A stretch of 64,000 bases of DNA from Cellulomonas sp. Y8 (GTDB lineage: Bacteria > Actinomycetota > Actinomycetes > Actinomycetales > Cellulomonadaceae): assembly GCF_008033115.1 (NCBI RefSeq), contig NZ_CP041203.1, positions 4,030,001 through 4,094,000 on the forward strand, read 5' to 3'. The notes beneath the pieces are model-generated. The model did not search any database, was not told the origin of the DNA, and was given only the letters and a program-made list of their open reading frames with translations. This document shows positions 1 through 64,000 of this stretch, piece by piece. Position 1 is the first letter of the stretch. Each line of letters opens with the position of its first letter. A program made the position numbers and the translations under genes.

Positions 1-298
1 CGATCGCCGCGGCCAGCTCGCCGACCGGCTTGTCGCCGCCGTCGGGGGAGAGGTTCTCCCAGAACACCGAGTGGTTCACGTGGCCGCCGAGGTTGAAGGC
101 CAGGGTCTTCTCCAGGCCGGCCACGGCGGCGAAGTCGCCGGACTCCCGGGCACCCGCCAGCTTCTCCAGCGTCGTGTTGGCGCCGGCCACGTACGTCGCG
201 TGGTGCTTGTCGTGGTGCAGCTCCATGATGCGGCCGGAGATGTGCGGCTCGAGCGCCGCGTAGTCGTAGGGCAGGTCCGGAAGGGTGTAGTCAGCCAT
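1..298 (-). CDS. sodA: Superoxide dismutase (Fe/Mn family), N-terminal part
   Basis: Converts superoxide to oxygen and hydrogen peroxide in the cytoplasm. The visible 99 residues begin [20 protein letters not shown] and hold the family's N-terminal metal site: the histidine in the HHDKHH stretch (about residue 27) and the one in [15 protein letters not shown] (about residue 75-80), followed by the conserved FWENLSP. The C-terminal alpha/beta domain with the DVWEHAYY ligands lies outside the window, so the metal preference cannot be judged. ATG at 298 is preceded by AGAGAGG at about 7 nt, a good ribosome site. It lies downstream of qcrB on the same strand with a 300-base gap, so it is probably transcribed separately. 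Confidence 0.93.
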
Positions 299-598
299 CA
301 GTGCCTCTCTGAGCTCAGGCCCCGGCTCGGTTCGCCGCGGCGGAGTCTTCGCAGTCGGTGCGCCCCGCCGTCGGGCGGGCGCACCTCCTCTGTCGTACCA
401 CGACCGGGTGGTCCCCGGCCTCCCGGGCCGGGATCCGGCTCGGTGGTGCGACGGGTCCGGCGACCTGCGGGGACGACGACGCCCGGGCCGCTCCGGCGGT
501 GAGCCGGTGCGACCCGGGCGGGGTCGTCCTGTCGATCGCCTCGCCCACCCGGTGCAACGACCGGGCGCGCGGGATGATTCCCCAGGTCAGCGCTGGTT
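299..598. other. qcrB-sodA intergenic region with hairpin
   Basis: 300 bases without a gene. Positions 357-386 form a strong GC hairpin (arms GGTGCGCCCCGCC and GGCGGGCGCACC) without a T run. It could end qcrB transcription or sit in the sodA leader. A TACGAC sequence read on the minus strand near 392-397 is a weak -10 candidate for sodA. Nothing else is recognisable. Confidence 0.4.
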
Positions 599-2350
599 TC
601 AGGGGCGCTTGGTGCCCTGCGTGCCCTCGGTGTCCTCGGGCTCGGGGGCGAGGTGCCGGCTGCCGGACGCGCCGGCGGTCAGCTCCTCGCGCTGCTCGTC
701 GTGCGCGAGCGGCAGGGCGTCGTGGCCGCCGTGCGACTGGGCCGCGGCGAGCTCCGCCGGGGTGACGGGCTCGACCCGGTCCTCGTAGAAGACCTTCGAG
801 AGCCGGCGCCGCGCGGCGTCGATCCGGTAGCCCTTGCGGCGCACGCCGCGCGAGTCCTCGGCCGGCTCGATCTCGAGCGGGCGACGGGGCTCGTGCTGCA
901 CGCGGAGCCAGCGCTCGTGGGCGTCGAGGGGCTTGTGCACCTCGATGTACTCGCCGGACGCGAACCGGACGATGCGGCCGGTCTCGTGGCCGTGCAGGAC
1001 CAGCTCGCGGTCCTTGCGCTGCAGCGCCAGGCAGATGCGCTTCGTGATCCAGAACGCCAGCGGCGGGGCCACGAAGAACAGCACCCGGAACGTCCACGTG
1101 ATGTCGTTGATCGACAGGTGGAAGTGCGTCGCGATGAGGTCGTTAGACCCGGCGAGCACCAGGATCATGAAGGCCGTCAGGAAGGCGACCCCGAACGCGG
1201 TGCGGAACGGGGCGTTGCGCGGGCGGTCGAGCACGTGGTGCTCGCGCTTGTCGCCGGTGGCGAACGCCTCGAGGAACGGCCACAGCGCGAGGACCGTGAA
1301 CAGCAGGCCGGGGATGACCACGCCGGGGACGAGGATGTTCATCGAGACCGTGTACTGGCCGATGACGAACTCCCAGCCCGGCATCAGGCGCAGGCCGCCC
1401 TCCAGGAACAGCATGTACCAGTCGGGCTGCGCGCCCGCGGACACGACGCCCGGGTCGAACGGGCCGTAGTTCCAGACCGGGTTGATCGTCAGGGTCGCCG
1501 CCATGAGGGCGATGACCGCGAACACCACGAAGAAGAAGCCGCCGGCCTTGGCCACGTACACGGGGAACAGCGGGTAGCCGACGACGTTCTTGTCGGTGCG
1601 GCCCGAGCCCGGGTACTGGGTGTGCTTGTGCAGCACGACCATGAGCAGGTGCAGGCCGATCAGCGCGAGGATCAGCGCCGGGATCAGCAGGATGTGCACC
1701 GTGAACAGGCGGGGGATCAGCTCCGTGCCCGGGAACTCGCCGCCGAACAGCGCGAACGAGATGTACGAGCCGAGGATCGGGATCGCGCGGGCCACGCCGT
1801 CCGCGATGCGCAGGCCGTTGCCGGACAGCACGTCGTCGGGGAGCGAGTAGCCGGAGAAGCCGGCCAGCAGGCCGAGGATCATCAGCGTGAAGCCGACGAG
1901 CCAGTTGAGCTCGCGCGGCTTGCGGAACGCGCCGGTGAAGAACACGCGCATCATGTGCGTCACGATCGACGCCATGAAGATCAGCGCGGCCCAGTGGTGG
2001 ATCTGCCGCATGAGCAGGCCGCCGCGGACCTCGAACGACAGGCGCAGCGTCGAGGCGAACGCCTCGGACATCTGCACGCCGTCCATCGCGGCCCAGGGGC
2101 CGTGGTAGTGCACCTCGGTCATGGAGGGCACGAAGAACATCGTGAGGAACGTGCCCGAGATGAGCAGCACCACGAAGGAGTAGAGCGCGATCTCACCCAG
2201 GAGGAACGACCAGTGGTCGGGGAAGATCTTGCGCGCGAACTCCTTGACGGCGTTGCCGACGCCGGTGCGCTGGTCCAGGTAGTCCGCGGTCGCCGCGGCG
2301 GCGCGCGTGGTGCGCGTCGGCGGTGCCGGGGGAGAGTCGACGGTGCTCAC
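599..2350 (-). CDS. qcrB: Cytochrome bc1 complex cytochrome b subunit QcrB
   Basis: Membrane subunit of the actinobacterial menaquinol:cytochrome c reductase (bcc), which forms a supercomplex with aa3 oxidase. 583 aa. It has several hydrophobic helices, haem-ligand histidines in RQIHHWAALIFMASIVTHMM (about residue 110-130) and HILLIPALILALIGLHLLMV, and the Qo-site motif as PDWY (canonical PEWY; PDW is usual in Actinobacteria). A long hydrophilic C-terminal tail of about 150 residues after the last helix is typical of actinobacterial QcrB. GTG at 2350 overlaps the qcrA stop (GTGA), so it is translationally coupled. An upstream in-frame extension exists but would lie within qcrA. Confidence 0.97.
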   Translation of the reverse strand: MSTVDSPPAPPTRTTRAAAATADYLDQRTGVGNAVKEFARKIFPDHWSFLLGEIALYSFVVLLISGTFLTMFFVPSMTEVHYHGPWAAMDGVQMSEAFASTLRLSFEVRGGLLMRQIHHWAALIFMASIVTHMMRVFFTGAFRKPRELNWLVGFTLMILGLLAGFSGYSLPDDVLSGNGLRIADGVARAIPILGSYISFALFGGEFPGTELIPRLFTVHILLIPALILALIGLHLLMVVLHKHTQYPGSGRTDKNVVGYPLFPVYVAKAGGFFFVVFAVIALMAATLTINPVWNYGPFDPGVVSAGAQPDWYMLFLEGGLRLMPGWEFVIGQYTVSMNILVPGVVIPGLLFTVLALWPFLEAFATGDKREHHVLDRPRNAPFRTAFGVAFLTAFMILVLAGSNDLIATHFHLSINDITWTFRVLFFVAPPLAFWITKRICLALQRKDRELVLHGHETGRIVRFASGEYIEVHKPLDAHERWLRVQHEPRRPLEIEPAEDSRGVRRKGYRIDAARRRLSKVFYEDRVEPVTPAELAAAQSHGGHDALPLAHDEQREELTAGASGSRHLAPEPEDTEGTQGTKRP

Positions 2351-3372
2351 GTGAGGCGCTCCCAGAAGGACGGGCCGATGGGGGAGTCGAACCCGTGCTG
2401 CGCGACGAGGTAGCCCTCGTCGTCCACGGTGATCGGCAGCTGGGGCAGCGGGCGGTGCGCGGGGCCGAAGACCACCTTGGCGCCGTCGGCGGCGTCGAAG
2501 GTCGACTGGTGGCACGGGCACAGGATGTGGTGCGTCTGCTGCTCGTAGAGGGCGACGGGGCACCCGACGTGGGTGCAGATCTTCGAGAAGGCCAGGATGC
2601 CGTCGTAGCTCCAGCCCTCGCCCTGCTCGGACTTGATGTCGCGCGGGTCCATGCGGACCATCAGCACGACGGCCTTGGCCTTCTCGTTGAGCGGGTGCTC
2701 GGTCTCCTCGAGGCCCTCGGGGATGACGTGGAAGGCCGAGCCGATGGTGACGTCGGACGCCTTGATCGGGCGGCCGGACGGGTCGATCGTCAGGCGGGTG
2801 CCGCGGCGCCACATCGTCCGCTTGGACTGCGAGACGTCCCAGCCGCCGCCGAGGTTGCCGACGAGCGGCACGGCGATCGCCAGCGGGAACAGCGCCAGCG
2901 AGGTGACCATCGCGCCCTTCAGCACGCCGCGGCGGCCGATGGACGAGTCCTTGGCGCCCTCGCGCAGGGCCTCGACGGCCTTGACGCGGACGGACTCCGA
3001 CGACGCGGTGGGGTGGCGGTCCTCGGCGCGCTCGTGGTCGTTCATGAGCGCCTTGGCCCAGTGCACGGCGGCGAGGCCGATGCCGGCCAGGCCGAGGAAC
3101 AGGCCCAGGCCGAGCAGCAGGTTCGACAGCCGCATGGTGCCGACGGTCTCGCCCGGGGGCACCAGCGCGTACGCGACGATCGCGCCGATGGTGCCGAGGA
3201 TCGAGATCGTGAAGAGGACGACGACCTGCCGCTCGGCGCGCTTCTGCGCCTTCGGGTCGGTGTCGCCCACACGCGCGCGGTGCTCGTGCAGGCCCGGGTC
3301 GTCGAACCGCTCGGGGAGCGGGCCGTCGCCGCGGGTCGTGACGTCCGTGGACGGGTCGTGGTGCGTGCTCAC
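2347..3372 (-). CDS. qcrA: Cytochrome bc1 complex Rieske iron-sulfur subunit QcrA
   Basis: Carries electrons from menaquinol to the cytochrome cc subunit. 341 aa. There are three N-terminal transmembrane helices (about residues 45-65, 75-95, 150-170), as in actinobacterial QcrA, rather than the single anchor of mitochondrial Rieske proteins. The C-terminal Rieske fold holds CTHVGCP and CPCHQSTFD, giving the two Cys/His pairs for the [2Fe-2S] cluster. An SSIGRRGVLKG twin-arginine-like stretch precedes the third helix. GTG at 3372 overlaps the qcrC stop by GTGA, and its own stop overlaps qcrB in the same way, so qcrC-qcrA-qcrB is one coupled operon. Confidence 0.97.
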   Translation of the reverse strand: MSTHHDPSTDVTTRGDGPLPERFDDPGLHEHRARVGDTDPKAQKRAERQVVVLFTISILGTIGAIVAYALVPPGETVGTMRLSNLLLGLGLFLGLAGIGLAAVHWAKALMNDHERAEDRHPTASSESVRVKAVEALREGAKDSSIGRRGVLKGAMVTSLALFPLAIAVPLVGNLGGGWDVSQSKRTMWRRGTRLTIDPSGRPIKASDVTIGSAFHVIPEGLEETEHPLNEKAKAVVLMVRMDPRDIKSEQGEGWSYDGILAFSKICTHVGCPVALYEQQTHHILCPCHQSTFDAADGAKVVFGPAHRPLPQLPITVDDEGYLVAQHGFDSPIGPSFWERLT

Positions 3373-4172
3373 GAGGACTTGGCTCCGATCCAGACCGAGG
3401 CGCCGATCAGCAGGCCGATGCCGATGACCCAGGCCCACAGGCCCTCGCCGACCGGGCCCAGCGAACCGAGGGTCAGGCCGCCGGGCGACCCGTCGCGCTG
3501 CTCGTCGAGGTAGGCGATGATGTCGCGCTTCTCGTCCGGGGTGATGTTGGCGTCGTTGAACACCGGCATCGACTGCGGGCCGGTCAGCATCGCCTCGTAG
3601 ATGTGCGTGGGGGACGTCTCGGTGAGCGCGGGCGCCCACTTGCCCTGCGACAGCGCGCCACCGGCGCCGACCGCGTTGTGGCACATGGCGCAGTTCGTGC
3701 GGAACAGGGCCATGCCGTTGGCGGCGTCGCCCTTGCTCGGGTCGACCTGCTCCTCGGACGGGATCGCCGGGCCGGCGCCCAGGGACGCGACGTACGCCGC
3801 GAGCTGCGCGATCTGCTCGTCGTCGAACTGGACCGGCTTGGCCTGGATCTGCGCGCCGTTCATCTGCGCGGGCATGCGACCGGTGCCGACCTGGAAGTCG
3901 ACCGCGGCGGCACCCACGCCGATGAGGGACGGGCCGCCGGCGCCGCCGTCGACGGCCTCCCGGCCCTCGGCGGAGACGCCGTGGCAGGTGGCGCAGTTGG
4001 CCTGGAACAGCTTCTGACCGGCGGCGACGTCGCTCTCGCTGGCCGCAGCCTGCGCCGCGTCGGCGCTGGCGGGCTGGGCGATCGCGTACACCGCTCCGGT
4101 CAGCAGCAGCGCCAGCAGGAGCAGCACGACCGGCGCTGACCGGTGGTGCCTGCGGGCGGCGAGTGCCTTCAC
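3369..4172 (-). CDS. qcrC: Dihaem cytochrome cc subunit QcrC
   Basis: 267 aa membrane-anchored dihaem c-type cytochrome that passes electrons directly to the aa3 oxidase, replacing a soluble cytochrome c. N-terminal signal/anchor APVVLLLLALLLTGAVYAIA (about residues 14-33), two haem-binding motifs CATCH (about residue 60) and CAMCH (about 160), each followed by a distal Met region (GRMP, QSMPVF), and a C-terminal transmembrane helix LWAWVIGIGLLIGASVWIG. First gene of the qcrCAB operon and 64 bases downstream of ctaE on the same strand, so all four are probably cotranscribed. Confidence 0.97.
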   Translation of the reverse strand: MKALAARRHHRSAPVVLLLLALLLTGAVYAIAQPASADAAQAAASESDVAAGQKLFQANCATCHGVSAEGREAVDGGAGGPSLIGVGAAAVDFQVGTGRMPAQMNGAQIQAKPVQFDDEQIAQLAAYVASLGAGPAIPSEEQVDPSKGDAANGMALFRTNCAMCHNAVGAGGALSQGKWAPALTETSPTHIYEAMLTGPQSMPVFNDANITPDEKRDIIAYLDEQRDGSPGGLTLGSLGPVGEGLWAWVIGIGLLIGASVWIGAKSS

Positions 4173-4236
4173 GGATGGATCCTCGTCTCGGGCGTGCGGG
4201 GGGCTCTACGGGGGGACTGCGGGTGGTGCTGGCTGG

Positions 4237-4875
4237 TCACTTGATGAGGTAGATGGTCGCGAACAGCGCGATCCACACCACGTCGACGAAGTGCCAGTAG
4301 TAGGAGGTCACGATGGCGGTGGTCGCCTCGTGGTGGCCGAACCGCTTCGAGGTGAACGAGCGGCCCAGCAGGAACAGGAAGGCGATGAGGCCGCCGACCA
4401 CGTGCAGGCCGTGGAAGCCGGTGGTCAGGTAGAACACCGAGCCGTACGGGCTGGAGGAGATGGTCAGGCCCTCGTGCACGAGCTCGGCGTACTCGAAGAC
4501 CTGCCCGCCGATGAAGAAGGCGCCCATGATGTAGGTGAGCGTCATCCACTCGTTCATGCCCCAGCCGCGCACGTTGAGCAGCGAGCCGGAGCGGACCGGC
4601 TGGAACCGCTCGGCGGCCCAGACGCCCATCTGGCAGGTGACCGACGACAGCAGCAGCACCGTCGTGTTGATCGCCGCGAACGTGACGTTGAGCTTCTCCG
4701 TCTGGAGCGCCCACTCCTCCGGCACCGTCGCGCGGAGGGTGAAGTACATGGCGAACAGGCCCGCGAAGAACATGAGCTCCGAGGCCAGCCACACGATCGT
4801 CCCGACCGACACGGGGTTCGGTCGGTTGACGCTCACGTGGGGAGCGGAGGCGGGGGCAGCCGTTGCGGTCGTCAC
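4237..4875 (-). CDS. ctaE: Cytochrome c oxidase subunit III
   Basis: Subunit III of the aa3-type terminal oxidase, which pairs with the bcc complex encoded next to it. 212 aa with five hydrophobic helices and the family motifs [20 protein letters not shown] near the N-terminus, [10 protein letters not shown] and [12 protein letters not shown] near the C-terminus. The start is GTG at 4875. A CATACT element lies 7 nt upstream (minus strand, 4883-4888), so the mRNA is likely leaderless. No other oxidase subunit is in the window; in Actinobacteria ctaC/ctaD are usually elsewhere. Confidence 0.96.
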
Positions 4876-4882
4876 GCCTGTC

Positions 4883-4888
4883 AGTATG
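4883..4888 (-). promoter_or_regulatory. -10-like element for ctaE
   Basis: CATACT read on the minus strand, 7 nt before the GTG of ctaE. It matches the spacing of the TANNNT elements at other starts here, but the first base is off consensus. Confidence 0.4.
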
Positions 4889-5071
4889 GCTTATGACGGC
4901 TGTGCGTGGGTCCTTAGTCCCCGTACGTCGCCGAGGTTTCTGTCACATCGTCACCTCGTTCCGCGCGTTCGCGGGCAGGTCGGAGCGTCGCGACCGGCGT
5001 GTCGGCGCTCGTGCCAAGATGCAGGGCAGGGACGCGCGCGACACGTCCCCCCGCACGAGCGAAGGACCACC

Positions 5072-5494
5072 ATGGCCGCTGACGCCACCCCCGCCGCGCC
5101 CGCCGAGGGCCCGCGCATCCTGCTCTACAGCGACGACGTCGACACGCGCGCGCAGGTGCGCCTGGGCGTCGGCCGCCGGCTCGGCCGCGGTGCGCCGGAC
5201 ATCCGGTGGAGCGAGGTCGCGACGCCGGAGGCCGCGCTCGCGCAGGCGGAGACCGGGACCTACGACCTGCTCGTGCTCGACGGCGAGGCCGCCAAGGTCG
5301 GCGGCATGGCGCTCGCGCGCCAGGTCAAGGACGAGGTGTTCCGCTGCCCGCCGGTGCTGGTGCTGACCGGCCGGCCGCAGGACGCGTGGCTCGCCGCCTG
5401 GTCCGACGCGGACGGCGTCGTCTCCCAGCCCCTCGACCCGGTCGAGCTGCACGACGCCGTCGTCGGCCTGCTCGCCCGGACCCCCGCGGCATGA
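5072..5494 (+). CDS. Single-domain response-regulator-like receiver protein
   Basis: 140 aa, essentially one CheY-like domain. Visible are the acidic pair (SDD, about residues 21-23), the central acceptor-type Asp in LLVLDGEA (about 68) and the Thr of VLTGR (about 95). The conserved receiver lysine after strand 5 is replaced: the sequence reads SQPLDP instead of KP, so phosphotransfer may be impaired. There is no output domain and no kinase nearby. GAAGGA lies 5 nt before the ATG. It lies divergent from ctaE and overlaps trpD by ATGA, so it is coupled to trpD. The pairing between ctaE and trpD is seen in related actinobacteria, but I know no function. Confidence 0.75.
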
Positions 5495-6543
5495 CCGAGC
5501 AGGTCACCTGGTCCGACCTGCTCACCACGCTCGTCGAGGGCCGGGACCTCGACGAGGCCCAGACCGCCTGGGCCATGGACGAGATCATGTCCGGCTCCGC
5601 CTCCCCGGCCCGCGTGGCCGGCTTCCTCACCGCGCTGCGCGCGAAGGGGGAGACGGTCGCCGAGCTGACGGCGCTGGCCGACACGATGCTCGCGCACGCC
5701 CTGCGGTTCGAGGTGCCGGGCCGGGCGGTCGACATCGTCGGCACCGGCGGCGACCGGGCGCACACCGTCAACGTCTCGACCATGGCGTCCGTCGTCGTCG
5801 CGGGCACGGGCGTGCGCGTGGTCAAGCACGGCAACCGGGCGGCGTCGTCGTCCTCCGGGTCCGCCGACGTGCTCGAGGCACTGGGCATCCGGCTCGACCA
5901 GACCCCCGAGCGCGTCGCGCAGCTCGCGTCCGAGGTCGGCATCACGTTCTGCTTCGCCCTGACGTTCCACCCCGCGATGCGGCACGTCGCGGTCGCGCGG
6001 CGGGACCTCGGCATCAAGACGGTGTTCAACTTCCTCGGCCCGCTCACCAACCCGGCGCAGCCGGCAGCGGCAGCGATCGGCGTGGCCGACGCGCGGATGG
6101 CGGGCCTGGTCGCGGGCGTGCTCGCGCGGCGCGGCACCGAGGCGCTGGTGTTCCGGGGCGACGACGGGCTCGACGAGCTCGCGCCGACGGGGACGTCGCA
6201 CGTCTGGCACGTCGAGGGCGGCGCGGTGACGGAGCACGTGCTCGACCCCGTGGCCGACCTCGGGCTCGCGCCGGTGACGGTCGCGGACCTGCGGGGCGCC
6301 GACGCGGCGTTCAACGCCGGCGTGGCGCAGGCCGTGCTCGCGGGCGAGGCGGTGGCGTCGCGGGAGACCGTGCTGCTCAACGCGGCGGCGGCGCTGGTCG
6401 CCGACGGCAGCCTGCCCGGCACCGGGGCGTCCGGCGGCGACCTCGTGGCGCGGCTGCGCGCGGGGCTGTCGCACGCGGCCGCGGGCGTGGACTCGGGCGC
6501 GGCGGCAGAGGTCCTGGAGCGCTGGCGCGCGGCCTCGGCCTGA
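5491..6543 (+). CDS. trpD: Anthranilate phosphoribosyltransferase
   Basis: Adds phosphoribose from PRPP to anthranilate, the second step of tryptophan synthesis. 350 aa, normal length. The PRPP-binding glycine motif is in [17 protein letters not shown] (about residues 85-100) and [21 protein letters not shown] (about 113-133) follows; the N-terminal helical domain contains the [21 protein letters not shown] stretch typical of the family. The ATG overlaps the stop of the preceding receiver gene (ATGA). No other trp gene is nearby, as in mycobacteria, where trpD sits beside ctaE/qcr. It is followed by a palindromic repeat and a convergent gene. Confidence 0.97.
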
Positions 6544-6585
6544 CCCGGCGGGCTCGTCGGGGCTCGCGACGCTGACCGAGCAGCC

Positions 6586-6628
6586 GACGCGCCGAGCGAG
6601 CATCCGTCGCCTGCTCGCTCGGCGCGTC
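6586..6628. repeat. Palindromic repeat, copy A
   Basis: Perfect 17-bp arms (GACGCGCCGAGCGAGCA, 6586-6602 and 6612-6628) around a 9-nt loop, flanked by further GAGC/GCTC pairs between about 6571 and 6650. It lies between convergent trpD and the AsnC-type gene. A related element lies at 34168-34222, also between convergent genes. It may act as a bidirectional terminator or be a REP-like dispersed repeat. Confidence 0.75.
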
Positions 6629-6663
6629 CGCTACCCGCTCGGCGTCGGGGCGACGCCGGGCGG

Positions 6664-6945
6664 TCAGTCCTCGATGCCGAGGGCGAACGCCTGCTCGAGG
6701 TCGTGCTGCGAGTAGGTGCGGAACGCGATGAACGTCTGGGTGCGGACGACGCCTTCCACCTTGCTGACCCTGTCCGCGATGATGTCGGCCAGCTCCTCGT
6801 GCTCGCGGACGCGCACCATGGCGATGAGGTCGACGCCGCCCGTGACGGAGTAGACCTCGCTCACGCCCGGGATGTTGGCGATGGCGGCGGCGGCCTCGGG
6901 GATGCGGTCGGCGTCGGTGTCGATGTGCACGATGGCGGTCAGCAT
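6664..6945 (-). CDS. Stand-alone AsnC/Lrp-type ligand-binding (RAM) domain protein
   Basis: 93 aa. The whole protein is the alpha/beta effector domain found at the C-terminus of Lrp/AsnC regulators: TAIVHIDTDADRIPEAAAAI, then a GVSEVYSVTGGVDLIAMVRV core and VRTQTFIAFRTYSQHD. There is no DNA-binding HTH, so it is likely a ligand sensor or a partner of a full-length Lrp protein. It starts at ATG 6945 and is 7 bases downstream of the stop of the next gene on the same strand (6953), so the two may be cotranscribed. Confidence 0.85.
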   Translation of the reverse strand: MLTAIVHIDTDADRIPEAAAAIANIPGVSEVYSVTGGVDLIAMVRVREHEELADIIADRVSKVEGVVRTQTFIAFRTYSQHDLEQAFALGIED

Positions 6946-6952
6946 GACGCCA

Positions 6953-9112
6953 TCATGCCGCGCCGGCGGCCCCCTCGGCGGGGTCCTCGGGCCCGTGCGT
7001 CGCCGCGCCGGTCCGGCGGGGTGCGTGCAGGTCGGCCGCGCGGGCGAGCCCGGGGACGTCGCGGAGGTCCGGGCGGGCCTCGACCCCCGGGACCCCGGCC
7101 GCCCCGACGTCGGCCGTCCGCGCGACCCCGGGCCCCGCGCCGAGCCCGGAGAGCCCCGCGACCCCGGGCGCCGTGCCGAGCCCGGAGAACCCCTCGACCC
7201 CGGGCGCCGTGCCGAGCCCCGAGGCACCACCCAGGCCGAACCCCGCGCCCGCCTCGGCGGCCTCGGCCGTGAACCGGGCGTCGCGCTCCGCCCACCCCGG
7301 CGCCGCCGCGCCGTCCCCGGCCACCCCGTCCACCGTGTCGACCGCCTCGCCCAGCGCGGCGGCCGCCTCCCGCCCGGCCGCGACGGCGTCGGCGGGGTCG
7401 GTCCGCGCCTGCGCCGAGCGCACCGGGTAGGCCCACGGCTCGCTCACGCCCACGATCCGCACGCCGGGCCGGCCGAGCCAGGCCAGCACGAGATCGGCCT
7501 CCTCGGGGTGCCCGGCGGGTGCCGGGGCGACGGGCGGCGCGACGTGCTCGCCGGTCACCCGCAGCGACTCGACGGCGGGCATCGGGTCGCTGCCCCGAGG
7601 CACCAGCGCCGTCCCGGCGAGCCGCCCGTGCCGGACGAGCACGACCTCCCAGCCGCCCGAGTCCGTGCGCCGGGCCGCGATCAGCTCCGCGCACGCCGCG
7701 AGCGGCGCGAGGCGCTGGGACCGGGCCGAGCCGCGCAGGAACGCCGCGAGCCGGTCGCGGACCGTGACGGCCTCCTCGAACCGCTCCCGGCCGACGAGGG
7801 CGTCGATCCGGGCGGTGTGGGCGCCGACGACCGCCGCCGGGTCGGCCAGCATCGCGTCCCGGACGGCCGCGACGGTCTCCGCGTACTCCGCGGCGGCCTC
7901 CGGGCGCACGCACGGGGCGGGGCAGCGGCCGATCTCGGCGAGGTGGCACGCGCTGGCCCCGGGCGCCGGGACGAGCGGCAGCCGCGCGGTGCACCGCCGG
8001 ATCGCGAACGCGTCGTGCAGCGCCTCGACCGCCGACTGCGCGGCCGCGCGCGACGCGAACGGACCGATGTGCGTGGCGTCGTCCCGGACCTCGCGCACGA
8101 CGGACAGCCGCGGGAACGCCTCGGCGGTGAGCCGGACCCACGGCATCCGCTCGGGGGACCGGGACCGGCGGTTGTAGCGGGGGTTGTGCTCGGCGATGAG
8201 CCGGAGCTCACGCACCTGCGCCTCCAGCGGCGTCGCGCACACGACGGGCGTGACCGCCTGCGCGATGCGGACCATCTCCCGCATCCGGGTCCGCTTCTCG
8301 GCGGCCGTGAAGTACGAGCGCACCCGCTTGCGGAGCGACGTCGAGGTGCCGACGTACAGCACCTCGTCCTTCGGTCCCCGGAACAGGTACACCCCGGGCA
8401 GGTCGGGCAGGCCGTCGGCGAGCGTGCGCTTGCGGCGCACGTCGGCCGGCACGGCGTCCGCGGCGGTGGCCAGGTCCTCCAGGTGCGTGATGCCGAGCGG
8501 CGCGAGCCGGCCGAGCAGGGCGTGCAGCACGTCGACGGTGGCGCGGGCGTCGGCCAGCGCGCGGTGCTCGGGGGTCGTGGTCGCGTGGAACAGGCCGGCG
8601 AGGGTGCTGAGCTTGTGGTTCGGCGCCTCGTCGCGGGTCACCACGCGGCGCGCCAGCCGGACGGTGTCGACGACCGGGAAGCCCGGCCACGCGTGCCCCG
8701 TCTCCGCGGCGGCGGCCTTGAGGAACCCGACGTCGAACGGCGCGTTGTGCGCGACGAGGACGGAGCCGCGGGCGAACTCGAGGAACGAGGGCAGCACCTC
8801 GGCGATCCTCGGGGCGCCGATCACCATGGCCGTCGTGATCCCGGTGAGCACCTGGATCTGCGCGGGCACGGGGCCGCCCGGGTCGACGAGCGTCTGGAAC
8901 TCGCCCAGCACCTCGCCGCCCCGGACCTTGACCGCGCCGACCTCGGTGATGGCGGACGCGCCGGGCGCGGCGCCGGTGGTCTCCAGGTCGACCACCACGA
9001 ACGTGACGTCGTGCAGCGGGGTGCCGATGTCCTCCAGCGTCACCTGGACGGGCCGGCCGGTCTGCGGCGCCGCGAGGTCGGGTCGGGGCGGGACGGGAGA
9101 CCGGTGGACCAT
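6953..9112 (-). CDS. DEDD exonuclease and GIY-YIG (UvrC-like) fusion protein
   Basis: 719 aa. The N-terminal DnaQ-type 3'-5' exonuclease has VVVDLETTG (Exo I, about 37-45), HNAPFDVGFL (Exo II) and HRALADARAT (Exo III). Next, a GIY-YIG nuclease domain at about 225-310 has LPGVYLF, VLYVGTS and EAQVRELRLIAEHNPRYN, followed by a UvrC-like region with a Cys-rich segment (RRCTARLPLVPAPGASACHL...RCPAPC). It resembles M. tuberculosis Rv2191 and probably acts in DNA repair. The last about 110 residues are low complexity and contain three GLG(T/A)(A/G)PGV repeats. I chose ATG 9112 rather than 9142 because a TAGCGT -10 lies 7 nt before it. Confidence 0.88.
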   Translation of the reverse strand: MVHRSPVPPRPDLAAPQTGRPVQVTLEDIGTPLHDVTFVVVDLETTGAAPGASAITEVGAVKVRGGEVLGEFQTLVDPGGPVPAQIQVLTGITTAMVIGAPRIAEVLPSFLEFARGSVLVAHNAPFDVGFLKAAAAETGHAWPGFPVVDTVRLARRVVTRDEAPNHKLSTLAGLFHATTTPEHRALADARATVDVLHALLGRLAPLGITHLEDLATAADAVPADVRRKRTLADGLPDLPGVYLFRGPKDEVLYVGTSTSLRKRVRSYFTAAEKRTRMREMVRIAQAVTPVVCATPLEAQVRELRLIAEHNPRYNRRSRSPERMPWVRLTAEAFPRLSVVREVRDDATHIGPFASRAAAQSAVEALHDAFAIRRCTARLPLVPAPGASACHLAEIGRCPAPCVRPEAAAEYAETVAAVRDAMLADPAAVVGAHTARIDALVGRERFEEAVTVRDRLAAFLRGSARSQRLAPLAACAELIAARRTDSGGWEVVLVRHGRLAGTALVPRGSDPMPAVESLRVTGEHVAPPVAPAPAGHPEEADLVLAWLGRPGVRIVGVSEPWAYPVRSAQARTDPADAVAAGREAAAALGEAVDTVDGVAGDGAAAPGWAERDARFTAEAAEAGAGFGLGGASGLGTAPGVEGFSGLGTAPGVAGLSGLGAGPGVARTADVGAAGVPGVEARPDLRDVPGLARAADLHAPRRTGAATHGPEDPAEGAAGAA
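7130..7222. repeat. Short direct repeats in the 3' end of the DEDD/GIY-YIG gene
   Basis: About 36-base direct repeats (GCCGAGCCCGGAGA then a CCCCGGGCGCCGT-like unit), two to three copies, encode GLGTAPGV-EGFS, GLGTAPGV-AGLS and GLGAGPGV. Probably slippage expansion of a linker. Confidence 0.6.
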
Positions 9113-9119
9113 GCGCCGC

Positions 9120-9125
9120 ACGCTA
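9120..9125 (-). promoter_or_regulatory. -10 element, leaderless DEDD/GIY-YIG gene
   Basis: TAGCGT on the minus strand, 7 nt before ATG 9112. It lies back to back with the promoter of the divergent NYN gene. Confidence 0.6.
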
Positions 9126-9176
9126 GCCGCGCCCTCCGACACGCCCCGGCGGTCCCGCCCCCCACCTGCGGCCCCG

Positions 9177-9182
9177 TAGGGT
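9177..9182 (+). promoter_or_regulatory. -10 element, leaderless NYN gene
   Basis: TAGGGT, 7 nt before ATG 9190. This supports 9190 over the in-frame GTG at 9181, which overlaps the element. Confidence 0.6.
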
Positions 9183-9189
9183 GACGCGC

Positions 9190-10503
9190 ATGCCCGAGCC
9201 CGCCCCCGACGCCGTGCCCGAGGCCGTGCGCGCCGCCGTGCTGCCGCTCGCGGCGGAGGTGCTGGGGGCGCTCGACCCGGGCGCCGTCCCGGCGTCGCTC
9301 GCCGCCGTGCGCCGGTTCGCCCCGCGCCGCCGGGTGACGGCCGGGGCCGGACCGCTGTGGCTCGCCGTCGAGCGCGACGACGCGTTCCGGGCCCGCGTCG
9401 CGCGGGCCTGGTCGCACGCGCACCCGGACCTGGCGGCCGACCTGCTCGCCGACCCGCCCGCGCCCGGCGTGCCCGAGGCCCGGCTCGACCTCGCGGTGGG
9501 GGCCGCGCTGCTGCGCCCCGACGGCTGGGAGGCGCGGCTCTCGGCGCTCGGCACGCCGCCCGCCGGCGACGACGAGCCGGCGCAGCCCGACGCCGACCAC
9601 GCGCACCGCGCCCACCGCGCCGAGGCCGAGGTCCGCCGGCTGGCCGCCCGGCTGACCGCCGAGACCGAGCGCGCGGACGGCGCCGAGGCGGAGCTGGTCT
9701 CGCTGCGCCGCGAGCTGCGCCGGCTGCGCTCCGACGCCGACCGGTCGCGCGCCGAGGCCCGCCGCGCCGCCGAGCACGCCGCCGAGGTCGCGGCCGCCGC
9801 CGAGCGCGTGCACGCCGAGACGGCCAAGGTGCGGGCGTCGGCCGACGACGACCGGCGCCGCGCCGAGGACCTGGCGCGAGTCGCCCGGGAGGACGCCGCC
9901 GCGCTGCGGGAGCTCGCCCAGGTCCGGGTCCGGCTGCTGCTCGACACGCTCGTCGAGGCCGGGTCGGCGCTGCGCGAGGAGCTCGCGCTGCCGCCGGCCG
10001 GCCGCATGCCCGCCGACCTGGTCGCGCCGCCCGTGCCGGCGCCCGGGGGAGCGGCGCCCCGCCCGACGTCGCGCGGCCGGTTCGCGGACGACCCCGCGCT
10101 GCTCGACGACCTGCTCGCGATGCCGCGCGCGCACCTGCTGGTCGACGGCTACAACGTGTCCAAGCTGGCGTGGCCGGACCAGCCGCTCACCGAGCAGCGC
10201 CGCCGGCTGACCGAGCGGCTCGCGACGCTCGCGGGCCGCACCGGCGCCGAGGTGACGTGCTGCTTCGACGGGCGGGAGTCCGAGGCGTCCGGGCGTGCCC
10301 CCGCCGCCCCGCGCGGCGTGCGCGTGCTGTTCTCGCAGGGGGAGATCGCCGACGACCTGCTGCGCCGCCTCGTCCGGGCCGAGCCGCCGGGCCGGGTGGT
10401 GGTGGCCGTGACGAGCGACCGGGCGCTGGGCGCCGACCTGGAGGCGGCGGGCGCCCGGGTGCTCCCGTCCGCGACCCTGCTGGCCCGCCTCGGCCGCGTC
10501 TGA
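9190..10503 (+). CDS. NYN/PIN-like RNase domain protein with coiled coil
   Basis: 437 aa. The N-terminal about 120 residues are helical and Ala/Arg rich. Residues about 135-260 form a long coiled coil (repeated RAEAEVRRLAARLTAETERA-type heptads). The C-terminal about 150 residues are an NYN (YacP-like) nuclease domain with LLVDGYNVSKLAW (first catalytic Asp), CCFDGRE, a GEIADDLL acidic segment and VVAVTSDRALGADL ending in ARVLPSATLL. Such proteins are predicted to cut or bind structured RNA. The substrate is unknown. Leaderless start as described at 9177-9182. Confidence 0.8.
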   Translation: MPEPAPDAVPEAVRAAVLPLAAEVLGALDPGAVPASLAAVRRFAPRRRVTAGAGPLWLAVERDDAFRARVARAWSHAHPDLAADLLADPPAPGVPEARLDLAVGAALLRPDGWEARLSALGTPPAGDDEPAQPDADHAHRAHRAEAEVRRLAARLTAETERADGAEAELVSLRRELRRLRSDADRSRAEARRAAEHAAEVAAAAERVHAETAKVRASADDDRRRAEDLARVAREDAAALRELAQVRVRLLLDTLVEAGSALREELALPPAGRMPADLVAPPVPAPGGAAPRPTSRGRFADDPALLDDLLAMPRAHLLVDGYNVSKLAWPDQPLTEQRRRLTERLATLAGRTGAEVTCCFDGRESEASGRAPAAPRGVRVLFSQGEIADDLLRRLVRAEPPGRVVVAVTSDRALGADLEAAGARVLPSATLLARLGRV

Positions 10504-10513
10504 CGGCACCGCG

Positions 10514-10552
10514 CCCGGCCGGCCGGTGAGGTCGTCACCAGCCGACCGGCCG
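10514..10552. terminator. Bidirectional terminator between NYN gene and acyl-CoA ligase
   Basis: Imperfect inverted repeat CGGCCGGCCGGTGA / TCACCAGCCGACCGGCCG between the convergent genes. GC-rich stem without a T run. Confidence 0.5.
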
Positions 10553-10557
10553 CCCGC

Positions 10558-12366
10558 TCAGCCCGCCTGGTCGCCCGCGTAGATCGCCTCGACGTCCGTC
10601 GCGAAGTCCTTGAGGACGTGGGTCCGCCGGACGCTCAGCTTCGGCGTCAGGTACCCGCCCGCGATCGTGAGGTCCCGGTCGAGGATGCGGTAACGCCGGA
10701 TGGACTCCGCCCGGGAGACCGCGCGGTTGGCCCGCTCGACGCCCTCGTCGATCGACGCGAGCACGTCCGGGTGCGCGGCGGCGTCCGCCACGGACAGCTC
10801 CGGCAGGCCGTGCGCCGCGCACCAGCCCGGCAGCCCCTCGGCGTCGAGCGTGACGAGCGCCCCGATGAACGGCCGCCCGTCGCCGACCACGACCACCTGG
10901 CTGATCAGCGGGTGCGCGCGCAGCCGGTCCTCGAGCACCGCGGGGGCGACGTTCTTGCCGCCCGCGGTCACGATGATCTCCTTCTTGCGCCCGGTGATCC
11001 GCAGGTAGCCGTCCTCGTCGAGGGACCCGAGGTCGCCGGTGCGGAACCAGCCGTCGTCGAAGGCCTCGTCCGTCGCGACCGGGTTGCCGTGGTACCGCCC
11101 GAACACCTGGTGGCCGCGGACCTCGACCTCGCCGTCGGCGGCGATCCGGACCGCGGTGCCGGGCAGCGGCGGGCCGACGGTGCCGATGCGGGTCTTGCCC
11201 GGCATGTTCACCGTGGCGGGGGCGGTGGTCTCGGTCAGGCCGTAGCCCTCGAGCACCCGGACGCCGATGCCCCGGAAGAAGTGCCCGAGCCGCTCGCCGA
11301 GCGGGGCGCCGCCGGAGATCGCCCACTCGATCTGCCCGCCCATCGCGGCGCGCAGCTTGTGGAACACCAGCCGGTCGGCGACGACCCGCTGCACCCGCAG
11401 TCCGAGGGACGGCCCGCCGGCGTCCAGCGCCTTCGAGTACGCGATCGCGGTGCGCGCGGCCCACTGGAAGATCTTCAGCTTCCCGCCGGCGGCGGCCTTC
11501 TGCTCCGCCGAGTTGTAGACCTTCTCGAACACCCGGGGCACCGAGAGGATGAACGTCGGCCGGAACTCGCCCAGGTCCTGCAGCAGCTGCTTGGTGTCCG
11601 GCGTGTGCCCGAGGACGGCGCCGGCGGGCATGCAGAGCACCTCGACGAACCGGGCGAACACGTGCGCCAGCGGCATGAACAGCAGCGTCCGGGCGCCGGG
11701 GGTCGCCACCACCTCGTGCAGCCCCTCGACGGCGTTGCGGGCGAGCACCGCGAAGTTGCCGTGGGTCAGCTCGACGCCCTTGGGGCGGCCGGTCGTCCCG
11801 GAGGTGTAGATGATCGTCGCGAGGTCGTCCCGGCCGGCGTGCCGGCGCAGCCGGTCCACCTCCGAGTCGGGCACCGCGGCGCCCTCGGCGGCCAGGGTGT
11901 CCACCGCGCCCCCGTCGATCACGAGCACGTCCTGCAGCAGCGGCGCCTCCGGGCGGACCTCGGCGACCGTGGCGGCGTGCTCCGCGGTCTCGACGACCAG
12001 CAGCGTCACCGCGGCGTCGGTGAGGATCCAGTGCACCTGCTCGGCGGACGAGGTCTCGTAGACCGGGACCGGGACGGCGCCGGCGCTCCACAGCGCCCAG
12101 TCGAGGACGGTCCACTCGTACCGGGTGCGGGACATGATGCCGACCCGGTCGCCCGGGCGGACGCCGCGCGCGACGAACCCGCGCGCCACGTCGCGCACCC
12201 GGCGGTCGAACTGCGCGGCGCTCACCGTGCGCCAGGACGTCGTCCCGGGCGTCTTGTACTCCATCAGCGGGCCGTCGCCGGTCTCGGCCACGCGTGTGGC
12301 GAGCAGGTCGAGCAGGTTCTCCCGCGGCCCCGCCTCGATGAGCAGGGGTGTGCTGAACTCCTCCAT
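10558..12366 (-). CDS. Long-chain fatty acid-CoA ligase (FadD15-like)
   Basis: 602 aa AMP-forming ligase that activates fatty acids as acyl-CoA. Motifs in order: ATP/P-loop TIIYTSGTTGRPKGVELTHG (about 178-197), LPLAHVFAR-like MPLAHVFARF, EGYGLTETT (about 352), GWFRTGDLG (about 434), ITGRKKEIIVTAGGKNVAP (about 450-468), and the catalytic Lys near the C-terminus in TPKLSVRRTHVLKDF. It corresponds by position to fadD15 (Rv2187). ATG 12366 is preceded by ACGGAGCC; a TATGCT -10 (about 12402-12407, minus strand) gives a leader of roughly 30 nt. Confidence 0.93.
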   Translation of the reverse strand: MEEFSTPLLIEAGPRENLLDLLATRVAETGDGPLMEYKTPGTTSWRTVSAAQFDRRVRDVARGFVARGVRPGDRVGIMSRTRYEWTVLDWALWSAGAVPVPVYETSSAEQVHWILTDAAVTLLVVETAEHAATVAEVRPEAPLLQDVLVIDGGAVDTLAAEGAAVPDSEVDRLRRHAGRDDLATIIYTSGTTGRPKGVELTHGNFAVLARNAVEGLHEVVATPGARTLLFMPLAHVFARFVEVLCMPAGAVLGHTPDTKQLLQDLGEFRPTFILSVPRVFEKVYNSAEQKAAAGGKLKIFQWAARTAIAYSKALDAGGPSLGLRVQRVVADRLVFHKLRAAMGGQIEWAISGGAPLGERLGHFFRGIGVRVLEGYGLTETTAPATVNMPGKTRIGTVGPPLPGTAVRIAADGEVEVRGHQVFGRYHGNPVATDEAFDDGWFRTGDLGSLDEDGYLRITGRKKEIIVTAGGKNVAPAVLEDRLRAHPLISQVVVVGDGRPFIGALVTLDAEGLPGWCAAHGLPELSVADAAAHPDVLASIDEGVERANRAVSRAESIRRYRILDRDLTIAGGYLTPKLSVRRTHVLKDFATDVEAIYAGDQAG

Positions 12367-12452
12367 GGCTGGCTCCGTTGTCAGGCGTCGGAAGGGTGTC
12401 AGGAGCATAGGGGACTTTCGTCCCGGTCGCGGCGCCCGACACGTCCCCCGAG

Positions 12453-12482
12453 CGGGTGGCCGGCGCCGGCGCCGGCCACCCG
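12453..12482. promoter_or_regulatory. Perfect 30-bp palindrome in divergent promoter region
   Basis: A 30-base perfect palindrome (half site CGGGTGGCCGGCGCC) without a loop, between the divergent acyl-CoA ligase and glucokinase genes. It sits upstream of the TAGCGT -10 candidate for glucokinase (12530-12535). It could be an operator for a dimeric regulator or simply a cruciform-capable GC sequence. Confidence 0.45.
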
Positions 12483-12642
12483 AACCGCCCGCGCGCTGGG
12501 AGCGTGTGCAGAGAAGGCCGCCCAGCACGCTAGCGTGGGGGCGCACGCGCGCAGTGTCGCCGCCGCGGCACCGGTGCAGCGTCCCGGTCCGGCGGTCCTC
12601 GCGGGTGCGCCACGCAGAGATCTCACGCGGAAGCAGGGAAGC

Positions 12643-13588
12643 ATGCACGCCATCGGTGTGGACATCGGCGGGACGAAGATCGCCGCCGGTTTGGTCGACG
12701 AGGACGGCCGGATCATCGCGAAGACCCGTCGCGACACCGACCCCCGCGACTCCGGGAGCGTGGACCGCGGCGTCATCGAGGCCTGCCAGGAGCTCGCCGA
12801 GCAGTACGAGATCGGCGCGATCGGTCTCGCGGCCCCCGGCTTCATCGGCACCGACCAGGCCACCGTGCTGTTCACCCCGAACCTCCCGTGGCGCGAGCAC
12901 CCGCTGCGCGACATCGTCGCGAAGGAGCTCGGCGACGAGGTCGAGATCGTCGTGGCGAACGACGCCAACGCCGCGGGCTGGGCCGAGTTCCGGTTCGGTG
13001 CGGCGCGCGAGGAGCAGGACATGCTGCTGCTCACGATCGGCACCGGTCTCGGCGGCGCCATCGTGGTCAACGGCGAGCTCGTGCTCGGCGCCTGGGGCGT
13101 CGCGGCCGAGGTCGGCCACATGCGCGTCGTCCCCGGCGGCCACTACTGCGGCTGCGGCCACGAGGGCTGCTGGGAGCAGTACGCCTCCGGCAGCGCCCTG
13201 GTGCGCGACGCGCAGTCCGCGCTCATCACCGAGCCGGCCCGCGGCACCCGGCTGCTCGAGCTCGCCGGCGGCGACGCCGACGCGCTGACCGGCCCGCACG
13301 TCACCCAGGCCGCCCAGGAGGGCGACCCGCTGGCGGTCGAGCTGCTGGCCGAGCTCGGCCGGTGGATCGGCGAGGGCTCCGCGTCCGTCGCCGCGCTGCT
13401 CGACCCGTCGATCGTCGTCATCGGCGGTGGCGTGAGCGCGGCGGGCGACCTGCTGCTGGCGCCGGCCCGCCGGGGCGTTCCTCGACCAGCTGTCGGCGCG
13501 CGGTCACCGCCCGGAGGCGACGTTCGCGCTCGCCTCCATGGGCAACGACGCGGGCATCGTGGGCGCGGCGGACCTCGCGCGCCGCTGA
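12643..13588 (+). CDS. glkA: ROK-family glucokinase, apparent frameshift near the 3' end
   Basis: Phosphorylates glucose at the entry to glycolysis. It starts MHAIGVDIGGTKIAAGLVDE (phosphate motif) and has ANDANAAGWAEF, GTGLGGAIVVNGEL and the ROK zinc/signature CGCGHEGCWEQYASG (about residues 168-182). The reading frame is intact to about residue 276, then breaks at a GGGG run (13472-13475). Removing one G restores AFLDQLSARGHRPEATFALA and a normal C-terminus (NDAGIVGAADLARR) ending at TGA 13586-13588. Read as given, the protein would run on for about 100 unrelated residues. AGGGAA lies just before the ATG; a TAGCGT at 12530 implies a leader of about 107 nt. Confidence 0.88.
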
Positions 13589-13603
13589 GGCCACCCGCAC
13601 GTC

Positions 13604-13657
13604 CGCGACGGGCGCGCCGGAGCCGGGGGAGACCCCGCGTCCGGCGCGCCCGTCGCG
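13604..13657. terminator. Bidirectional terminator after glucokinase
   Basis: Perfect 18-bp arms (CGCGACGGGCGCGCCGGA, 13604-13621 and 13640-13657) between convergent genes. Confidence 0.8.
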
Positions 13658-13669
13658 CGTCCGGGTGCG

Positions 13670-14323
13670 TCAGACGACCGCGCCGTCCGAGTCGTCGTGC
13701 TCCGTGTCCCGCCGGTGCGGCATCCGCCAGAGCAGGACGACCAGGCCCAGCACGAACGTCACCACCGACGCCTGCATGACGACGGGCGGCGCGTCCCGCC
13801 AGAAGACGAGCACGACGAGCCACACCACGGGCATGAGCGCGATCGCCAGCCACGCCATCGTGAGCAGCGGGTCGCCGCCCAGCACCGGGCCCGGGTCCGG
13901 GGGCCGGAAGTGCTCGGCCTCGTCGACCCGCCGCTCGGCCTCGTCCATCTGGTCGGTCGCGTCCCAGTCACGGCCGGACAGCGGCGGCGGCGTGCCGGGG
14001 TCCGGGGGACCGGCCTCGGCGGGCGGCGCGGGCTCCTCACGCGCGGGACGCACGACGCGCCGGTCGGTCACCCACGGCGCGACGGGGTAGGTTACGGCGG
14101 GACCGGACGACGTCCGCGGGTCGTCCTGGCCTGCGGCGGCGGCCGCCGGCGGCGGCTCCGCCGGCCCGGTCGGGTCCGAGTCGCCGCGGAGCTCCGCGAC
14201 GATGGCGGCCCACTGCTCGTCGGTGACGCGGTCGCCGGACGGGCCGTGCTGCCGGTCGGCGCGCGGGCCGTCGGGCTCGTCGCCGTCGGGCGACGGGTCG
14301 GGGCGGTCGGGACGCGGAGCCAT
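13670..14323 (-). CDS. Hypothetical membrane protein with disordered N-terminal region
   Basis: 217 aa. Residues 1-150 are Pro/Asp/Arg rich and probably disordered. Near the C-terminus are two hydrophobic helices, MAWLAIALMPVVWLVVLVFW (about 153-172) and VMQASVVTFVLGLVVLLWRM (about 179-198), then an acidic tail. I recognise no family. The start at ATG 14323 is supported by a TAGAGT -10 only 6 nt upstream. It is divergent from plsC. Confidence 0.75.
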   Translation of the reverse strand: MAPRPDRPDPSPDGDEPDGPRADRQHGPSGDRVTDEQWAAIVAELRGDSDPTGPAEPPPAAAAAGQDDPRTSSGPAVTYPVAPWVTDRRVVRPAREEPAPPAEAGPPDPGTPPPLSGRDWDATDQMDEAERRVDEAEHFRPPDPGPVLGGDPLLTMAWLAIALMPVVWLVVLVFWRDAPPVVMQASVVTFVLGLVVLLWRMPHRRDTEHDDSDGAVV

Positions 14324-14329
14324 GGCAGC

Positions 14330-14335
14330 ACTCTA
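14330..14335 (-). promoter_or_regulatory. -10 element, leaderless membrane protein gene
   Basis: TAGAGT on the minus strand, 6 nt before ATG 14323. Confidence 0.55.
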
Positions 14336-14406
14336 GAGTCGGCTAGGAGCGCCGGGCACCCGACGGGTGCCCGACGGCCCGCACGACGAGGGCGAGAGGT
14401 GGCAGG

Positions 14407-15198
14407 TTGTTCTACTGGTTCATGAAGCGGGTCCTGGTGGGCCCGCTGCTGCACCTGCTGTTCCGCCCGTGGGTGCGGGGCGCGGAGCACGTGCCGAGCA
14501 GCGGCGCCGCGATCCTGGCCAGCAACCACCTGGCGGTCGTCGACTCGTTCTTCCTGCCGCTGGTGCTGGACCGGGAGATCGTGTTCATCGGCAAGAACGA
14601 GTACTTCACGGGCCGCGGGCTCAAGGGCCGGCTCACCGCAGGCTTCATGCGCGGCGTCGGCACCATCCCGGTCGACCGCTCCGGCGGCAAGGCCTCCGAG
14701 GCGGCGCTGCGCACCGGCCTGAACCGGCTCGCCGAGGGCAAGCTGTTCGGCATCTACCCCGAGGGCACCCGCAGCCCCGACGGCCGCCTCTACCGCGGCA
14801 AGACCGGCGTGGCGCGCATGGCCCTGGAGTCGGGCGCCCCGGTCATCCCCGTCGCGATGGTCGACACGGACAAGGCGCAGCCGCTCGGCCAGCGCCTGCC
14901 CCGGCCGCGACGCATCGGCATCGTCATCGGCGAGCCGCTCGACTTCAGCCGGTACAAGGGCATGGAGAACGACCGGTTCATCCTGCGCTCGGTGACCGAC
15001 GAGATCATGTACGCCCTCATGGCCCTGTCGGGCCAGGAGTACGTGGACATCTACGCCGCGACCCAGAAGGCGCGGATCGCCACCGGGCACCCCGCGGCGA
15101 CCGGCCCGGCGGCCCCCGAGCCGACCGCGCCCGGCGGCCGGGCCGTGCCCGATGTCCAGCCTCCGGTCCCGCCGGAGGAGGAGTCCGCGGCTCAGTAG
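14407..15198 (+). CDS. plsC: 1-acyl-sn-glycerol-3-phosphate acyltransferase
   Basis: Transfers an acyl chain to lysophosphatidic acid in phospholipid synthesis. 263 aa starting with a short membrane-associating segment (MFYWFMKRVLVGPLLHLLF). Acyltransferase motifs: NHLAVVDSFF (motif I, NHX4D, about residue 40), GFMRGVGTIPVDR (motif II), FGIYPEGTRSPDGRLYRGKTG (motif III, EGTRSP) and PVIPVAM (motif IV). The C-terminal about 40 residues are Pro/Ala rich. The start is an unusual TTG at 14407, supported by GAGAGG about 9 nt upstream; the next Met is five codons inside the protein. It matches Rv2182c by position. Confidence 0.92.
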   Translation: MFYWFMKRVLVGPLLHLLFRPWVRGAEHVPSSGAAILASNHLAVVDSFFLPLVLDREIVFIGKNEYFTGRGLKGRLTAGFMRGVGTIPVDRSGGKASEAALRTGLNRLAEGKLFGIYPEGTRSPDGRLYRGKTGVARMALESGAPVIPVAMVDTDKAQPLGQRLPRPRRIGIVIGEPLDFSRYKGMENDRFILRSVTDEIMYALMALSGQEYVDIYAATQKARIATGHPAATGPAAPEPTAPGGRAVPDVQPPVPPEEESAAQ

Positions 15199-15333
15199 GA
15201 TGAGCCGCGTCCGTCGCGCACCGCGCGGCGCGACCCGAGGACCTCGGTCCCGGGTCCGGTCCCGCGGGGTGCCCTTCAGTGGCCCCGGGGCTGGGATGAC
15301 CCAGCTGTGCTGTTCTATCGAGAGGTGTGTCTC

Positions 15334-16554
15334 ATGTCGGTTCGTCGCGTCGCGCTCCTGACCGCGGGTGGCTTCGCTCCGTGCCTGTCCTCGGCCGTCG
15401 GTGGCCTCATCGAGCGCTACACCGAGATCGCCCCCGAGGTCGAGATCATCGCCTACCAGCACGGGTACCACGGGCTCCTGCGCGGCGACAAGATCGTGAT
15501 CGACGCCGAGGGCCGCGCGCAGGCGCACCTGCTGCACCGGTTCGGCGGCTCGCCGATCGGCAACTCGCGGGTCAAGCTCACCAACGCGGCCGACTGCGTC
15601 AAGCGCGGGCTGGTCCAGGAGGGCCAGGACCCGCTGCAGGTCGCGGCCGAGCAGCTCAAGGCCGACGGCGTCGACGTGCTGCACACCATCGGCGGCGACG
15701 ACACCAACACCACGGCGGCCGACCTCGCGGCGTACCTGGCGGACAACGACTACGGCCTGACCGTCGTCGGCCTGCCGAAGACCATCGACAACGACGTGGT
15801 GCCGATCAAGCAGTCGCTCGGCGCGTGGACCGCCGCCGAGGAGGCCGCCGGCTTCGCCGCGAACGTCATCGGCGAGCACCGCTCCGGCCCGCGCATGCTC
15901 ATCGTGCACGAGGTCATGGGCCGGCACTGCGGGTGGCTGACCGCCGCCGCGGCCGCCGAGTACCGCAAGTGGCTCGACCGCCAGGAGTGGGCCCCGGCCC
16001 TCGGCCTGACGCGCGAGCGCTGGGACGTCCACGCCGTGTTCCTGCCCGAGCTGGCGCTCGACATCGACGCCGAGGCCGCGCGCCTCAAGGCGATCATGGA
16101 CACCCAGGGCAACGTCAACATCTTCCTGTCCGAGGGCGCGGGCATGCACGAGATCGTCGAGCAGCTCGAGGCGTCCGGCGCCGAGGTGCCGCGCGACCCG
16201 TTCGGCCACGTCAAGCTCGACACGATCAACCCGGGCCAGTGGTTCGCGAAGCAGTTCGCGGAGAAGCTCGGCGCCGAGAAGGTCATGGTCCAGAAGTCCG
16301 GCTACTACTCGCGCGCCGCGGCCGCGAACGCCGAGGACCTGCGCCTCATCAAGTCGATGACCGACCTGGCCGTGGAGTGCGCGCTGCGCAACGAGTCGGG
16401 CGTGATCGGCCACGACGAGGAGGACGGCGACCGCCTCAAGGCCATCGCGTTCCCGCGGATCGCCGGCGGCAAGGCGTTCGACGTCTCGCAGCCGTGGTTC
16501 GGCGCGATCCTGGAGGGCATCGGGCAGCCCCTGGTGCCCGCGACGGCGCACTGA
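15334..16554 (+). CDS. pfp: Pyrophosphate-dependent 6-phosphofructokinase
   Basis: Interconverts fructose 6-phosphate and fructose 1,6-bisphosphate. 406 aa. Donor specificity can be read from two residues: the loop is GGDDTNT, with Asp where ATP enzymes have Gly (GGDG), and the next motif is PKTIDND with Lys where ATP enzymes have PGTIDND. Both indicate PPi rather than ATP, so the reaction is reversible. Other conserved parts are MGRHCGWL and the GYYSRAAAAN region. ATG 15334 has GAGAGG 8 nt upstream; an in-frame start at 15307 is less likely. Its stop overlaps the start of the DAHP synthase by one base. Confidence 0.95.
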   Translation: MSVRRVALLTAGGFAPCLSSAVGGLIERYTEIAPEVEIIAYQHGYHGLLRGDKIVIDAEGRAQAHLLHRFGGSPIGNSRVKLTNAADCVKRGLVQEGQDPLQVAAEQLKADGVDVLHTIGGDDTNTTAADLAAYLADNDYGLTVVGLPKTIDNDVVPIKQSLGAWTAAEEAAGFAANVIGEHRSGPRMLIVHEVMGRHCGWLTAAAAAEYRKWLDRQEWAPALGLTRERWDVHAVFLPELALDIDAEAARLKAIMDTQGNVNIFLSEGAGMHEIVEQLEASGAEVPRDPFGHVKLDTINPGQWFAKQFAEKLGAEKVMVQKSGYYSRAAAANAEDLRLIKSMTDLAVECALRNESGVIGHDEEDGDRLKAIAFPRIAGGKAFDVSQPWFGAILEGIGQPLVPATAH

Positions 16555-17906
16555 TGAGCGTCGAGGCGGACCCGCGGGTCCTGCAGGGCCTCGAGGCCTG
16601 GCGGGACCTGCCCGTGACGCAGCAGCCGGCGTGGCCGGACCGGGACGCGCTCCAGCGCGTGACCGACCGGCTCGCCGGGCTGCCGCCCCTGGTGTTCGCG
16701 GGGGAGGCCGACGCGCTGCGCGGCCAGCTCGCGGCCGCCGGGCGCGGCGAGGCGTTCCTGCTGCAGGGCGGCGACTGCGCCGAGACCTTCGCCGAGGCCA
16801 CCGCGGACAACATCCGCGGCAAGATCATGACGGTCCTGCAGATGGCGGTCGTGCTCACGTACGGCGCCAGCCTGCCCGTCATCAAGATGGGCCGGATGGC
16901 CGGGCAGTACGCGAAGCCGCGGTCGTCGGACTCGGAGACCCGCGACGGCGTCACGCTGCCCGCGTTCCGGGGCGACATCATCAACGGCTTCGAGTTCACC
17001 CCCGAGGCCCGCACGCCGGACCCCGAGCGGCTGCTCGACGCGTACCACACGTCGGCGTCGACGCTGAACCTCATCCGCGCGTTCACCACCGGGGGCTTCG
17101 CGTCCCTGCTGCGGGTGCACGAGTGGAACCGGGGCTTCACCGCCAACCCGGCGTACGCCCGGTACGAGGAGATCGCCGCCGAGATCGACCGGGCCATCCG
17201 GTTCATGGCGGCGTGCGGTGCCGACTTCGACGCCCTGCGGACCGTCGACTTCTACGCGAGCCACGAGGGGCTGCTGCTCGACTACGAGCGGCCGCTCACC
17301 CGCATCGACTCGCGGACCGGCCTGCCGTACGACTGCTCGGCGCACTTCCTGTGGATCGGGGAGCGCACCCGGCAGCTCGACGGGGCGCACGTCGACTACT
17401 TCAGCCGCGTGCACAACCCGATCGGCATCAAGCTCGGCCCGACGTCCACCGCGGACGACGCGCTGCGCCTGATCGACAAGCTCAACCCGAGCGCCGAGGC
17501 CGGCCGGATCACGTTCATCACCCGCATGGGCGCCGGCAAGATCCGCGACCTGCTGCCCTCGCTGGTGGAGAAGGTCACGGCCGACGGCCGCCCGGTCACC
17601 TGGGTGTGCGACCCGATGCACGGCAACGGCATCACGTCCGCCTCGGGCTACAAGACCCGCCGGTTCTCGGACGTCATGGACGAGGTCGCCGGGTTCTTCG
17701 AGGTGCACCGCGCGCTCGGCACCGTGCCGGGCGGCCTGCACATCGAGCTCACCGGGGACGACGTCACCGAGGTGCTCGGCGGCGCCGAGGAGATCGACGA
17801 CGCCGGGCTGGCGCGCCGGTACGAGACGCTGGTCGACCCGCGGCTCAACCACCAGCAGTCGCTGGAGCTCGCGTTCCAGGTCGTGGAGCTGCTCCGGCGC
17901 TCCTGA
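16554..17906 (+). CDS. aroG: Class II 3-deoxy-7-phosphoheptulonate (DAHP) synthase
   Basis: Condenses phosphoenolpyruvate and erythrose 4-phosphate, the first step of the shikimate pathway. 450 aa, plant/mycobacterial (type II) length. Signature segments: FLLQGGDCAETF (metal-binding Cys), PVIKMGRMAGQYAKPRS, INGFEFTPEAR, DFYASHEGL, CSAHFLWIGERTR, NPIGIKLGP, ITRMGAGKIRDLLP, WVCDPMHGNG and GGLHIELTGDDVTEVLGG. ATG 16554 overlaps the pfp stop (TGATG). Coupling of a glycolytic kinase that uses PPi with a PEP-consuming enzyme may be metabolically meaningful. Corresponds to Rv2178c. Confidence 0.97.
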   Translation: MSVEADPRVLQGLEAWRDLPVTQQPAWPDRDALQRVTDRLAGLPPLVFAGEADALRGQLAAAGRGEAFLLQGGDCAETFAEATADNIRGKIMTVLQMAVVLTYGASLPVIKMGRMAGQYAKPRSSDSETRDGVTLPAFRGDIINGFEFTPEARTPDPERLLDAYHTSASTLNLIRAFTTGGFASLLRVHEWNRGFTANPAYARYEEIAAEIDRAIRFMAACGADFDALRTVDFYASHEGLLLDYERPLTRIDSRTGLPYDCSAHFLWIGERTRQLDGAHVDYFSRVHNPIGIKLGPTSTADDALRLIDKLNPSAEAGRITFITRMGAGKIRDLLPSLVEKVTADGRPVTWVCDPMHGNGITSASGYKTRRFSDVMDEVAGFFEVHRALGTVPGGLHIELTGDDVTEVLGGAEEIDDAGLARRYETLVDPRLNHQQSLELAFQVVELLRRS

Positions 17907-17912
17907 CCCCCG

Positions 17913-17964
17913 CGCACCACGACGGCCGCCGCCCCTCCGGAGGGGCGGCGGCCGTCGTCGTGCG
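17913..17964. terminator. Bidirectional terminator (26-bp arms)
   Basis: A 52-base inverted repeat with arms of 26 bases and a single mismatch pair (arm centre GACGGCCGCCGCCCCTCC), between the convergent DAHP synthase and glyoxalase genes. Confidence 0.85.
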
Positions 17965-17973
17965 GGGCGGGCG

Positions 17974-18387
17974 TCAGGCCGCGCGCTGGTTGAACCGCAG
18001 CATGTTGCCCGACGGGTCGCGGAACGCGCAGTCCCGCACGCCGTACGGCTGGTCGATCGGCTCCTGGAGCACCTCGCCGCCCGCCGCGCGGATGTGCTCG
18101 AAGGTCGTGTCGACGTCGTCCGTCTGGAAGATGACGCCGCGCAGCAGGCCCTTGGCGAGCAGCTCCGCCATCGCCTGCTTGTCGGCGTCGGACGCGCCCG
18201 GGTCCGCCAGCGGCGGCTCGAGCACGATCGTGACGTCCGGCTGGCTCGGCGGGCCGACGCTCAGCCACCGCATCCCCTCGAACCGGACGTCGTTGCGCAC
18301 CTCGAGGCCCAGGACGTCCCGGTAGAACGCCAGGGCCAGGTCGTGGTCGTGCACGGCGATGAAGCACTGCTGCAGCGTGATGTCCAT
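17974..18387 (-). CDS. Glyoxalase/bleomycin-resistance (VOC) family protein
   Basis: 137 aa, one vicinal-oxygen-chelate domain of two beta-alpha-beta-beta-beta modules: CFIAVHDHDLALAFYRDVLG at the N-terminus, EPPLADPG in the middle, and DCAFRDPSGNMLRFNQ at the C-terminus. The substrate is not predictable. ATG 18387 has TAGCGT 7 nt upstream, so it has its own leaderless promoter, which straddles the stop codon of the AraC-type gene upstream. VOC genes beside AraC regulators are common, and the regulator may control it. Confidence 0.85.
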   Translation of the reverse strand: MDITLQQCFIAVHDHDLALAFYRDVLGLEVRNDVRFEGMRWLSVGPPSQPDVTIVLEPPLADPGASDADKQAMAELLAKGLLRGVIFQTDDVDTTFEHIRAAGGEVLQEPIDQPYGVRDCAFRDPSGNMLRFNQRAA

Positions 18388-18392
18388 GGCCG

Positions 18393-18827
18393 TCACGCTA
18401 GAGGGACCGGGTCGCGCGGCGCTTCTCCGTTCCTGACCGGTCGGGTGCGGACCTTCGCGACGCACGCGGGGACCGCCGCGCCGGCGTCGTGCTGCTGCGC
18501 GCGGTAGGCGGACGGGCTCATCCCGACGAGCTCGGAGAACCGCGCGCTGAAGGAGCCCAGGGAGGTGCAGCCGACCTCGACGCACACGTCGGTGACGCTG
18601 AGGTCGCCGCGCCGGAGCAGGGCCTTGGCCCGCTCGATCCGCCGGGTCATCAGGTAGCCGTAGGGCGTCTCGCCGTACGCGGCGCGGAACGACCGGGAGA
18701 AGTGGCCGGCGGACATCAGCGCCTCGCGTGCGAGCGTGGGGACGTCGAGCGGCTGGGCGTAGTCGCGGTCCATCCGGTCCCGGGCGCGGCGCAGCCGGAC
18801 CAGGTCGTCCAGGGACGGGTTCGGCAC
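18393..18827 (-). CDS. AraC-family transcriptional regulator (DNA-binding domain only)
   Basis: 144 aa, with the C-terminal tandem HTH of the AraC family but no sensor domain. The first HTH is in LDVPTLAREALMSAGHFSRS and the second in LSVTDVCVEVGCTSLGSFSARF, followed by GMSPSAYRAQ. A basic tail of about 30 residues follows. GTG 18827 is the start. It ends 5 bases before the glyoxalase start on the same strand, so it likely regulates or is cotranscribed with it. Confidence 0.88.
   Translation of the reverse strand: MPNPSLDDLVRLRRARDRMDRDYAQPLDVPTLAREALMSAGHFSRSFRAAYGETPYGYLMTRRIERAKALLRRGDLSVTDVCVEVGCTSLGSFSARFSELVGMSPSAYRAQQHDAGAAVPACVAKVRTRPVRNGEAPRDPVPLA
18395..18400 (-). promoter_or_regulatory. 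-10 element, leaderless glyoxalase gene
   Basis: TAGCGT on the minus strand, 7 nt before ATG 18387. It overlaps the last codons and stop of the AraC gene. Confidence 0.55.
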
Positions 18828-18858
18828 GCCGCGCCTCCTCGCTCGCCGCTGCGGGGGT

Positions 18859-20871
18859 CTAGACGACCGTCAGGGTGATCGTCGTGCCCTTGGCCACCTG
18901 CTGCTCGGCCGGGACGCTCTGGTCCCGGACGGTGCCGAACAGGCCGCCGAGCACGTTGCGCCGCTCCGCCTTCAGACCGAGCGCCTCCAGCGCGGCGGCG
19001 GCCTCGCCGTACTGCTTGCCGGTCAGGTTCGGCATCGCCACGGTCTCGGGGCCCTTCGACACCTGGAGCGTGACGGTGTCCGTGCGCTTGCCCTGGGCGC
19101 CGCCCTCGGGGCTCTGGGAGATGACCCGGCCGGCCTCGACGGTGTCGCTGAACGCCTCCTCGGGGGCGACGACCAGGCCGAGGCCCTGGAGCTGGGCGGT
19201 CGCCTCGTCGAGCGTGGCGCCGACGACCGAGACGATCCGGACGGGCTCCGGACCGTCGGACAGGGTGAGCAGCACGGTGGAGCCCCGCCGCAGCGCCTGG
19301 CCCGGCTCCACCGGTGTGCCGTCCGCCTCCGTCACGGCGAGCACGGCACCGACGGCGGCGGCGTCGTCCCAGTGGTCGCCCTCCACGTAGTCCGTGTCGA
19401 GCCCGGCCGCGGTGAGCAGCGCCTCGGCGTCGGCCTGCAGCTTCCCGACCAGGGTCTCCGCGGGCATCGCCACCAGGTCGACGCCCTTCGACACCGTGAG
19501 CGTGACGGTGCCGTCCTTGCGGACCCGCTCGCCGTCCCCCGGATCGGCGGAGACGACGTCGCCGGAGGGCACGGTGTCGTCGAAGGCGCGGACGACGTCG
19601 GACGCGAGGTCCGCGGCGTCGAGCGCACCCAGCGCGTCGTCCTCGGCGAGGCCGGAGACCGCCGGCACCGTCGTGTACGCCCCCGGGCCGACGGCCAGGT
19701 ACCACCAGGTCCCGCCGCCGACCGCGGCGAGCAGCAGCACCGCCGCGACGACCCAGCGCCACGGGCGGCGCCGCCGGGCGGTCGCCGCGGCGGGGGAGCC
19801 GGACACGGTCACCGCGCCGATGGGCAGCGCGACCGTGCGACCGGGCGTCTCGATCCGGGTGGTGGCGTCGCCGGGCTCCGCGGGCTCGTCCGCCGGGTCG
19901 ACGGCGGCGCGCGCGCCGACCGCGGAGGAGCCGGTGTCCTGGTCGGGGTCGGTGGCCTGGGGGAGCGAGACCACGGGCTCGCGGTCCACCCGGCGCGCCA
20001 GCGTGGCGTCGTCCAGGGCGGTGCGGGTGCGGCGCAGCAGCGCCAGGGCGGCGCCGGCGTCCGCGGGCCGGTCCTCGGGCTCGCGGGCGGCGAGCGCGGC
20101 GACCAGCTCGTCGACCTCGACCGGCAGCCAGGAGGCGTCGGCCGCGTCGGACGGCGCGGGGACGTCGTTGTTGACGTGCTGGAACGCGATCTGGATGGGC
20201 GTCTCGCCGGTGAACGGCTGCGCGCCGGTCAGCATCTCGTAGAGCAGGACGCCGGTGGCGTACACGTCGGTGCGGGCGTCGCTCTCGCCGCGGACGACCA
20301 GCTCCGGCGACAGGTAGGCGACCGTGCCGAACACCGTGCCGGTGGTCGTCGACGTGACCTCGGTGACCGCCCGGGCCAGCCCGAAGTCGGCGACCTTGAT
20401 CCGCCCGTCCGTCGCCATCAGCACGTTCTCGGGCTTGACGTCGCGGTGCACGAGGCCCGCGCGGTGCGCGGCGCCCAGGGCGTCGAGGACCTGCTCGGCG
20501 ACGCCGAGCGCCTCGCCCACGGTCAGCGAGCCGCGCTCCGACAGGTGCCGACGCAGGTTGACGCCGTCGACGTACTCCATCGTGAGGTACGAGGTGTCGC
20601 CGTCGAGGCCCTGGTCGTACACGCCGACCAGGCCGGGGTGGGTGAGCCGGGCCGCGGCGCGCGCCTCGCGCCGGAACCGCGCGACGAAGTCGGCGCCCGC
20701 CCGGCCCTCGGCCAGGTGGGGGTGCATGACCTTGAGCGCGACGTCGCGGTCCAGGCGCCGGTCGACCGCGAGGTACACCGTCGCCATGCCGCCGCGCGCG
20801 ATGCGCTGGACGACCTCGTAGCGCCCGTCGACCAGGCGGCCCACGAGCGGATCGGTGACGGTGGCTCCCAC
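18859..20871 (-). CDS. pknL: PknL-like transmembrane Ser/Thr kinase with PASTA domains
   Basis: 670 aa receptor kinase that senses peptidoglycan. The kinase domain (about 10-275) has IARGGMATVYLAV (Gly loop), VALKVM (Lys), HRDVKPENVL (catalytic loop) and DFGLA (Mg loop). A low-complexity juxtamembrane region (275-375) contains Thr/Asp-rich segments, then one helix VVAAVLLLAAVGGGTWWYLA and about four extracellular PASTA repeats (TVPAVSGL..., VAMPAETLVGK..., VRIVSVVGATL..., VAMPNLTGKQYGEA...), each ending in TL(T/Q)VS-type strands. M. tuberculosis PknL has no PASTA part. I place the start at GTG 20871 because TAGAAT is 7 nt before it and the ATG at 20880 lies inside that element. Confidence 0.92.
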   Translation of the reverse strand: MGATVTDPLVGRLVDGRYEVVQRIARGGMATVYLAVDRRLDRDVALKVMHPHLAEGRAGADFVARFRREARAAARLTHPGLVGVYDQGLDGDTSYLTMEYVDGVNLRRHLSERGSLTVGEALGVAEQVLDALGAAHRAGLVHRDVKPENVLMATDGRIKVADFGLARAVTEVTSTTTGTVFGTVAYLSPELVVRGESDARTDVYATGVLLYEMLTGAQPFTGETPIQIAFQHVNNDVPAPSDAADASWLPVEVDELVAALAAREPEDRPADAGAALALLRRTRTALDDATLARRVDREPVVSLPQATDPDQDTGSSAVGARAAVDPADEPAEPGDATTRIETPGRTVALPIGAVTVSGSPAAATARRRRPWRWVVAAVLLLAAVGGGTWWYLAVGPGAYTTVPAVSGLAEDDALGALDAADLASDVVRAFDDTVPSGDVVSADPGDGERVRKDGTVTLTVSKGVDLVAMPAETLVGKLQADAEALLTAAGLDTDYVEGDHWDDAAAVGAVLAVTEADGTPVEPGQALRRGSTVLLTLSDGPEPVRIVSVVGATLDEATAQLQGLGLVVAPEEAFSDTVEAGRVISQSPEGGAQGKRTDTVTLQVSKGPETVAMPNLTGKQYGEAAAALEALGLKAERRNVLGGLFGTVRDQSVPAEQQVAKGTTITLTVV

Positions 20872-20878
20872 GGGCGGC

Positions 20879-20884
20879 ATTCTA
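20879..20884 (-). promoter_or_regulatory. -10 element, leaderless pknL
   Basis: TAGAAT on the minus strand, 7 nt before GTG 20871. It includes the A of the alternative ATG at 20880, which argues against that start. Confidence 0.6.
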
Positions 20885-20919
20885 CGGGCGAGGACGCCCC
20901 GGACCCCGGAGGCCCGCGG

Positions 20920-22323
20920 TCAGTAGCGCGCCATGTGCGTCTGGACGTTCGCGACGTACCGGCGGGTGTCGCTGAACATGCCGTTCCGCTTCACCGAGGA
21001 CGCCCCCTGGTAGTAGGACGCGACGGCGGTCGACAGGTCGGGCGACGTGCGGACGAGCTGGCGGATGATCGCCACGCCGGCCACGACGTTGTCGTCCGGG
21101 TCGAGCAGGTTGAGGTCGCGGCCCACGAGCTGCGAGGCCCACTCGCCGGAGCTCGGGATGACCTGCATCGTGCCGATGGCGTTCGCGGGGGAGACCGAGG
21201 TGTGGTTGAAGCCGGACTCCTGGAACGCGATCGCCTGCGCGAGCGCCGGGTCGACGCCCATCGAGCGGGCCGTCGCGGCCACCTTGGCCTGCATCGCGGC
21301 CTTGGACGGCACGCCCATGGCGATGAGCGCGGCCTTGTTCGCGTTCGCGGAGGCGACGACGGTCGGGGCGTAGGTGCGGCCGAGGAACGTGTTGCCCACC
21401 AGCTGCGCGCCGCCGGTCGCGGCCGGGGCGGCGGCCGCCGCGGCGCCGGACGCGCCGGGGATCGTCAGGGTCTGGCCGACGCGGATGAACGCGCGGGAGT
21501 CCAGGCCGTTCGCGGACGTGATCGCCGCGACGGTGGTGCCGTAGCGCTTCGCGATGGCGGAGACGGTCTCGCCGGAGGCGACGGTGTGCCTGCCGCCCGC
21601 GGAGGTGGGCGCGGCGGCGGTCGTCGCGGCGGCGCCGGACGCGCCGGGGATCGTCAGGGTCTGGCCGACGCGGATGAACGCGCGGGAGTCCAGCCCGTTC
21701 GCGGAGACGACCGCGGCGACGGTGGTGCCGTAGCGCTTCGCGATGGCGGAGACGGTCTCGCCGGAGGCGACGGTGTGCGCGCCGCCGGTCGCGGCCGGGG
21801 CGGCGGCGGTCGTCGCGGCGGCACCGGACGCGCCGGGGATCGTCAGGGTCTGGCCGACGCGGATGAACGCGCGGGAGTCCAGGCCGTTCGCGGACGTGAT
21901 CGCCGCGACGGTGGTGCCGTAGCGCTTCGCGATGGCGGAGACGGTCTCCCCGGAGGCGACGGTGTGCGCGCCGCCCGCGGAGGCGGGCGCGGCGGTGGTG
22001 GTGGCCGCGGCGCCGCCGGCGGTCGGGATCGTCAGGCGCTGGCCCTCGCGGATGAAGGCGCTGCCGTTCAGGCCGTTGGCGCTGCGCACCGCCGTCACGC
22101 TCGTGCCGTACTTCGCGGCGATGTGGCTGACGGTGTCGCCCGAGCGCACCGTGTACTGCTCGTCGGCGTGCGCGGCGGGGGCCGCGGCGGTGGCCGCGAC
22201 CGCGGCGATGGCGAGCGCGCCGGTGCTGGTGGCGAGGCGCCGACCGCGGCGGCCCGCGGCGCGGGCCGGGGCGCCGAGGGCGCGCGCGGCCTGGTCCGTG
22301 AGGGCGAGGGCGGGCTGCGACAT
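20920..22323 (-). CDS. Secreted lytic transglycosylase with four LysM domains
   Basis: 467 aa cell-wall hydrolase. An Arg-rich N-terminus and a signal helix (TGALAIAAVAATAAAPAAHA, cleavage near AHA-DE) precede four LysM peptidoglycan-binding domains. The first (YTVRSGDTVSHIAAKYG) has diverged; the next three are almost identical (HTVASGETVSAIAKRYGTTV ... FIRVGQTLTIP), joined by Ala/Thr linkers. The C-terminal about 115 residues are an SLT/MltD-like transglycosylase domain with catalytic Glu in AIAFQESGFNHTSVSPANA and a GTMQVIPSS motif. ATG 22323 follows an AGGGG site. An array of MtrA-like boxes lies upstream. It is next to a PASTA kinase, which fits wall remodelling. Confidence 0.92.
   Translation of the reverse strand: MSQPALALTDQAARALGAPARAAGRRGRRLATSTGALAIAAVAATAAAPAAHADEQYTVRSGDTVSHIAAKYGTSVTAVRSANGLNGSAFIREGQRLTIPTAGGAAATTTAAPASAGGAHTVASGETVSAIAKRYGTTVAAITSANGLDSRAFIRVGQTLTIPGASGAAATTAAAPAATGGAHTVASGETVSAIAKRYGTTVAAVVSANGLDSRAFIRVGQTLTIPGASGAAATTAAAPTSAGGRHTVASGETVSAIAKRYGTTVAAITSANGLDSRAFIRVGQTLTIPGASGAAAAAAPAATGGAQLVGNTFLGRTYAPTVVASANANKAALIAMGVPSKAAMQAKVAATARSMGVDPALAQAIAFQESGFNHTSVSPANAIGTMQVIPSSGEWASQLVGRDLNLLDPDDNVVAGVAIIRQLVRTSPDLSTAVASYYQGASSVKRNGMFSDTRRYVANVQTHMARY
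21455..21972. repeat. Three near-identical LysM-coding tandem repeats
   Basis: Three units of about 185-190 bases, each with a core of about 135 bases nearly identical in DNA (starting near 21458, 21648 and 21831 on the plus strand). They encode LysM domains 4, 3 and 2. DNA identity, including third positions, implies recent duplication or gene conversion, and recombination here would change LysM number. Confidence 0.85.
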
Positions 22324-22377
22324 GGTGGGGACCCCTGGTGCTGAGACGGCGTGGTGCGGTGGCGGAACGCGCCGGCG

Positions 22378-22413
22378 GCGCGTGACTGGTGTGACTCGTG
22401 TGACTGGAGTGAC
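22378..22413 (-). promoter_or_regulatory. Four 9-bp direct repeats (GTCAC boxes), candidate MtrA site
   Basis: On the minus strand the 9-mers GTCACTCCA, GTCACACGA, GTCACACCA and GTCACGCGC follow each other without a gap (plus-strand GTGAC at 22382, 22391, 22400 and 22409). They match the direct GTCACAgcg 9-mer described for mycobacterial MtrA. A TACCGT -10 candidate at 22421-22426 would put them just downstream of the transcription start of the transglycosylase gene. Confidence 0.6.
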
Positions 22414-22572
22414 CAGTGCGACGGTAGTGCACGTCCTGTGGCGTGGGAAGTCAGGGGCGCCATTTGGTGCAATGACCAGGACATTTCGGACGCATTCCTC
22501 ACGCCCCCGGGCGAGCGCGCTGCACCACCAGGGTGAACGCGCCGCGGTGCGCGCGCCGGGCCCGCACGTCAG

Positions 22573-22578
22573 TACGCT
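22573..22578 (+). promoter_or_regulatory. -10 element, leaderless Rv2175c-like gene
   Basis: TACGCT, 7 nt before GTG 22586. Confidence 0.55.
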
Positions 22579-22585
22579 GGCCCGC

Positions 22586-23005
22586 GTGACTGCGCAGACC
22601 CCCGATGACCTGGTCGACTCCTGGCTGACCGTGCCGGACGTGGCGGAGGAGCTCGGCGTCGACGCCGGGAAGGTCCGCCGCCTGCTCAAGGAGCGCCGCC
22701 TCGCCGGCGTCCGCCGCGGCGACCCGCCCGTGCTGAGCATCCCCGCCGCCTTCCTCGTGCCGGTCGACGCGCGCAACCCCGCCACCGCGCCCGAGGGCTA
22801 CGCGGAGGAGGCGCCCGAGGCGCGCTCGGCGGTGCTCGCCTCGCTGCAGGGGACGCTGTCGGTGCTCGGGGACGTCGGCATGCCGGACGCCGAGGCGATC
22901 GCCTGGCTGTTCACGCCCGACGAGTCGCTGCCGGGGCGGCCGGTGGACGCGCTGCGCGCGGGCCACAAGACCGAGGTGCGCCGCCGGGCGCAGGCGCTGC
23001 TCTGA
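22586..23005 (+). CDS. Rv2175c-like DNA-binding protein
   Basis: 139 aa. The N-terminal half is a winged-helix/HTH: WLTVPDVAEELGVDAGKVRRLLKE followed by GVRRGDPPVLSIPAAFL. The C-terminal part (LQGTLSVLGDVGMPDAEAIAWLFTPDESLPG...) matches the Rv2175c family. In M. tuberculosis Rv2175c sits beside pknL and is a PknL substrate whose DNA binding is affected by phosphorylation. Here the kinase gene is one gene away, with the LysM transglycosylase between. A Thr close to the N-terminus (MTAQT) is a possible phosphosite, by analogy only. Leaderless GTG start. Confidence 0.85.
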   Translation: MTAQTPDDLVDSWLTVPDVAEELGVDAGKVRRLLKERRLAGVRRGDPPVLSIPAAFLVPVDARNPATAPEGYAEEAPEARSAVLASLQGTLSVLGDVGMPDAEAIAWLFTPDESLPGRPVDALRAGHKTEVRRRAQALL

Positions 23006-23026
23006 CGCCAGCGCCGGCCGCCGGGC

Positions 23027-24146
23027 TCAGGCCCGGCGGTCGACCGCGGCGTGGCCGAGGGCGACGAGCATCGCCCGGCCGTCCTCGGTGAGCTCCGCCC
23101 GGGCGAGCGCGGCGAACCCGCGCGCGCTGAGCTCGGCGATGAGCCCCTCGACCTCGGCCACGGCGCCGCTGGCCTCGATCCGGGCGGCGAGCGACCGGCA
23201 CGCCTCGTCGTCGAGCGTGCGGTCGCCGAGCCCGGCGTGCAGCGCGTCGGCGAGCCCCGCGTCGCCCGTGGCCAGCGCGCGGGCCATCGCCCTGGCCACC
23301 AGCACGGTCCGCTTGCCCTCGCGCAGGTCGTCGCCCGCCGGCTTGCCCGTCGTGGCGGGGTCGCCGAACACGCCGAGCAGGTCGTCCCGGAGCTGGAACG
23401 CCTCGCCGAGCGGGAGGCCGTACGCGGCGGTGGCGGCGAGCGCGCCCTCGTCGGCGCCGGCGAGCACGGCGCCGAGCAGCAGCGGGTGCTCCACGCTGTA
23501 GCGCGCCGCCTTGGCGACGATGACCTCGCGGGCGCGCTGCTCGTCCGCCGCCGGGTCCTCGCCCCAGGGCAGCACCTCGGCGAGCAGGTCGAGGTACTGC
23601 CCGACGGTGACCTCGGTCCGCATCCGCTCGAACACCGCGTGCGCGGCGACGCGCCGGTCCGCCGGCAGGTCCGCCACGGCGCGCGCGAACTCGCGCTCGC
23701 TCGCGACGAGGGCGAGGTCGCCGAGCAGGATCGCCGCGGACTCGCCGAACCGGTCGGGGGTCGCCGGACCAGCCCTGCTCGGCGTGCCGGGCGGCGAACA
23801 GCCGGTGCGCCGCGGGCTGCCCGCGCCGGGTGTCGGAGTCGTCCATCACGTCGTCGTGGAACAGCGCCGCCGCCTGGAACAGCTCGAGCGCCGCCCCGAC
23901 GCGGAGCACCACCTCCGCCTCGGGGGAGTCGGGGTCGCCGCCGTGCGCGCGCCACGACCACCAGCAGAACGCCGCCCGCAGCCGCTTGCCGCCGCCGAGC
24001 ATGTGGCTCAGGCCCTCGGCGAGCGGCGCCGCACCCGCGCCCGACCGGACCAGCTCGGGCAGCAGCGCCTCGACGTGCTCCGTGAGCAGGGCGTCGACCC
24101 GGGTGCGGAGGTCCTCGGCGTCGACGAGTGCGGGGGCGGTGCTCAC
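23027..24146 (-). CDS. Polyprenyl diphosphate synthase (IdsA-like), apparent frameshift
   Basis: Chain-elongating trans-prenyltransferase that makes geranylgeranyl-type diphosphates. The N-terminal half has GGGKRLRAAFCWWS and the first Asp-rich motif LFHDDVMDDSDTRRG (about 95-110). The C-terminal half has LLLGAVLAGADEGALAA, the second Asp-rich motif FQLRDDLLGVFGDPATTGKPAGDDLREGKRT. The two halves are in different frames. The break is at a GGGGG run on the plus strand (23756-23760); removing one base joins GWSGDPDRFGESAAILLGD and gives about 372 aa, normal for the family. GTG 24146 has TAGGCT 6 nt upstream. Corresponds to idsA2 (Rv2173). Confidence 0.88.
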
Positions 24147-24152
24147 CCGGCG

Positions 24153-24158
24153 AGCCTA
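24153..24158 (-). promoter_or_regulatory. -10 element, leaderless polyprenyl synthase gene
   Basis: TAGGCT on the minus strand, 6 nt before GTG 24146. It contains the stop codon (TAG) of the lipoprotein reading frame as given. Confidence 0.55.
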
Positions 24159-24677
24159 GGGCCTCACAGCCGGACGGTCCCGCCCAGCGTGAGCGTGCGG
24201 GACGCCGTCGCGGTCGAGCACGCCGAGCGTCAGCAGCTCCGCGGCGCCGTCGCCGCGGACGAACGTCGACGTCGCCGCCAGGCCGGTGGAGCCGGGGTCG
24301 AGCACCGTCTCGGCGAAGCCGGCCGCGACCAGCTGGTCCCGCACCGCCTGGACCAGCTGGTCCGTCGCGAGCGGGCTGCGCAGGTTGAGGCTGATCGTCG
24401 TCAGCCCGGTCGCCGCGTCGGTGTCGGCGCTCGAGACCAGGATCTCGCTGCCCTCGGGCGGGGACACCAGGTCCGACGGGAACCCGGCGGCCAGGTCGCC
24501 GACCGCGGACCCCGTCGACGTCGGGCTCGGCAGGAGCGACTCCGTGGGCGCCGGTGCCGTAGCGGTCCCGGTCGCGGCGGTGCCGGTCGGCCGGGCGGCG
24601 TCGTCGTCGCCGGTGCAGCCCGCCGTGCCGAGCGCCACGAGCGCGAGGAGGACGACGGCGAGGGGGCGGCGGAGCAC
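24156..24677 (-). CDS. Small lipoprotein, unknown function; C-terminus probably frameshifted
   Basis: 173 aa as read. It has a lipoprotein signal peptide (LRRPLAVVLLALVALGTAGC, lipobox GTAGC), a Thr/Ala/Pro-rich linker, then a compact alpha/beta domain of about 100 residues (EGSEILVSSADTDAATGLTT, LVQAVRDQLVAAGFAETVLD). I recognise no family. The end reads VPHAHAGRDRPAVRP. Removing one C from a CCC run (plus-strand ggg at 24199-24201) gives VRTLTLGGTVRL with a stop at 24164, a more natural strand ending, so a base insertion is likely. GTG 24677 has TACTGT 7 nt upstream. Confidence 0.75.
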   Translation of the reverse strand: MLRRPLAVVLLALVALGTAGCTGDDDAARPTGTAATGTATAPAPTESLLPSPTSTGSAVGDLAAGFPSDLVSPPEGSEILVSSADTDAATGLTTISLNLRSPLATDQLVQAVRDQLVAAGFAETVLDPGSTGLAATSTFVRGDGAAELLTLGVLDRDGVPHAHAGRDRPAVRP

Positions 24678-24684
24678 GGGCGCC

Positions 24685-24690
24685 ACAGTA
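24685..24690 (-). promoter_or_regulatory. -10 element, leaderless lipoprotein gene
   Basis: TACTGT on the minus strand, 7 nt before GTG 24677. Confidence 0.5.
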
Positions 24691-24804
24691 GCGCCGCCCG
24701 GTGAGCGGGTGCCGAGCCCTCCACAGGTACGGAGGTGGTGCGCCGTCCCCAGGGCGGGGCCGGCGGCGCGGCGTGTGCTGCCCGCGGTGCGATCGGGTGG
24801 GGCC

Positions 24805-26155
24805 ATGACGACCACGACGCCCCGGCCGGGCTCCCGGCCCGACGACCTTCCCGCCGACGCCCCCGCCGCCGGCCCCTCCGACCCCCGCGCCACGCTCCGG
24901 CTCGGGCACCCCCGCGAGCTGCTCGCGCTCGTGCCGTACCTGCTCGGCTTCCCGCCGCGGGCCTCCGCCGTGCTCGTGTCGCTCCGGCCGCCGGGCCGCC
25001 GGCTCGGGGTCGTCGTGCGCACCGACCTGGACGACCTCCTGAGACCGGACGGCGCGCTGCTCGCCGACGGGCTCGCGGGCCACCTGCGGGCGGACGGGGC
25101 CGCGGAGGTCGTCGTCGTGCTGCACGCGGGGGAGGGCGACCCGCGCGACCCCGACCGCGGCCTGCGGGTGGCCCGCGGCACCCGCGCCGGGCGCGCCGCG
25201 GACCTGCTCCGGCGCGCCGTCGCCGACGTCGCGCCCCTCACCGTCTGGTCCGTCGACGACGACCGCTACGTCGGGCTGGACTGCCGGGACCCGGGCTGCT
25301 GCCCGGTGGGCGGCCACCCGCTCGCCGACCTGTCGGGCGGGGAGCTCGCGGGTCGGCTGGTCGGCGCGCGCGGAGGGATGGCCGGCTCCCGCGAGGAGCT
25401 CGGGCTGGTGCGCCCGGCGGCACCCGGCCCGCGCCGGTCCGCCGCGGCCGCCCGGTCGCGCTGGCTCGACGCCCTGCTGCGCGCCGAGGGGCCGGACGCC
25501 GTCCTGCGCTGGCGGCAGCGGTCGCTCGACGCGTGGCGGACCGCGACCGGCACGAGCCAGGACTTCCGGGCGTCGCGCCCGTCCGCCGCCGTTCTCGGGC
25601 GGCTCGAGGCCGCGCTGCTCGACCCCGTCGTGCGCGACGCCGTCGTGCTGACCCTCGTCGACCCGGACGACGCCGGGCTGCCGGACGCGGTGCTCCGCAC
25701 CGGCGTGACGGGCCCGGGCCTCCCGGGCGGCCCGGGGGCCGGGCGAGGACCGGTGGCCCGAGGAGGACGGCGACCGGGTCCCGGGCGCGGAGGGCGGACG
25801 GGTCGGGGACGGCGCCGACCGCGGATCCGATCCCGACGCCACCGACGTGTCCGACCGGGTGCGCGCCGCGCTCGACCTGGTGGTCGACCCCGCCCGGGGC
25901 CGTGAGCCCCGCGAGGACGTCACGGCGGCGGGACGGACCGTCCTCGAGCAGGTCGTCGCGCACGGGCGCCGCGACCAGCAGGCGCCCGCGCTCACCGTGC
26001 TCGCCCTGCTGGCGTGGTGGGACGGGGACGCCGTCCGGGCCTCGGTCCTGGTCGAGCGGGCGCTGGACCAGGACCCCGGTCACCGGCTCGCCGAGCTGCT
26101 CGACCGGGCCCTCGGCGCGGGGCTCCCGCCCGGGTGGGTGCGTCGCCGCTGCTGA
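24805..26155 (+). CDS. DUF4192 family protein, apparent frameshift
   Basis: Actinobacteria-specific family of unknown function, often found upstream of sigA. The N-terminal domain has RLGHPRELLALVPYLLGFPP and GVVVRTDLDD, then GVGL-type core WSVDDDRYVGLDCRDPGCCP and HPLADLS. After about residue 310 the frame breaks at a cccggggg run (25734-25738). The other frame continues with EDRWPEEDGDRVPGAEGG and DRVRAALDLVVDP, and ends in a helical TPR-like tail (TVLALLAWWDGDAVRASVLV) at 26155. Total length is a multiple of three plus one, so one extra base explains it; the corrected protein is about 449 aa. Confidence 0.8.
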
Positions 26156-26284
26156 GCGCCCCGCGGCCGGTCGTGCGCCCCCGACCCCTTCGGGTACGGT
26201 CGGACCACGGTCCACGGCCCGCACCCGCGCGACGGCGCTCCGGTGCGCGCCCGAGGACGCACAGCGCACGTGCGAGGAGCACAC

Positions 26285-26683
26285 ATGAGCATCGTGGTCG
26301 GGTACCTGGCGACCGTCGAGGGGCGTGCCGCCCTCGCCGCGGCGACGGGCGAGGCGGTCCGGCGGTCCGAGCCGCTGGTCGTCGTCGTGAGCGAGCGCGG
26401 GGACGAGACCGACGAGCAGCGGGCCGAGCTCGCCACCGCGCTCGACGAGGTCCGCGCGTCGCTCGAGTCGGAGGACGTCCCGCACGACGTCCGCGTCATC
26501 ACCGGCGGGCGCGACGTCGCGGAGTCGCTCATCGGCACCGCGGAGGAGACCGACGCCACCCTCATCGTCATCGGCCTGCGCCGGCGGAGCCCGGTGGGCA
26601 AGCTCATCCTCGGCGCCAACGCCCAGCGCATCCTGCTCGACTCCCCGTGCCCGGTCCTGGCGGTCAAGCCCGACCCGAGCTGA
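26285..26683 (+). CDS. Universal stress protein (UspA family), single domain
   Basis: 132 aa UspA fold. It begins [19 protein letters not shown], with the strand-1/loop region that binds nucleotide in ATP-type Usps, and ends [38 protein letters not shown]. The GX2GX9G(S/T) motif is only partly kept ([16 protein letters not shown], with GA for G(S/T)), so ATP binding is uncertain. GCGAGGAGC lies just before ATG 26285. A TACGGT at about 26195 may be the -10 with a leader of about 85 nt. Followed by a terminator and then sigA. Confidence 0.88.
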
Positions 26684-26767
26684 CCCGGGTCCGGCCGCGC
26701 CCCGGCCCCTCGCTGCCGACACGCCCGGGTGCCCGGGACACGCCGGGACCTGCGACCCGCGCACCTC

Positions 26768-26801
26768 CGACGCCCGTCACGGGAATCCGTGGCGGGCGTC
26801 G
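26768..26801. terminator. Terminator after the UspA gene
   Basis: Arms CGACGCCCGTCACGG (26768-26782) and CCGTGGCGGGCGTCG (26787-26801) with a 4-nt loop, followed by TGCGTTG. Confidence 0.7.
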
Positions 26802-26890
26802 TGCGTTGAGCACCTACGACAGGTCATCCGGCCTGCCGGACCGAGGCCTCGCCGCCCGTCCGGGGGCATCCCGAGGTGGGTGCGGGCCGG

Positions 26891-26896
26891 TACAAT
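26891..26896 (+). promoter_or_regulatory. -10 element of sigA
   Basis: TACAAT, close to consensus and unusually AT-rich for this genome, 52 nt before the GTG of sigA. No clear TTGACA is seen 17 nt upstream, so another sigma or an activator may help. Confidence 0.55.
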
Positions 26897-26948
26897 ATCG
26901 AGGTACCCGATGCGCCGAACCGGGTCCCTTGCTGCCGAAAGGTCATTC

Positions 26949-28514
<1,566 letters not shown>

Positions 28515-28526
28515 TCCGGTTCCACG

Positions 28527-28556
28527 AGGGGCCCATCCCGCACGGGGTGGGCCCTT
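28527..28556 (+). terminator. Terminator after sigA
   Basis: Arms AGGGGCCCATCCCG and CGGGGTGGGCCCTT with a 2-nt loop, followed by CGTCG. It starts 13 bases after the sigA stop. Confidence 0.8.
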
Positions 28557-28708
28557 CGTCGTACCCGGGGGCGGGCAGGATGTCCGGATCGGGACCTCCG
28601 TCCCACTCGGGGCCGTGCGCGCCGGAGGTGGATGGGGGACGAAGGTCACCTCGACGGCGAGGCGACCCAGGCAGGCGGGCGCCGGTGCCCGCCGGAGGAG
28701 GTCCCGCG

Positions 28709-29758
28709 ATGAAGGCACTCGTCTACCACGGCCCGGGACGCAAGGAGTGGGAGGACGTGCCCGACGCGCACGTCGTCGACGCGACCGACGTGGTCGTCCA
28801 GGTCGACACGACCACGATCTGCGGCACGGACCTGCACATCCTGCTCGGCGACGTCCCCGCGGTCACGCCCGGGCGCGTCCTGGGCCACGAGGCCGTCGGC
28901 ACCGTGGTCGAGGTCGGTGCGAGCGTCGGGAAGTTCGCGGTGGGGGACCGCGTCGTGGTGCCGGCCATCACGTCGTGCGGCACGTGCCGCTACTGCCGGG
29001 TCGGCCGGGCGAGCCACTGCCAGTCGGTCGGCGGGATCGGCTGGGTGCTCGGGCACCTGGTGGACGGCACCCAGGCGGAGCTGGTCCGGGTGCCGTTCGG
29101 CGACACGTCGCTGCACCGCGTGCCGGCGGGGCTGTCCGACGAGGAGGTGATCTTCCTGTCGGACATCTTCCCGACCGGCTACGAGATGGGCGTGCGCAAC
29201 GGCGCGGTCTCGCCCGGCGACGCGGTGGTCTGCATCGGCGCCGGCCCGGTCGGGCTCGCGGCCATGGCGACCGCGCACCTGCACGGCGCCCGCCGGGTGG
29301 TCGCGGTCGACCTCGACCCGTTCCGGCTCGACCGGGCCGTGCAGGACTTCGGGGCGACGCACGCCGTGAACTCGGGCGCCGCAGGCTGGCAGGACGAGGT
29401 CCGGGCGCTCTGCGGCGGTCGCGGCGCGGACGTCGTGATGGAGGCCGTCGGCCTCCCGCAGACGCTGGAGGCCGCGTTCGACCTCGTGGTCCCGTACGGC
29501 CACGTCGCCAACATCGGCGTGCACGGGCACCCGGTCACGCTGCCGATCGACCGGCTGTGGATCGAGAACATCACGATCACGATGGGTCTGGTCGACGGCG
29601 TCACGGCGCCGATGCTGCTCGACCTCGTGGCGGAGGGCTCCCTCGACATCCGCCCGATGGGGACGCACACGTTCGCGCTCGACCGGATGCACGAGGCGTA
29701 CGAGGTGTTCGGCGCCGCAGGGCAGCACGACGCGCTCAAGGTCGTCCTGCGGCGGTGA
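28709..29758 (+). CDS. Zinc-dependent alcohol dehydrogenase family protein
   Basis: 349 aa medium-chain dehydrogenase. The catalytic zinc ligands are in TTTICGTDLHI (Cys, about 38) and GHEAVGTVVEVG (His-Glu, about 60). The structural zinc cysteines are in SCGTCRYCRVGRASHC (four Cys, about 91-106). The NAD(P) Rossmann motif is GAGPVGLAAMATAHLHGARR (about 177-196), followed by VDLDPFRL, favouring NAD. Close to the adh/threonine-dehydrogenase branch; the substrate is unknown. GGAGGAG lies 8 nt before ATG 28709. A single-gene unit between two terminators. Confidence 0.9.
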   Translation: MKALVYHGPGRKEWEDVPDAHVVDATDVVVQVDTTTICGTDLHILLGDVPAVTPGRVLGHEAVGTVVEVGASVGKFAVGDRVVVPAITSCGTCRYCRVGRASHCQSVGGIGWVLGHLVDGTQAELVRVPFGDTSLHRVPAGLSDEEVIFLSDIFPTGYEMGVRNGAVSPGDAVVCIGAGPVGLAAMATAHLHGARRVVAVDLDPFRLDRAVQDFGATHAVNSGAAGWQDEVRALCGGRGADVVMEAVGLPQTLEAAFDLVVPYGHVANIGVHGHPVTLPIDRLWIENITITMGLVDGVTAPMLLDLVAEGSLDIRPMGTHTFALDRMHEAYEVFGAAGQHDALKVVLRR

Positions 29759-29767
29759 CCGCACGCG

Positions 29768-29805
29768 GAAGGGGCCCGTCCGGCTGCAGCCGGACGGGCC
29801 CCTTC
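29768..29805 (+). terminator. Terminator after alcohol dehydrogenase
   Basis: Perfect 19-bp arms (GAAGGGGCCCGTCCGGCTG and its complement) forming a 38-base palindrome, followed by CTTCG. Starts 9 bases after the stop. Confidence 0.85.
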
Positions 29806-29866
29806 CTTCGTGTCGTCGCGGCGTGCGGCACCGGTCCGCGGTGCGCCGCCCGTCTGGTGGCGCGGC

Positions 29867-30094
29867 TCAGCGAGCGGCGCCGGCCCCGGCTCCGTGCTCG
29901 GCGAGCAGCTTGTCCGTCTCGTCCTGCACGTGGGTGGCGACCTGCGAGTACTTCGGCGCGTGCTCGCGCGCGTGGTGCGCGCAGAACAGGAGCTCGCCCA
30001 CGGGCAGCTGCACGCGGACGTAGGCCTGAGCGCCGCAGCGGTCGCAGCGGTCGGCTGCGGTCAGCGGGTTCGTGGTCTCGATCGTCTCCGTCAC
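29867..30094 (-). CDS. Small zinc-ribbon-like protein (DUF7455 type)
   Basis: 75 aa. It has CDRCGAQA and FCAHHAREH, i.e. two Cys pairs/His that could bind zinc, and VRVQLPVGELLF between them. The C-terminal about 35 residues look helical (QVATHVQDETDKLLAEHG). This small protein is a regular neighbour of sigA and parE in actinobacteria; its role is unknown. I take GTG 30094 (MTETIETTNPLTAADRCDRC) as the start; an in-frame ATG at 30181 would add 29 residues of unlikely composition. Confidence 0.8.
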   Translation of the reverse strand: MTETIETTNPLTAADRCDRCGAQAYVRVQLPVGELLFCAHHAREHAPKYSQVATHVQDETDKLLAEHGAGAGAAR

Positions 30095-30287
30095 GTTGAC
30101 ATACAACCATCCCGGGCCGGGATCCTTCCCGTCGAGGGCGGGTGGTTCGCTCACCGCGTACGCCGGATCACCCGACGTCATCGACCTGTCACGCGACCGA
30201 CACCGGATCGTGACCGCGCGCGCACGGCGTCCTGAGGAACGGCGTCCGGGTGCGGCATGGTGCCGCGGATGTGTCGGCCCGAGCGAT

Positions 30288-30293
30288 TACCCT
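30288..30293 (+). promoter_or_regulatory. -10 element, leaderless parE
   Basis: TACCCT, 8 nt before GTG 30302. Supports 30302 over the in-frame ATG at 30257. Confidence 0.55.
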
Positions 30294-30301
30294 CGGGACT
30301 C

Positions 30302-32449
<2,148 letters not shown>

Positions 32450-32553
32450 CCCGCGGGCTCCCGGGGGCGTCGGGCGCCCGTGACCAGCGCCCCGGTGCCG
32501 CCGGCGGCGTTTTCGCGTGACAGGGCGGGCGACCGTCGGGCACCGTGTCCCGC

Positions 32554-33600
32554 ATGCCCGAGACGACTGAGACGCCCGCCGTCCCGCCGCTCGCGGTGCG
32601 CGCGGCCGCGCCCGCGACGCTCCCCGAGCCCGACCCCGCCGCCACCGGCCTGACCTGGCGACCGCTCACGCGCGACGACGTCCCGGTGCTGGCCGCGCTG
32701 GTCGCCCGGATCGAGGCGGCCGACGCCCAGCCGTTCCGCACCAGCGAGACCGAGGTCGGCGAAGGCTTCGACGGCGACTGGAAGGACCCGGCGCGGGACT
32801 CGCGCGTCGGGCTCGACGCGGGCGGCGTCCCGCGCGCCTGGATCACCCTCGACGCCCCGCCCGGGGACGTCCGGGTCATCCGCGTGTGGGTGTTCGGCGG
32901 CGTGGACCCGGAGTGGCGCGGCCGCGGCATCGGGCGCGCGATCCTGGCCTGGGCGACCGCGCGGGCGCGGCAGAAGCTCGTCGAGTCCGGCAAGGACGCG
33001 CCCGGGCGCATCGCGGCGTTCCTGGAGGACCACCGCGCCGAGGCGCTCGCGCTGCACGCCGCGGCCGGCTACGCGCCGATCCGGTACTTCACCGACATGC
33101 GCCGGGACCTGTCCCGCCCGCTGCCGGAGCCGCGCCCGCTCGACGGCGTGCGTGTCGTGCCGTGGTCGGCCGACCTCGACGACGCCGTGCGGCTGGCGCA
33201 CAACGAGGCGTTCGCCGACCACTGGGGGAGCGAGCCCCGGACGGCGGAGCACTGGCAGCAGGGCCGCGCGATGTTCGCCCCGCAGTGGAGCCACGTGGCC
33301 CTCGACGAGGCGACCGGCGAGGTCGCGGGCTACACGATGTCCGGCCGGTACGAGCACGACTGGGAGATCGCGGGGTTCACGTCGGGCTACACCGAGCTGC
33401 TCGGCGTGCGGCGCGCGTGGCGCGGACGCGGCCTCGCGCCGGCGCTGCTGACCGCCGCCATGGCGTCGTTCCGGGCGGACGGCATGCAGTACGCCGAGCT
33501 CGACGTCGACACCGAGAACCCGTCGGGCGCGCACGGCCTGTACGCCAGCCTCGGCTACGAGGTGACGCACGGCGCGATCATGTACACGATCGAGGTCTGA
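32554..33600 (+). CDS. Tandem GNAT acetyltransferase
   Basis: 348 aa with two GNAT folds. The first (about 30-175) has acetyl-CoA motif A as VWVFGGVDPEWRGRGIGRAIL. The second (about 195-348) has LLGVRRAWRGRGLAPALLTA and ends DTENPSGAHGLYASLGYEV. Tandem GNAT enzymes include mycothiol synthase and Eis-like enzymes, but the substrate here cannot be assigned. I chose ATG 32554: a CACCGT element, weak but correctly placed, lies 7 nt upstream; the in-frame GTG at 32545 overlaps it. Confidence 0.82.
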   Translation: MPETTETPAVPPLAVRAAAPATLPEPDPAATGLTWRPLTRDDVPVLAALVARIEAADAQPFRTSETEVGEGFDGDWKDPARDSRVGLDAGGVPRAWITLDAPPGDVRVIRVWVFGGVDPEWRGRGIGRAILAWATARARQKLVESGKDAPGRIAAFLEDHRAEALALHAAAGYAPIRYFTDMRRDLSRPLPEPRPLDGVRVVPWSADLDDAVRLAHNEAFADHWGSEPRTAEHWQQGRAMFAPQWSHVALDEATGEVAGYTMSGRYEHDWEIAGFTSGYTELLGVRRAWRGRGLAPALLTAAMASFRADGMQYAELDVDTENPSGAHGLYASLGYEVTHGAIMYTIEV

Positions 33601-33606
33601 CGGAAC

Positions 33607-33631
33607 GGCCCCGTCGCGCGACGGCGGGGCC
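33607..33631 (+). terminator. Short hairpin after the GNAT gene
   Basis: GGCCCCGTCG and CGACGGCGGGGCC arms (one bulge), ending 2 bases before the TACGCT element of the next gene. Confidence 0.6.
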
Positions 33632-33632
33632 C

Positions 33633-33638
33633 TACGCT
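33633..33638 (+). promoter_or_regulatory. -10 element, leaderless MarR gene
   Basis: TACGCT, 6 nt before ATG 33645. Confidence 0.55.
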
Positions 33639-33644
33639 GTGCGC

Positions 33645-34118
33645 ATGGCTCCAGAGGACGGGCGCGCGCAGGTCGACGAGGACGCCACCTGGCGCATGTA
33701 CCTGGGACTCTCCCGGGAGATGTTCACGGCGCTCGAGCGCGGGCTCGGCGCCGACGCCGGCGTGTCCGTCGCCGACCTCGAGCTGCTCGAGCCGCTGCTC
33801 GCGGCCGGGCACCCCGGCCTGCGCGCCAAGGACCTCGCCGCGGCGGCCGAGTGGCAGGACAGCCGGGTCTCGCACCAGCTGCGCCGCATGGAGTCCCGCG
33901 GGCTCGTGACGCGCAGCCGCGACCGCCAGGACGGCCGCGGCACCGTCGTCTGCCTCACCGAGGCGGGCGAGGCGGCCGCGCGGGCCGCGCAGCACACCCG
34001 GCGGGTGCTCGTGCGCGACCTGCTGCTGTCGCCGCTGGACGACGCGCAGGTGGCGTCGCTCGTCGAGGTGTCGGGCCTGGTCCGCGCCCGCATCGCCGCC
34101 ACGGGCCAGGCCCGCTAG
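33645..34118 (+). CDS. MarR-family transcriptional regulator
   Basis: 157 aa. A winged helix with GLRAKDLAAAAEWQDSRVSHQLRRMESRGLV (recognition helix around DSRVSHQLRR) and the wing TRSRDRQDGRGTVVCLTEAG, flanked by dimerisation helices at both ends (WRMYLGLSREMFTALERGL; LVEVSGLVRARIAA). The DRxDxR wing motif of MarR proteins is present (DRQDGR). No obvious target beside it other than the GNAT gene upstream. Leaderless start with TACGCT. Confidence 0.88.
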   Translation: MAPEDGRAQVDEDATWRMYLGLSREMFTALERGLGADAGVSVADLELLEPLLAAGHPGLRAKDLAAAAEWQDSRVSHQLRRMESRGLVTRSRDRQDGRGTVVCLTEAGEAAARAAQHTRRVLVRDLLLSPLDDAQVASLVEVSGLVRARIAATGQAR

Positions 34119-34167
34119 CCCCGACCCGCCGGGCCGCCGCGCCCACCGGGGGCGTGGCCCGGACCGC

Positions 34168-34222
34168 GAGCGAGTACCCGACACGTCGAGCGAGCAGCCG
34201 CCGGGTACTCGCTCGACGCGTC
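34168..34222. repeat. Palindromic repeat, copy B, with two alternative stems
   Basis: One stem pairs GAGCGAGTACCCG (34168-34180) with its perfect complement (34202-34214). A second, overlapping stem pairs GACACGTCGAGCGAG (34180-34194) with CTCGCTCGACGCGTC (34208-34222, one mismatch). The second stem and its CGAGCGAGCA loop side resemble copy A at 6586-6628. Both copies lie between convergent genes. Confidence 0.7.
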
Positions 34223-34308
34223 TCCTGCACTCTCGGCGCAGCGCTGCGCGCCCGCGCAGCACCGCGCGCTCGCCAGCGCTCGTCAGTCGGCCAGCGGGTG
34301 CCGCCGGG

Positions 34309-36821
34309 TCAGCCGATCGCCAGGGGCGGGGCCGCCAGGGGCTGGCCCGAGCCGTCGCGGCGGTCGTCCGGCTCCGGGAGGTCGACCGGCTGGCCCGCCG
34401 AGCCCGTGGCCCGCGCCGGGGCCGGGCCGACCCAGGCGAGGAACAGCGCGTCCTCGCCCTTGAGGAACCGGTGCGCCCGGACGCCGCCGGTCGCGCGGCC
34501 CTTGCCGGGGTAGCGGGAGAACGGCGTGACCTTGGCCGAGCCCGCCTGGGTGCCCGGCAGCGCGTCCGACGCCCCGGCGACCGTCACCACGACCGGGCCC
34601 TCGGCGTCGTAGACCGCGTCGGAGCCCGCGGGCAGCGCGCCGAAGTGCACCACCCGCTGGCCGGCGGCGAGCTTGATGCCCGCCATGCCGCCCGCGGGAC
34701 GGCCCTGCGGGCGCACGGCCGCCGCCGGGAAGTGCAGCAGCGCGGCGTCGGAGGCGACGAACACGAGCTCGTCCTCGTCGGTCACGGTCGCGCAGCCGAC
34801 CACCTCGTCGCCGTCCTTGAGGCCGATGACCTCCCAGGAGTCGCGGTTCGCGGGCGCCTCGCCGGAGCTGACCCGCTTGACCACGCCCTGCGCGGTGCCG
34901 ACCGCGAGCGTCGGGGCGTCGGCCGTCACGGGGACCAGCCCGACGACCTTCTCGCCCTTGTCGAGCGCGAGGAGCTCGGACAGCGGGAGGCCGCCGGAGA
35001 GGTTCGGCGCGCCGTCGGTCGGCGGCAGGCCCGGCAGGTCGAGCACGGACACCCGCCGGACGACGCCGCGCGAGGTCAGCACGCCGACCTCGCCGCGCAC
35101 GGAGGTCGCGACGGCACCGGACAGCACGTCGTGCTTGGACCGGCCGGCGCCGGGCGCGGGCCGCAGCTCGACGTCGGTGCTGCCGGTGCGCGCGACCAGG
35201 CCGGTCGCGGACAGCAGCGCGTAGCAGGGGGTGTCCTCGATCTCGAGCGACAGGGCCGGGGTGGCGGCGCGCCCGGACCGCGGCGCCGGCGCGCCCTCGG
35301 CGGCGGTGGCCACGCCACCCGCGGACTCCAGCAGGATCGTGCGGCGCGGGGTGCCGTAGGTCGCGGCGACCTCCGCCATCTCGTCGCTCACCGTGGTCCG
35401 GAGCAGCGCCTCGTCGCCGAGGATCGCCTGCAGCGCCTCGATCTCGCCGAGCAGCTCGTCGCGCTCCTTCTCCAGCTCGATGCGGGAGAACCTGGTCAGG
35501 CGGCGCAGCCGGAGCTCGAGGATGTACTCGGCCTGCGGCTCGGACAGGTCGAACACCTGGCGCAGCCGGGTGCGCGCGGCGTCCGCGTCGTCGGAGGACC
35601 GGATGACCTGGATGACCTCGTCGATGTCGACGATCGCGATGAGCAGGCCCTCGACGAGGTGCAGCCGCTCCTGCTTCTTCCGCAGCCGGAACTGGCTCCG
35701 GCGCCGCACCACGGAGATCCGGTGGTCGACCCACACCTGGAGCAGGTCGCGCAGCCCGAGGGTGCGGGGCTGGCCGTCGACCAGGGCGACGTTGTTGATC
35801 GAGAACGAGTCCTCGAGCGGGGTGTACCGGTAGAGCTGCTCCAGCACGGCCTCGGGGTTGAACCCGGTCTTGACCTCGATGACGAGGCGCAGGCCGTGCT
35901 GCCGGTCGGTGAGGTCGAGGGCGTCCGAGATGCCGGAGAGCTTCTTGGACTGCACGCCCTCCTTGATCTTCTCGATGACCTTCTCCGGGCCGACGGTGTA
36001 CGGCAGCTCGGTGACGACGATGCCCTTGCGGCGCGGGGTGACGTTCTCGATCCGCGCGGTGGCCCGGGTGCGGAACGCGCCGCGGCCGGTGCGGTAGGCG
36101 TCGCGCACGCCCTCGAGGCCGACGATCTTGCCGCCGCTGGGCAGGTCGGGCCCGGGCACGAACCGCATGAGCTCGTCCAGCGCCTCGGGGTGCAGCACGA
36201 GGTGCCGGGCGGCCGCGACTACCTCGACGAGGTTGTGCGGGGCCATGTTCGTGGCCATGCCGACGGCGATGCCGGACGCGCCGTTGACCAGCAGGTTGGG
36301 GATCGCGGCGGGCAGCACGCCGGGCTGGGTCAGCTTGTTGTGTCGTAGTTCGGGACGAAGTCGACGACGTCCTCGTCCAGGCTCTGCGTCATCGCGAGCG
36401 CGGACGGCGCCATGCGCGCCTCGGTGTACCGGGGGGCGGCGGGTCCGTCGTCGAGCGAGCCGAAGTTGCCGTGCCCGTCGACCAGCGGCAGCCGCAGGGA
36501 GAACGGCTGCGCCATGCGGACCATCGCGTCGTAGATCGCGGTGTCGCCGTGCGGGTGCAGCTTGCCCATCACCTCGCCGACGACGCGCGCCGACTTCACG
36601 TGCGCGCGGTCGGGCCGCAGGCCCATGTCGTGCATCTGGAACAGGATGCGGCGCTGCACCGGCTTCAGGCCGTCGCGGGCGTCGGGCAGGGCGCGCGAGT
36701 AGATGACCGAGTAGGCGTACTCGAGGAACGAGCCCTCCATCTCGGTGGCGACGTCGATGTCGACGATGCGCTCGACGACGTCCTCCGGCGGGACGTCGGG
36801 TGTGCTGCTGCGGCGCGCCAT
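34309..36821 (-). CDS. parC: DNA topoisomerase IV subunit A (ParC), apparent frameshift
   Basis: Breakage-reunion subunit, about 837 aa after correction. It begins [20 protein letters not shown] with [35 protein letters not shown] and the catalytic Tyr in APRYTEARM. At NYD (about residue 160) the frame breaks: minus-strand GACACAACAAG should be GACAACAAG (YDNKLTQPG), i.e. two extra bases near 36338-36343. The other frame then gives [20 protein letters not shown], a coiled coil, and C-terminal beta-pinwheel blades ([20 protein letters not shown]). No GyrA box (QRGGKG) is present; the nearest match is [10 protein letters not shown], favouring ParC. As given, only about 163 residues would be made. 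Pairs with parE. Confidence 0.88.
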
Positions 36822-36922
36822 GCTGGGGGCTGCTCCCGGGATCGGCGGTGCGGGTGGTCGGCGCCCATTGTCGCCGCTCCGCGAGCCTGTGGACCACCAC
36901 GACGCGCGGCGCGCCGGTTGGT

Positions 36923-36928
36923 TAGGCT
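36923..36928 (+). promoter_or_regulatory. -10 element, leaderless GNAT/acyl-CoA synthetase gene
   Basis: TAGGCT, 7 nt before ATG 36936. Confidence 0.6.
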
Positions 36929-36935
36929 CGTGGGC

Positions 36936-39727
36936 ATGGCCGAGAGCACCGGGGGCGCGCCCGACGAGGCGGCGGACTACCCGGAGAGCTGGGAGGCCGA
37001 CGTCGTCCTCCGCGACGGCAGCACCACGCACGTGCGGCCGATCCGCCCCGAGGACGCGGACGCCCTGCAGGCGTTCCACGTCGGCCAGTCCGAGGCGTCG
37101 ATCGTGTTCCGGTTCTTCGCCCCGCTGGAGCGCCTGGGCGACCGGGACCTCGCGCGGTTCACCCGCGTGGACCACCGGGACCGGGTCGCGCTGGTGGCGG
37201 TGACGGGGGACGACGCGATCATCGGCGTCGCCCGGTACGACAAGGTCGGCCCCGACGAGGCCGAGGTGGCGTTCAACATCGCCGACGCGCACCACGGCCG
37301 CGGGCTCGGCTCGGTGCTGCTGGAGCACCTGGCCGCGGCGGCGCGCGAGCGCGGCATCCGCCGGTTCACCGCCGACGTGCTGCCGCAGAACGGCCGGATG
37401 ATCGCGGTGTTCCGCGAGGCCGGGTACTCGCTGCAGCAGCGCCTGGAGGACGGCGTGGTGACGGTGGGCTTCGACATCGACCCGACGGACCGGTCGCTCG
37501 CGGTGATGATGGCCCGCGAGCACGCCGCGGAGGCGCGCAGCGTCCAGGCGCTGCTCACCGCCCGGTCGGTGCTGGTGCTGTCGTCGCCGAACGCCGAGCC
37601 GGGGTCCCTGGACGACCGCCGTGCCGAGCGCGTGCTGGCGGACCTGGTCGGGGGCGTGCCGTCCGCGGCGGACCCCGCGCACCGCACCGGCGCCGTCACG
37701 GCGGCCGGCGGCGACGAGCGCGGCGTCGAGGTGCACGTGGTCGGCCGCCCGGCGCCCGACGGCGCCGACCCGCGCCCGACGGTGCACCACTGGGACCGCC
37801 TCGACGACGTCCCCGGCCCCGTCGACCTCGCCGTGCTCGCGCTGCCCGCCGCGGAGGCCGTCGTCGCGGTCCGCGCGCTCGGCCGGCTCGGCGTCAAGGG
37901 CGTCGTCGTGCTGTCGGGCGGGTACGCCGAGCAGGGCCCCACCGGCCTCGCGCTGCAGCGCGCCCTGCTGCGCGCCGCGCACGCCGCCGGGCTCCGGGTG
38001 GTCGGCCCGCGGTCGTACGGCCTGCTCGCGCACGCCGCGGGCGGGCTGCTCAACGCCTCGCTCACCGAGGACCCGCCGCCGCCCGGGCGGATCGGGCTGT
38101 TCTGCCAGTCCGCCTCGACCGCGGTGTCGATCCTCGGCTCGGTGCGCCGCCGGCACCTCGGCCTCGCGCACCTCGTGTCCGCGGGCAACCGCGCCGACGT
38201 GTCCGGCAACGACCTCATGCAGTTCTGGCAGGACGACGACGCGACCGACGTCGTCGCGCTGTACCTGGAGTCGATCGGCAACCCCCGCAAGTTCTCCCGC
38301 GTCGCCCGGCGCCTGGCCGCCGCGAAGCCCGTGGTCGTGGTGACCGCGGGCCGGTCCGGCCACGTCGTGCCGCCCGGGCACGCCGTCCGGCCCACGCAGG
38401 CCTCGCGGCAGACGCTGCAGGAGGTGATGCGACGCTCGGGCGTCGTGCTGGTCGACAACGTGCACCAGATGCTCGAGGTGTCGCAGCTGTTCGCCCTGCA
38501 GCCGCTGCCCCCGGGCCGCCGCGCCGCGGTGGTCGCCTCGTCGTCCGCCGCCGCGTCGCTGGTGTCCGAGGCGCTGGCCGCCGCGGGGTTCACCGTCGCC
38601 CGCGCGCCGGCGATCCTGCACGAGGACGCCGACGACGCGAAGGTCGAGCGCACGTTCGCCGCGGTGTACGCCGACCCGGACGTCGAGGTCGTCGTCACCA
38701 TGCACGTGCCGACCGTGGGCCCGCGGGACGACCGGGTCGCCCAGGCGCTCGCCGAGCACGCCGCCGGGTCGGGGCGGACGTCCGTGGCCTGCCTGCTGGG
38801 GCTGCACGGCGCGACGCCGGCGCTCACCGCGCCGGACGCGGACGGCGCCCTGCGCACGGTCCCCGCCTACACCACCCCGGAGGACGCCGTCCTCGCGCTC
38901 GACCCAGGCGGCCCGGTACGCCGCGTGGCGGGCGGCCGACCGCGGCCGGCTCGTCGCCCCCGAGGGCATCCACGCCCGCACCGCCCGCCGCCGCATCGCG
39001 GGCTGGCTCGACGAGGCCGGCAGCCGGGCGTCGCTCGACCTCACGCACGAGCAGGTGGCCGAGCTCCTGGCCCTCGCCGGGGTGGAGGTGTTCCCGACGG
39101 TCGGCGTGCACGACGCGGACGAGGCCGTCGCGGCAGCGGACCGCCTGGGCTGGCCCGTCGCCCTCAAGTCGACCGTCCCGGCGCTGCGGCACCGCTCCGA
39201 CCTCGGCGGGGTGCGGCTCGACGTGCACGACGAGGCCGAGCTGCGCGCCGACGTCGACCAGGTGCTCGCGCTCGCCGCCGGCCGGGGCGCCCGAGCCGGG
39301 GCGCGCGCCGCTGGAGGTGCAGGCGATGGCCCCGCACGGGGTCGCCTGCGTCATCCGGTCCGCGGAGGACCCGCTGTTCGGCCCGGTGCTCGGGTTCGGG
39401 CTCGGCGGCGACACCACGGACCTGCTCGGCGACGTGGCCTGGGCGGTGCCGCCGCTCACCGACGTCGACGTGTCCGACATGGTCCGCGCCCCGCGGTCGT
39501 CGCCCCGGCTGTTCGGCTACCGGGGCGTCCCGCCGCTCGACGTCGCCGCGCTGGAGGACGTGCTGGCGCGGGTGGCCGTGCTGTCCGACCAGCTCCCGGA
39601 GCTGCTGCACCTGGAGCTCAACCCGGTCGTCGTGGCCGAGCGCGGCGCCTACGTGCTGGGCGCCACGGCCCGCGTCGGGGTGGCCGGCACCCGGGCGGAC
39701 GGACCGCGCCGCGCGCTGCCCGCCTGA
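36936..39727 (+). CDS. GNAT/NDP-forming acyl-CoA synthetase fusion (Pat type), two apparent frameshifts
   Basis: About 930 aa after correction. An N-terminal GNAT domain (about 25-185: [34 protein letters not shown]) is followed by a CoA-binding domain (SVLVLSSPN...GGYAEQGP), succinyl-CoA-synthetase-like domains ([37 protein letters not shown]) and a C-terminal ATP-grasp ([39 protein letters not shown]). Related fusions are protein lysine acetyltransferases or acetate-CoA ligases; both activities are possible. The frame breaks near 38899-38910 (GACCCAGG, one extra base) and at the GGGG run 39284-39287; correcting both gives a continuous protein. Leaderless start. Confidence 0.87.
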
Positions 39728-39779
39728 CGCTCCCGGCCGGGGTGTGACGGCGCCGCCTCTCGGGTGGGAGGATGTCCGG

Positions 39780-40349
39780 GTGCCTGCACCCTCCACCGAC
39801 CTGCTCCGTGACCTGCACCGCGCCGGGTACTACCCCGACCTGGTCGCCGACGTCCTGGACGTCGCGCTCGCGGACGAGCCCGTCGAGGCCTACCTCGTGC
39901 ACCCCGAGACGACGTTCGACGCGCAGGAGGTGCGCCGGCACGTCACGGTCCTGGCGCTGACCCCGACGCGGCTCGTGGTCGCGCACGTCGACGACCACCC
40001 GGCCGACAGCGAGCACCCCTCGGCCAGCGCCGCCGCGACCACCGAGGCCGTGCCGCTGTCCGAGCTGCGCTCCGTCGCGCTGACGCACGTCATCGCGAGC
40101 CCGGAGCAGCACCGCCCCGGCACCGCCGCCGCCGAGCTCACGCTCGCGGTCGGCTGGGGCGCGGTGTCCCGGGTCGACCTGGAGCCGGCCGGCTGCGCGG
40201 ACCCGGCCTGCGAGGCGGACCACGGCCTGACCGGCACGCTGACCCCGGACGACGTGGTCGTCCGGGTGTCCGCGGTCGCCGAGGGCGAGGGCGCGGTCCG
40301 CGACGCCGTGGCGTTCGCGAAGCGGCTCTCCGCGGCGAGCGCGCGCTGA
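39780..40349 (+). CDS. DUF5998 family protein
   Basis: 189 aa actinobacterial protein of unknown function. Begins VPAPSTDLLRDLHRAGYYPDLVADVLDVALADEPVEAYLVHPETTFD and contains DPACEADHGLTG-type acidic stretch. It looks soluble, alpha/beta. GTG 39780 is preceded by GGGAGG at 8 nt; a GAGGAT element 6 nt upstream is an alternative leaderless reading. It ends 2 bases before the next gene, so they form an operon. Confidence 0.78.
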   Translation: MPAPSTDLLRDLHRAGYYPDLVADVLDVALADEPVEAYLVHPETTFDAQEVRRHVTVLALTPTRLVVAHVDDHPADSEHPSASAAATTEAVPLSELRSVALTHVIASPEQHRPGTAAAELTLAVGWGAVSRVDLEPAGCADPACEADHGLTGTLTPDDVVVRVSAVAEGEGAVRDAVAFAKRLSAASAR

Positions 40350-40351
40350 CG

Positions 40352-41530
40352 ATGACCGCCGCCGCGTCGTCCACCGTGCCGGCCCGGCTCGCGGACGCGG
40401 GCCTGGTGCCGCCCGACTACGAGGGCCCCTCGCTGTCCGGCCTGCTGCCCGCGGTCGCCGACGCCCTCGGCGCGCCCGTGCCCGACGGACCCGCCCGGCG
40501 CGCCCAGCTCGGGCTGCCGGAGGCGCACCGGGTGTGCGTCGTCCTGGTCGACGGCCTGGGCTACGAGAACCTCACCGAGCGCGCGGGCCACGCGCCGTTC
40601 CTGCGGTCGCTGCTGAACGGCTCCGGGCCGCTGTCCGCGGGCTACCCGTCGACGACGGCCGCGTCCATGGGCTCGTTCGGCACCGGCACCGGCCCGGGTC
40701 GCACCGGCCTGGTCGGCTACACCGTCCGCAACCCCGCGAGCGGCGGCCTCGCCAACATGGTGTCGTGGGACGGCCTCGGCCCGGCCCGGGAGTGGCAGCG
40801 CGAGCCCACGGTGTTCGAGCGGCTGGTCGCGCACGGCACCACGGTGACCACCGTCGGGCCCGCCAAGTTCATGGGCTCCGGCCTGACCGAGGCGGCGCTC
40901 CGCGGCGGCGGGTACCGCGCGGCGGAGTCGCTGGCCCAGCGGGTCGACGCGGCGCTGCGGCTGCTGCGGGAGCCCGGCCTCGTCTACCTGTACTGGGGCG
41001 ACGTCGACAAGACGGGCCACCACGAGGGGGCCGGCTCCTGGCAGTGGGGCGACCAGCTCGAGGCTCTCGACGGCGAGCTGCGCCGGCTGGTCCGGTCGCT
41101 GCCGAAGGACGTCACCGTCGTCGTCACCGCCGACCACGGCATGGTCGACGTGGACCCCGGCCGGCGCCGGGACGTCGCGACCACCCCCGGGCTGGCCGAG
41201 GGCGTCGCGGTGGTGGCGGGGGAGCCGCGCGCGGTGCACGTGCACCTCGAGCCCGGCGTCGACCCGCGCGCGGCGGAGGCGCGGTGGGCCGACGTGCTCG
41301 GCGACGACGCGGTCGTGCTCACCGGCGACGACGCCGTGGCGGCCGGGCTGTTCGGCCCGGTGTCCGGGCACGTGCGGCCGCTGATCGGCGACCTGGTGGT
41401 CGCGGCGACGGGCCGGGCCACGGTGGTGGACTCCCGGACCCAGACGCCGGCGTCGCTGCAGCTGGTGGGCGTGCACGGGTCGTTGACCCCTGCGGAGCTG
41501 CGGGTCCCGCTGCTCGCGGTGCACACCTGA
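40352..41530 (+). CDS. Alkaline phosphatase superfamily phosphodiesterase/nucleotide pyrophosphatase
   Basis: 392 aa. Metal-binding Asp in VCVVLVDGLGYENL (about 55), nucleophile Thr in YPSTTAASMGSFGTG (about 100), GDVDKTGHHEG (second Asp/His pair, about 217) and VVVTADHGMVDVDP (third pair, about 255). No signal peptide, so it is cytoplasmic. Probably hydrolyses a phosphodiester; the substrate is unknown. Two bases after the DUF5998 gene, so they are coupled; the two occur together across Actinobacteria. Confidence 0.85.
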   Translation: MTAAASSTVPARLADAGLVPPDYEGPSLSGLLPAVADALGAPVPDGPARRAQLGLPEAHRVCVVLVDGLGYENLTERAGHAPFLRSLLNGSGPLSAGYPSTTAASMGSFGTGTGPGRTGLVGYTVRNPASGGLANMVSWDGLGPAREWQREPTVFERLVAHGTTVTTVGPAKFMGSGLTEAALRGGGYRAAESLAQRVDAALRLLREPGLVYLYWGDVDKTGHHEGAGSWQWGDQLEALDGELRRLVRSLPKDVTVVVTADHGMVDVDPGRRRDVATTPGLAEGVAVVAGEPRAVHVHLEPGVDPRAAEARWADVLGDDAVVLTGDDAVAAGLFGPVSGHVRPLIGDLVVAATGRATVVDSRTQTPASLQLVGVHGSLTPAELRVPLLAVHT

Positions 41531-41589
41531 GCCGGCGCGCCGCCCGCACCCACCCCCGCACAGCGAGCACGACGAGGAACGAGGAGCAC

Positions 41590-42249
41590 GTGGCCGAGCT
41601 GGTCTTCTTCTGCGGCACCATGGACTGCGGCAAGTCCACCCTGGCGCTGCAGATGCACCACAACCACACGGCCCGCGGCCGGGGCGGGGTGCTGTTCACG
41701 CAGAACGACCGCGCGGGGGAGCACGTGCTGTCCTCGCGGCTCGGCCTGTCGGTGCCCGCGCACGAGGTCACGCCCGCGACCGACTTCTGGGACGAGGTCG
41801 TGCAGCGGCGCAGCCGCGGGGCGCGGGTGGACTTCCTCATCTGCGACGAGGCGCAGTTCTACTCCGCCGAGCAGGTCGAGCAGCTGGGCCGGGTCGTCGA
41901 CAACCTCGACGTGGACGTGTTCGCCTTCGGGATCACCACCGACTTCCGGACCCGGCTGTTCGCGGGGTCGGCGCGGCTGCTCGAGCTGGCGGACCGCGTC
42001 GAGACGCTGCAGGTCCAGGCGCTGTGCTGGTGCGGGGCGCGCGCCACGCAGAACGCCCGCACCGAGCACGGGGTCATGGTCGTCGAGGGCGCGCAGGTCG
42101 TCGTCGGGGACGTGGCGGTGCCGGACGACGGCGACGCGGTGGGCTACGAGGTGCTGTGCCGCAAGCACCACCGGCTGCGGATGACCGCGCGCACCTCGGG
42201 CGCGCCGGCGCTGTCGCCCCAGACGCTCGGGCTGCTCGCGGGGGACTGA
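41590..42249 (+). CDS. tdk: Thymidine kinase (type II)
   Basis: Salvages thymidine to dTMP. 219 aa. P-loop FCGTMDCGKSTLAL (about residues 8-21), the DEAQF motif (FLICDEAQFYS), the lasso/thymidine-binding region with zinc ligands CWCGARA and CRKHH. GTG 41590 is preceded by AGGAACGAGGAGC. Last gene of a three-gene run (DUF5998, phosphodiesterase, tdk), 59 bases after the previous stop, ended by a hairpin. Confidence 0.95.
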   Translation: MAELVFFCGTMDCGKSTLALQMHHNHTARGRGGVLFTQNDRAGEHVLSSRLGLSVPAHEVTPATDFWDEVVQRRSRGARVDFLICDEAQFYSAEQVEQLGRVVDNLDVDVFAFGITTDFRTRLFAGSARLLELADRVETLQVQALCWCGARATQNARTEHGVMVVEGAQVVVGDVAVPDDGDAVGYEVLCRKHHRLRMTARTSGAPALSPQTLGLLAGD

Positions 42250-42260
42250 GCCCGGACCGC

Positions 42261-42295
42261 GCCCGCGGGGGCGGCGTCACCGCCCCCGCGCGGGC
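42261..42295. terminator. Bidirectional terminator between tdk and sepH
   Basis: Arms GCCCGCGGGGGCGG and CCGCCCCCGCGCGGGC with a 5-nt loop. Confidence 0.75.
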
Positions 42296-42296
42296 C

Positions 42297-43418
42297 TCAC
42301 TCCGGCTTCGCGCCGAAGACGATCTCGTCCCAGCTCGGCACCTTCGGCCGGCCCCGGCGCCCGCCGGAGCGCGGCTTCGGCTGGTCCTCGGGCCGGGTCG
42401 GCGTCGTGTCCTCCTCCGGGGCGGGCGCGGGCTCCGGCTCGCCGGGCTCGAGCGCGACCGGGGTCTCCGGCTCGTCCTCGGCCGGGCGCGGGCGGGCCGG
42501 CGCCGGGTAGATCCGGGCCTCGGCGGCGGGCTCGGCGTCCACCGGGTGCGCCCCGGGGGCCGCGGGCTCGTCGAGCTGCCCGAAGTCGAACGCGTGCTGC
42601 GGCCCGAAGCCGCCGAAGGCGTCGCCGTCCTCGTCGTCCTCGAGGTCGAGCGTCTGCCGCACGCCGCGCCGGGCGCGCAGGTCGTCCAGCAGCTCGTGCG
42701 TGGCCCGCAGGTCGTCCGCGGGGTCCTCCTCCTCGCGGTGCTGCGCGCGCCCGGGGGCGTCGACCGCCGCGAGCACGGGGCGCACGTCGGCGTCCACGTC
42801 GTACACGAGGTCGCGCACGGCGGACAGGTGCCGGCGGGGGACCGGGCCGTCGGCGATCTCCGTCTCGGAGAGCCAGCGGGCCTCGTCCTCCTCCGCGTGC
42901 ACCGCGCGCGCCTGCGCGTCGTAGGTCCAGCGCGCCTCGCGGGCGTCGTCCTCCACGCGGAACCGCGCGACGACCACCCAGCCGCCGCCGTTCTCCCGGT
43001 AGGCGTCCCAGGTCACGGCCGCCGTGTCGACGCCGCGCGCCGCCAGCCGGTCGACCACCAGCTCGCCCAGCACCGGGGCGCCGACGTCGCGGCCCACCCG
43101 GGTCCCGCGGGCCTGCTCGGCCACGAACTCGCGCTCGGCGAGCACGGGGCCCTCGAACCGCCGCACGTGCTCGACGGCCAGCCCCGACTCCTCGGCGATC
43201 TGCTCCGCGGACTGCCCGGCGCGCACGCGCGCCTGGATCTCCCGCGGGCTCGGCACGCCCGACTGCTCGGCGCGGATCTGCTCCAGCTGCGGGCGGTCGC
43301 GCCGCACCGCGGCACGCAGCGGCTCGTCGATGCGCAGGCGGTAGCGCTGCCCGTCGGCCGCGGCGAGGACCAGGTGCTCCCCGTCCTCGTGCAGCCCGAT
43401 CAGCTCCAGCTCGGCCAT
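42297..43418 (-). CDS. sepH: Septation protein SepH
   Basis: Actinobacterial FtsZ-interacting cell-division protein (DUF3071), 373 aa. The N-terminal domain (ELELIGLHEDGEHLVL, YRLRIDEPLRAAVRRDRPQ) contains an HTH with PSPREIQARVRAGQSAEQIA and HVRRFEGPVLAERE, the most conserved part of SepH. A middle domain includes TWDAYRENGGGWVVVARFRV. The C-terminal about 110 residues are acidic and Pro-rich, ending in a basic GGRRGRPKVPSWDEIVFG motif, also conserved in the family. I chose ATG 43418 over 43430: GGGAG lies 5 nt upstream and the length fits homologs. Confidence 0.92.
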   Translation of the reverse strand: MAELELIGLHEDGEHLVLAAADGQRYRLRIDEPLRAAVRRDRPQLEQIRAEQSGVPSPREIQARVRAGQSAEQIAEESGLAVEHVRRFEGPVLAEREFVAEQARGTRVGRDVGAPVLGELVVDRLAARGVDTAAVTWDAYRENGGGWVVVARFRVEDDAREARWTYDAQARAVHAEEDEARWLSETEIADGPVPRRHLSAVRDLVYDVDADVRPVLAAVDAPGRAQHREEEDPADDLRATHELLDDLRARRGVRQTLDLEDDEDGDAFGGFGPQHAFDFGQLDEPAAPGAHPVDAEPAAEARIYPAPARPRPAEDEPETPVALEPGEPEPAPAPEEDTTPTRPEDQPKPRSGGRRGRPKVPSWDEIVFGAKPE

Positions 43419-43510
43419 CACCTCTCCCATCGTTCCGCGGACGAGCCTGCCACCGCCGGGGCCCGATCCCGGGGAGGCTCGGCGGTGCGCCGCCGGAACT
43501 CCCGGCTGCC

Positions 43511-44317
43511 ATGATCTCCCCTGTGCACGTCGACCTCCCCCTGCAGCCCGTGCTCGAGCTCCTGGGCGTGTTCGTCGGCGCCCTGTCCGGCGGTCTGGCC
43601 GCGGTGCGCAAGGGCTTCGACATCTTCGGCATCGTCGTGCTGGCCTGGGTCGCGGGCCTCGGCGGCGGCCTGCTGCGCGACGTGCTGATCGGCGCGATCC
43701 CGCCCGTGGGGATCGCGCGGTGGGAGTTCGTCGCGACCGCCTGCGCCGCGGGGCTGCTCACCTGGGCCGCGCACCCGGCGCTGCACCGGTTGCGCCGCCT
43801 GGTGCTGGTCCTCGACGCCGGGGCGCTGGCGCTGTTCACGGTCGTCGGGACCGTCAAGGCGCTCGAGTACGGCGTCGGCGCCACCGCGGCGGTCTTCGCC
43901 GGCATCGTCACCGGCGTCGGCGGCGGCGTTCTGCGCGACCTGCTCACCGGCGAGCTCCCCGCCGTGCTGCACCAGCGCCAGCTCTACGCCATCCCGTCGC
44001 TGCTCGGGGCGCTCGTGCTCGCCGTGCTGTGGCGCGAGGACGCGCTGTCCGAGGGCACGGTCGTCGCCGTGGTCGTCGGGGTGCTCGGCGTCCGGCTGGT
44101 CGCGCTGCGGTTCGGCTGGCAGGCGCCGGGGCCGTGGGACCGCGAGGCCGCCCGGGCCCGGCTCGGCCGGGTCGGGGGCGTGGGCCGCGCCGGGCGGGCG
44201 CCGCGTGAGCAGCCGGCGCCGCTGCTGCGCTGGGTGGCCCGGGTGCGCCGGTCGCGCGCGGCGGGCCGGGAGGGCGCGGGTCCGGGCGGCGGCGCCGGCG
44301 GCCCGGACGCCGGCTGA
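43511..44317 (+). CDS. TRIC/UPF0126-family membrane channel protein
   Basis: About 265 aa with seven hydrophobic helices in two internal repeats, each with a glycine-rich kink: GIVVLAWVAGLGGGLLRDVL and AGIVTGVGGGVLRDLLTGEL. This is the bacterial TRIC-type cation channel family. An Arg/Ala/Gly-rich cytoplasmic tail of about 65 residues follows. The true start may be GTG 43523: a CATGAT -10-like sequence (43510-43515) lies 7 nt before it and contains the ATG at 43511. Divergent from sepH. Confidence 0.85.
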   Translation: MISPVHVDLPLQPVLELLGVFVGALSGGLAAVRKGFDIFGIVVLAWVAGLGGGLLRDVLIGAIPPVGIARWEFVATACAAGLLTWAAHPALHRLRRLVLVLDAGALALFTVVGTVKALEYGVGATAAVFAGIVTGVGGGVLRDLLTGELPAVLHQRQLYAIPSLLGALVLAVLWREDALSEGTVVAVVVGVLGVRLVALRFGWQAPGPWDREAARARLGRVGGVGRAGRAPREQPAPLLRWVARVRRSRAAGREGAGPGGGAGGPDAG

Positions 44318-44341
44318 GCCCCGCGCCCGGCCCCGCTCGGG

Positions 44342-44347
44342 CAGGAT
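44342..44347 (+). promoter_or_regulatory. -10-like element for suhB
   Basis: CAGGAT, 7 nt before GTG 44355; first base off consensus. Confidence 0.4.
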
Positions 44348-44354
44348 GGGACGC

Positions 44355-45209
44355 GTGACGAGCGCCCCCGTGTCTCCCGCCGCCCTGCCGGACCCCGTCG
44401 AGGTCCGCGCCCTCACCGAGCTCGCCGAGCGCCTCGCGCGCTCCGCGGGCGACCTGGTCCGCACCACGAGCCCCGAGCGGGTGCAGGTGGCCGCCACCAA
44501 GTCCAGCGACGTCGACCCGGTCACGGCGATGGACCTCGCGTCCGAGACCCACCTGCGCGCCCTCCTCGCCGAGCACCGGCCCCAGGACGGCGTGCTCGGC
44601 GAGGAGCACGGGCTGGAGCCCGGCACCAGCGGGCTCACCTGGGTGCTGGACCCGATCGACGGCACGGTCAACTACCTGTACGGCGTCCCGGCGTTCGCGG
44701 TCTCGGTGGGCGTCGTCGCCGGGGACCCCGACCCGGAGCGCTGGACCCCCGTCGCCGGCTGCGTGCACGCGGTCGCGGACGGCCGCACCTACACCGCCGG
44801 CCGCGGCCAGGGCGCGTTCCGCGACGGCCGGCGCATCGAGGCCAACCCGGCGCGCCCCCTCGCCACGTCGCTGGTCGGCACGGGCTTCGGGTACCTCGAG
44901 CAGCGCCGCCGCGCGCAGGGCCGGGTGCTCGCCGCGCTCCTGCCGCAGGTCCGGGACATCCGGCGCATCGGCTCGGCCGCGCTGGACCTGTGCCGGGTGG
45001 CCGAGGGGTCGCTCGACGCGCACTACGAGCGCGGCCTCAACCCGTGGGACCTCGCGGCCGGGCAGATCATCGCGCTCGAGGCGGGTGCGCAGGTCAGCGG
45101 CCTGCGCGGGCGTCCGGCGGGGGTCGAGATGTCCGTCGTCGGGCCCGCCGCGACGGTCCACGCGCTGGCCGCGCTGCTCGCCGACCTGGGCGCCGACGCG
45201 GACGACTGA
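44355..45209 (+). CDS. suhB: Inositol monophosphatase family protein
   Basis: 284 aa Mg-dependent phosphatase. Metal-site motifs: GEEHGL (about 88), WVLDPIDGTVNYLYGVPAF (about 100-118) and NPWDLAAGQIIALEAGA (about 237). The VDPVTAMD Asp is also present. Probably dephosphorylates inositol-1-phosphate for phosphatidylinositol or mycothiol synthesis, but related enzymes act on FBP or PAP. Corresponds to Rv2701c. GTG 44355 with CAGGAT 7 nt before. Confidence 0.92.
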   Translation: MTSAPVSPAALPDPVEVRALTELAERLARSAGDLVRTTSPERVQVAATKSSDVDPVTAMDLASETHLRALLAEHRPQDGVLGEEHGLEPGTSGLTWVLDPIDGTVNYLYGVPAFAVSVGVVAGDPDPERWTPVAGCVHAVADGRTYTAGRGQGAFRDGRRIEANPARPLATSLVGTGFGYLEQRRRAQGRVLAALLPQVRDIRRIGSAALDLCRVAEGSLDAHYERGLNPWDLAAGQIIALEAGAQVSGLRGRPAGVEMSVVGPAATVHALAALLADLGADADD

Positions 45210-45223
45210 GCCGGGCGTGCACA

Positions 45224-45254
45224 GCGCCCCGAAATGAGGCACAATCCGGGGCGC
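45224..45254. promoter_or_regulatory. Inverted repeat around the DUF4193 promoter
   Basis: Perfect 8-bp arms GCGCCCCG (45224-45231) and CGGGGCGC (45247-45254) flank a 15-nt AT-rich centre with CACAAT, a possible -10. Either an operator/promoter for the DUF4193 gene or a terminator for suhB (15 bases after its stop). Confidence 0.4.
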
Positions 45255-45338
45255 CCGACCGGGAACAAACGGCGACCCCCGTTCGCTTGATCCCGCGTAC
45301 GCCGATCCCGACCACCAGACGGAGCGTGACCACACCAC

Positions 45339-45638
45339 ATGGCAACCGACTACGACGCCCCGCGCAAGACCGAGGAGGACCTCAGCGAGGACTCGCTGCA
45401 GGAGCTCCAGGCCCGGCGCTCCGACAAGAACTCGGGCGTGGTGGACGAGGACGAGACCGAAGCGGCCGAGGGGTTCGAGCTCCCGGGCGCGGACCTGTCG
45501 GGCGAGGAGCTCTCGGTCCGGGTGCTGCCGCGCCAGGCCGACGAGTTCACCTGCTCGAAGTGCTTCCTGGTCCACCACCGCAGCCAGCTCGCCTACGAGA
45601 AGGACGGCATGCCCGTCTGCTCGGAGTGCGCGGCCTGA
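45339..45638 (+). CDS. DUF4193 family zinc-ribbon protein
   Basis: 99 aa actinobacterial protein (Rv2699c family). Acidic N-terminal half (TEEDLSEDSLQELQARRSDK, VVDEDETEAAEGFELPGADL) and a C-terminal zinc ribbon FTCSKCFLVHHRSQLAYEKD ... CSECAA with two CXXC pairs. Function unknown; conserved position between suhB and dut. Ends before a strong bidirectional hairpin. Confidence 0.92.
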   Translation: MATDYDAPRKTEEDLSEDSLQELQARRSDKNSGVVDEDETEAAEGFELPGADLSGEELSVRVLPRQADEFTCSKCFLVHHRSQLAYEKDGMPVCSECAA

Positions 45639-45695
45639 GCTGCCGACCGGGCGCGCACGCCTGATCGGCAGGCGAGCGCGCCCCACCCAGCCGTC

Positions 45696-45735
45696 ACGAC
45701 GCCGGCCGGACCCCGCCGGGTCCGGCCGGCGTCGT
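45696..45735. terminator. Bidirectional terminator between DUF4193 and DUF3093 genes
   Basis: Perfect 18-bp arms (ACGACGCCGGCCGGACCC and complement) with a 4-nt loop. Confidence 0.85.
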
Positions 45736-45749
45736 CGTCCCCGGCGGGG

Positions 45750-46223
45750 TCAGGCGGCCGGGTCCCCGCCGTCGACGGTCCCGCCGAGCGCCGCGACGAG
45801 GTCCGCGGGCCGCCGGGTCGAGACCACCCAGTAGGGCGTCGGGTCCGCCGGGTCGTCGAGCTCGACCCGCACCGCGGTCCGCACCCAGCCGCGCAGGCAC
45901 ACGTGCGCGCGCGCGTCGAGGCCCGGGCCGAGCTCGTGGCGGGTCTCGTCGGCGTCGAGCGCGCGCGGCGCCCGGAGCAGCGCGACCGGCACGTGCGCGT
46001 CGCCCGCGTGCAGCTCGCCGCCCTCGACGCGGACCCGCGTGGCGAGCCGTGCCGCGGCGAGCGCGGCCGCCACCAGGCCCAGCGCGGCGCCCACGCCCGC
46101 CGCCACCGGCGACAGGGGCAGCAGCACGATGCCGAGCATCGCGGCCAGGGCGGGCGCGGCGACCCAGCCGGCGGGGGAGGGCCAGAGGCGCTCGGCGAAG
46201 GCGGGGGCGGTCGTCGTCTGCAC
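45750..46223 (-). CDS. DUF3093 family membrane protein
   Basis: 157 aa, Rv2698 family. Two membrane helices near the N-terminus ([39 protein letters not shown]), then a PH-like soluble domain with [20 protein letters not shown] and [19 protein letters not shown]. Function unknown. GTG 46223 has GATGCT 6 nt upstream; an ORF extension to 46310 would run into the dut promoter. Divergent from dut. Confidence 0.85.
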
Positions 46224-46249
46224 GGCCCCAGCATCCCACCTGCGGCGGG

Positions 46250-46255
46250 TAGGGT
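46250..46255 (+). promoter_or_regulatory. -10 element, leaderless dut
   Basis: TAGGGT, 8 nt before GTG 46264. Confidence 0.6.
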
Positions 46256-46263
46256 CGGGGCCC

Positions 46264-46812
46264 GTGACGGACGACGCGCGCGCCCACGAGGCCCCCGAGA
46301 CCCTGACCATCGGCCTGCGCCGCCTCGACGAGGGCGTGCCGGTCCCGGCCTACGCGCACCCCGGCGACGCCGGCGCTGACCTGGTGACCCGGGTCGACGC
46401 GACGATCGAGCCGGGCGAGCGGGCCACCCTGCCGACGGGGATCGCGATCGCCCTGCCCGAGGGCTACGCCGCCTTCGTGCACCCCCGCTCCGGCCTCGCC
46501 GCGCGGCACGGCCTCACGATCGTCAACGCGCCCGGCACGGTGGACGCCGGCTACCGCGGCGAGATCGCGGTGACCCTCCTCAACACCGACGCGCGGGAGC
46601 CGGTCGTGCTGCACCGCGGCGACCGGGTCGCCCAGCTGGTCGTCCAGCGGGTGGAGCACGCGTTGTTCGCCGAGGTCGACGAGCTGCCGGACTCGGTGCG
46701 CGGCACGGGCGGCTTCGGGTCGAGCGGCGGCTGGCGGGCCGCCGGTGCGCCCACCGACCCGGCGGGCGCGACCACCGGTGCGCCCACGGCGGACACGCAG
46801 GCGGCCCGCTAG
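46264..46812 (+). CDS. dut: Deoxyuridine 5'-triphosphate nucleotidohydrolase
   Basis: Hydrolyses dUTP to dUMP and PPi, keeping uracil out of DNA. 182 aa trimeric dUTPase with all five motifs: [10 protein letters not shown] (1), [11 protein letters not shown] (2), [28 protein letters not shown] (3, only partly quoted elsewhere), [11 protein letters not shown] (4) and GTGGFGSSG (5). A C-terminal extension of about 28 residues ([17 protein letters not shown]...) follows motif 5. Leaderless GTG. Corresponds to Rv2697c. Confidence 0.96.
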
Positions 46813-46886
46813 GTGGTCCGTGCAGTGCGGACTATCGTGGTGACGAACGCGCCCGCGACGCGGGCGACCCGGAGAGGGGACTGAGG

Positions 46887-47675
46887 GTGGCGCTATTCCG
46901 GCGCGGTGCGAAGGACCGCACCGCCCAGGACCAGACCGCGGACGGCGTCGACGCAGCCGAGGGGGCCGCCGACGAGGCGGGCACCGCGGCCACCGCGGGC
47001 GACGGACCCGCGGTGCAGGCCGCGACCCCGGAGGACCCGGCCCCGGCCGCCGTCGACCGCTCCGCCGGCCCCTGGGACTCCACCGAGGAGGTCCCGCCCG
47101 GCCCGCGCGTCGACCTGGGCGCCCTGCGGCTGCCCGGCGTGCACGGCATGGAGCTGCGCATGGAGATCGACAAGAAGTCCGGCACCGTGACGGCCGTCGG
47201 CGTGACGATCGACGGCTCGACGCTGCAGATGCAGGCGTTCGCCGCGCCGCGGACCGACGGCATCTGGGACGAGATCCGCGAGGAGATCGGCGAGTCCGTG
47301 CGCAAGCAGGGCGGCGCCGTCGACGACGTGCCCGGCCCGTTCGGCCGCGAGCTGCTCGCCCGGCTGCCCGTCCGCACCCCGGAGGGCCGCACCGGCCACC
47401 GCCCTGCGCGGTTCGTCGGCGTCGACGGCCCCCGCTGGTTCCTGCGCGGCGTCATCACCGGCCGCGCCGCGGTCGACGAGGAGGCCGCCGGCACCCTCGA
47501 GAACCTGTTCCGGACGACCGTCGTCGTGCGCGGCACCGAGGCGCGCGCGCCTCGCGACCTGCTCGCGCTCACGCTCCCGAACCAGGCGGACGGCGTGGCG
47601 CCCCAGCCCGCCGCCCCCGCCGCCCCCACGTTCGACCCGCTGAAGCGCGGGCCGGAGATCACGGAGATCCGCTGA
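46887..47675 (+). CDS. DUF3710 family protein
   Basis: 262 aa, Rv2696c family. Starts VALFRRGAKDRTAQDQ, has a low-complexity acidic N-terminal region, then a conserved core: VDLGALRLPGVHGMELRMEI, QMQAFAAPRTDGIWDEIREE, RPARFVGVDGPRWFLRGVIT and LENLFRTTVVVRG. Function unknown. A TATCGT at 46833-46838 is a likely -10, and GGAGAGGGGA precedes GTG 46887. One base separates it from the next gene, so it starts an operon of three. Confidence 0.88.
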   Translation: MALFRRGAKDRTAQDQTADGVDAAEGAADEAGTAATAGDGPAVQAATPEDPAPAAVDRSAGPWDSTEEVPPGPRVDLGALRLPGVHGMELRMEIDKKSGTVTAVGVTIDGSTLQMQAFAAPRTDGIWDEIREEIGESVRKQGGAVDDVPGPFGRELLARLPVRTPEGRTGHRPARFVGVDGPRWFLRGVITGRAAVDEEAAGTLENLFRTTVVVRGTEARAPRDLLALTLPNQADGVAPQPAAPAAPTFDPLKRGPEITEIR

Positions 47676-47676
47676 C

Positions 47677-48054
47677 ATGTCGCCGCTGTCGCTGCGGGAG
47701 GGCCTGCGCCGGGCCGTCGCGTCGCAGGAGGAGATCGAGGCCTCGGAGGAGCGCGAGGACGCGGTCCGCGCGAAGGGCTGCGTGCCCGTCGCGCAGACCC
47801 CCGACCGGCACCGCGTCAAGGTCTCGGGCGTGATCCGCTCGGTCGTGCTGCGCCCGCGCCAGGGCGTGCCCGCGCTCGAGGCCGACCTGTACGACGGCAG
47901 CGGCAACCTGGTGCTCGTCTGGCTGGGCCGCCGCGAGATCGCCGGCATCGAGCCGGGCCGCCGGCTCAAGGTCGAGGGCCTGGTGTGCACCCGCGAGGGC
48001 CGGCGCTCCATGTTCAACCCGCGCTACGAGCTGCGGCCCCGTCCGGGTGAGTGA
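47677..48054 (+). CDS. OB-fold nucleic-acid-binding protein (Rv2694c family)
   Basis: 125 aa. After a helical N-terminus (LREGLRRAVASQEEIEASEE) it has a RecG/OB-like domain: HRVKVSGVIRSVVLRPRQGV, LEADLYDGSGNLVLVWLGRR, IEPGRRLKVEGLVCTREGRR. Likely binds nucleic acid; the partner is unknown. Overlaps the next gene by 8 bases. Confidence 0.88.
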   Translation: MSPLSLREGLRRAVASQEEIEASEEREDAVRAKGCVPVAQTPDRHRVKVSGVIRSVVLRPRQGVPALEADLYDGSGNLVLVWLGRREIAGIEPGRRLKVEGLVCTREGRRSMFNPRYELRPRPGE

Positions 48055-48841
48055 GCCGACGCCGGCCGGCGGCCGCGAGCCGTCGGTGACGCCGGACCCG
48101 CCCGCGGCGGCGGAGACGCCCCTGCCGCCCGCCGCCGCGCCCGAGGACGCGGTCCCCGCCCGCGGCATGCGCGCGATCGAGGCCGACAGCTTCTCGATCG
48201 CGGAGTCCGTCGGCGGCGTGCGCGGCGCGATCGAGTCGGTCCTGCCCGGCCTGCTGTTCGTCGTCGTGTTCGTCGCCTCCGGCCAGCAGCTGCGCCCCGC
48301 GCTGATCGCGTCCGTCGCCGCCGCGGTGCTCGCGGTCGTCGCACGCCTCGTGCAGCGCAGCCCGCTCACCCAGGCGCTGTCGGGCGTCCTCGGGGTCGGC
48401 ATCGGCGTCGTCTGGGCGTGGCGCACGGGCGACGCGAGCGACTACTTCGCCTGGGGCCTGCTCACCAACGTCGCGTACCTGCTGGCGTTCGTGGTCTCGG
48501 TGCTGGTCCGCTGGCCGCTGGTCGGCGTCGTGCTCGGGCTGTTCCGTGGCGACGGCCCGATGTCCGAGCAGGGCTCGTGGGCCGGCGCCGTCGCCTGGCG
48601 GAGGGACCCGGCGCTGCTGCGCCGGTACGCCCTCGTCACCTGGCTGTGGGCGGGGATGTTCGCCGCGCGGCTGGTCGTGCAGGTGCCGCTGTACTACGCG
48701 GACGAGGTCGCGTGGCTCGGCACGGCCAAGCTCGTGATGGGCGTGCCGCTCACGGCGCTGGTGCTGTGGGCGAGCTGGATCCTGGTACGCGGCTCGACAG
48801 CAGCGCGGCCAGGTCCGCCTCGGACGCGTCCCGCCCCGTGA
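48047..48841 (+). CDS. DUF3159 family membrane protein
   Basis: 264 aa, Rv2693c family. A Pro/Ala-rich cytoplasmic N-terminus of about 60 residues, then five or six helices (LLFVVVFVASGQQLRPALIA, VLGVGIGVVWAWRTGDASDY, LLTNVAYLLAFVVSVLVRWP, VPLTALVLWASWILVRG). GTG 48047 overlaps the OB-fold gene. The last about 14 residues (STAARPGPPRTRPAP) read into the convergent ceoC gene: the two coding ends overlap by 92 bases, which is unusual. Confidence 0.85.
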   Translation: MSEPTPAGGREPSVTPDPPAAAETPLPPAAAPEDAVPARGMRAIEADSFSIAESVGGVRGAIESVLPGLLFVVVFVASGQQLRPALIASVAAAVLAVVARLVQRSPLTQALSGVLGVGIGVVWAWRTGDASDYFAWGLLTNVAYLLAFVVSVLVRWPLVGVVLGLFRGDGPMSEQGSWAGAVAWRRDPALLRRYALVTWLWAGMFAARLVVQVPLYYADEVAWLGTAKLVMGVPLTALVLWASWILVRGSTAARPGPPRTRPAP

Positions 48842-49448
48842 CGAACAGCAGCTCGTCACCGCCCTCCAGGGTGTCGTCCCCGGACGGCTGGAACGGGCGG
48901 TCGTCCCGGACGATCGCCGCGAGCACGGTGTCGGCCGGCCAGTCGATCTGACCGACCAGCGACCCGGCGAGCGGCGAGCCCTCGGGGAGCGTCAGCTCGA
49001 GGATGTCCGCGCCGGACTGGTGGAACGTGAAGATCCGCACCAGGTCGCCGACGGAGACGGCCTCCTCGATCATCGCCGTCATGATCCGCGGGGTGGAGAC
49101 GGCGACGTCCACGCCCCACGCCTCGTCGAACATCCACTCGTTCTTGGGGTTGTTCACCCGGGCGACCGTGCGCGGCACGCCGTACTCGGTCTTGGCGAGC
49201 AGCGAGATGACCAGGTTGGCCTTGTCGTCGCCGGTGGCGGCCACGACCACGTCGCACTCGTCCGTCCGCGCCTGGGTCAGCGTGGGCAGCTCGCACGCGT
49301 CGGCCAGCAGCCAGTCCGCGTCGGCGACCTGCGCGACGCGCATGGCGGAGGGCTGGCGGTCGATGAGCGTGACCTCGTGCCCGTTGGCGAGCAGCTCGCG
49401 CGCGATGGAGCGGCCGACCGAGCCGGCACCCGCGATGACGACCCTCAC
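48750..49448 (-). CDS. trkA: TrkA-type potassium uptake regulator (CeoC)
   Basis: 232 aa. RCK domain with Rossmann NAD site VIAGAGSVGRSIARELLANG and LID, LLADACELPTLTQA, DDKANLVISLLAKTEYG, then a C-terminal RCK_C domain (ILELTLPEGSPLAGSLVGQI). A cytoplasmic gating subunit for a Trk-type K+ transporter; no membrane subunit is nearby. GTG 49448 overlaps the stop of the next gene (GTGA). The C-terminal about 15 residues (SSRVPGSSSPTAPAP) overlap the DUF3159 gene. Confidence 0.9.
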   Translation of the reverse strand: MRVVIAGAGSVGRSIARELLANGHEVTLIDRQPSAMRVAQVADADWLLADACELPTLTQARTDECDVVVAATGDDKANLVISLLAKTEYGVPRTVARVNNPKNEWMFDEAWGVDVAVSTPRIMTAMIEEAVSVGDLVRIFTFHQSGADILELTLPEGSPLAGSLVGQIDWPADTVLAAIVRDDRPFQPSGDDTLEGGDELLFVTGRDASEADLAALLSSRVPGSSSPTAPAP

Positions 49449-50110
49449 GCCTGCACCTCCGGCGCCACGGTGAGGGTCCGCTCGACGGCGGCCGACTCGT
49501 CGGTCCGGAGCAGCAGGTGCACGATGTCGCTCTCCTGGAGGACGGTCTGCGCGTCGGGCAGCAGCCCGTCGCCGTAGCGGGTGAGGTACGCGACGCGGGC
49601 GCCGGTGGCCTCCTCGATCAGGCGCAGCGGCTTGCCGACCCAGCCGGCGTGCACGTCGACCTCGGACAGGCTGATCTTGCCGGACGCGTCGGTGAACTGG
49701 CTGGTCGCGCCCATCGGCAGCAGGCGGCGCAGCACCTGGTCGGCGGTCCACCGCACGGTCGCGACCGTGGGGATGCCGAGCCGCTGGTAGATCTCCGCGC
49801 GGTGCGGGTCGTAGATCCGGGCGACCACGTTCTCGACGCCGAAGGTCTCGCGCACGACGCGCGCGGCCAGGATGTTCGAGTTGTCGCCGTCGGACACGGC
49901 CGCGAAGCCGTACGCGTCGTCGATGCCCGCCTGGCGCAGCGTGTCCCGGTCGAAGCCGAGGCCGGTGACCTTGCTCCCGGCGAACTCCGCGTCGAGACGG
50001 CGGAACGAGTCCGGGTTCTGGTCGATCACCGCGACGGAGTGCCCGTGGGACTCGAGCGACTGGGCGAGCGTGGCGCCGGCGCGGCCGCAGCCCATGATGA
50101 CGAAGTGCAC
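49445..50110 (-). CDS. trkA: TrkA-type potassium uptake regulator (CeoB)
   Basis: 221 aa. N-terminal RCK: VIMGCGRAGATLAQSLESHG, VAVIDQNPDSFRRLDAEF, SDGDNSNILAARVVRETFG, and a C-terminal RCK_C domain (KISLSEVDVHAGWVGKPLRL). Forms a pair with the next gene, as ceoB/ceoC (Rv2691/Rv2692), probably as a heteromeric sensor. GTG 50110 has TAGCGT (inside TATAGCGT) 8 nt upstream; divergent from the APC permease. Confidence 0.92.
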   Translation of the reverse strand: MHFVIMGCGRAGATLAQSLESHGHSVAVIDQNPDSFRRLDAEFAGSKVTGLGFDRDTLRQAGIDDAYGFAAVSDGDNSNILAARVVRETFGVENVVARIYDPHRAEIYQRLGIPTVATVRWTADQVLRRLLPMGATSQFTDASGKISLSEVDVHAGWVGKPLRLIEEATGARVAYLTRYGDGLLPDAQTVLQESDIVHLLLRTDESAAVERTLTVAPEVQA

Positions 50111-50118
50111 AACGCGGA

Positions 50119-50124
50119 ACGCTA
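50119..50124 (-). promoter_or_regulatory. -10 element, leaderless ceoB
   Basis: TAGCGT on the minus strand, 8 nt before GTG 50110. Confidence 0.6.
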
Positions 50125-50196
50125 TACCCCGCGCGGACCGCCGGGCACGCCGGTGGTCCCGGGTGGTGTCCGGTGCCGGAACGCCCCGGGTGCGCC

Positions 50197-50202
50197 TAGC
50201 AT
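50197..50202 (+). promoter_or_regulatory. -10 element, leaderless APC permease
   Basis: TAGCAT, 8 nt before GTG 50211. Confidence 0.6.
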
Positions 50203-50210
50203 GGTCGCTC

Positions 50211-52214
50211 GTGCCGGATCTCGCGGATGCCGCCAAACGCTTGCTGCTGGGCCGACCGGTCCGCAGCGAGAACCTGGGGCACACCCTCCTCCCGAAGCGG
50301 ATCGCCCTGCCGATCTTCGCGTCGGACGCCCTGTCCTCCGTCGCCTACGCCCCGGACGAGGTGCTGCTGACGCTCGCCCTCGCCGGCGTGAGCGCCACCG
50401 TCATCTCCCCGTGGGTCGGCCTGGCCGTCGTCGTCGTGATGATCACGGTCATCGCGTCGTACCGGCAGAACGTGCACGCGTACCCGTCCGGCGGCGGTGA
50501 CTACGAGGTCGCCACCGTGAACCTGGGGCCGAAGGCGGGCGTCACGGTCGCCAGCGCGCTGCTGGTCGACTACGTGCTCACGGTCGCGGTGTCGGTGTCG
50601 TCGGGCGCGCAGTACGCGGCGTCCGCGATCCCGGCGCTGCGCGGGCACGAGGCGCTGTTCGCCGTGGTCATCGTCGTGCTGCTCACGCTCGCGAACCTGC
50701 GCGGCGTCCGGGAGTCCGGCAACGCGTTCGCGATCCCGGTGTACCTCTACATGGTCGCCGTCGGCAGCACCGCGATCTTCGGCTTCGTGCAGTACCTCAC
50801 CGGAGACCTGCAGCCCGCGGCCTCCAGCGCGTTGACGATCGTCCCCGCCGACGGCTTCGACCAGGGGCTGATGGGCGCCGCGGGCGCGTTCCTCGTGCTG
50901 CGGGCGTTCGCGTCCGGGTCCGCCGCCCTCACCGGCGTCGAGGCGATCAGCAACGGCGTGCCGTCGTTCCGCAAGCCGAAGTCGAAGAACGCCGCGACCA
51001 CCCTGCTCCTGCTGGGCGGGCTCTCGGTGTTCCTCATCATGTCGATCCTGACGCTCGCGCGGCTCACCGGCGTGCACTACGTCGAGGACCCGTCGACGCA
51101 GCTGCTGGACAACGGCGTGCCGGTGGGCGAGGGGTACGTGCAGGACCCGGTCATCGGGCAGCTCGCGCAGACGATCTTCCACTCGTTCCCGCCGGCGTTC
51201 TACCTGGTCTCGGTGGTCACCGGCCTCATCCTGATCCTCGCCGCGAACACGGCGTTCAACGGGTTCCCCGTGCTCGGCTCGATCCTCGCGAAGGACGGCT
51301 ACCTGCCGCGCCAGCTGCACACCCGCGGCGACCGGCTCGCGTTCTCCAACGGCATCATCGCCCTGGCCGCCGGCGCGATCGCGCTGATCCTGGCCTTCGA
51401 CGCCCAGGTCACCCGGCTCATCCAGCTGTACATCGTCGGCGTCTTCGTGTCGTTCACGCTGTCCCAGCTCGGGATGATCAAGCACTGGACGCGCGAGCTC
51501 CGGACCCAGCCCGACCCCGAGCGCCGCCGGCAGATGCTGCGGTCCCGGGTGATCAACGCGATCGGCTTCGGCATGACCGCGACGGTGCTGGTCATCGTGC
51601 TCATCACCAAGTTCACGCACGGCGCCTGGATCGCCATCCTCGCGATGATCATCGTGTTCATCGGCATGCAGGGCATCCGCCGGCACTACGACGCGGTCAA
51701 GGCCGAGCTCGCGCTCGGCGCCGACCCCGCCGCCGCCCGCGCGCTCCCGAGCCGGGTGCACGCGCTCGTGCTCGTCTCGCACCTGCACCGGCCGACCATG
51801 CGGGCCATCGCGTACGCCCGGGCGTCGCGGCCGCAGACCATCGAGGCCGTGACCGTCGGCGTCGACCCCGAGGACGCCGCGGCGCTCCGCGCGCAGTGGG
51901 AGGCCATGGACCTCCCGGTGCCGCTGCGGGTGCTGGACTCGCCGTTCCGCGAGATCACCCGGCCCGTCATCACCTACGTCCGCTCGATCCGGCGGGAGAG
52001 CCCGCGGGACCTGGTGGTCGTCTACATCCCCGAGTACGTCGTGGGCCACTGGTGGGAGCAGCTGCTGCACAACCAGAGCGCCCTGCGGCTCAAGGGGCGT
52101 CTCCTGTTCACGCCGGGCGTCGTGGTGGCGTCCGTGCCGTGGCAGCTCGCATCGACCGAAGGGCAGACCGGCATGGAGGACCACGTGCGCAGGACGATCT
52201 CCCGTGGGCTCTGA
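50211..52214 (+). CDS. APC superfamily permease with cytosolic domain
   Basis: 667 aa, Rv2690c family. About twelve helices with the APC substrate region LPIFASDALSSVAYAPDEVL (helix 1) and YPSGGGDYEVATVNLG, plus GSAALTGVEAISNGVPSFRK. The C-terminal about 180 residues are cytosolic and Usp-like (RVHALVLVSHLHRPTMRAIA ... PRDLVVVYIPEYVVGHWW). The same overall design as KimA potassium transporters, so K+ rather than amino acids is plausible, also because the divergent neighbours are K+ regulators. Experimental support is lacking. Overlaps the next gene by 11 bases. Confidence 0.88.
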   Translation: MPDLADAAKRLLLGRPVRSENLGHTLLPKRIALPIFASDALSSVAYAPDEVLLTLALAGVSATVISPWVGLAVVVVMITVIASYRQNVHAYPSGGGDYEVATVNLGPKAGVTVASALLVDYVLTVAVSVSSGAQYAASAIPALRGHEALFAVVIVVLLTLANLRGVRESGNAFAIPVYLYMVAVGSTAIFGFVQYLTGDLQPAASSALTIVPADGFDQGLMGAAGAFLVLRAFASGSAALTGVEAISNGVPSFRKPKSKNAATTLLLLGGLSVFLIMSILTLARLTGVHYVEDPSTQLLDNGVPVGEGYVQDPVIGQLAQTIFHSFPPAFYLVSVVTGLILILAANTAFNGFPVLGSILAKDGYLPRQLHTRGDRLAFSNGIIALAAGAIALILAFDAQVTRLIQLYIVGVFVSFTLSQLGMIKHWTRELRTQPDPERRRQMLRSRVINAIGFGMTATVLVIVLITKFTHGAWIAILAMIIVFIGMQGIRRHYDAVKAELALGADPAAARALPSRVHALVLVSHLHRPTMRAIAYARASRPQTIEAVTVGVDPEDAAALRAQWEAMDLPVPLRVLDSPFREITRPVITYVRSIRRESPRDLVVVYIPEYVVGHWWEQLLHNQSALRLKGRLLFTPGVVVASVPWQLASTEGQTGMEDHVRRTISRGL

Positions 52215-53487
52215 GGTGCGCGGCGCCGGGGCGGCGCCGGGGGACCTGGTCGAGCTCGAGATCGGCCCGGTCGCGCACGGCGGCCACTGCGTCGCCCGGC
52301 TGCGGGCGCCCGGCGAGGACGGCCCCGGGCGGGTCGTGTTCGTCCGGCACGCGCTGCCCGGCGAGCGGGTCGTGGCGCGGCTGACCGACGCCGGGCCGAA
52401 GGCGACGTTCTGGCGGGCCGACGCCGTCGAGGTGCTCGAGGCGTCGCCCGACCGCGTGGAGTCCGCGTGGGCCGAGGCCGGCCCGGGCGGTGTCGGGGGC
52501 GGCGAGCTCGCGCACGTCCGGCCCGACGCCCAGCGCGCCTGGAAGGCGGCCGTGCTGGCGGAGCAGCTGCAGCGGCTCGCGCGCGTCGAGCGGGAGGTGC
52601 CCGTGCGGGCGCTGCCCGGCGACGACGAGCGGGGTGGCCTCGGCTGGCGCACCCGGGTCGGCTTCCTCGCCGACCGGGAGGGCCGCGCCGGCATGCGCCG
52701 GTTCCGGTCGCACGACGTCGTTCCGGTGGCGACGATGCCGCTGATGAGCGACGCGCTGGCGGAGCTCGACCTGCTCGGGCGCCGCTGGGCCCCGGGTGCG
52801 CGGATCGAGGCCGTCGCCCCCGCGGGCGGGGACGCGCCGGTCGTGCTCGTCGACGACCAGCCGTTCGACCTGCGCCGCGGCAGGGTCGACCCGCGGCCGA
52901 ACGCCCGGTCCGCCGTGCGCGAGCAGGTGCGGGTGGGGGACCGGGAGTGGGCGTACCGGGTCGCCGCCGCCGGCTTCTGGCAGGTGCACCGCGAGGCGCC
53001 GGCCGCGCTCACCGGCGCCGTGCTCGACGCCCTGGGCGACGTCGACGGCGCGCGGGTGCTCGACCTGTACTCCGGCGCGGGCCTGTTCACGCTGCCCCTG
53101 GCCGACGCCGTCGGCGACGCGGGGTCCGTGGTGGCCGTCGAGGGCGACGCGCGCGCCGTGCGGGACGCGCGCCGGAACCTGCACGACCGGCCGCGGGTCG
53201 AGCTGCACGGCGGCGACGTGGCCGGTGCGCTCGCGTCCGGCGTCGCGGGCGCGGGCGTCGACGCCGTCGTGCTCGACCCGCCGCGCGTGGGAGCCGGGCG
53301 GGAGGTCGTGCGGGCGGTGGCCGCTCTGGCCCCGCGGCGCGTCGTCTACGTCGCGTGCGATCCCGCCGCGCTGGCGCGGGACGTGGCGTACCTCGCCGAG
53401 GAGGGCTACGCGCTCGCCGACGTCACCGGGTACGACCTGTTCCCGATGACGCACCACGTCGAGGCGGTCGCCGTCCTGGAGCGCTGA
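52204..53487 (+). CDS. TrmA/RumA-family RNA (uracil-C5) methyltransferase lacking the Fe-S cysteines
   Basis: 427 aa SAM-dependent methyltransferase. An N-terminal TRAM domain (LVELEIGPVAHGGHCVARL), then the region that binds [4Fe-4S] in RumA, then a Rossmann domain (RVLDLYSGAGLFTLPLADAV, VVLDPPRVGAG) and the catalytic Cys in VYVACDPAALARD. Where RumA-type proteins have CX5CGGC the sequence reads WAEAGPGGVGGGELAHV, and the fourth Cys region reads VVPVATMPLM: all four ligands are gone. GTG 52204 overlaps the permease stop. The target (tRNA or rRNA) is not predictable. Corresponds to Rv2689c. Confidence 0.9.
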   Translation: MGSEVRGAGAAPGDLVELEIGPVAHGGHCVARLRAPGEDGPGRVVFVRHALPGERVVARLTDAGPKATFWRADAVEVLEASPDRVESAWAEAGPGGVGGGELAHVRPDAQRAWKAAVLAEQLQRLARVEREVPVRALPGDDERGGLGWRTRVGFLADREGRAGMRRFRSHDVVPVATMPLMSDALAELDLLGRRWAPGARIEAVAPAGGDAPVVLVDDQPFDLRRGRVDPRPNARSAVREQVRVGDREWAYRVAAAGFWQVHREAPAALTGAVLDALGDVDGARVLDLYSGAGLFTLPLADAVGDAGSVVAVEGDARAVRDARRNLHDRPRVELHGGDVAGALASGVAGAGVDAVVLDPPRVGAGREVVRAVAALAPRRVVYVACDPAALARDVAYLAEEGYALADVTGYDLFPMTHHVEAVAVLER

Positions 53488-53561
53488 GCGCCGCGGCGCC
53501 CGGCCCGTGCGGATCGTCGCAGGTCGGGACGCCGATGCCCTCGCGCGGGGGCGCCCGTCGG

Positions 53562-53567
53562 CCTAGC
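53562..53567 (+). promoter_or_regulatory. -10 candidate for the 61-aa gene
   Basis: TAGCGT about 55 nt before ATG 53622; here followed by a normal leader with a ribosome site. Confidence 0.45.
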
Positions 53568-53621
53568 GTGGGGACCGGGCACCGCGGCCCGCGGCGCCCG
53601 CCCCACCGGAAGGAGCCGACG

Positions 53622-53807
53622 ATGACGACACCGCACGAGGGTGACGCCCGCGAGTCCGCCGCCGAGGCGACGCGCCGGGTGGCCGAGGCCAGCCGCCGCG
53701 CGACCGCCGAGCTGCACAAGCAGGGCACCCCGGACTACGACCCCCGGCAGCACCAGAAGGCCGTCGAGCGCGAGCGCCGGGCCGCCGAGGGCACGGCCGG
53801 GGACTGA
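53622..53807 (+). CDS. Small hypothetical protein, 61 aa
   Basis: Charged, Ala/Arg/Glu-rich helical protein (ESAAEATRRVAEASRRATAE) with no hydrophobic segment. I recognise no family. It is supported as a gene by GGAAGGAG 7 nt before the ATG, a TAGCGT -10 upstream, and the codon use typical of the neighbourhood. Confidence 0.6.
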   Translation: MTTPHEGDARESAAEATRRVAEASRRATAELHKQGTPDYDPRQHQKAVERERRAAEGTAGD

Positions 53808-53913
53808 CGCCGGCCCCGCACCGGACCGGCCGCGCCCGTGCGGCCCGCGCGACCACCCCCGGGGTCGGCGCGCCGGGCCGCGCGGGCGCTCGGCGTCGGC
53901 CGCCGGCTCGGGG

Positions 53914-53919
53914 TAGGAT
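53914..53919 (+). promoter_or_regulatory. -10 element of acnA
   Basis: TAGGAT immediately upstream of the palindromic operator at 53920-53939. A leader of about 105 nt with AAGGAG before the start follows. Confidence 0.5.
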
Positions 53920-53939
53920 GTATCTCGACATCAAGATAC
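53920..53939. promoter_or_regulatory. Palindromic operator upstream of acnA
   Basis: GTATCTCGACATCAAGATAC: arms GTATCT/AGATAC pair perfectly, with further partial symmetry inside. AT-rich against the background and placed exactly where transcription would start, so a regulator bound here should repress acnA. The regulator is not in the window. Confidence 0.65.
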
Positions 53940-54032
53940 TTCGGCGGAACGCGGCCCGGGCGACCGGTCCCGGCCCGGAACGCCACCGCGGCCGTCCCCC
54001 AGCGGCCGGACTCGCCAACGAAGGAGCCAGAA

Positions 54033-56846
54033 GTGAGCAGCGTCGACAGCTTCGGGTCGAAGGCCCGGCTGCAGGTCGGGGACGACACCTACGAGATCTT
54101 CCGGTTGGACGCGGTCCCCGGGACGGAGAAGCTGCCGTACAGCCTCAAGGTGCTCGCCGAGAACCTGCTGCGGACCGAGGACGGCGCGAACATCACCGCC
54201 GACCACGTCCGCGCCCTCGCCGGGTGGGACCCGGCCGCCGAGCCGGACACCGAGATCCAGTTCACGCCCGCCCGCGTGATCATGCAGGACTTCACCGGCG
54301 TGCCCTGCGTCGTCGACCTCGCCACCATGCGCGAGGCCATGGCCGACCTGGGCGGCGACCCGACGCGGATCAACCCGCTCGCGCCCGCCGAGCTGGTCAT
54401 CGACCACTCCGTGCAGATCGACGTGTTCGGGCGCGAGGACGCGTTCCGCCGCAACGTCGAGATCGAGTACCAGCGCAACCACGAGCGCTACCAGTTCCTG
54501 CGCTGGGGCCAGACCGCGTTCGACGACTTCAAGGTCGTCCCGCCGGGCACCGGCATCGTGCACCAGGTCAACATCGAGTATTTGGCGCGCGGCATCATGA
54601 CGCGCGAGGTGGACGGCGCGCTGCGCGCGTACCCCGACACCTGCGTCGGCACCGACTCGCACACCACGATGGTCAACGGCCTCGGCGTGCTGGGCTGGGG
54701 CGTCGGCGGTATCGAGGCCGAGGCGGCCATGCTCGGCCAGCCCGTCTCCATGCTCATCCCGCGCGTGGTCGGCTTCAAGCTCACCGGCTCGATCCCGTCC
54801 GGGGTGACCGCGACCGACGTCGTGCTCACCATCACGCAGCAGCTGCGCCAGCACGGCGTCGTCGGCAAGTTCGTCGAGTTCTACGGCGAGGGCGTCGCCC
54901 AGGTGCCGCTCGCGAACCGCGCCACCATCGGCAACATGTCGCCGGAGTTCGGCTCCACCTGCGCGATCTTCCCGATCGACGACGTCACGCTCGACTACCT
55001 GCGCCTCACCGGCCGCTCCGAGCAGCAGCTCGCGCTCGTCGAGGCGTACGCGAAGGAGCAGGGCCTCTGGCACGATCCGTCGCGCGAGCCGGCCTACTCC
55101 GAGTACCTCGAGCTCGACCTCGGCACCGTGGTCCCGTCGATCGCCGGCCCGAAGCGCCCGCAGGACCGCATCGAGCTGTCCGAGGCCAAGGAGTCGTTCG
55201 CGACCTCGATCCTCGACTACGTGTCCGACGCCGAGAAGGCGCCGTTCACCGGGCTGGACGAGTCCGTGGACGAGACGTTCCCCGCCTCCGACCCGATCGC
55301 GGCGGGGGAGCACACCGACTCCTCGGACGCGCCGGCCCACGTCGACAAGGGCGACGCCGCGCGCCGCCCGCACCGCCGGGTCCCGGTGACGCTGGCGGAC
55401 GGCACCACGACCGAGCTCGACCACGGCGCCGTCGTGATCGCCTCGATCACCTCGTGCACCAACACGTCGAACCCGTCGGTCATGCTCGCCGCGGCGCTGC
55501 TCGCGCGGAAGGCCGTCGAGCGCGGCCTCACGTCGCAGCCGTGGGTCAAGACGTCCATGGCCCCGGGCTCCCAGGTCGTGACGAACTACTACGAGAAGGC
55601 CGGCCTCTGGCCCTACCTCGAGAAGCTCGGGTTCCACCTCGTCGGGTACGGCTGCGCCACCTGCATCGGCAACTCGGGCCCGCTGCCCGAGGAGGTCTCG
55701 GCCGTCGTCAACGAGCACGACCTGTCCGTGGTGTCGGTGCTCTCCGGCAACCGGAACTTCGAGGGCCGCATCAACCCCGACGTGAAGATGAACTACCTGG
55801 CGTCCCCGCCGCTGGTCATCGCCTACGCGCTCGCCGGGACGATGGACTTCGACTTCGAGAACCAGCCGCTCGGCACCGACACCGAGGGGAAGCCGGTGTT
55901 CCTCGCGGACATCTGGCCCACCCCGGAGGAGGTCCAGGCGACCATCGACGCGAGCATCGACCGCTCGATGTTCGAGTCCGACTACGCCGACGTCTTCGCG
56001 GGCGACGAGCGCTGGCGCGCGCTGGACACCCCGGAGGGCGACACGTTCGCCTGGGACGGCGGGTCCACCTACGTGCGCAAGCCCCCGTACTTCGACGGCA
56101 TGGCCGCGGAGCCGGCCCCGGTCGTCGACGTGCAGGGCGCGCGGGTGCTCGCCAAGCTCGGGGACTCGGTCACCACCGACCACATCAGCCCCGCGGGGTC
56201 CATCAAGGCGGACAGCCCCGCCGGCCAGTACCTGGCCGAGCACGGCGTCGAGCGCCGGGACTTCAACTCCTACGGGTCCCGCCGCGGCAACCACGAGGTG
56301 ATGATCCGCGGCACGTTCGCCAACATCCGGCTCCGGAACCAGCTGGTCCCGGGCGTCGAGGGCGGGTACACGGTGAACCAGCTGTCCGGCGAGCAGACGT
56401 CGATCTACGACGCCGCGCAGGCGTACGCCGAGGCCGGCGTGCCGCTCGTCATCCTGGGTGGCAAGGAGTACGGCTCCGGCTCGTCCCGCGACTGGGCGGC
56501 CAAGGGCACCGCGCTCCTGGGCGTCAAGGCCGTCATCACCGAGTCGTTCGAGCGCATCCACCGGTCGAACCTCATCGGCATGGGCGTCCTCCCGCTGCAG
56601 TTCCCGGTGGGGGAGTCGGCCGACTCGCTCGGCCTGGACGGCACCGAGGCGTTCGACATCGCCGGCGTGGCGGCGCTGAACGAGGGCACGACGCCCCGGA
56701 CCGTGCGCGTCACGGCCACCAAGGACGACGGCTCGGTCGTGGAGTTCGACGCGGTGGTCCGCATCGACACCCCCGGTGAGGCGGACTACTACTACCGGAA
56801 CGGCGGCATCCTGCAGTACGTGCTGCGGTCGCTCGTCGCGGCCTGA
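54033..56846 (+). CDS. acnA: Aconitate hydratase A
   Basis: TCA-cycle enzyme converting citrate to isocitrate. 937 aa, AcnA/IRP1 type. Motifs: [35 protein letters not shown] (first Fe-S Cys), [17 protein letters not shown] (the CXXC pair), [20 protein letters not shown] and in the swivel domain [19 protein letters not shown]. The insert [15 protein letters not shown] acidic segment around residues 410-450 ([19 protein letters not shown]) is common in actinobacterial AcnA. GTG 54033 has AAGGAG about 9 nt upstream. Followed by a terminator. Confidence 0.97.
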
Positions 56847-56860
56847 CGCACCGCGCGTCG

Positions 56861-56904
56861 ACGACGCCCCCGACGCCTGTTCGCGCAGGTGACGGGGGCG
56901 TCGT
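56861..56904 (+). terminator. Terminator after acnA
   Basis: Arms ACGACGCCCCCGACGCCTG and CAGGTGACGGGGGCGTCGT with a 6-nt loop; starts 14 bases after the stop. Confidence 0.8.
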
Positions 56905-56935
56905 GCTGCCGGGGGCGGGGGCAGCGGGCCGGGAG

Positions 56936-56964
56936 TTGACGGCAGCGGGCGCCGCGCGTAATGT
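56936..56964 (+). promoter_or_regulatory. rrn promoter P1
   Basis: -35 TTGACG (56936-56941), 17-nt spacer, -10 TAATGT (56959-56964): the best consensus promoter in the window, about 670 bases before the 16S gene. Confidence 0.75.
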
Positions 56965-57140
56965 TCTCCGAGCTGCCCGAACGGGAGGCACGGACTTCGA
57001 GGCTCGACCCGAAGGCCGGTCCCGCAGGCAGCCACCCCCGGCACGTCCTCCAGGCGCTTCGTTGCGTCCGGGTTCGTCGTGCCGGACCGGGATCTCCCGA
57101 GAGCAATGTCGTGTGAATCACGCACAAAGCACTCCGGAAA

Positions 57141-57333
57141 GCCTGGTAGTGTTCTCCAGGTCGAAAGCGGTGAAGAGATTCACCGAAACGACCGGCCAGA
57201 ACATCTGGTAGAGTTTCGGAACGTCGGAACCGCTCGCAAGGGCGGATCGGACATGAAAGAAGCTCTGGTAGAGTTCAGGAACGCGAGAAAACGCCGGAAG
57301 GCGCGGAAAGCGGGCCAGGAACTCTGGTAGATT
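57141..57333 (+). promoter_or_regulatory. rrn tandem promoter array P2-P5
   Basis: Four repeats of a CTGGTAG core with -10-like hexamers TAGTGT (57147), TAGAGT (57209), TAGAGT (57269) and TAGATT (57328), about 60 bases apart. Each has TCTGG or CCTGG just before the -10 (an extended -10-like feature) but no clear TTGACA. P3 and P4 are followed by TT(C)nGGAACG. Together with P1 this gives five possible start sites for the rRNA operon. Confidence 0.7.
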
Positions 57334-57633
57334 GGAACCGAGCCTCCGACCGGACGCCCTGCAGAGGGTGGACGGGGGATGCGCGTCTGTTCTTTGAGAA
57401 CTCAACAGTGTGCCTAGTAGTTGATGCCAAGATGGTTCATCGGCTCGGGTGGCCGCCCCGTTCGGGGTTGGTTGTTCGGTGCCGGTGGGTCTTGGTTGAT
57501 ACGGAAGTCGTTCCCGACCCCGTCGGGCGGCTTCTTTAGCAGCCGAATTGACTGATCTCCGCTCGCCAGCGGGTGGGGGTCGTTTCGTGTGTCGGTGGAT
57601 CGCCGCCTTCGGGTGGTGGTTGCCAATGAGACA
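57334..57633 (+). other. rrn leader
   Basis: 300 bases between P5 and the 16S gene. Contains TGTTCTTTGAGAACTC (57388-57403), a boxA-like antitermination signal, and GC stems that probably pair with sequence after 16S for RNase III cleavage. No coding gene. Confidence 0.6.
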
Positions 57634-62633
<5,000 letters not shown>

Positions 62634-62730
62634 CCCATACTTTTTGCTACGCGTCCACTGTGCGGTTCCCGAACCACGAACACGCACCCCTCGAGATCTG
62701 AGGGGTGTCCTGTCTCGCTTGTTCGACCGA
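62634..62730 (+). other. 23S-5S spacer
   Basis: Contains the 3' arm of the 23S processing stem and a hairpin CACCCCTC-GAGATCT-GAGGGGTG at 62685-62707. Confidence 0.6.
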
Positions 62731-62847
62731 GTTACGGCGGTCATAGCGAAGGGGAAACGCCCGGTCCCATTCCGAACCCGGAAGCTAAGCCCTTCAGCGC
62801 CGATGGTACTGCACTCGCCAGGGTGTGGGAGAGTAGGACGCCGCCGG
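62731..62847 (+). rRNA. rrf: 5S ribosomal RNA
   Basis: About 117 bases, GTTACGGCGGTCATAGCG at the 5' end, CCCGGTCCCATTCCGAACC in loop B/C and GAGAGTAGGACGCCGCCGGA at the 3' end. Confidence 0.95.
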
Positions 62848-62857
62848 ACATCATTTC

Positions 62858-62898
62858 AGAAAGAGCCATCCCTTCGGGGGTGGCTCTTTCTGTTTTCC
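62858..62898 (+). terminator. rrn operon terminator
   Basis: AGAAAGAGCCATCCC - TTCG - GGGGTGGCTCTTTCT followed by GTTTT: a classical intrinsic terminator with a U tract, the only such in the window. Confidence 0.95.
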
Positions 62899-63062
62899 CA
62901 GAAGGCCCGGGGCGTCGGTGCAGGGGACCGGCTGCGCTCGGTGCGGAGGGCGAACGCCGGCCAACCGCCTTCCTCACGCCGTTGCAGGGGCCGGCCTCGG
63001 CGAACCAGCAGCCAGACTTGCAGGCTCCGGCCGCGCCCACCCGCGGGAAGTCCTCGCCCAGA

Positions 63063-63110
63063 GGGCAGTAGGTGTCTTTTCTCGTGCGCGGGAGGCAGTA
63101 CCTCCTGCCG
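63063..63110. repeat. Palindromic repeat type 2, copy 1
   Basis: GGGCAGTAGGTG ... GGAGGCAGTACCTCCTGCC; about 48 bases, with imperfect terminal inverted repeats. Related to the element at 63310-63357 (same terminal GGGCRGTAGRTG and CCTGCC/CTGCC with an inner CTTTYC and GGGAG). Confidence 0.55.
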
Positions 63111-63174
63111 GCTCGACGGCTGCTGCGTGACGCTCCACTCGGACGGCAGCGTGCGTGTGGGGGCGGCGCCCCGT

Positions 63175-63234
63175 CGAGATGGCAACTCTCGGCTCTGCCC
63201 GCACGTTCACGCACAGCCGAGAGTTGCCATCTCG
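63175..63234. repeat. Large palindrome with 20-bp perfect arms
   Basis: Arms CGAGATGGCAACTCTCGGCT (63175-63194) and its exact complement (63215-63234) around a 20-base centre. No coding sequence and no T tract. Could be a REP-like mobile palindrome or a binding site. Confidence 0.8.
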
Positions 63235-63309
63235 GCGAGCGGACGTGCCCGCGGGGCGAGAGCCGTCCGCACTGACGCGCCGCCTGCAGCGCCGCGTCTT
63301 TCGCCGAGT

Positions 63310-63357
63310 GGGCGGTAGATGCTGCTTTCCGGGCGCCGACGGGAGCACCTACTGCCC
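63310..63357. repeat. Palindromic repeat type 2, copy 2
   Basis: GGGCGGTAGATGCT ... AGCACCTACTGCCC: 14-bp arms with two mismatches, about 20 bases apart. Similar to 63063-63110. Confidence 0.6.
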
Positions 63358-63490
63358 CCTCGGTGGGGGTGGGCGGGGGCGGGGCGGCGAGTCTCCGTCC
63401 GTTGCCTGGGGAGAGGCGGTCGCGCGAAGTGCGGAGATGGGAAGTCGGCGCCCGCAGGCGCGTGGGCGCTCGCGAGGGTGGGCTCCTGGG

Positions 63491-63913
63491 TCAGGAGCGG
63501 GGGTTGGCTCCGCGGGCGTCCCAGCTGCGGGCGAGGATCCGCTCGAGCGCCGGCTGGTCGACGGCGTCCAGGTCCTTCAGGTAGAGGCAGCCGGTGCCCG
63601 TCGTGTGCGGACCCAGCTCCGCGAGATCCGCGGCGTGCGCCTCCAGCCCGTCCATGAGGTAGAGCGTCAGGGCGGTCTTCCTGGGGGAGAACGAGACGGG
63701 CGGCCAGTCGCCCTCGCGCCCGGAGGCGTACCGGTAGTGCGCGCTGCCGAAGCCGACGATCGACGGCCCCCACAGCACCGGCCGCTCGCCGGTGATCCGC
63801 TCGAGCAGCTCGCGTGCCCGCACGGCGTGCCGGCGACGACGTTCCGGCTGCACCGCCGCGAGGAACGCGTCGACGTCCGCGTCGGTCGGCACGGTCTTCG
63901 GGGAGTCGGGCAT
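63491..63913 (-). CDS. DUF1801 family protein
   Basis: 140 aa of the YdhG-like DUF1801 fold: AVRARELLERITGERPVLWG, IVGFGSAHYRYASGREGDWP, SFSPRKTALTLYLMDG and GCLYLKDLDAVDQPALERIL. Function unknown. ATG 63913 has CATCAT 6 nt upstream, a weaker leaderless pattern. No gene follows in the last 87 bases. Confidence 0.85.
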   Translation of the reverse strand: MPDSPKTVPTDADVDAFLAAVQPERRRRHAVRARELLERITGERPVLWGPSIVGFGSAHYRYASGREGDWPPVSFSPRKTALTLYLMDGLEAHAADLAELGPHTTGTGCLYLKDLDAVDQPALERILARSWDARGANPRS

Positions 63914-64000
63914 GCGTCCATGATGCCGGAGGCGCTCGACGACGGACGTGCCCTCCGTGGATCGGCGGTCGGCGAAGTGTGTCGGTCCCGTGGGTCGGCG

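Follow-up and report, generated by a model that had tools for sequence, protein, structure and literature searches.

The window analysed here, a stretch of 64,000 nucleotides, corresponds to bases 4030001-4094000 of the single-contig genome of Cellulomonas sp. Y8. This bacterium was obtained from farmland soil, its ANI to C. pakistanensis is 93.03%, and its genome (accession CP041203) measures 4,475,991 bp with 75.35% GC (PMC6856271). A sample of 500 kb taken from the same genome gave 75.34% GC. Six genes of the window appear as split reading frames, one of them being broken twice (Table 1). At the far end of the window lies a complete rRNA operon with 16S, 23S and 5S genes, which explains the low GC content of this end. 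The operon is probably also why the contigs of the related genomes G009 and G037 stop just before it. The window also encodes a protein with near-identical internal repeats that resemble LysM; the G009 copy of this gene contains a run of N.

Table 1. Split genes and other features of the window (positions counted from its first nucleotide)
Feature	Coordinates	Strand	Position of the frame switch
ROK-family glucokinase, glkA-like	12643..13588	+	in a G run, ~13472-13475, near the 3' end
Protein with near-identical internal repeats	20920-22323		
Polyprenyl diphosphate synthase, idsA-like	23027..24146	-	~23756
Small protein ("lipoprotein" in the first-pass annotation)	24164..24686	-	~24199, near the 3' end
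DUF4192 protein	24805..26155	+	between 25734 and 25745
Topoisomerase IV subunit A, parC	34309..36821	-	2-nt insertion, ~36338-36342
GNAT/acyl-CoA synthetase fusion	36936..39727	+	two switches, ~38903-38905 and ~39284-39288
rRNA operon (16S, 23S, 5S)	57634-62849	+	

The pieces of the split genes were compared with family profiles. The 5' piece of the glkA-like gene matches positions 2-251 of the 294 positions of the ROK profile PF00480, and its match to the NCBIfam ROK family glucokinase lies slightly below the cut-off. In the idsA-like gene, the 5' piece covers positions 5-81 of PF00348 and the 3' piece positions 77-225. The two pieces of the DUF4192 gene carry positions 1-251 and 252-320 of PF13830, and those of parC positions 1-118 and 123-431 of PF00521. 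In the GNAT/acyl-CoA synthetase fusion, the first piece contains GNAT, CoA_binding_2 and Succ_CoA_lig domains, the second ATP-grasp_5, and the third a CoA-ligase match. The 5' piece of the small protein gene has no match in Pfam or NCBIfam. Two further, unbroken members of the polyprenyl synthase family occur elsewhere in the Y8 genome, so that the break in the idsA-like gene would by itself prove little. For parC, the only other full-length family member in Y8 is a gyrase A-like paralogue, 39% identical.

A three-periodic codon HMM was run on the window without foreknowledge of the seven sites. It found 21 same-strand frame junctions, seven of which were those proposed by the first-pass annotation; for the small protein gene, the model placed its segments at 24201-24686 and 24164-24200. 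We read the 14 other junctions as gene overlaps or abutting gene ends. For 13 of these, one or more relatives show a counterpart, the junction at 44316 being without one of the same type. With a filter removing overlaps, six of the seven sites were kept, together with a 35-nt segment at 18434 that is common to G009; parC was dropped owing to a nearby stop and start. Five of the seven passed the stricter filter with which the genome-wide counts were made. The window has 52 kb of coding DNA, in which no frameshift beyond the seven was detected; as roughly a fifth of test insertions escape the detector, a further one or two may be present.

The sites were then compared with related genomes. The nearest ones, G009, G037 and G040, have a parE 99% identical to that of Y8, with a DNA identity of 91-94% in most long blocks and of 79-85% in the block containing the DUF4192 gene. 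Among named genomes, in a scan from which Y8 and very close genomes may be absent, Pengzhenrongella and Promicromonospora gave the best hits. At 13475, 23756 and 24199, the window carries an extra base facing a gap in G009, G048 and G057. At 36342 (2 nt), 38905 and 39288, the extra bases face a gap in all aligned relatives (five at each site). At 25734-25744, in the DUF4192 gene, the DNA is too diverged for alignment, and the site was bracketed at the protein level. Two proteins, P0001 (463 residues) and P0002 (449 residues), are both 92% identical to the first piece. Residues 1-310 of the intact P0002 match piece one (92% identity) and residues 314-449 match piece two (90% identity), so that 10 nt stand where three residues belong. 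The comparison thus bore out the earlier proposal that all the switches are insertions, of two bases in the case of parC; the positions given for them differed by no more than 4 nt at the six sites that could be aligned, and for DUF4192 the position fell on the edge of the bracket. The idea that runs of 3-5 G or C harbour most of them held for the five aligned single-base sites but not for parC, where the local sequence is a TG/GT repeat. A raw list of indels against G009, in which 129 of 182 were non-triplet, served only as a check of the sites, many of its entries being intergenic or compensating pairs on our reading.

Coding constraint was measured downstream of the six shifts that lie outside the small protein gene. 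In comparisons with G009, G048 and G057, an excess of third-position substitutions persists after each of the six. The 3' piece of parC, for instance, shows 11, 4 and 124 substitutions at the three codon positions with respect to G009, a distribution like those of the parE and sigA controls. We also considered whether the split genes could be pseudogenes. The relaxed selection expected in that case is absent and the third-position excess is kept; a very recent loss would escape this test.

In order to see how far the phenomenon extends, 25 other 20-kb stretches of the Y8 genome (500 kb, 425,041 coding bases) were submitted to the same detector. Thirteen stretches each of G048 (2 contigs; 219,361 coding bases) and of G057 (1 contig; 222,565 coding bases) served as controls, a small set of two genomes only. 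Training of the HMM had used sequence from five relatives, among it the regions of G048 and G057 syntenic with the window. With the strict filter, 29 of the 35 calls in Y8 were of the insertion type, as compared to one of seven in G048 and the single call in G057. Per 100 kb of coding sequence, the insertion-type rate was 6.8 in Y8 and 0.45 in the controls, a difference of about 15-fold (P=1.4e-7). Deletion-type calls showed no excess, with six in Y8 and six in the controls (G048 6, G057 0); the eight strict control calls and the six deletion-type calls of Y8 were counted as the detector gave them. In the stretches syntenic with the window, the strict filter left no call in G009, G040, G048 and G057, and one deletion-type call in G037. 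The detector recovered 311 of 384 artificial insertions, with a recall going from 0.88 in the lowest GC quartile to 0.75 in the highest. Corrected for control rate and recall, these counts give a rough figure of about 300 insertion-type frameshifts in the Y8 assembly. With its five strict-filter sites, the window is not exceptional for the Y8 genome (P=0.29). The defect reaches far beyond it, in patches, which extends what had been proposed from the window alone.

Unrelated genes, core ones among them, are affected, as the first-pass annotation had remarked for the window. We submitted to Pfam 20 of the 48 pieces resulting from the genome-wide calls, and 15 matched a family; TIM, GH43, allophanate hydrolase C-terminal, diacylglycerol kinase and FtsX-like families are among them. 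In particular, the sole triosephosphate isomerase gene of the genome (L128:8434-9232) is split by an insertion-type event near genome position 4308670, its pieces matching positions 1-65 and 67-243 of the TIM profile.

The calls are spread over 11 of the 25 stretches, more unevenly than expected by chance (P=0.005). When the seven window sites were included (36 sites), 15 neighbouring pairs were found within 2 kb as compared to 4.2 expected, a value that was not reached in 5000 shuffles. Averaged over 2 kb, the GC content was 77.5% around the sites, as compared to 75.7% around randomly chosen G/C runs (p=7e-5). Because recall drops as GC rises, this trend does not reflect a detection bias. The link falls to p=0.036 when one site per 5-kb cluster is retained (17 sites), and two of the window sites, parC (11th GC percentile) and glkA (53rd), are off the trend.

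Outside the window, 12 of the 29 calls, forming three clusters, were checked by alignment, with up to three (L105) or four (L113) of the six supplied relatives covering the places. Six of the 12 could be placed, namely 4/4 at L105, 2/4 at L113 and 0/4 at L109, whose sequence (80% GC) is poorly alignable. In this last region (L109:14200-18500), an interval of 1.8 kb holds four calls of the insertion type and one of the deletion type, the first call being located in or adjoining a glycosyltransferase gene. One deletion was also seen at L105, in comparison with two of three relatives and outside the called genes. Among the six sites placed outside the window, two are in runs of 2 and one is in a run of 6. 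Taken together, 11 single-base insertions were exactly placed (five in the window, four at L105, two at L113). After insertion, their runs have a mean length of 3.5 as compared to 2.6 for random duplication (P=0.0025). All eleven are G or C, which is only mildly unusual (P=0.04).

The sequence comparisons argue strongly, with a probability that we put at about 95%, that the seven switches are not features of the Y8 cell but errors introduced into CP041203 by sequencing or assembly; in the bacterium itself, the six window genes are almost certainly whole. The first-pass annotation had attributed the switches to a base-calling or assembly bias and not to biology, a view supported by a signal that is biased to insertions, present genome-wide, clustered, and nearly absent from relatives examined with the same detector. 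If the extra bases were instead real and recent mutations, the culture would be repair-deficient, with some 300 slippage frameshifts in short runs. The somewhat longer runs extended by the insertions would agree with such an origin, and a loss recent enough would show no relaxed selection. However, the sole triosephosphate isomerase and topoisomerase IV subunit A would then be broken in a strain reported as growing at a high rate on LB (PMC6856271). Clustering at the kilobase scale and the lack of a deletion excess also speak against slippage in the cell, and we consider this explanation very unlikely. A variant appears less plausible still. Here, Y8 would be in a mutator state, with hundreds of insertion-biased frameshifts in short G/C runs, and the core functions would be provided by slippage during expression or by a mixed population. 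Actinobacteria are described as lacking classical MutS/MutL.

Recoding would give full-length proteins through ribosomal frameshifting at the sites, and the conserved frame after each measured junction is what such a mechanism would require. At the six aligned sites, the relatives are without the extra base and read straight through, which is at odds with recoding. Moreover, the genes and the sites are unrelated and no common motif is visible by eye, which leaves recoding with a negligible probability.

If the switches are errors, their likely cause lies in the way the genome was assembled. PacBio RS II reads (232,404 reads, mean 3,620 bp) were assembled with Falcon, and recorrection was by Pilon with Illumina reads (20,382,470 reads, mean 148 bp) or by Quiver; the Illumina library had undergone 8 PCR cycles, and the reads are deposited as SRR9639643 (PacBio) and SRR9639642 (Illumina) (PMC6856271). 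From these published counts, the mean depth comes to about 190x for PacBio and 670x for Illumina. With such depths on both platforms, so many residual errors would require polishing to have failed locally. In raw PacBio continuous long reads, insertions are the dominant error, which fits the absence of a deletion excess. PCR-amplified Illumina libraries, for their part, are expected to suffer at 75% GC. The cause that we find probable is that extra PacBio bases survived where sparse Illumina reads left Pilon unable to correct them. The Falcon draft would carry extra bases, and Illumina correction would remove them wherever reads were present. In the most GC-rich patches, where the amplified library would drop out, they would stay, any Quiver step having failed to clear them.

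A weakened GC link and a parC event outside any G/C run are counterpoints to this scenario. The errors could also stem from a low local PacBio depth or from unpolished Falcon joins, independently of any loss of Illumina reads. Strong clustering at the kilobase scale would agree with such a cause, as would the weakness of the GC link at one site per cluster and the position of the parC and glkA sites outside GC-rich regions. On the other hand, the full set of sites is enriched in GC, and Illumina dropout is expected at 75% GC, with a parallel in the available part of PMC6325685. This second cause is possible and seems to us the less likely one; given the modest GC link and the parC and glkA sites outside GC-rich DNA, our preference for Illumina dropout over poor PacBio depth is itself a restrained one.

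Overall, the analysis reveals no new biology; it is a concrete data-quality warning on one public genome. Some 300 spurious frameshifts would distort the gene count of Y8, its pseudogene calls and statements on missing functions: read naively, CP041203 has neither an intact parC nor an intact triosephosphate isomerase. As far as the accessible parts of the articles show, one group has based three papers on this genome, and a fourth paper names its accession. In one report, clone-library sequences of Y8 were 94.32-99.53% identical to the genome and, in the part available, the authors blame errors in the clone reads (PMC7016576). Part of this mismatch could be due to errors in the genome. The combination of an insertion excess, patchiness, a link with GC and kept coding constraint offers a quick test for other high-GC hybrid assemblies.

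We found no report in the literature of insertion errors for actinobacterial PacBio genomes polished with Pilon, and a search for residual PacBio RS II errors gave no title that looked related. The closest parallels come from other platforms. In a Pseudonocardia genome of 74% GC, differences remaining after Pilon were attributed to uncorrected regions without mapping MiSeq reads, according to the available text (PMC6325685). As with Y8, that work combined a high-GC actinobacterium, a biased short-read library and Pilon polishing, and residual differences were left; unlike Y8, it used MinION long reads and the Canu assembler. The Kastor study, in its accessible part (PMC12007338), likewise describes short indels, many at homopolymers, that split intact genes and inflate pseudogene counts. 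Its small-genome example concerns MinION data with homopolymer-linked deletions, whereas in Y8, a PacBio RS II assembly, it is insertions that are in excess, located in short G/C runs.
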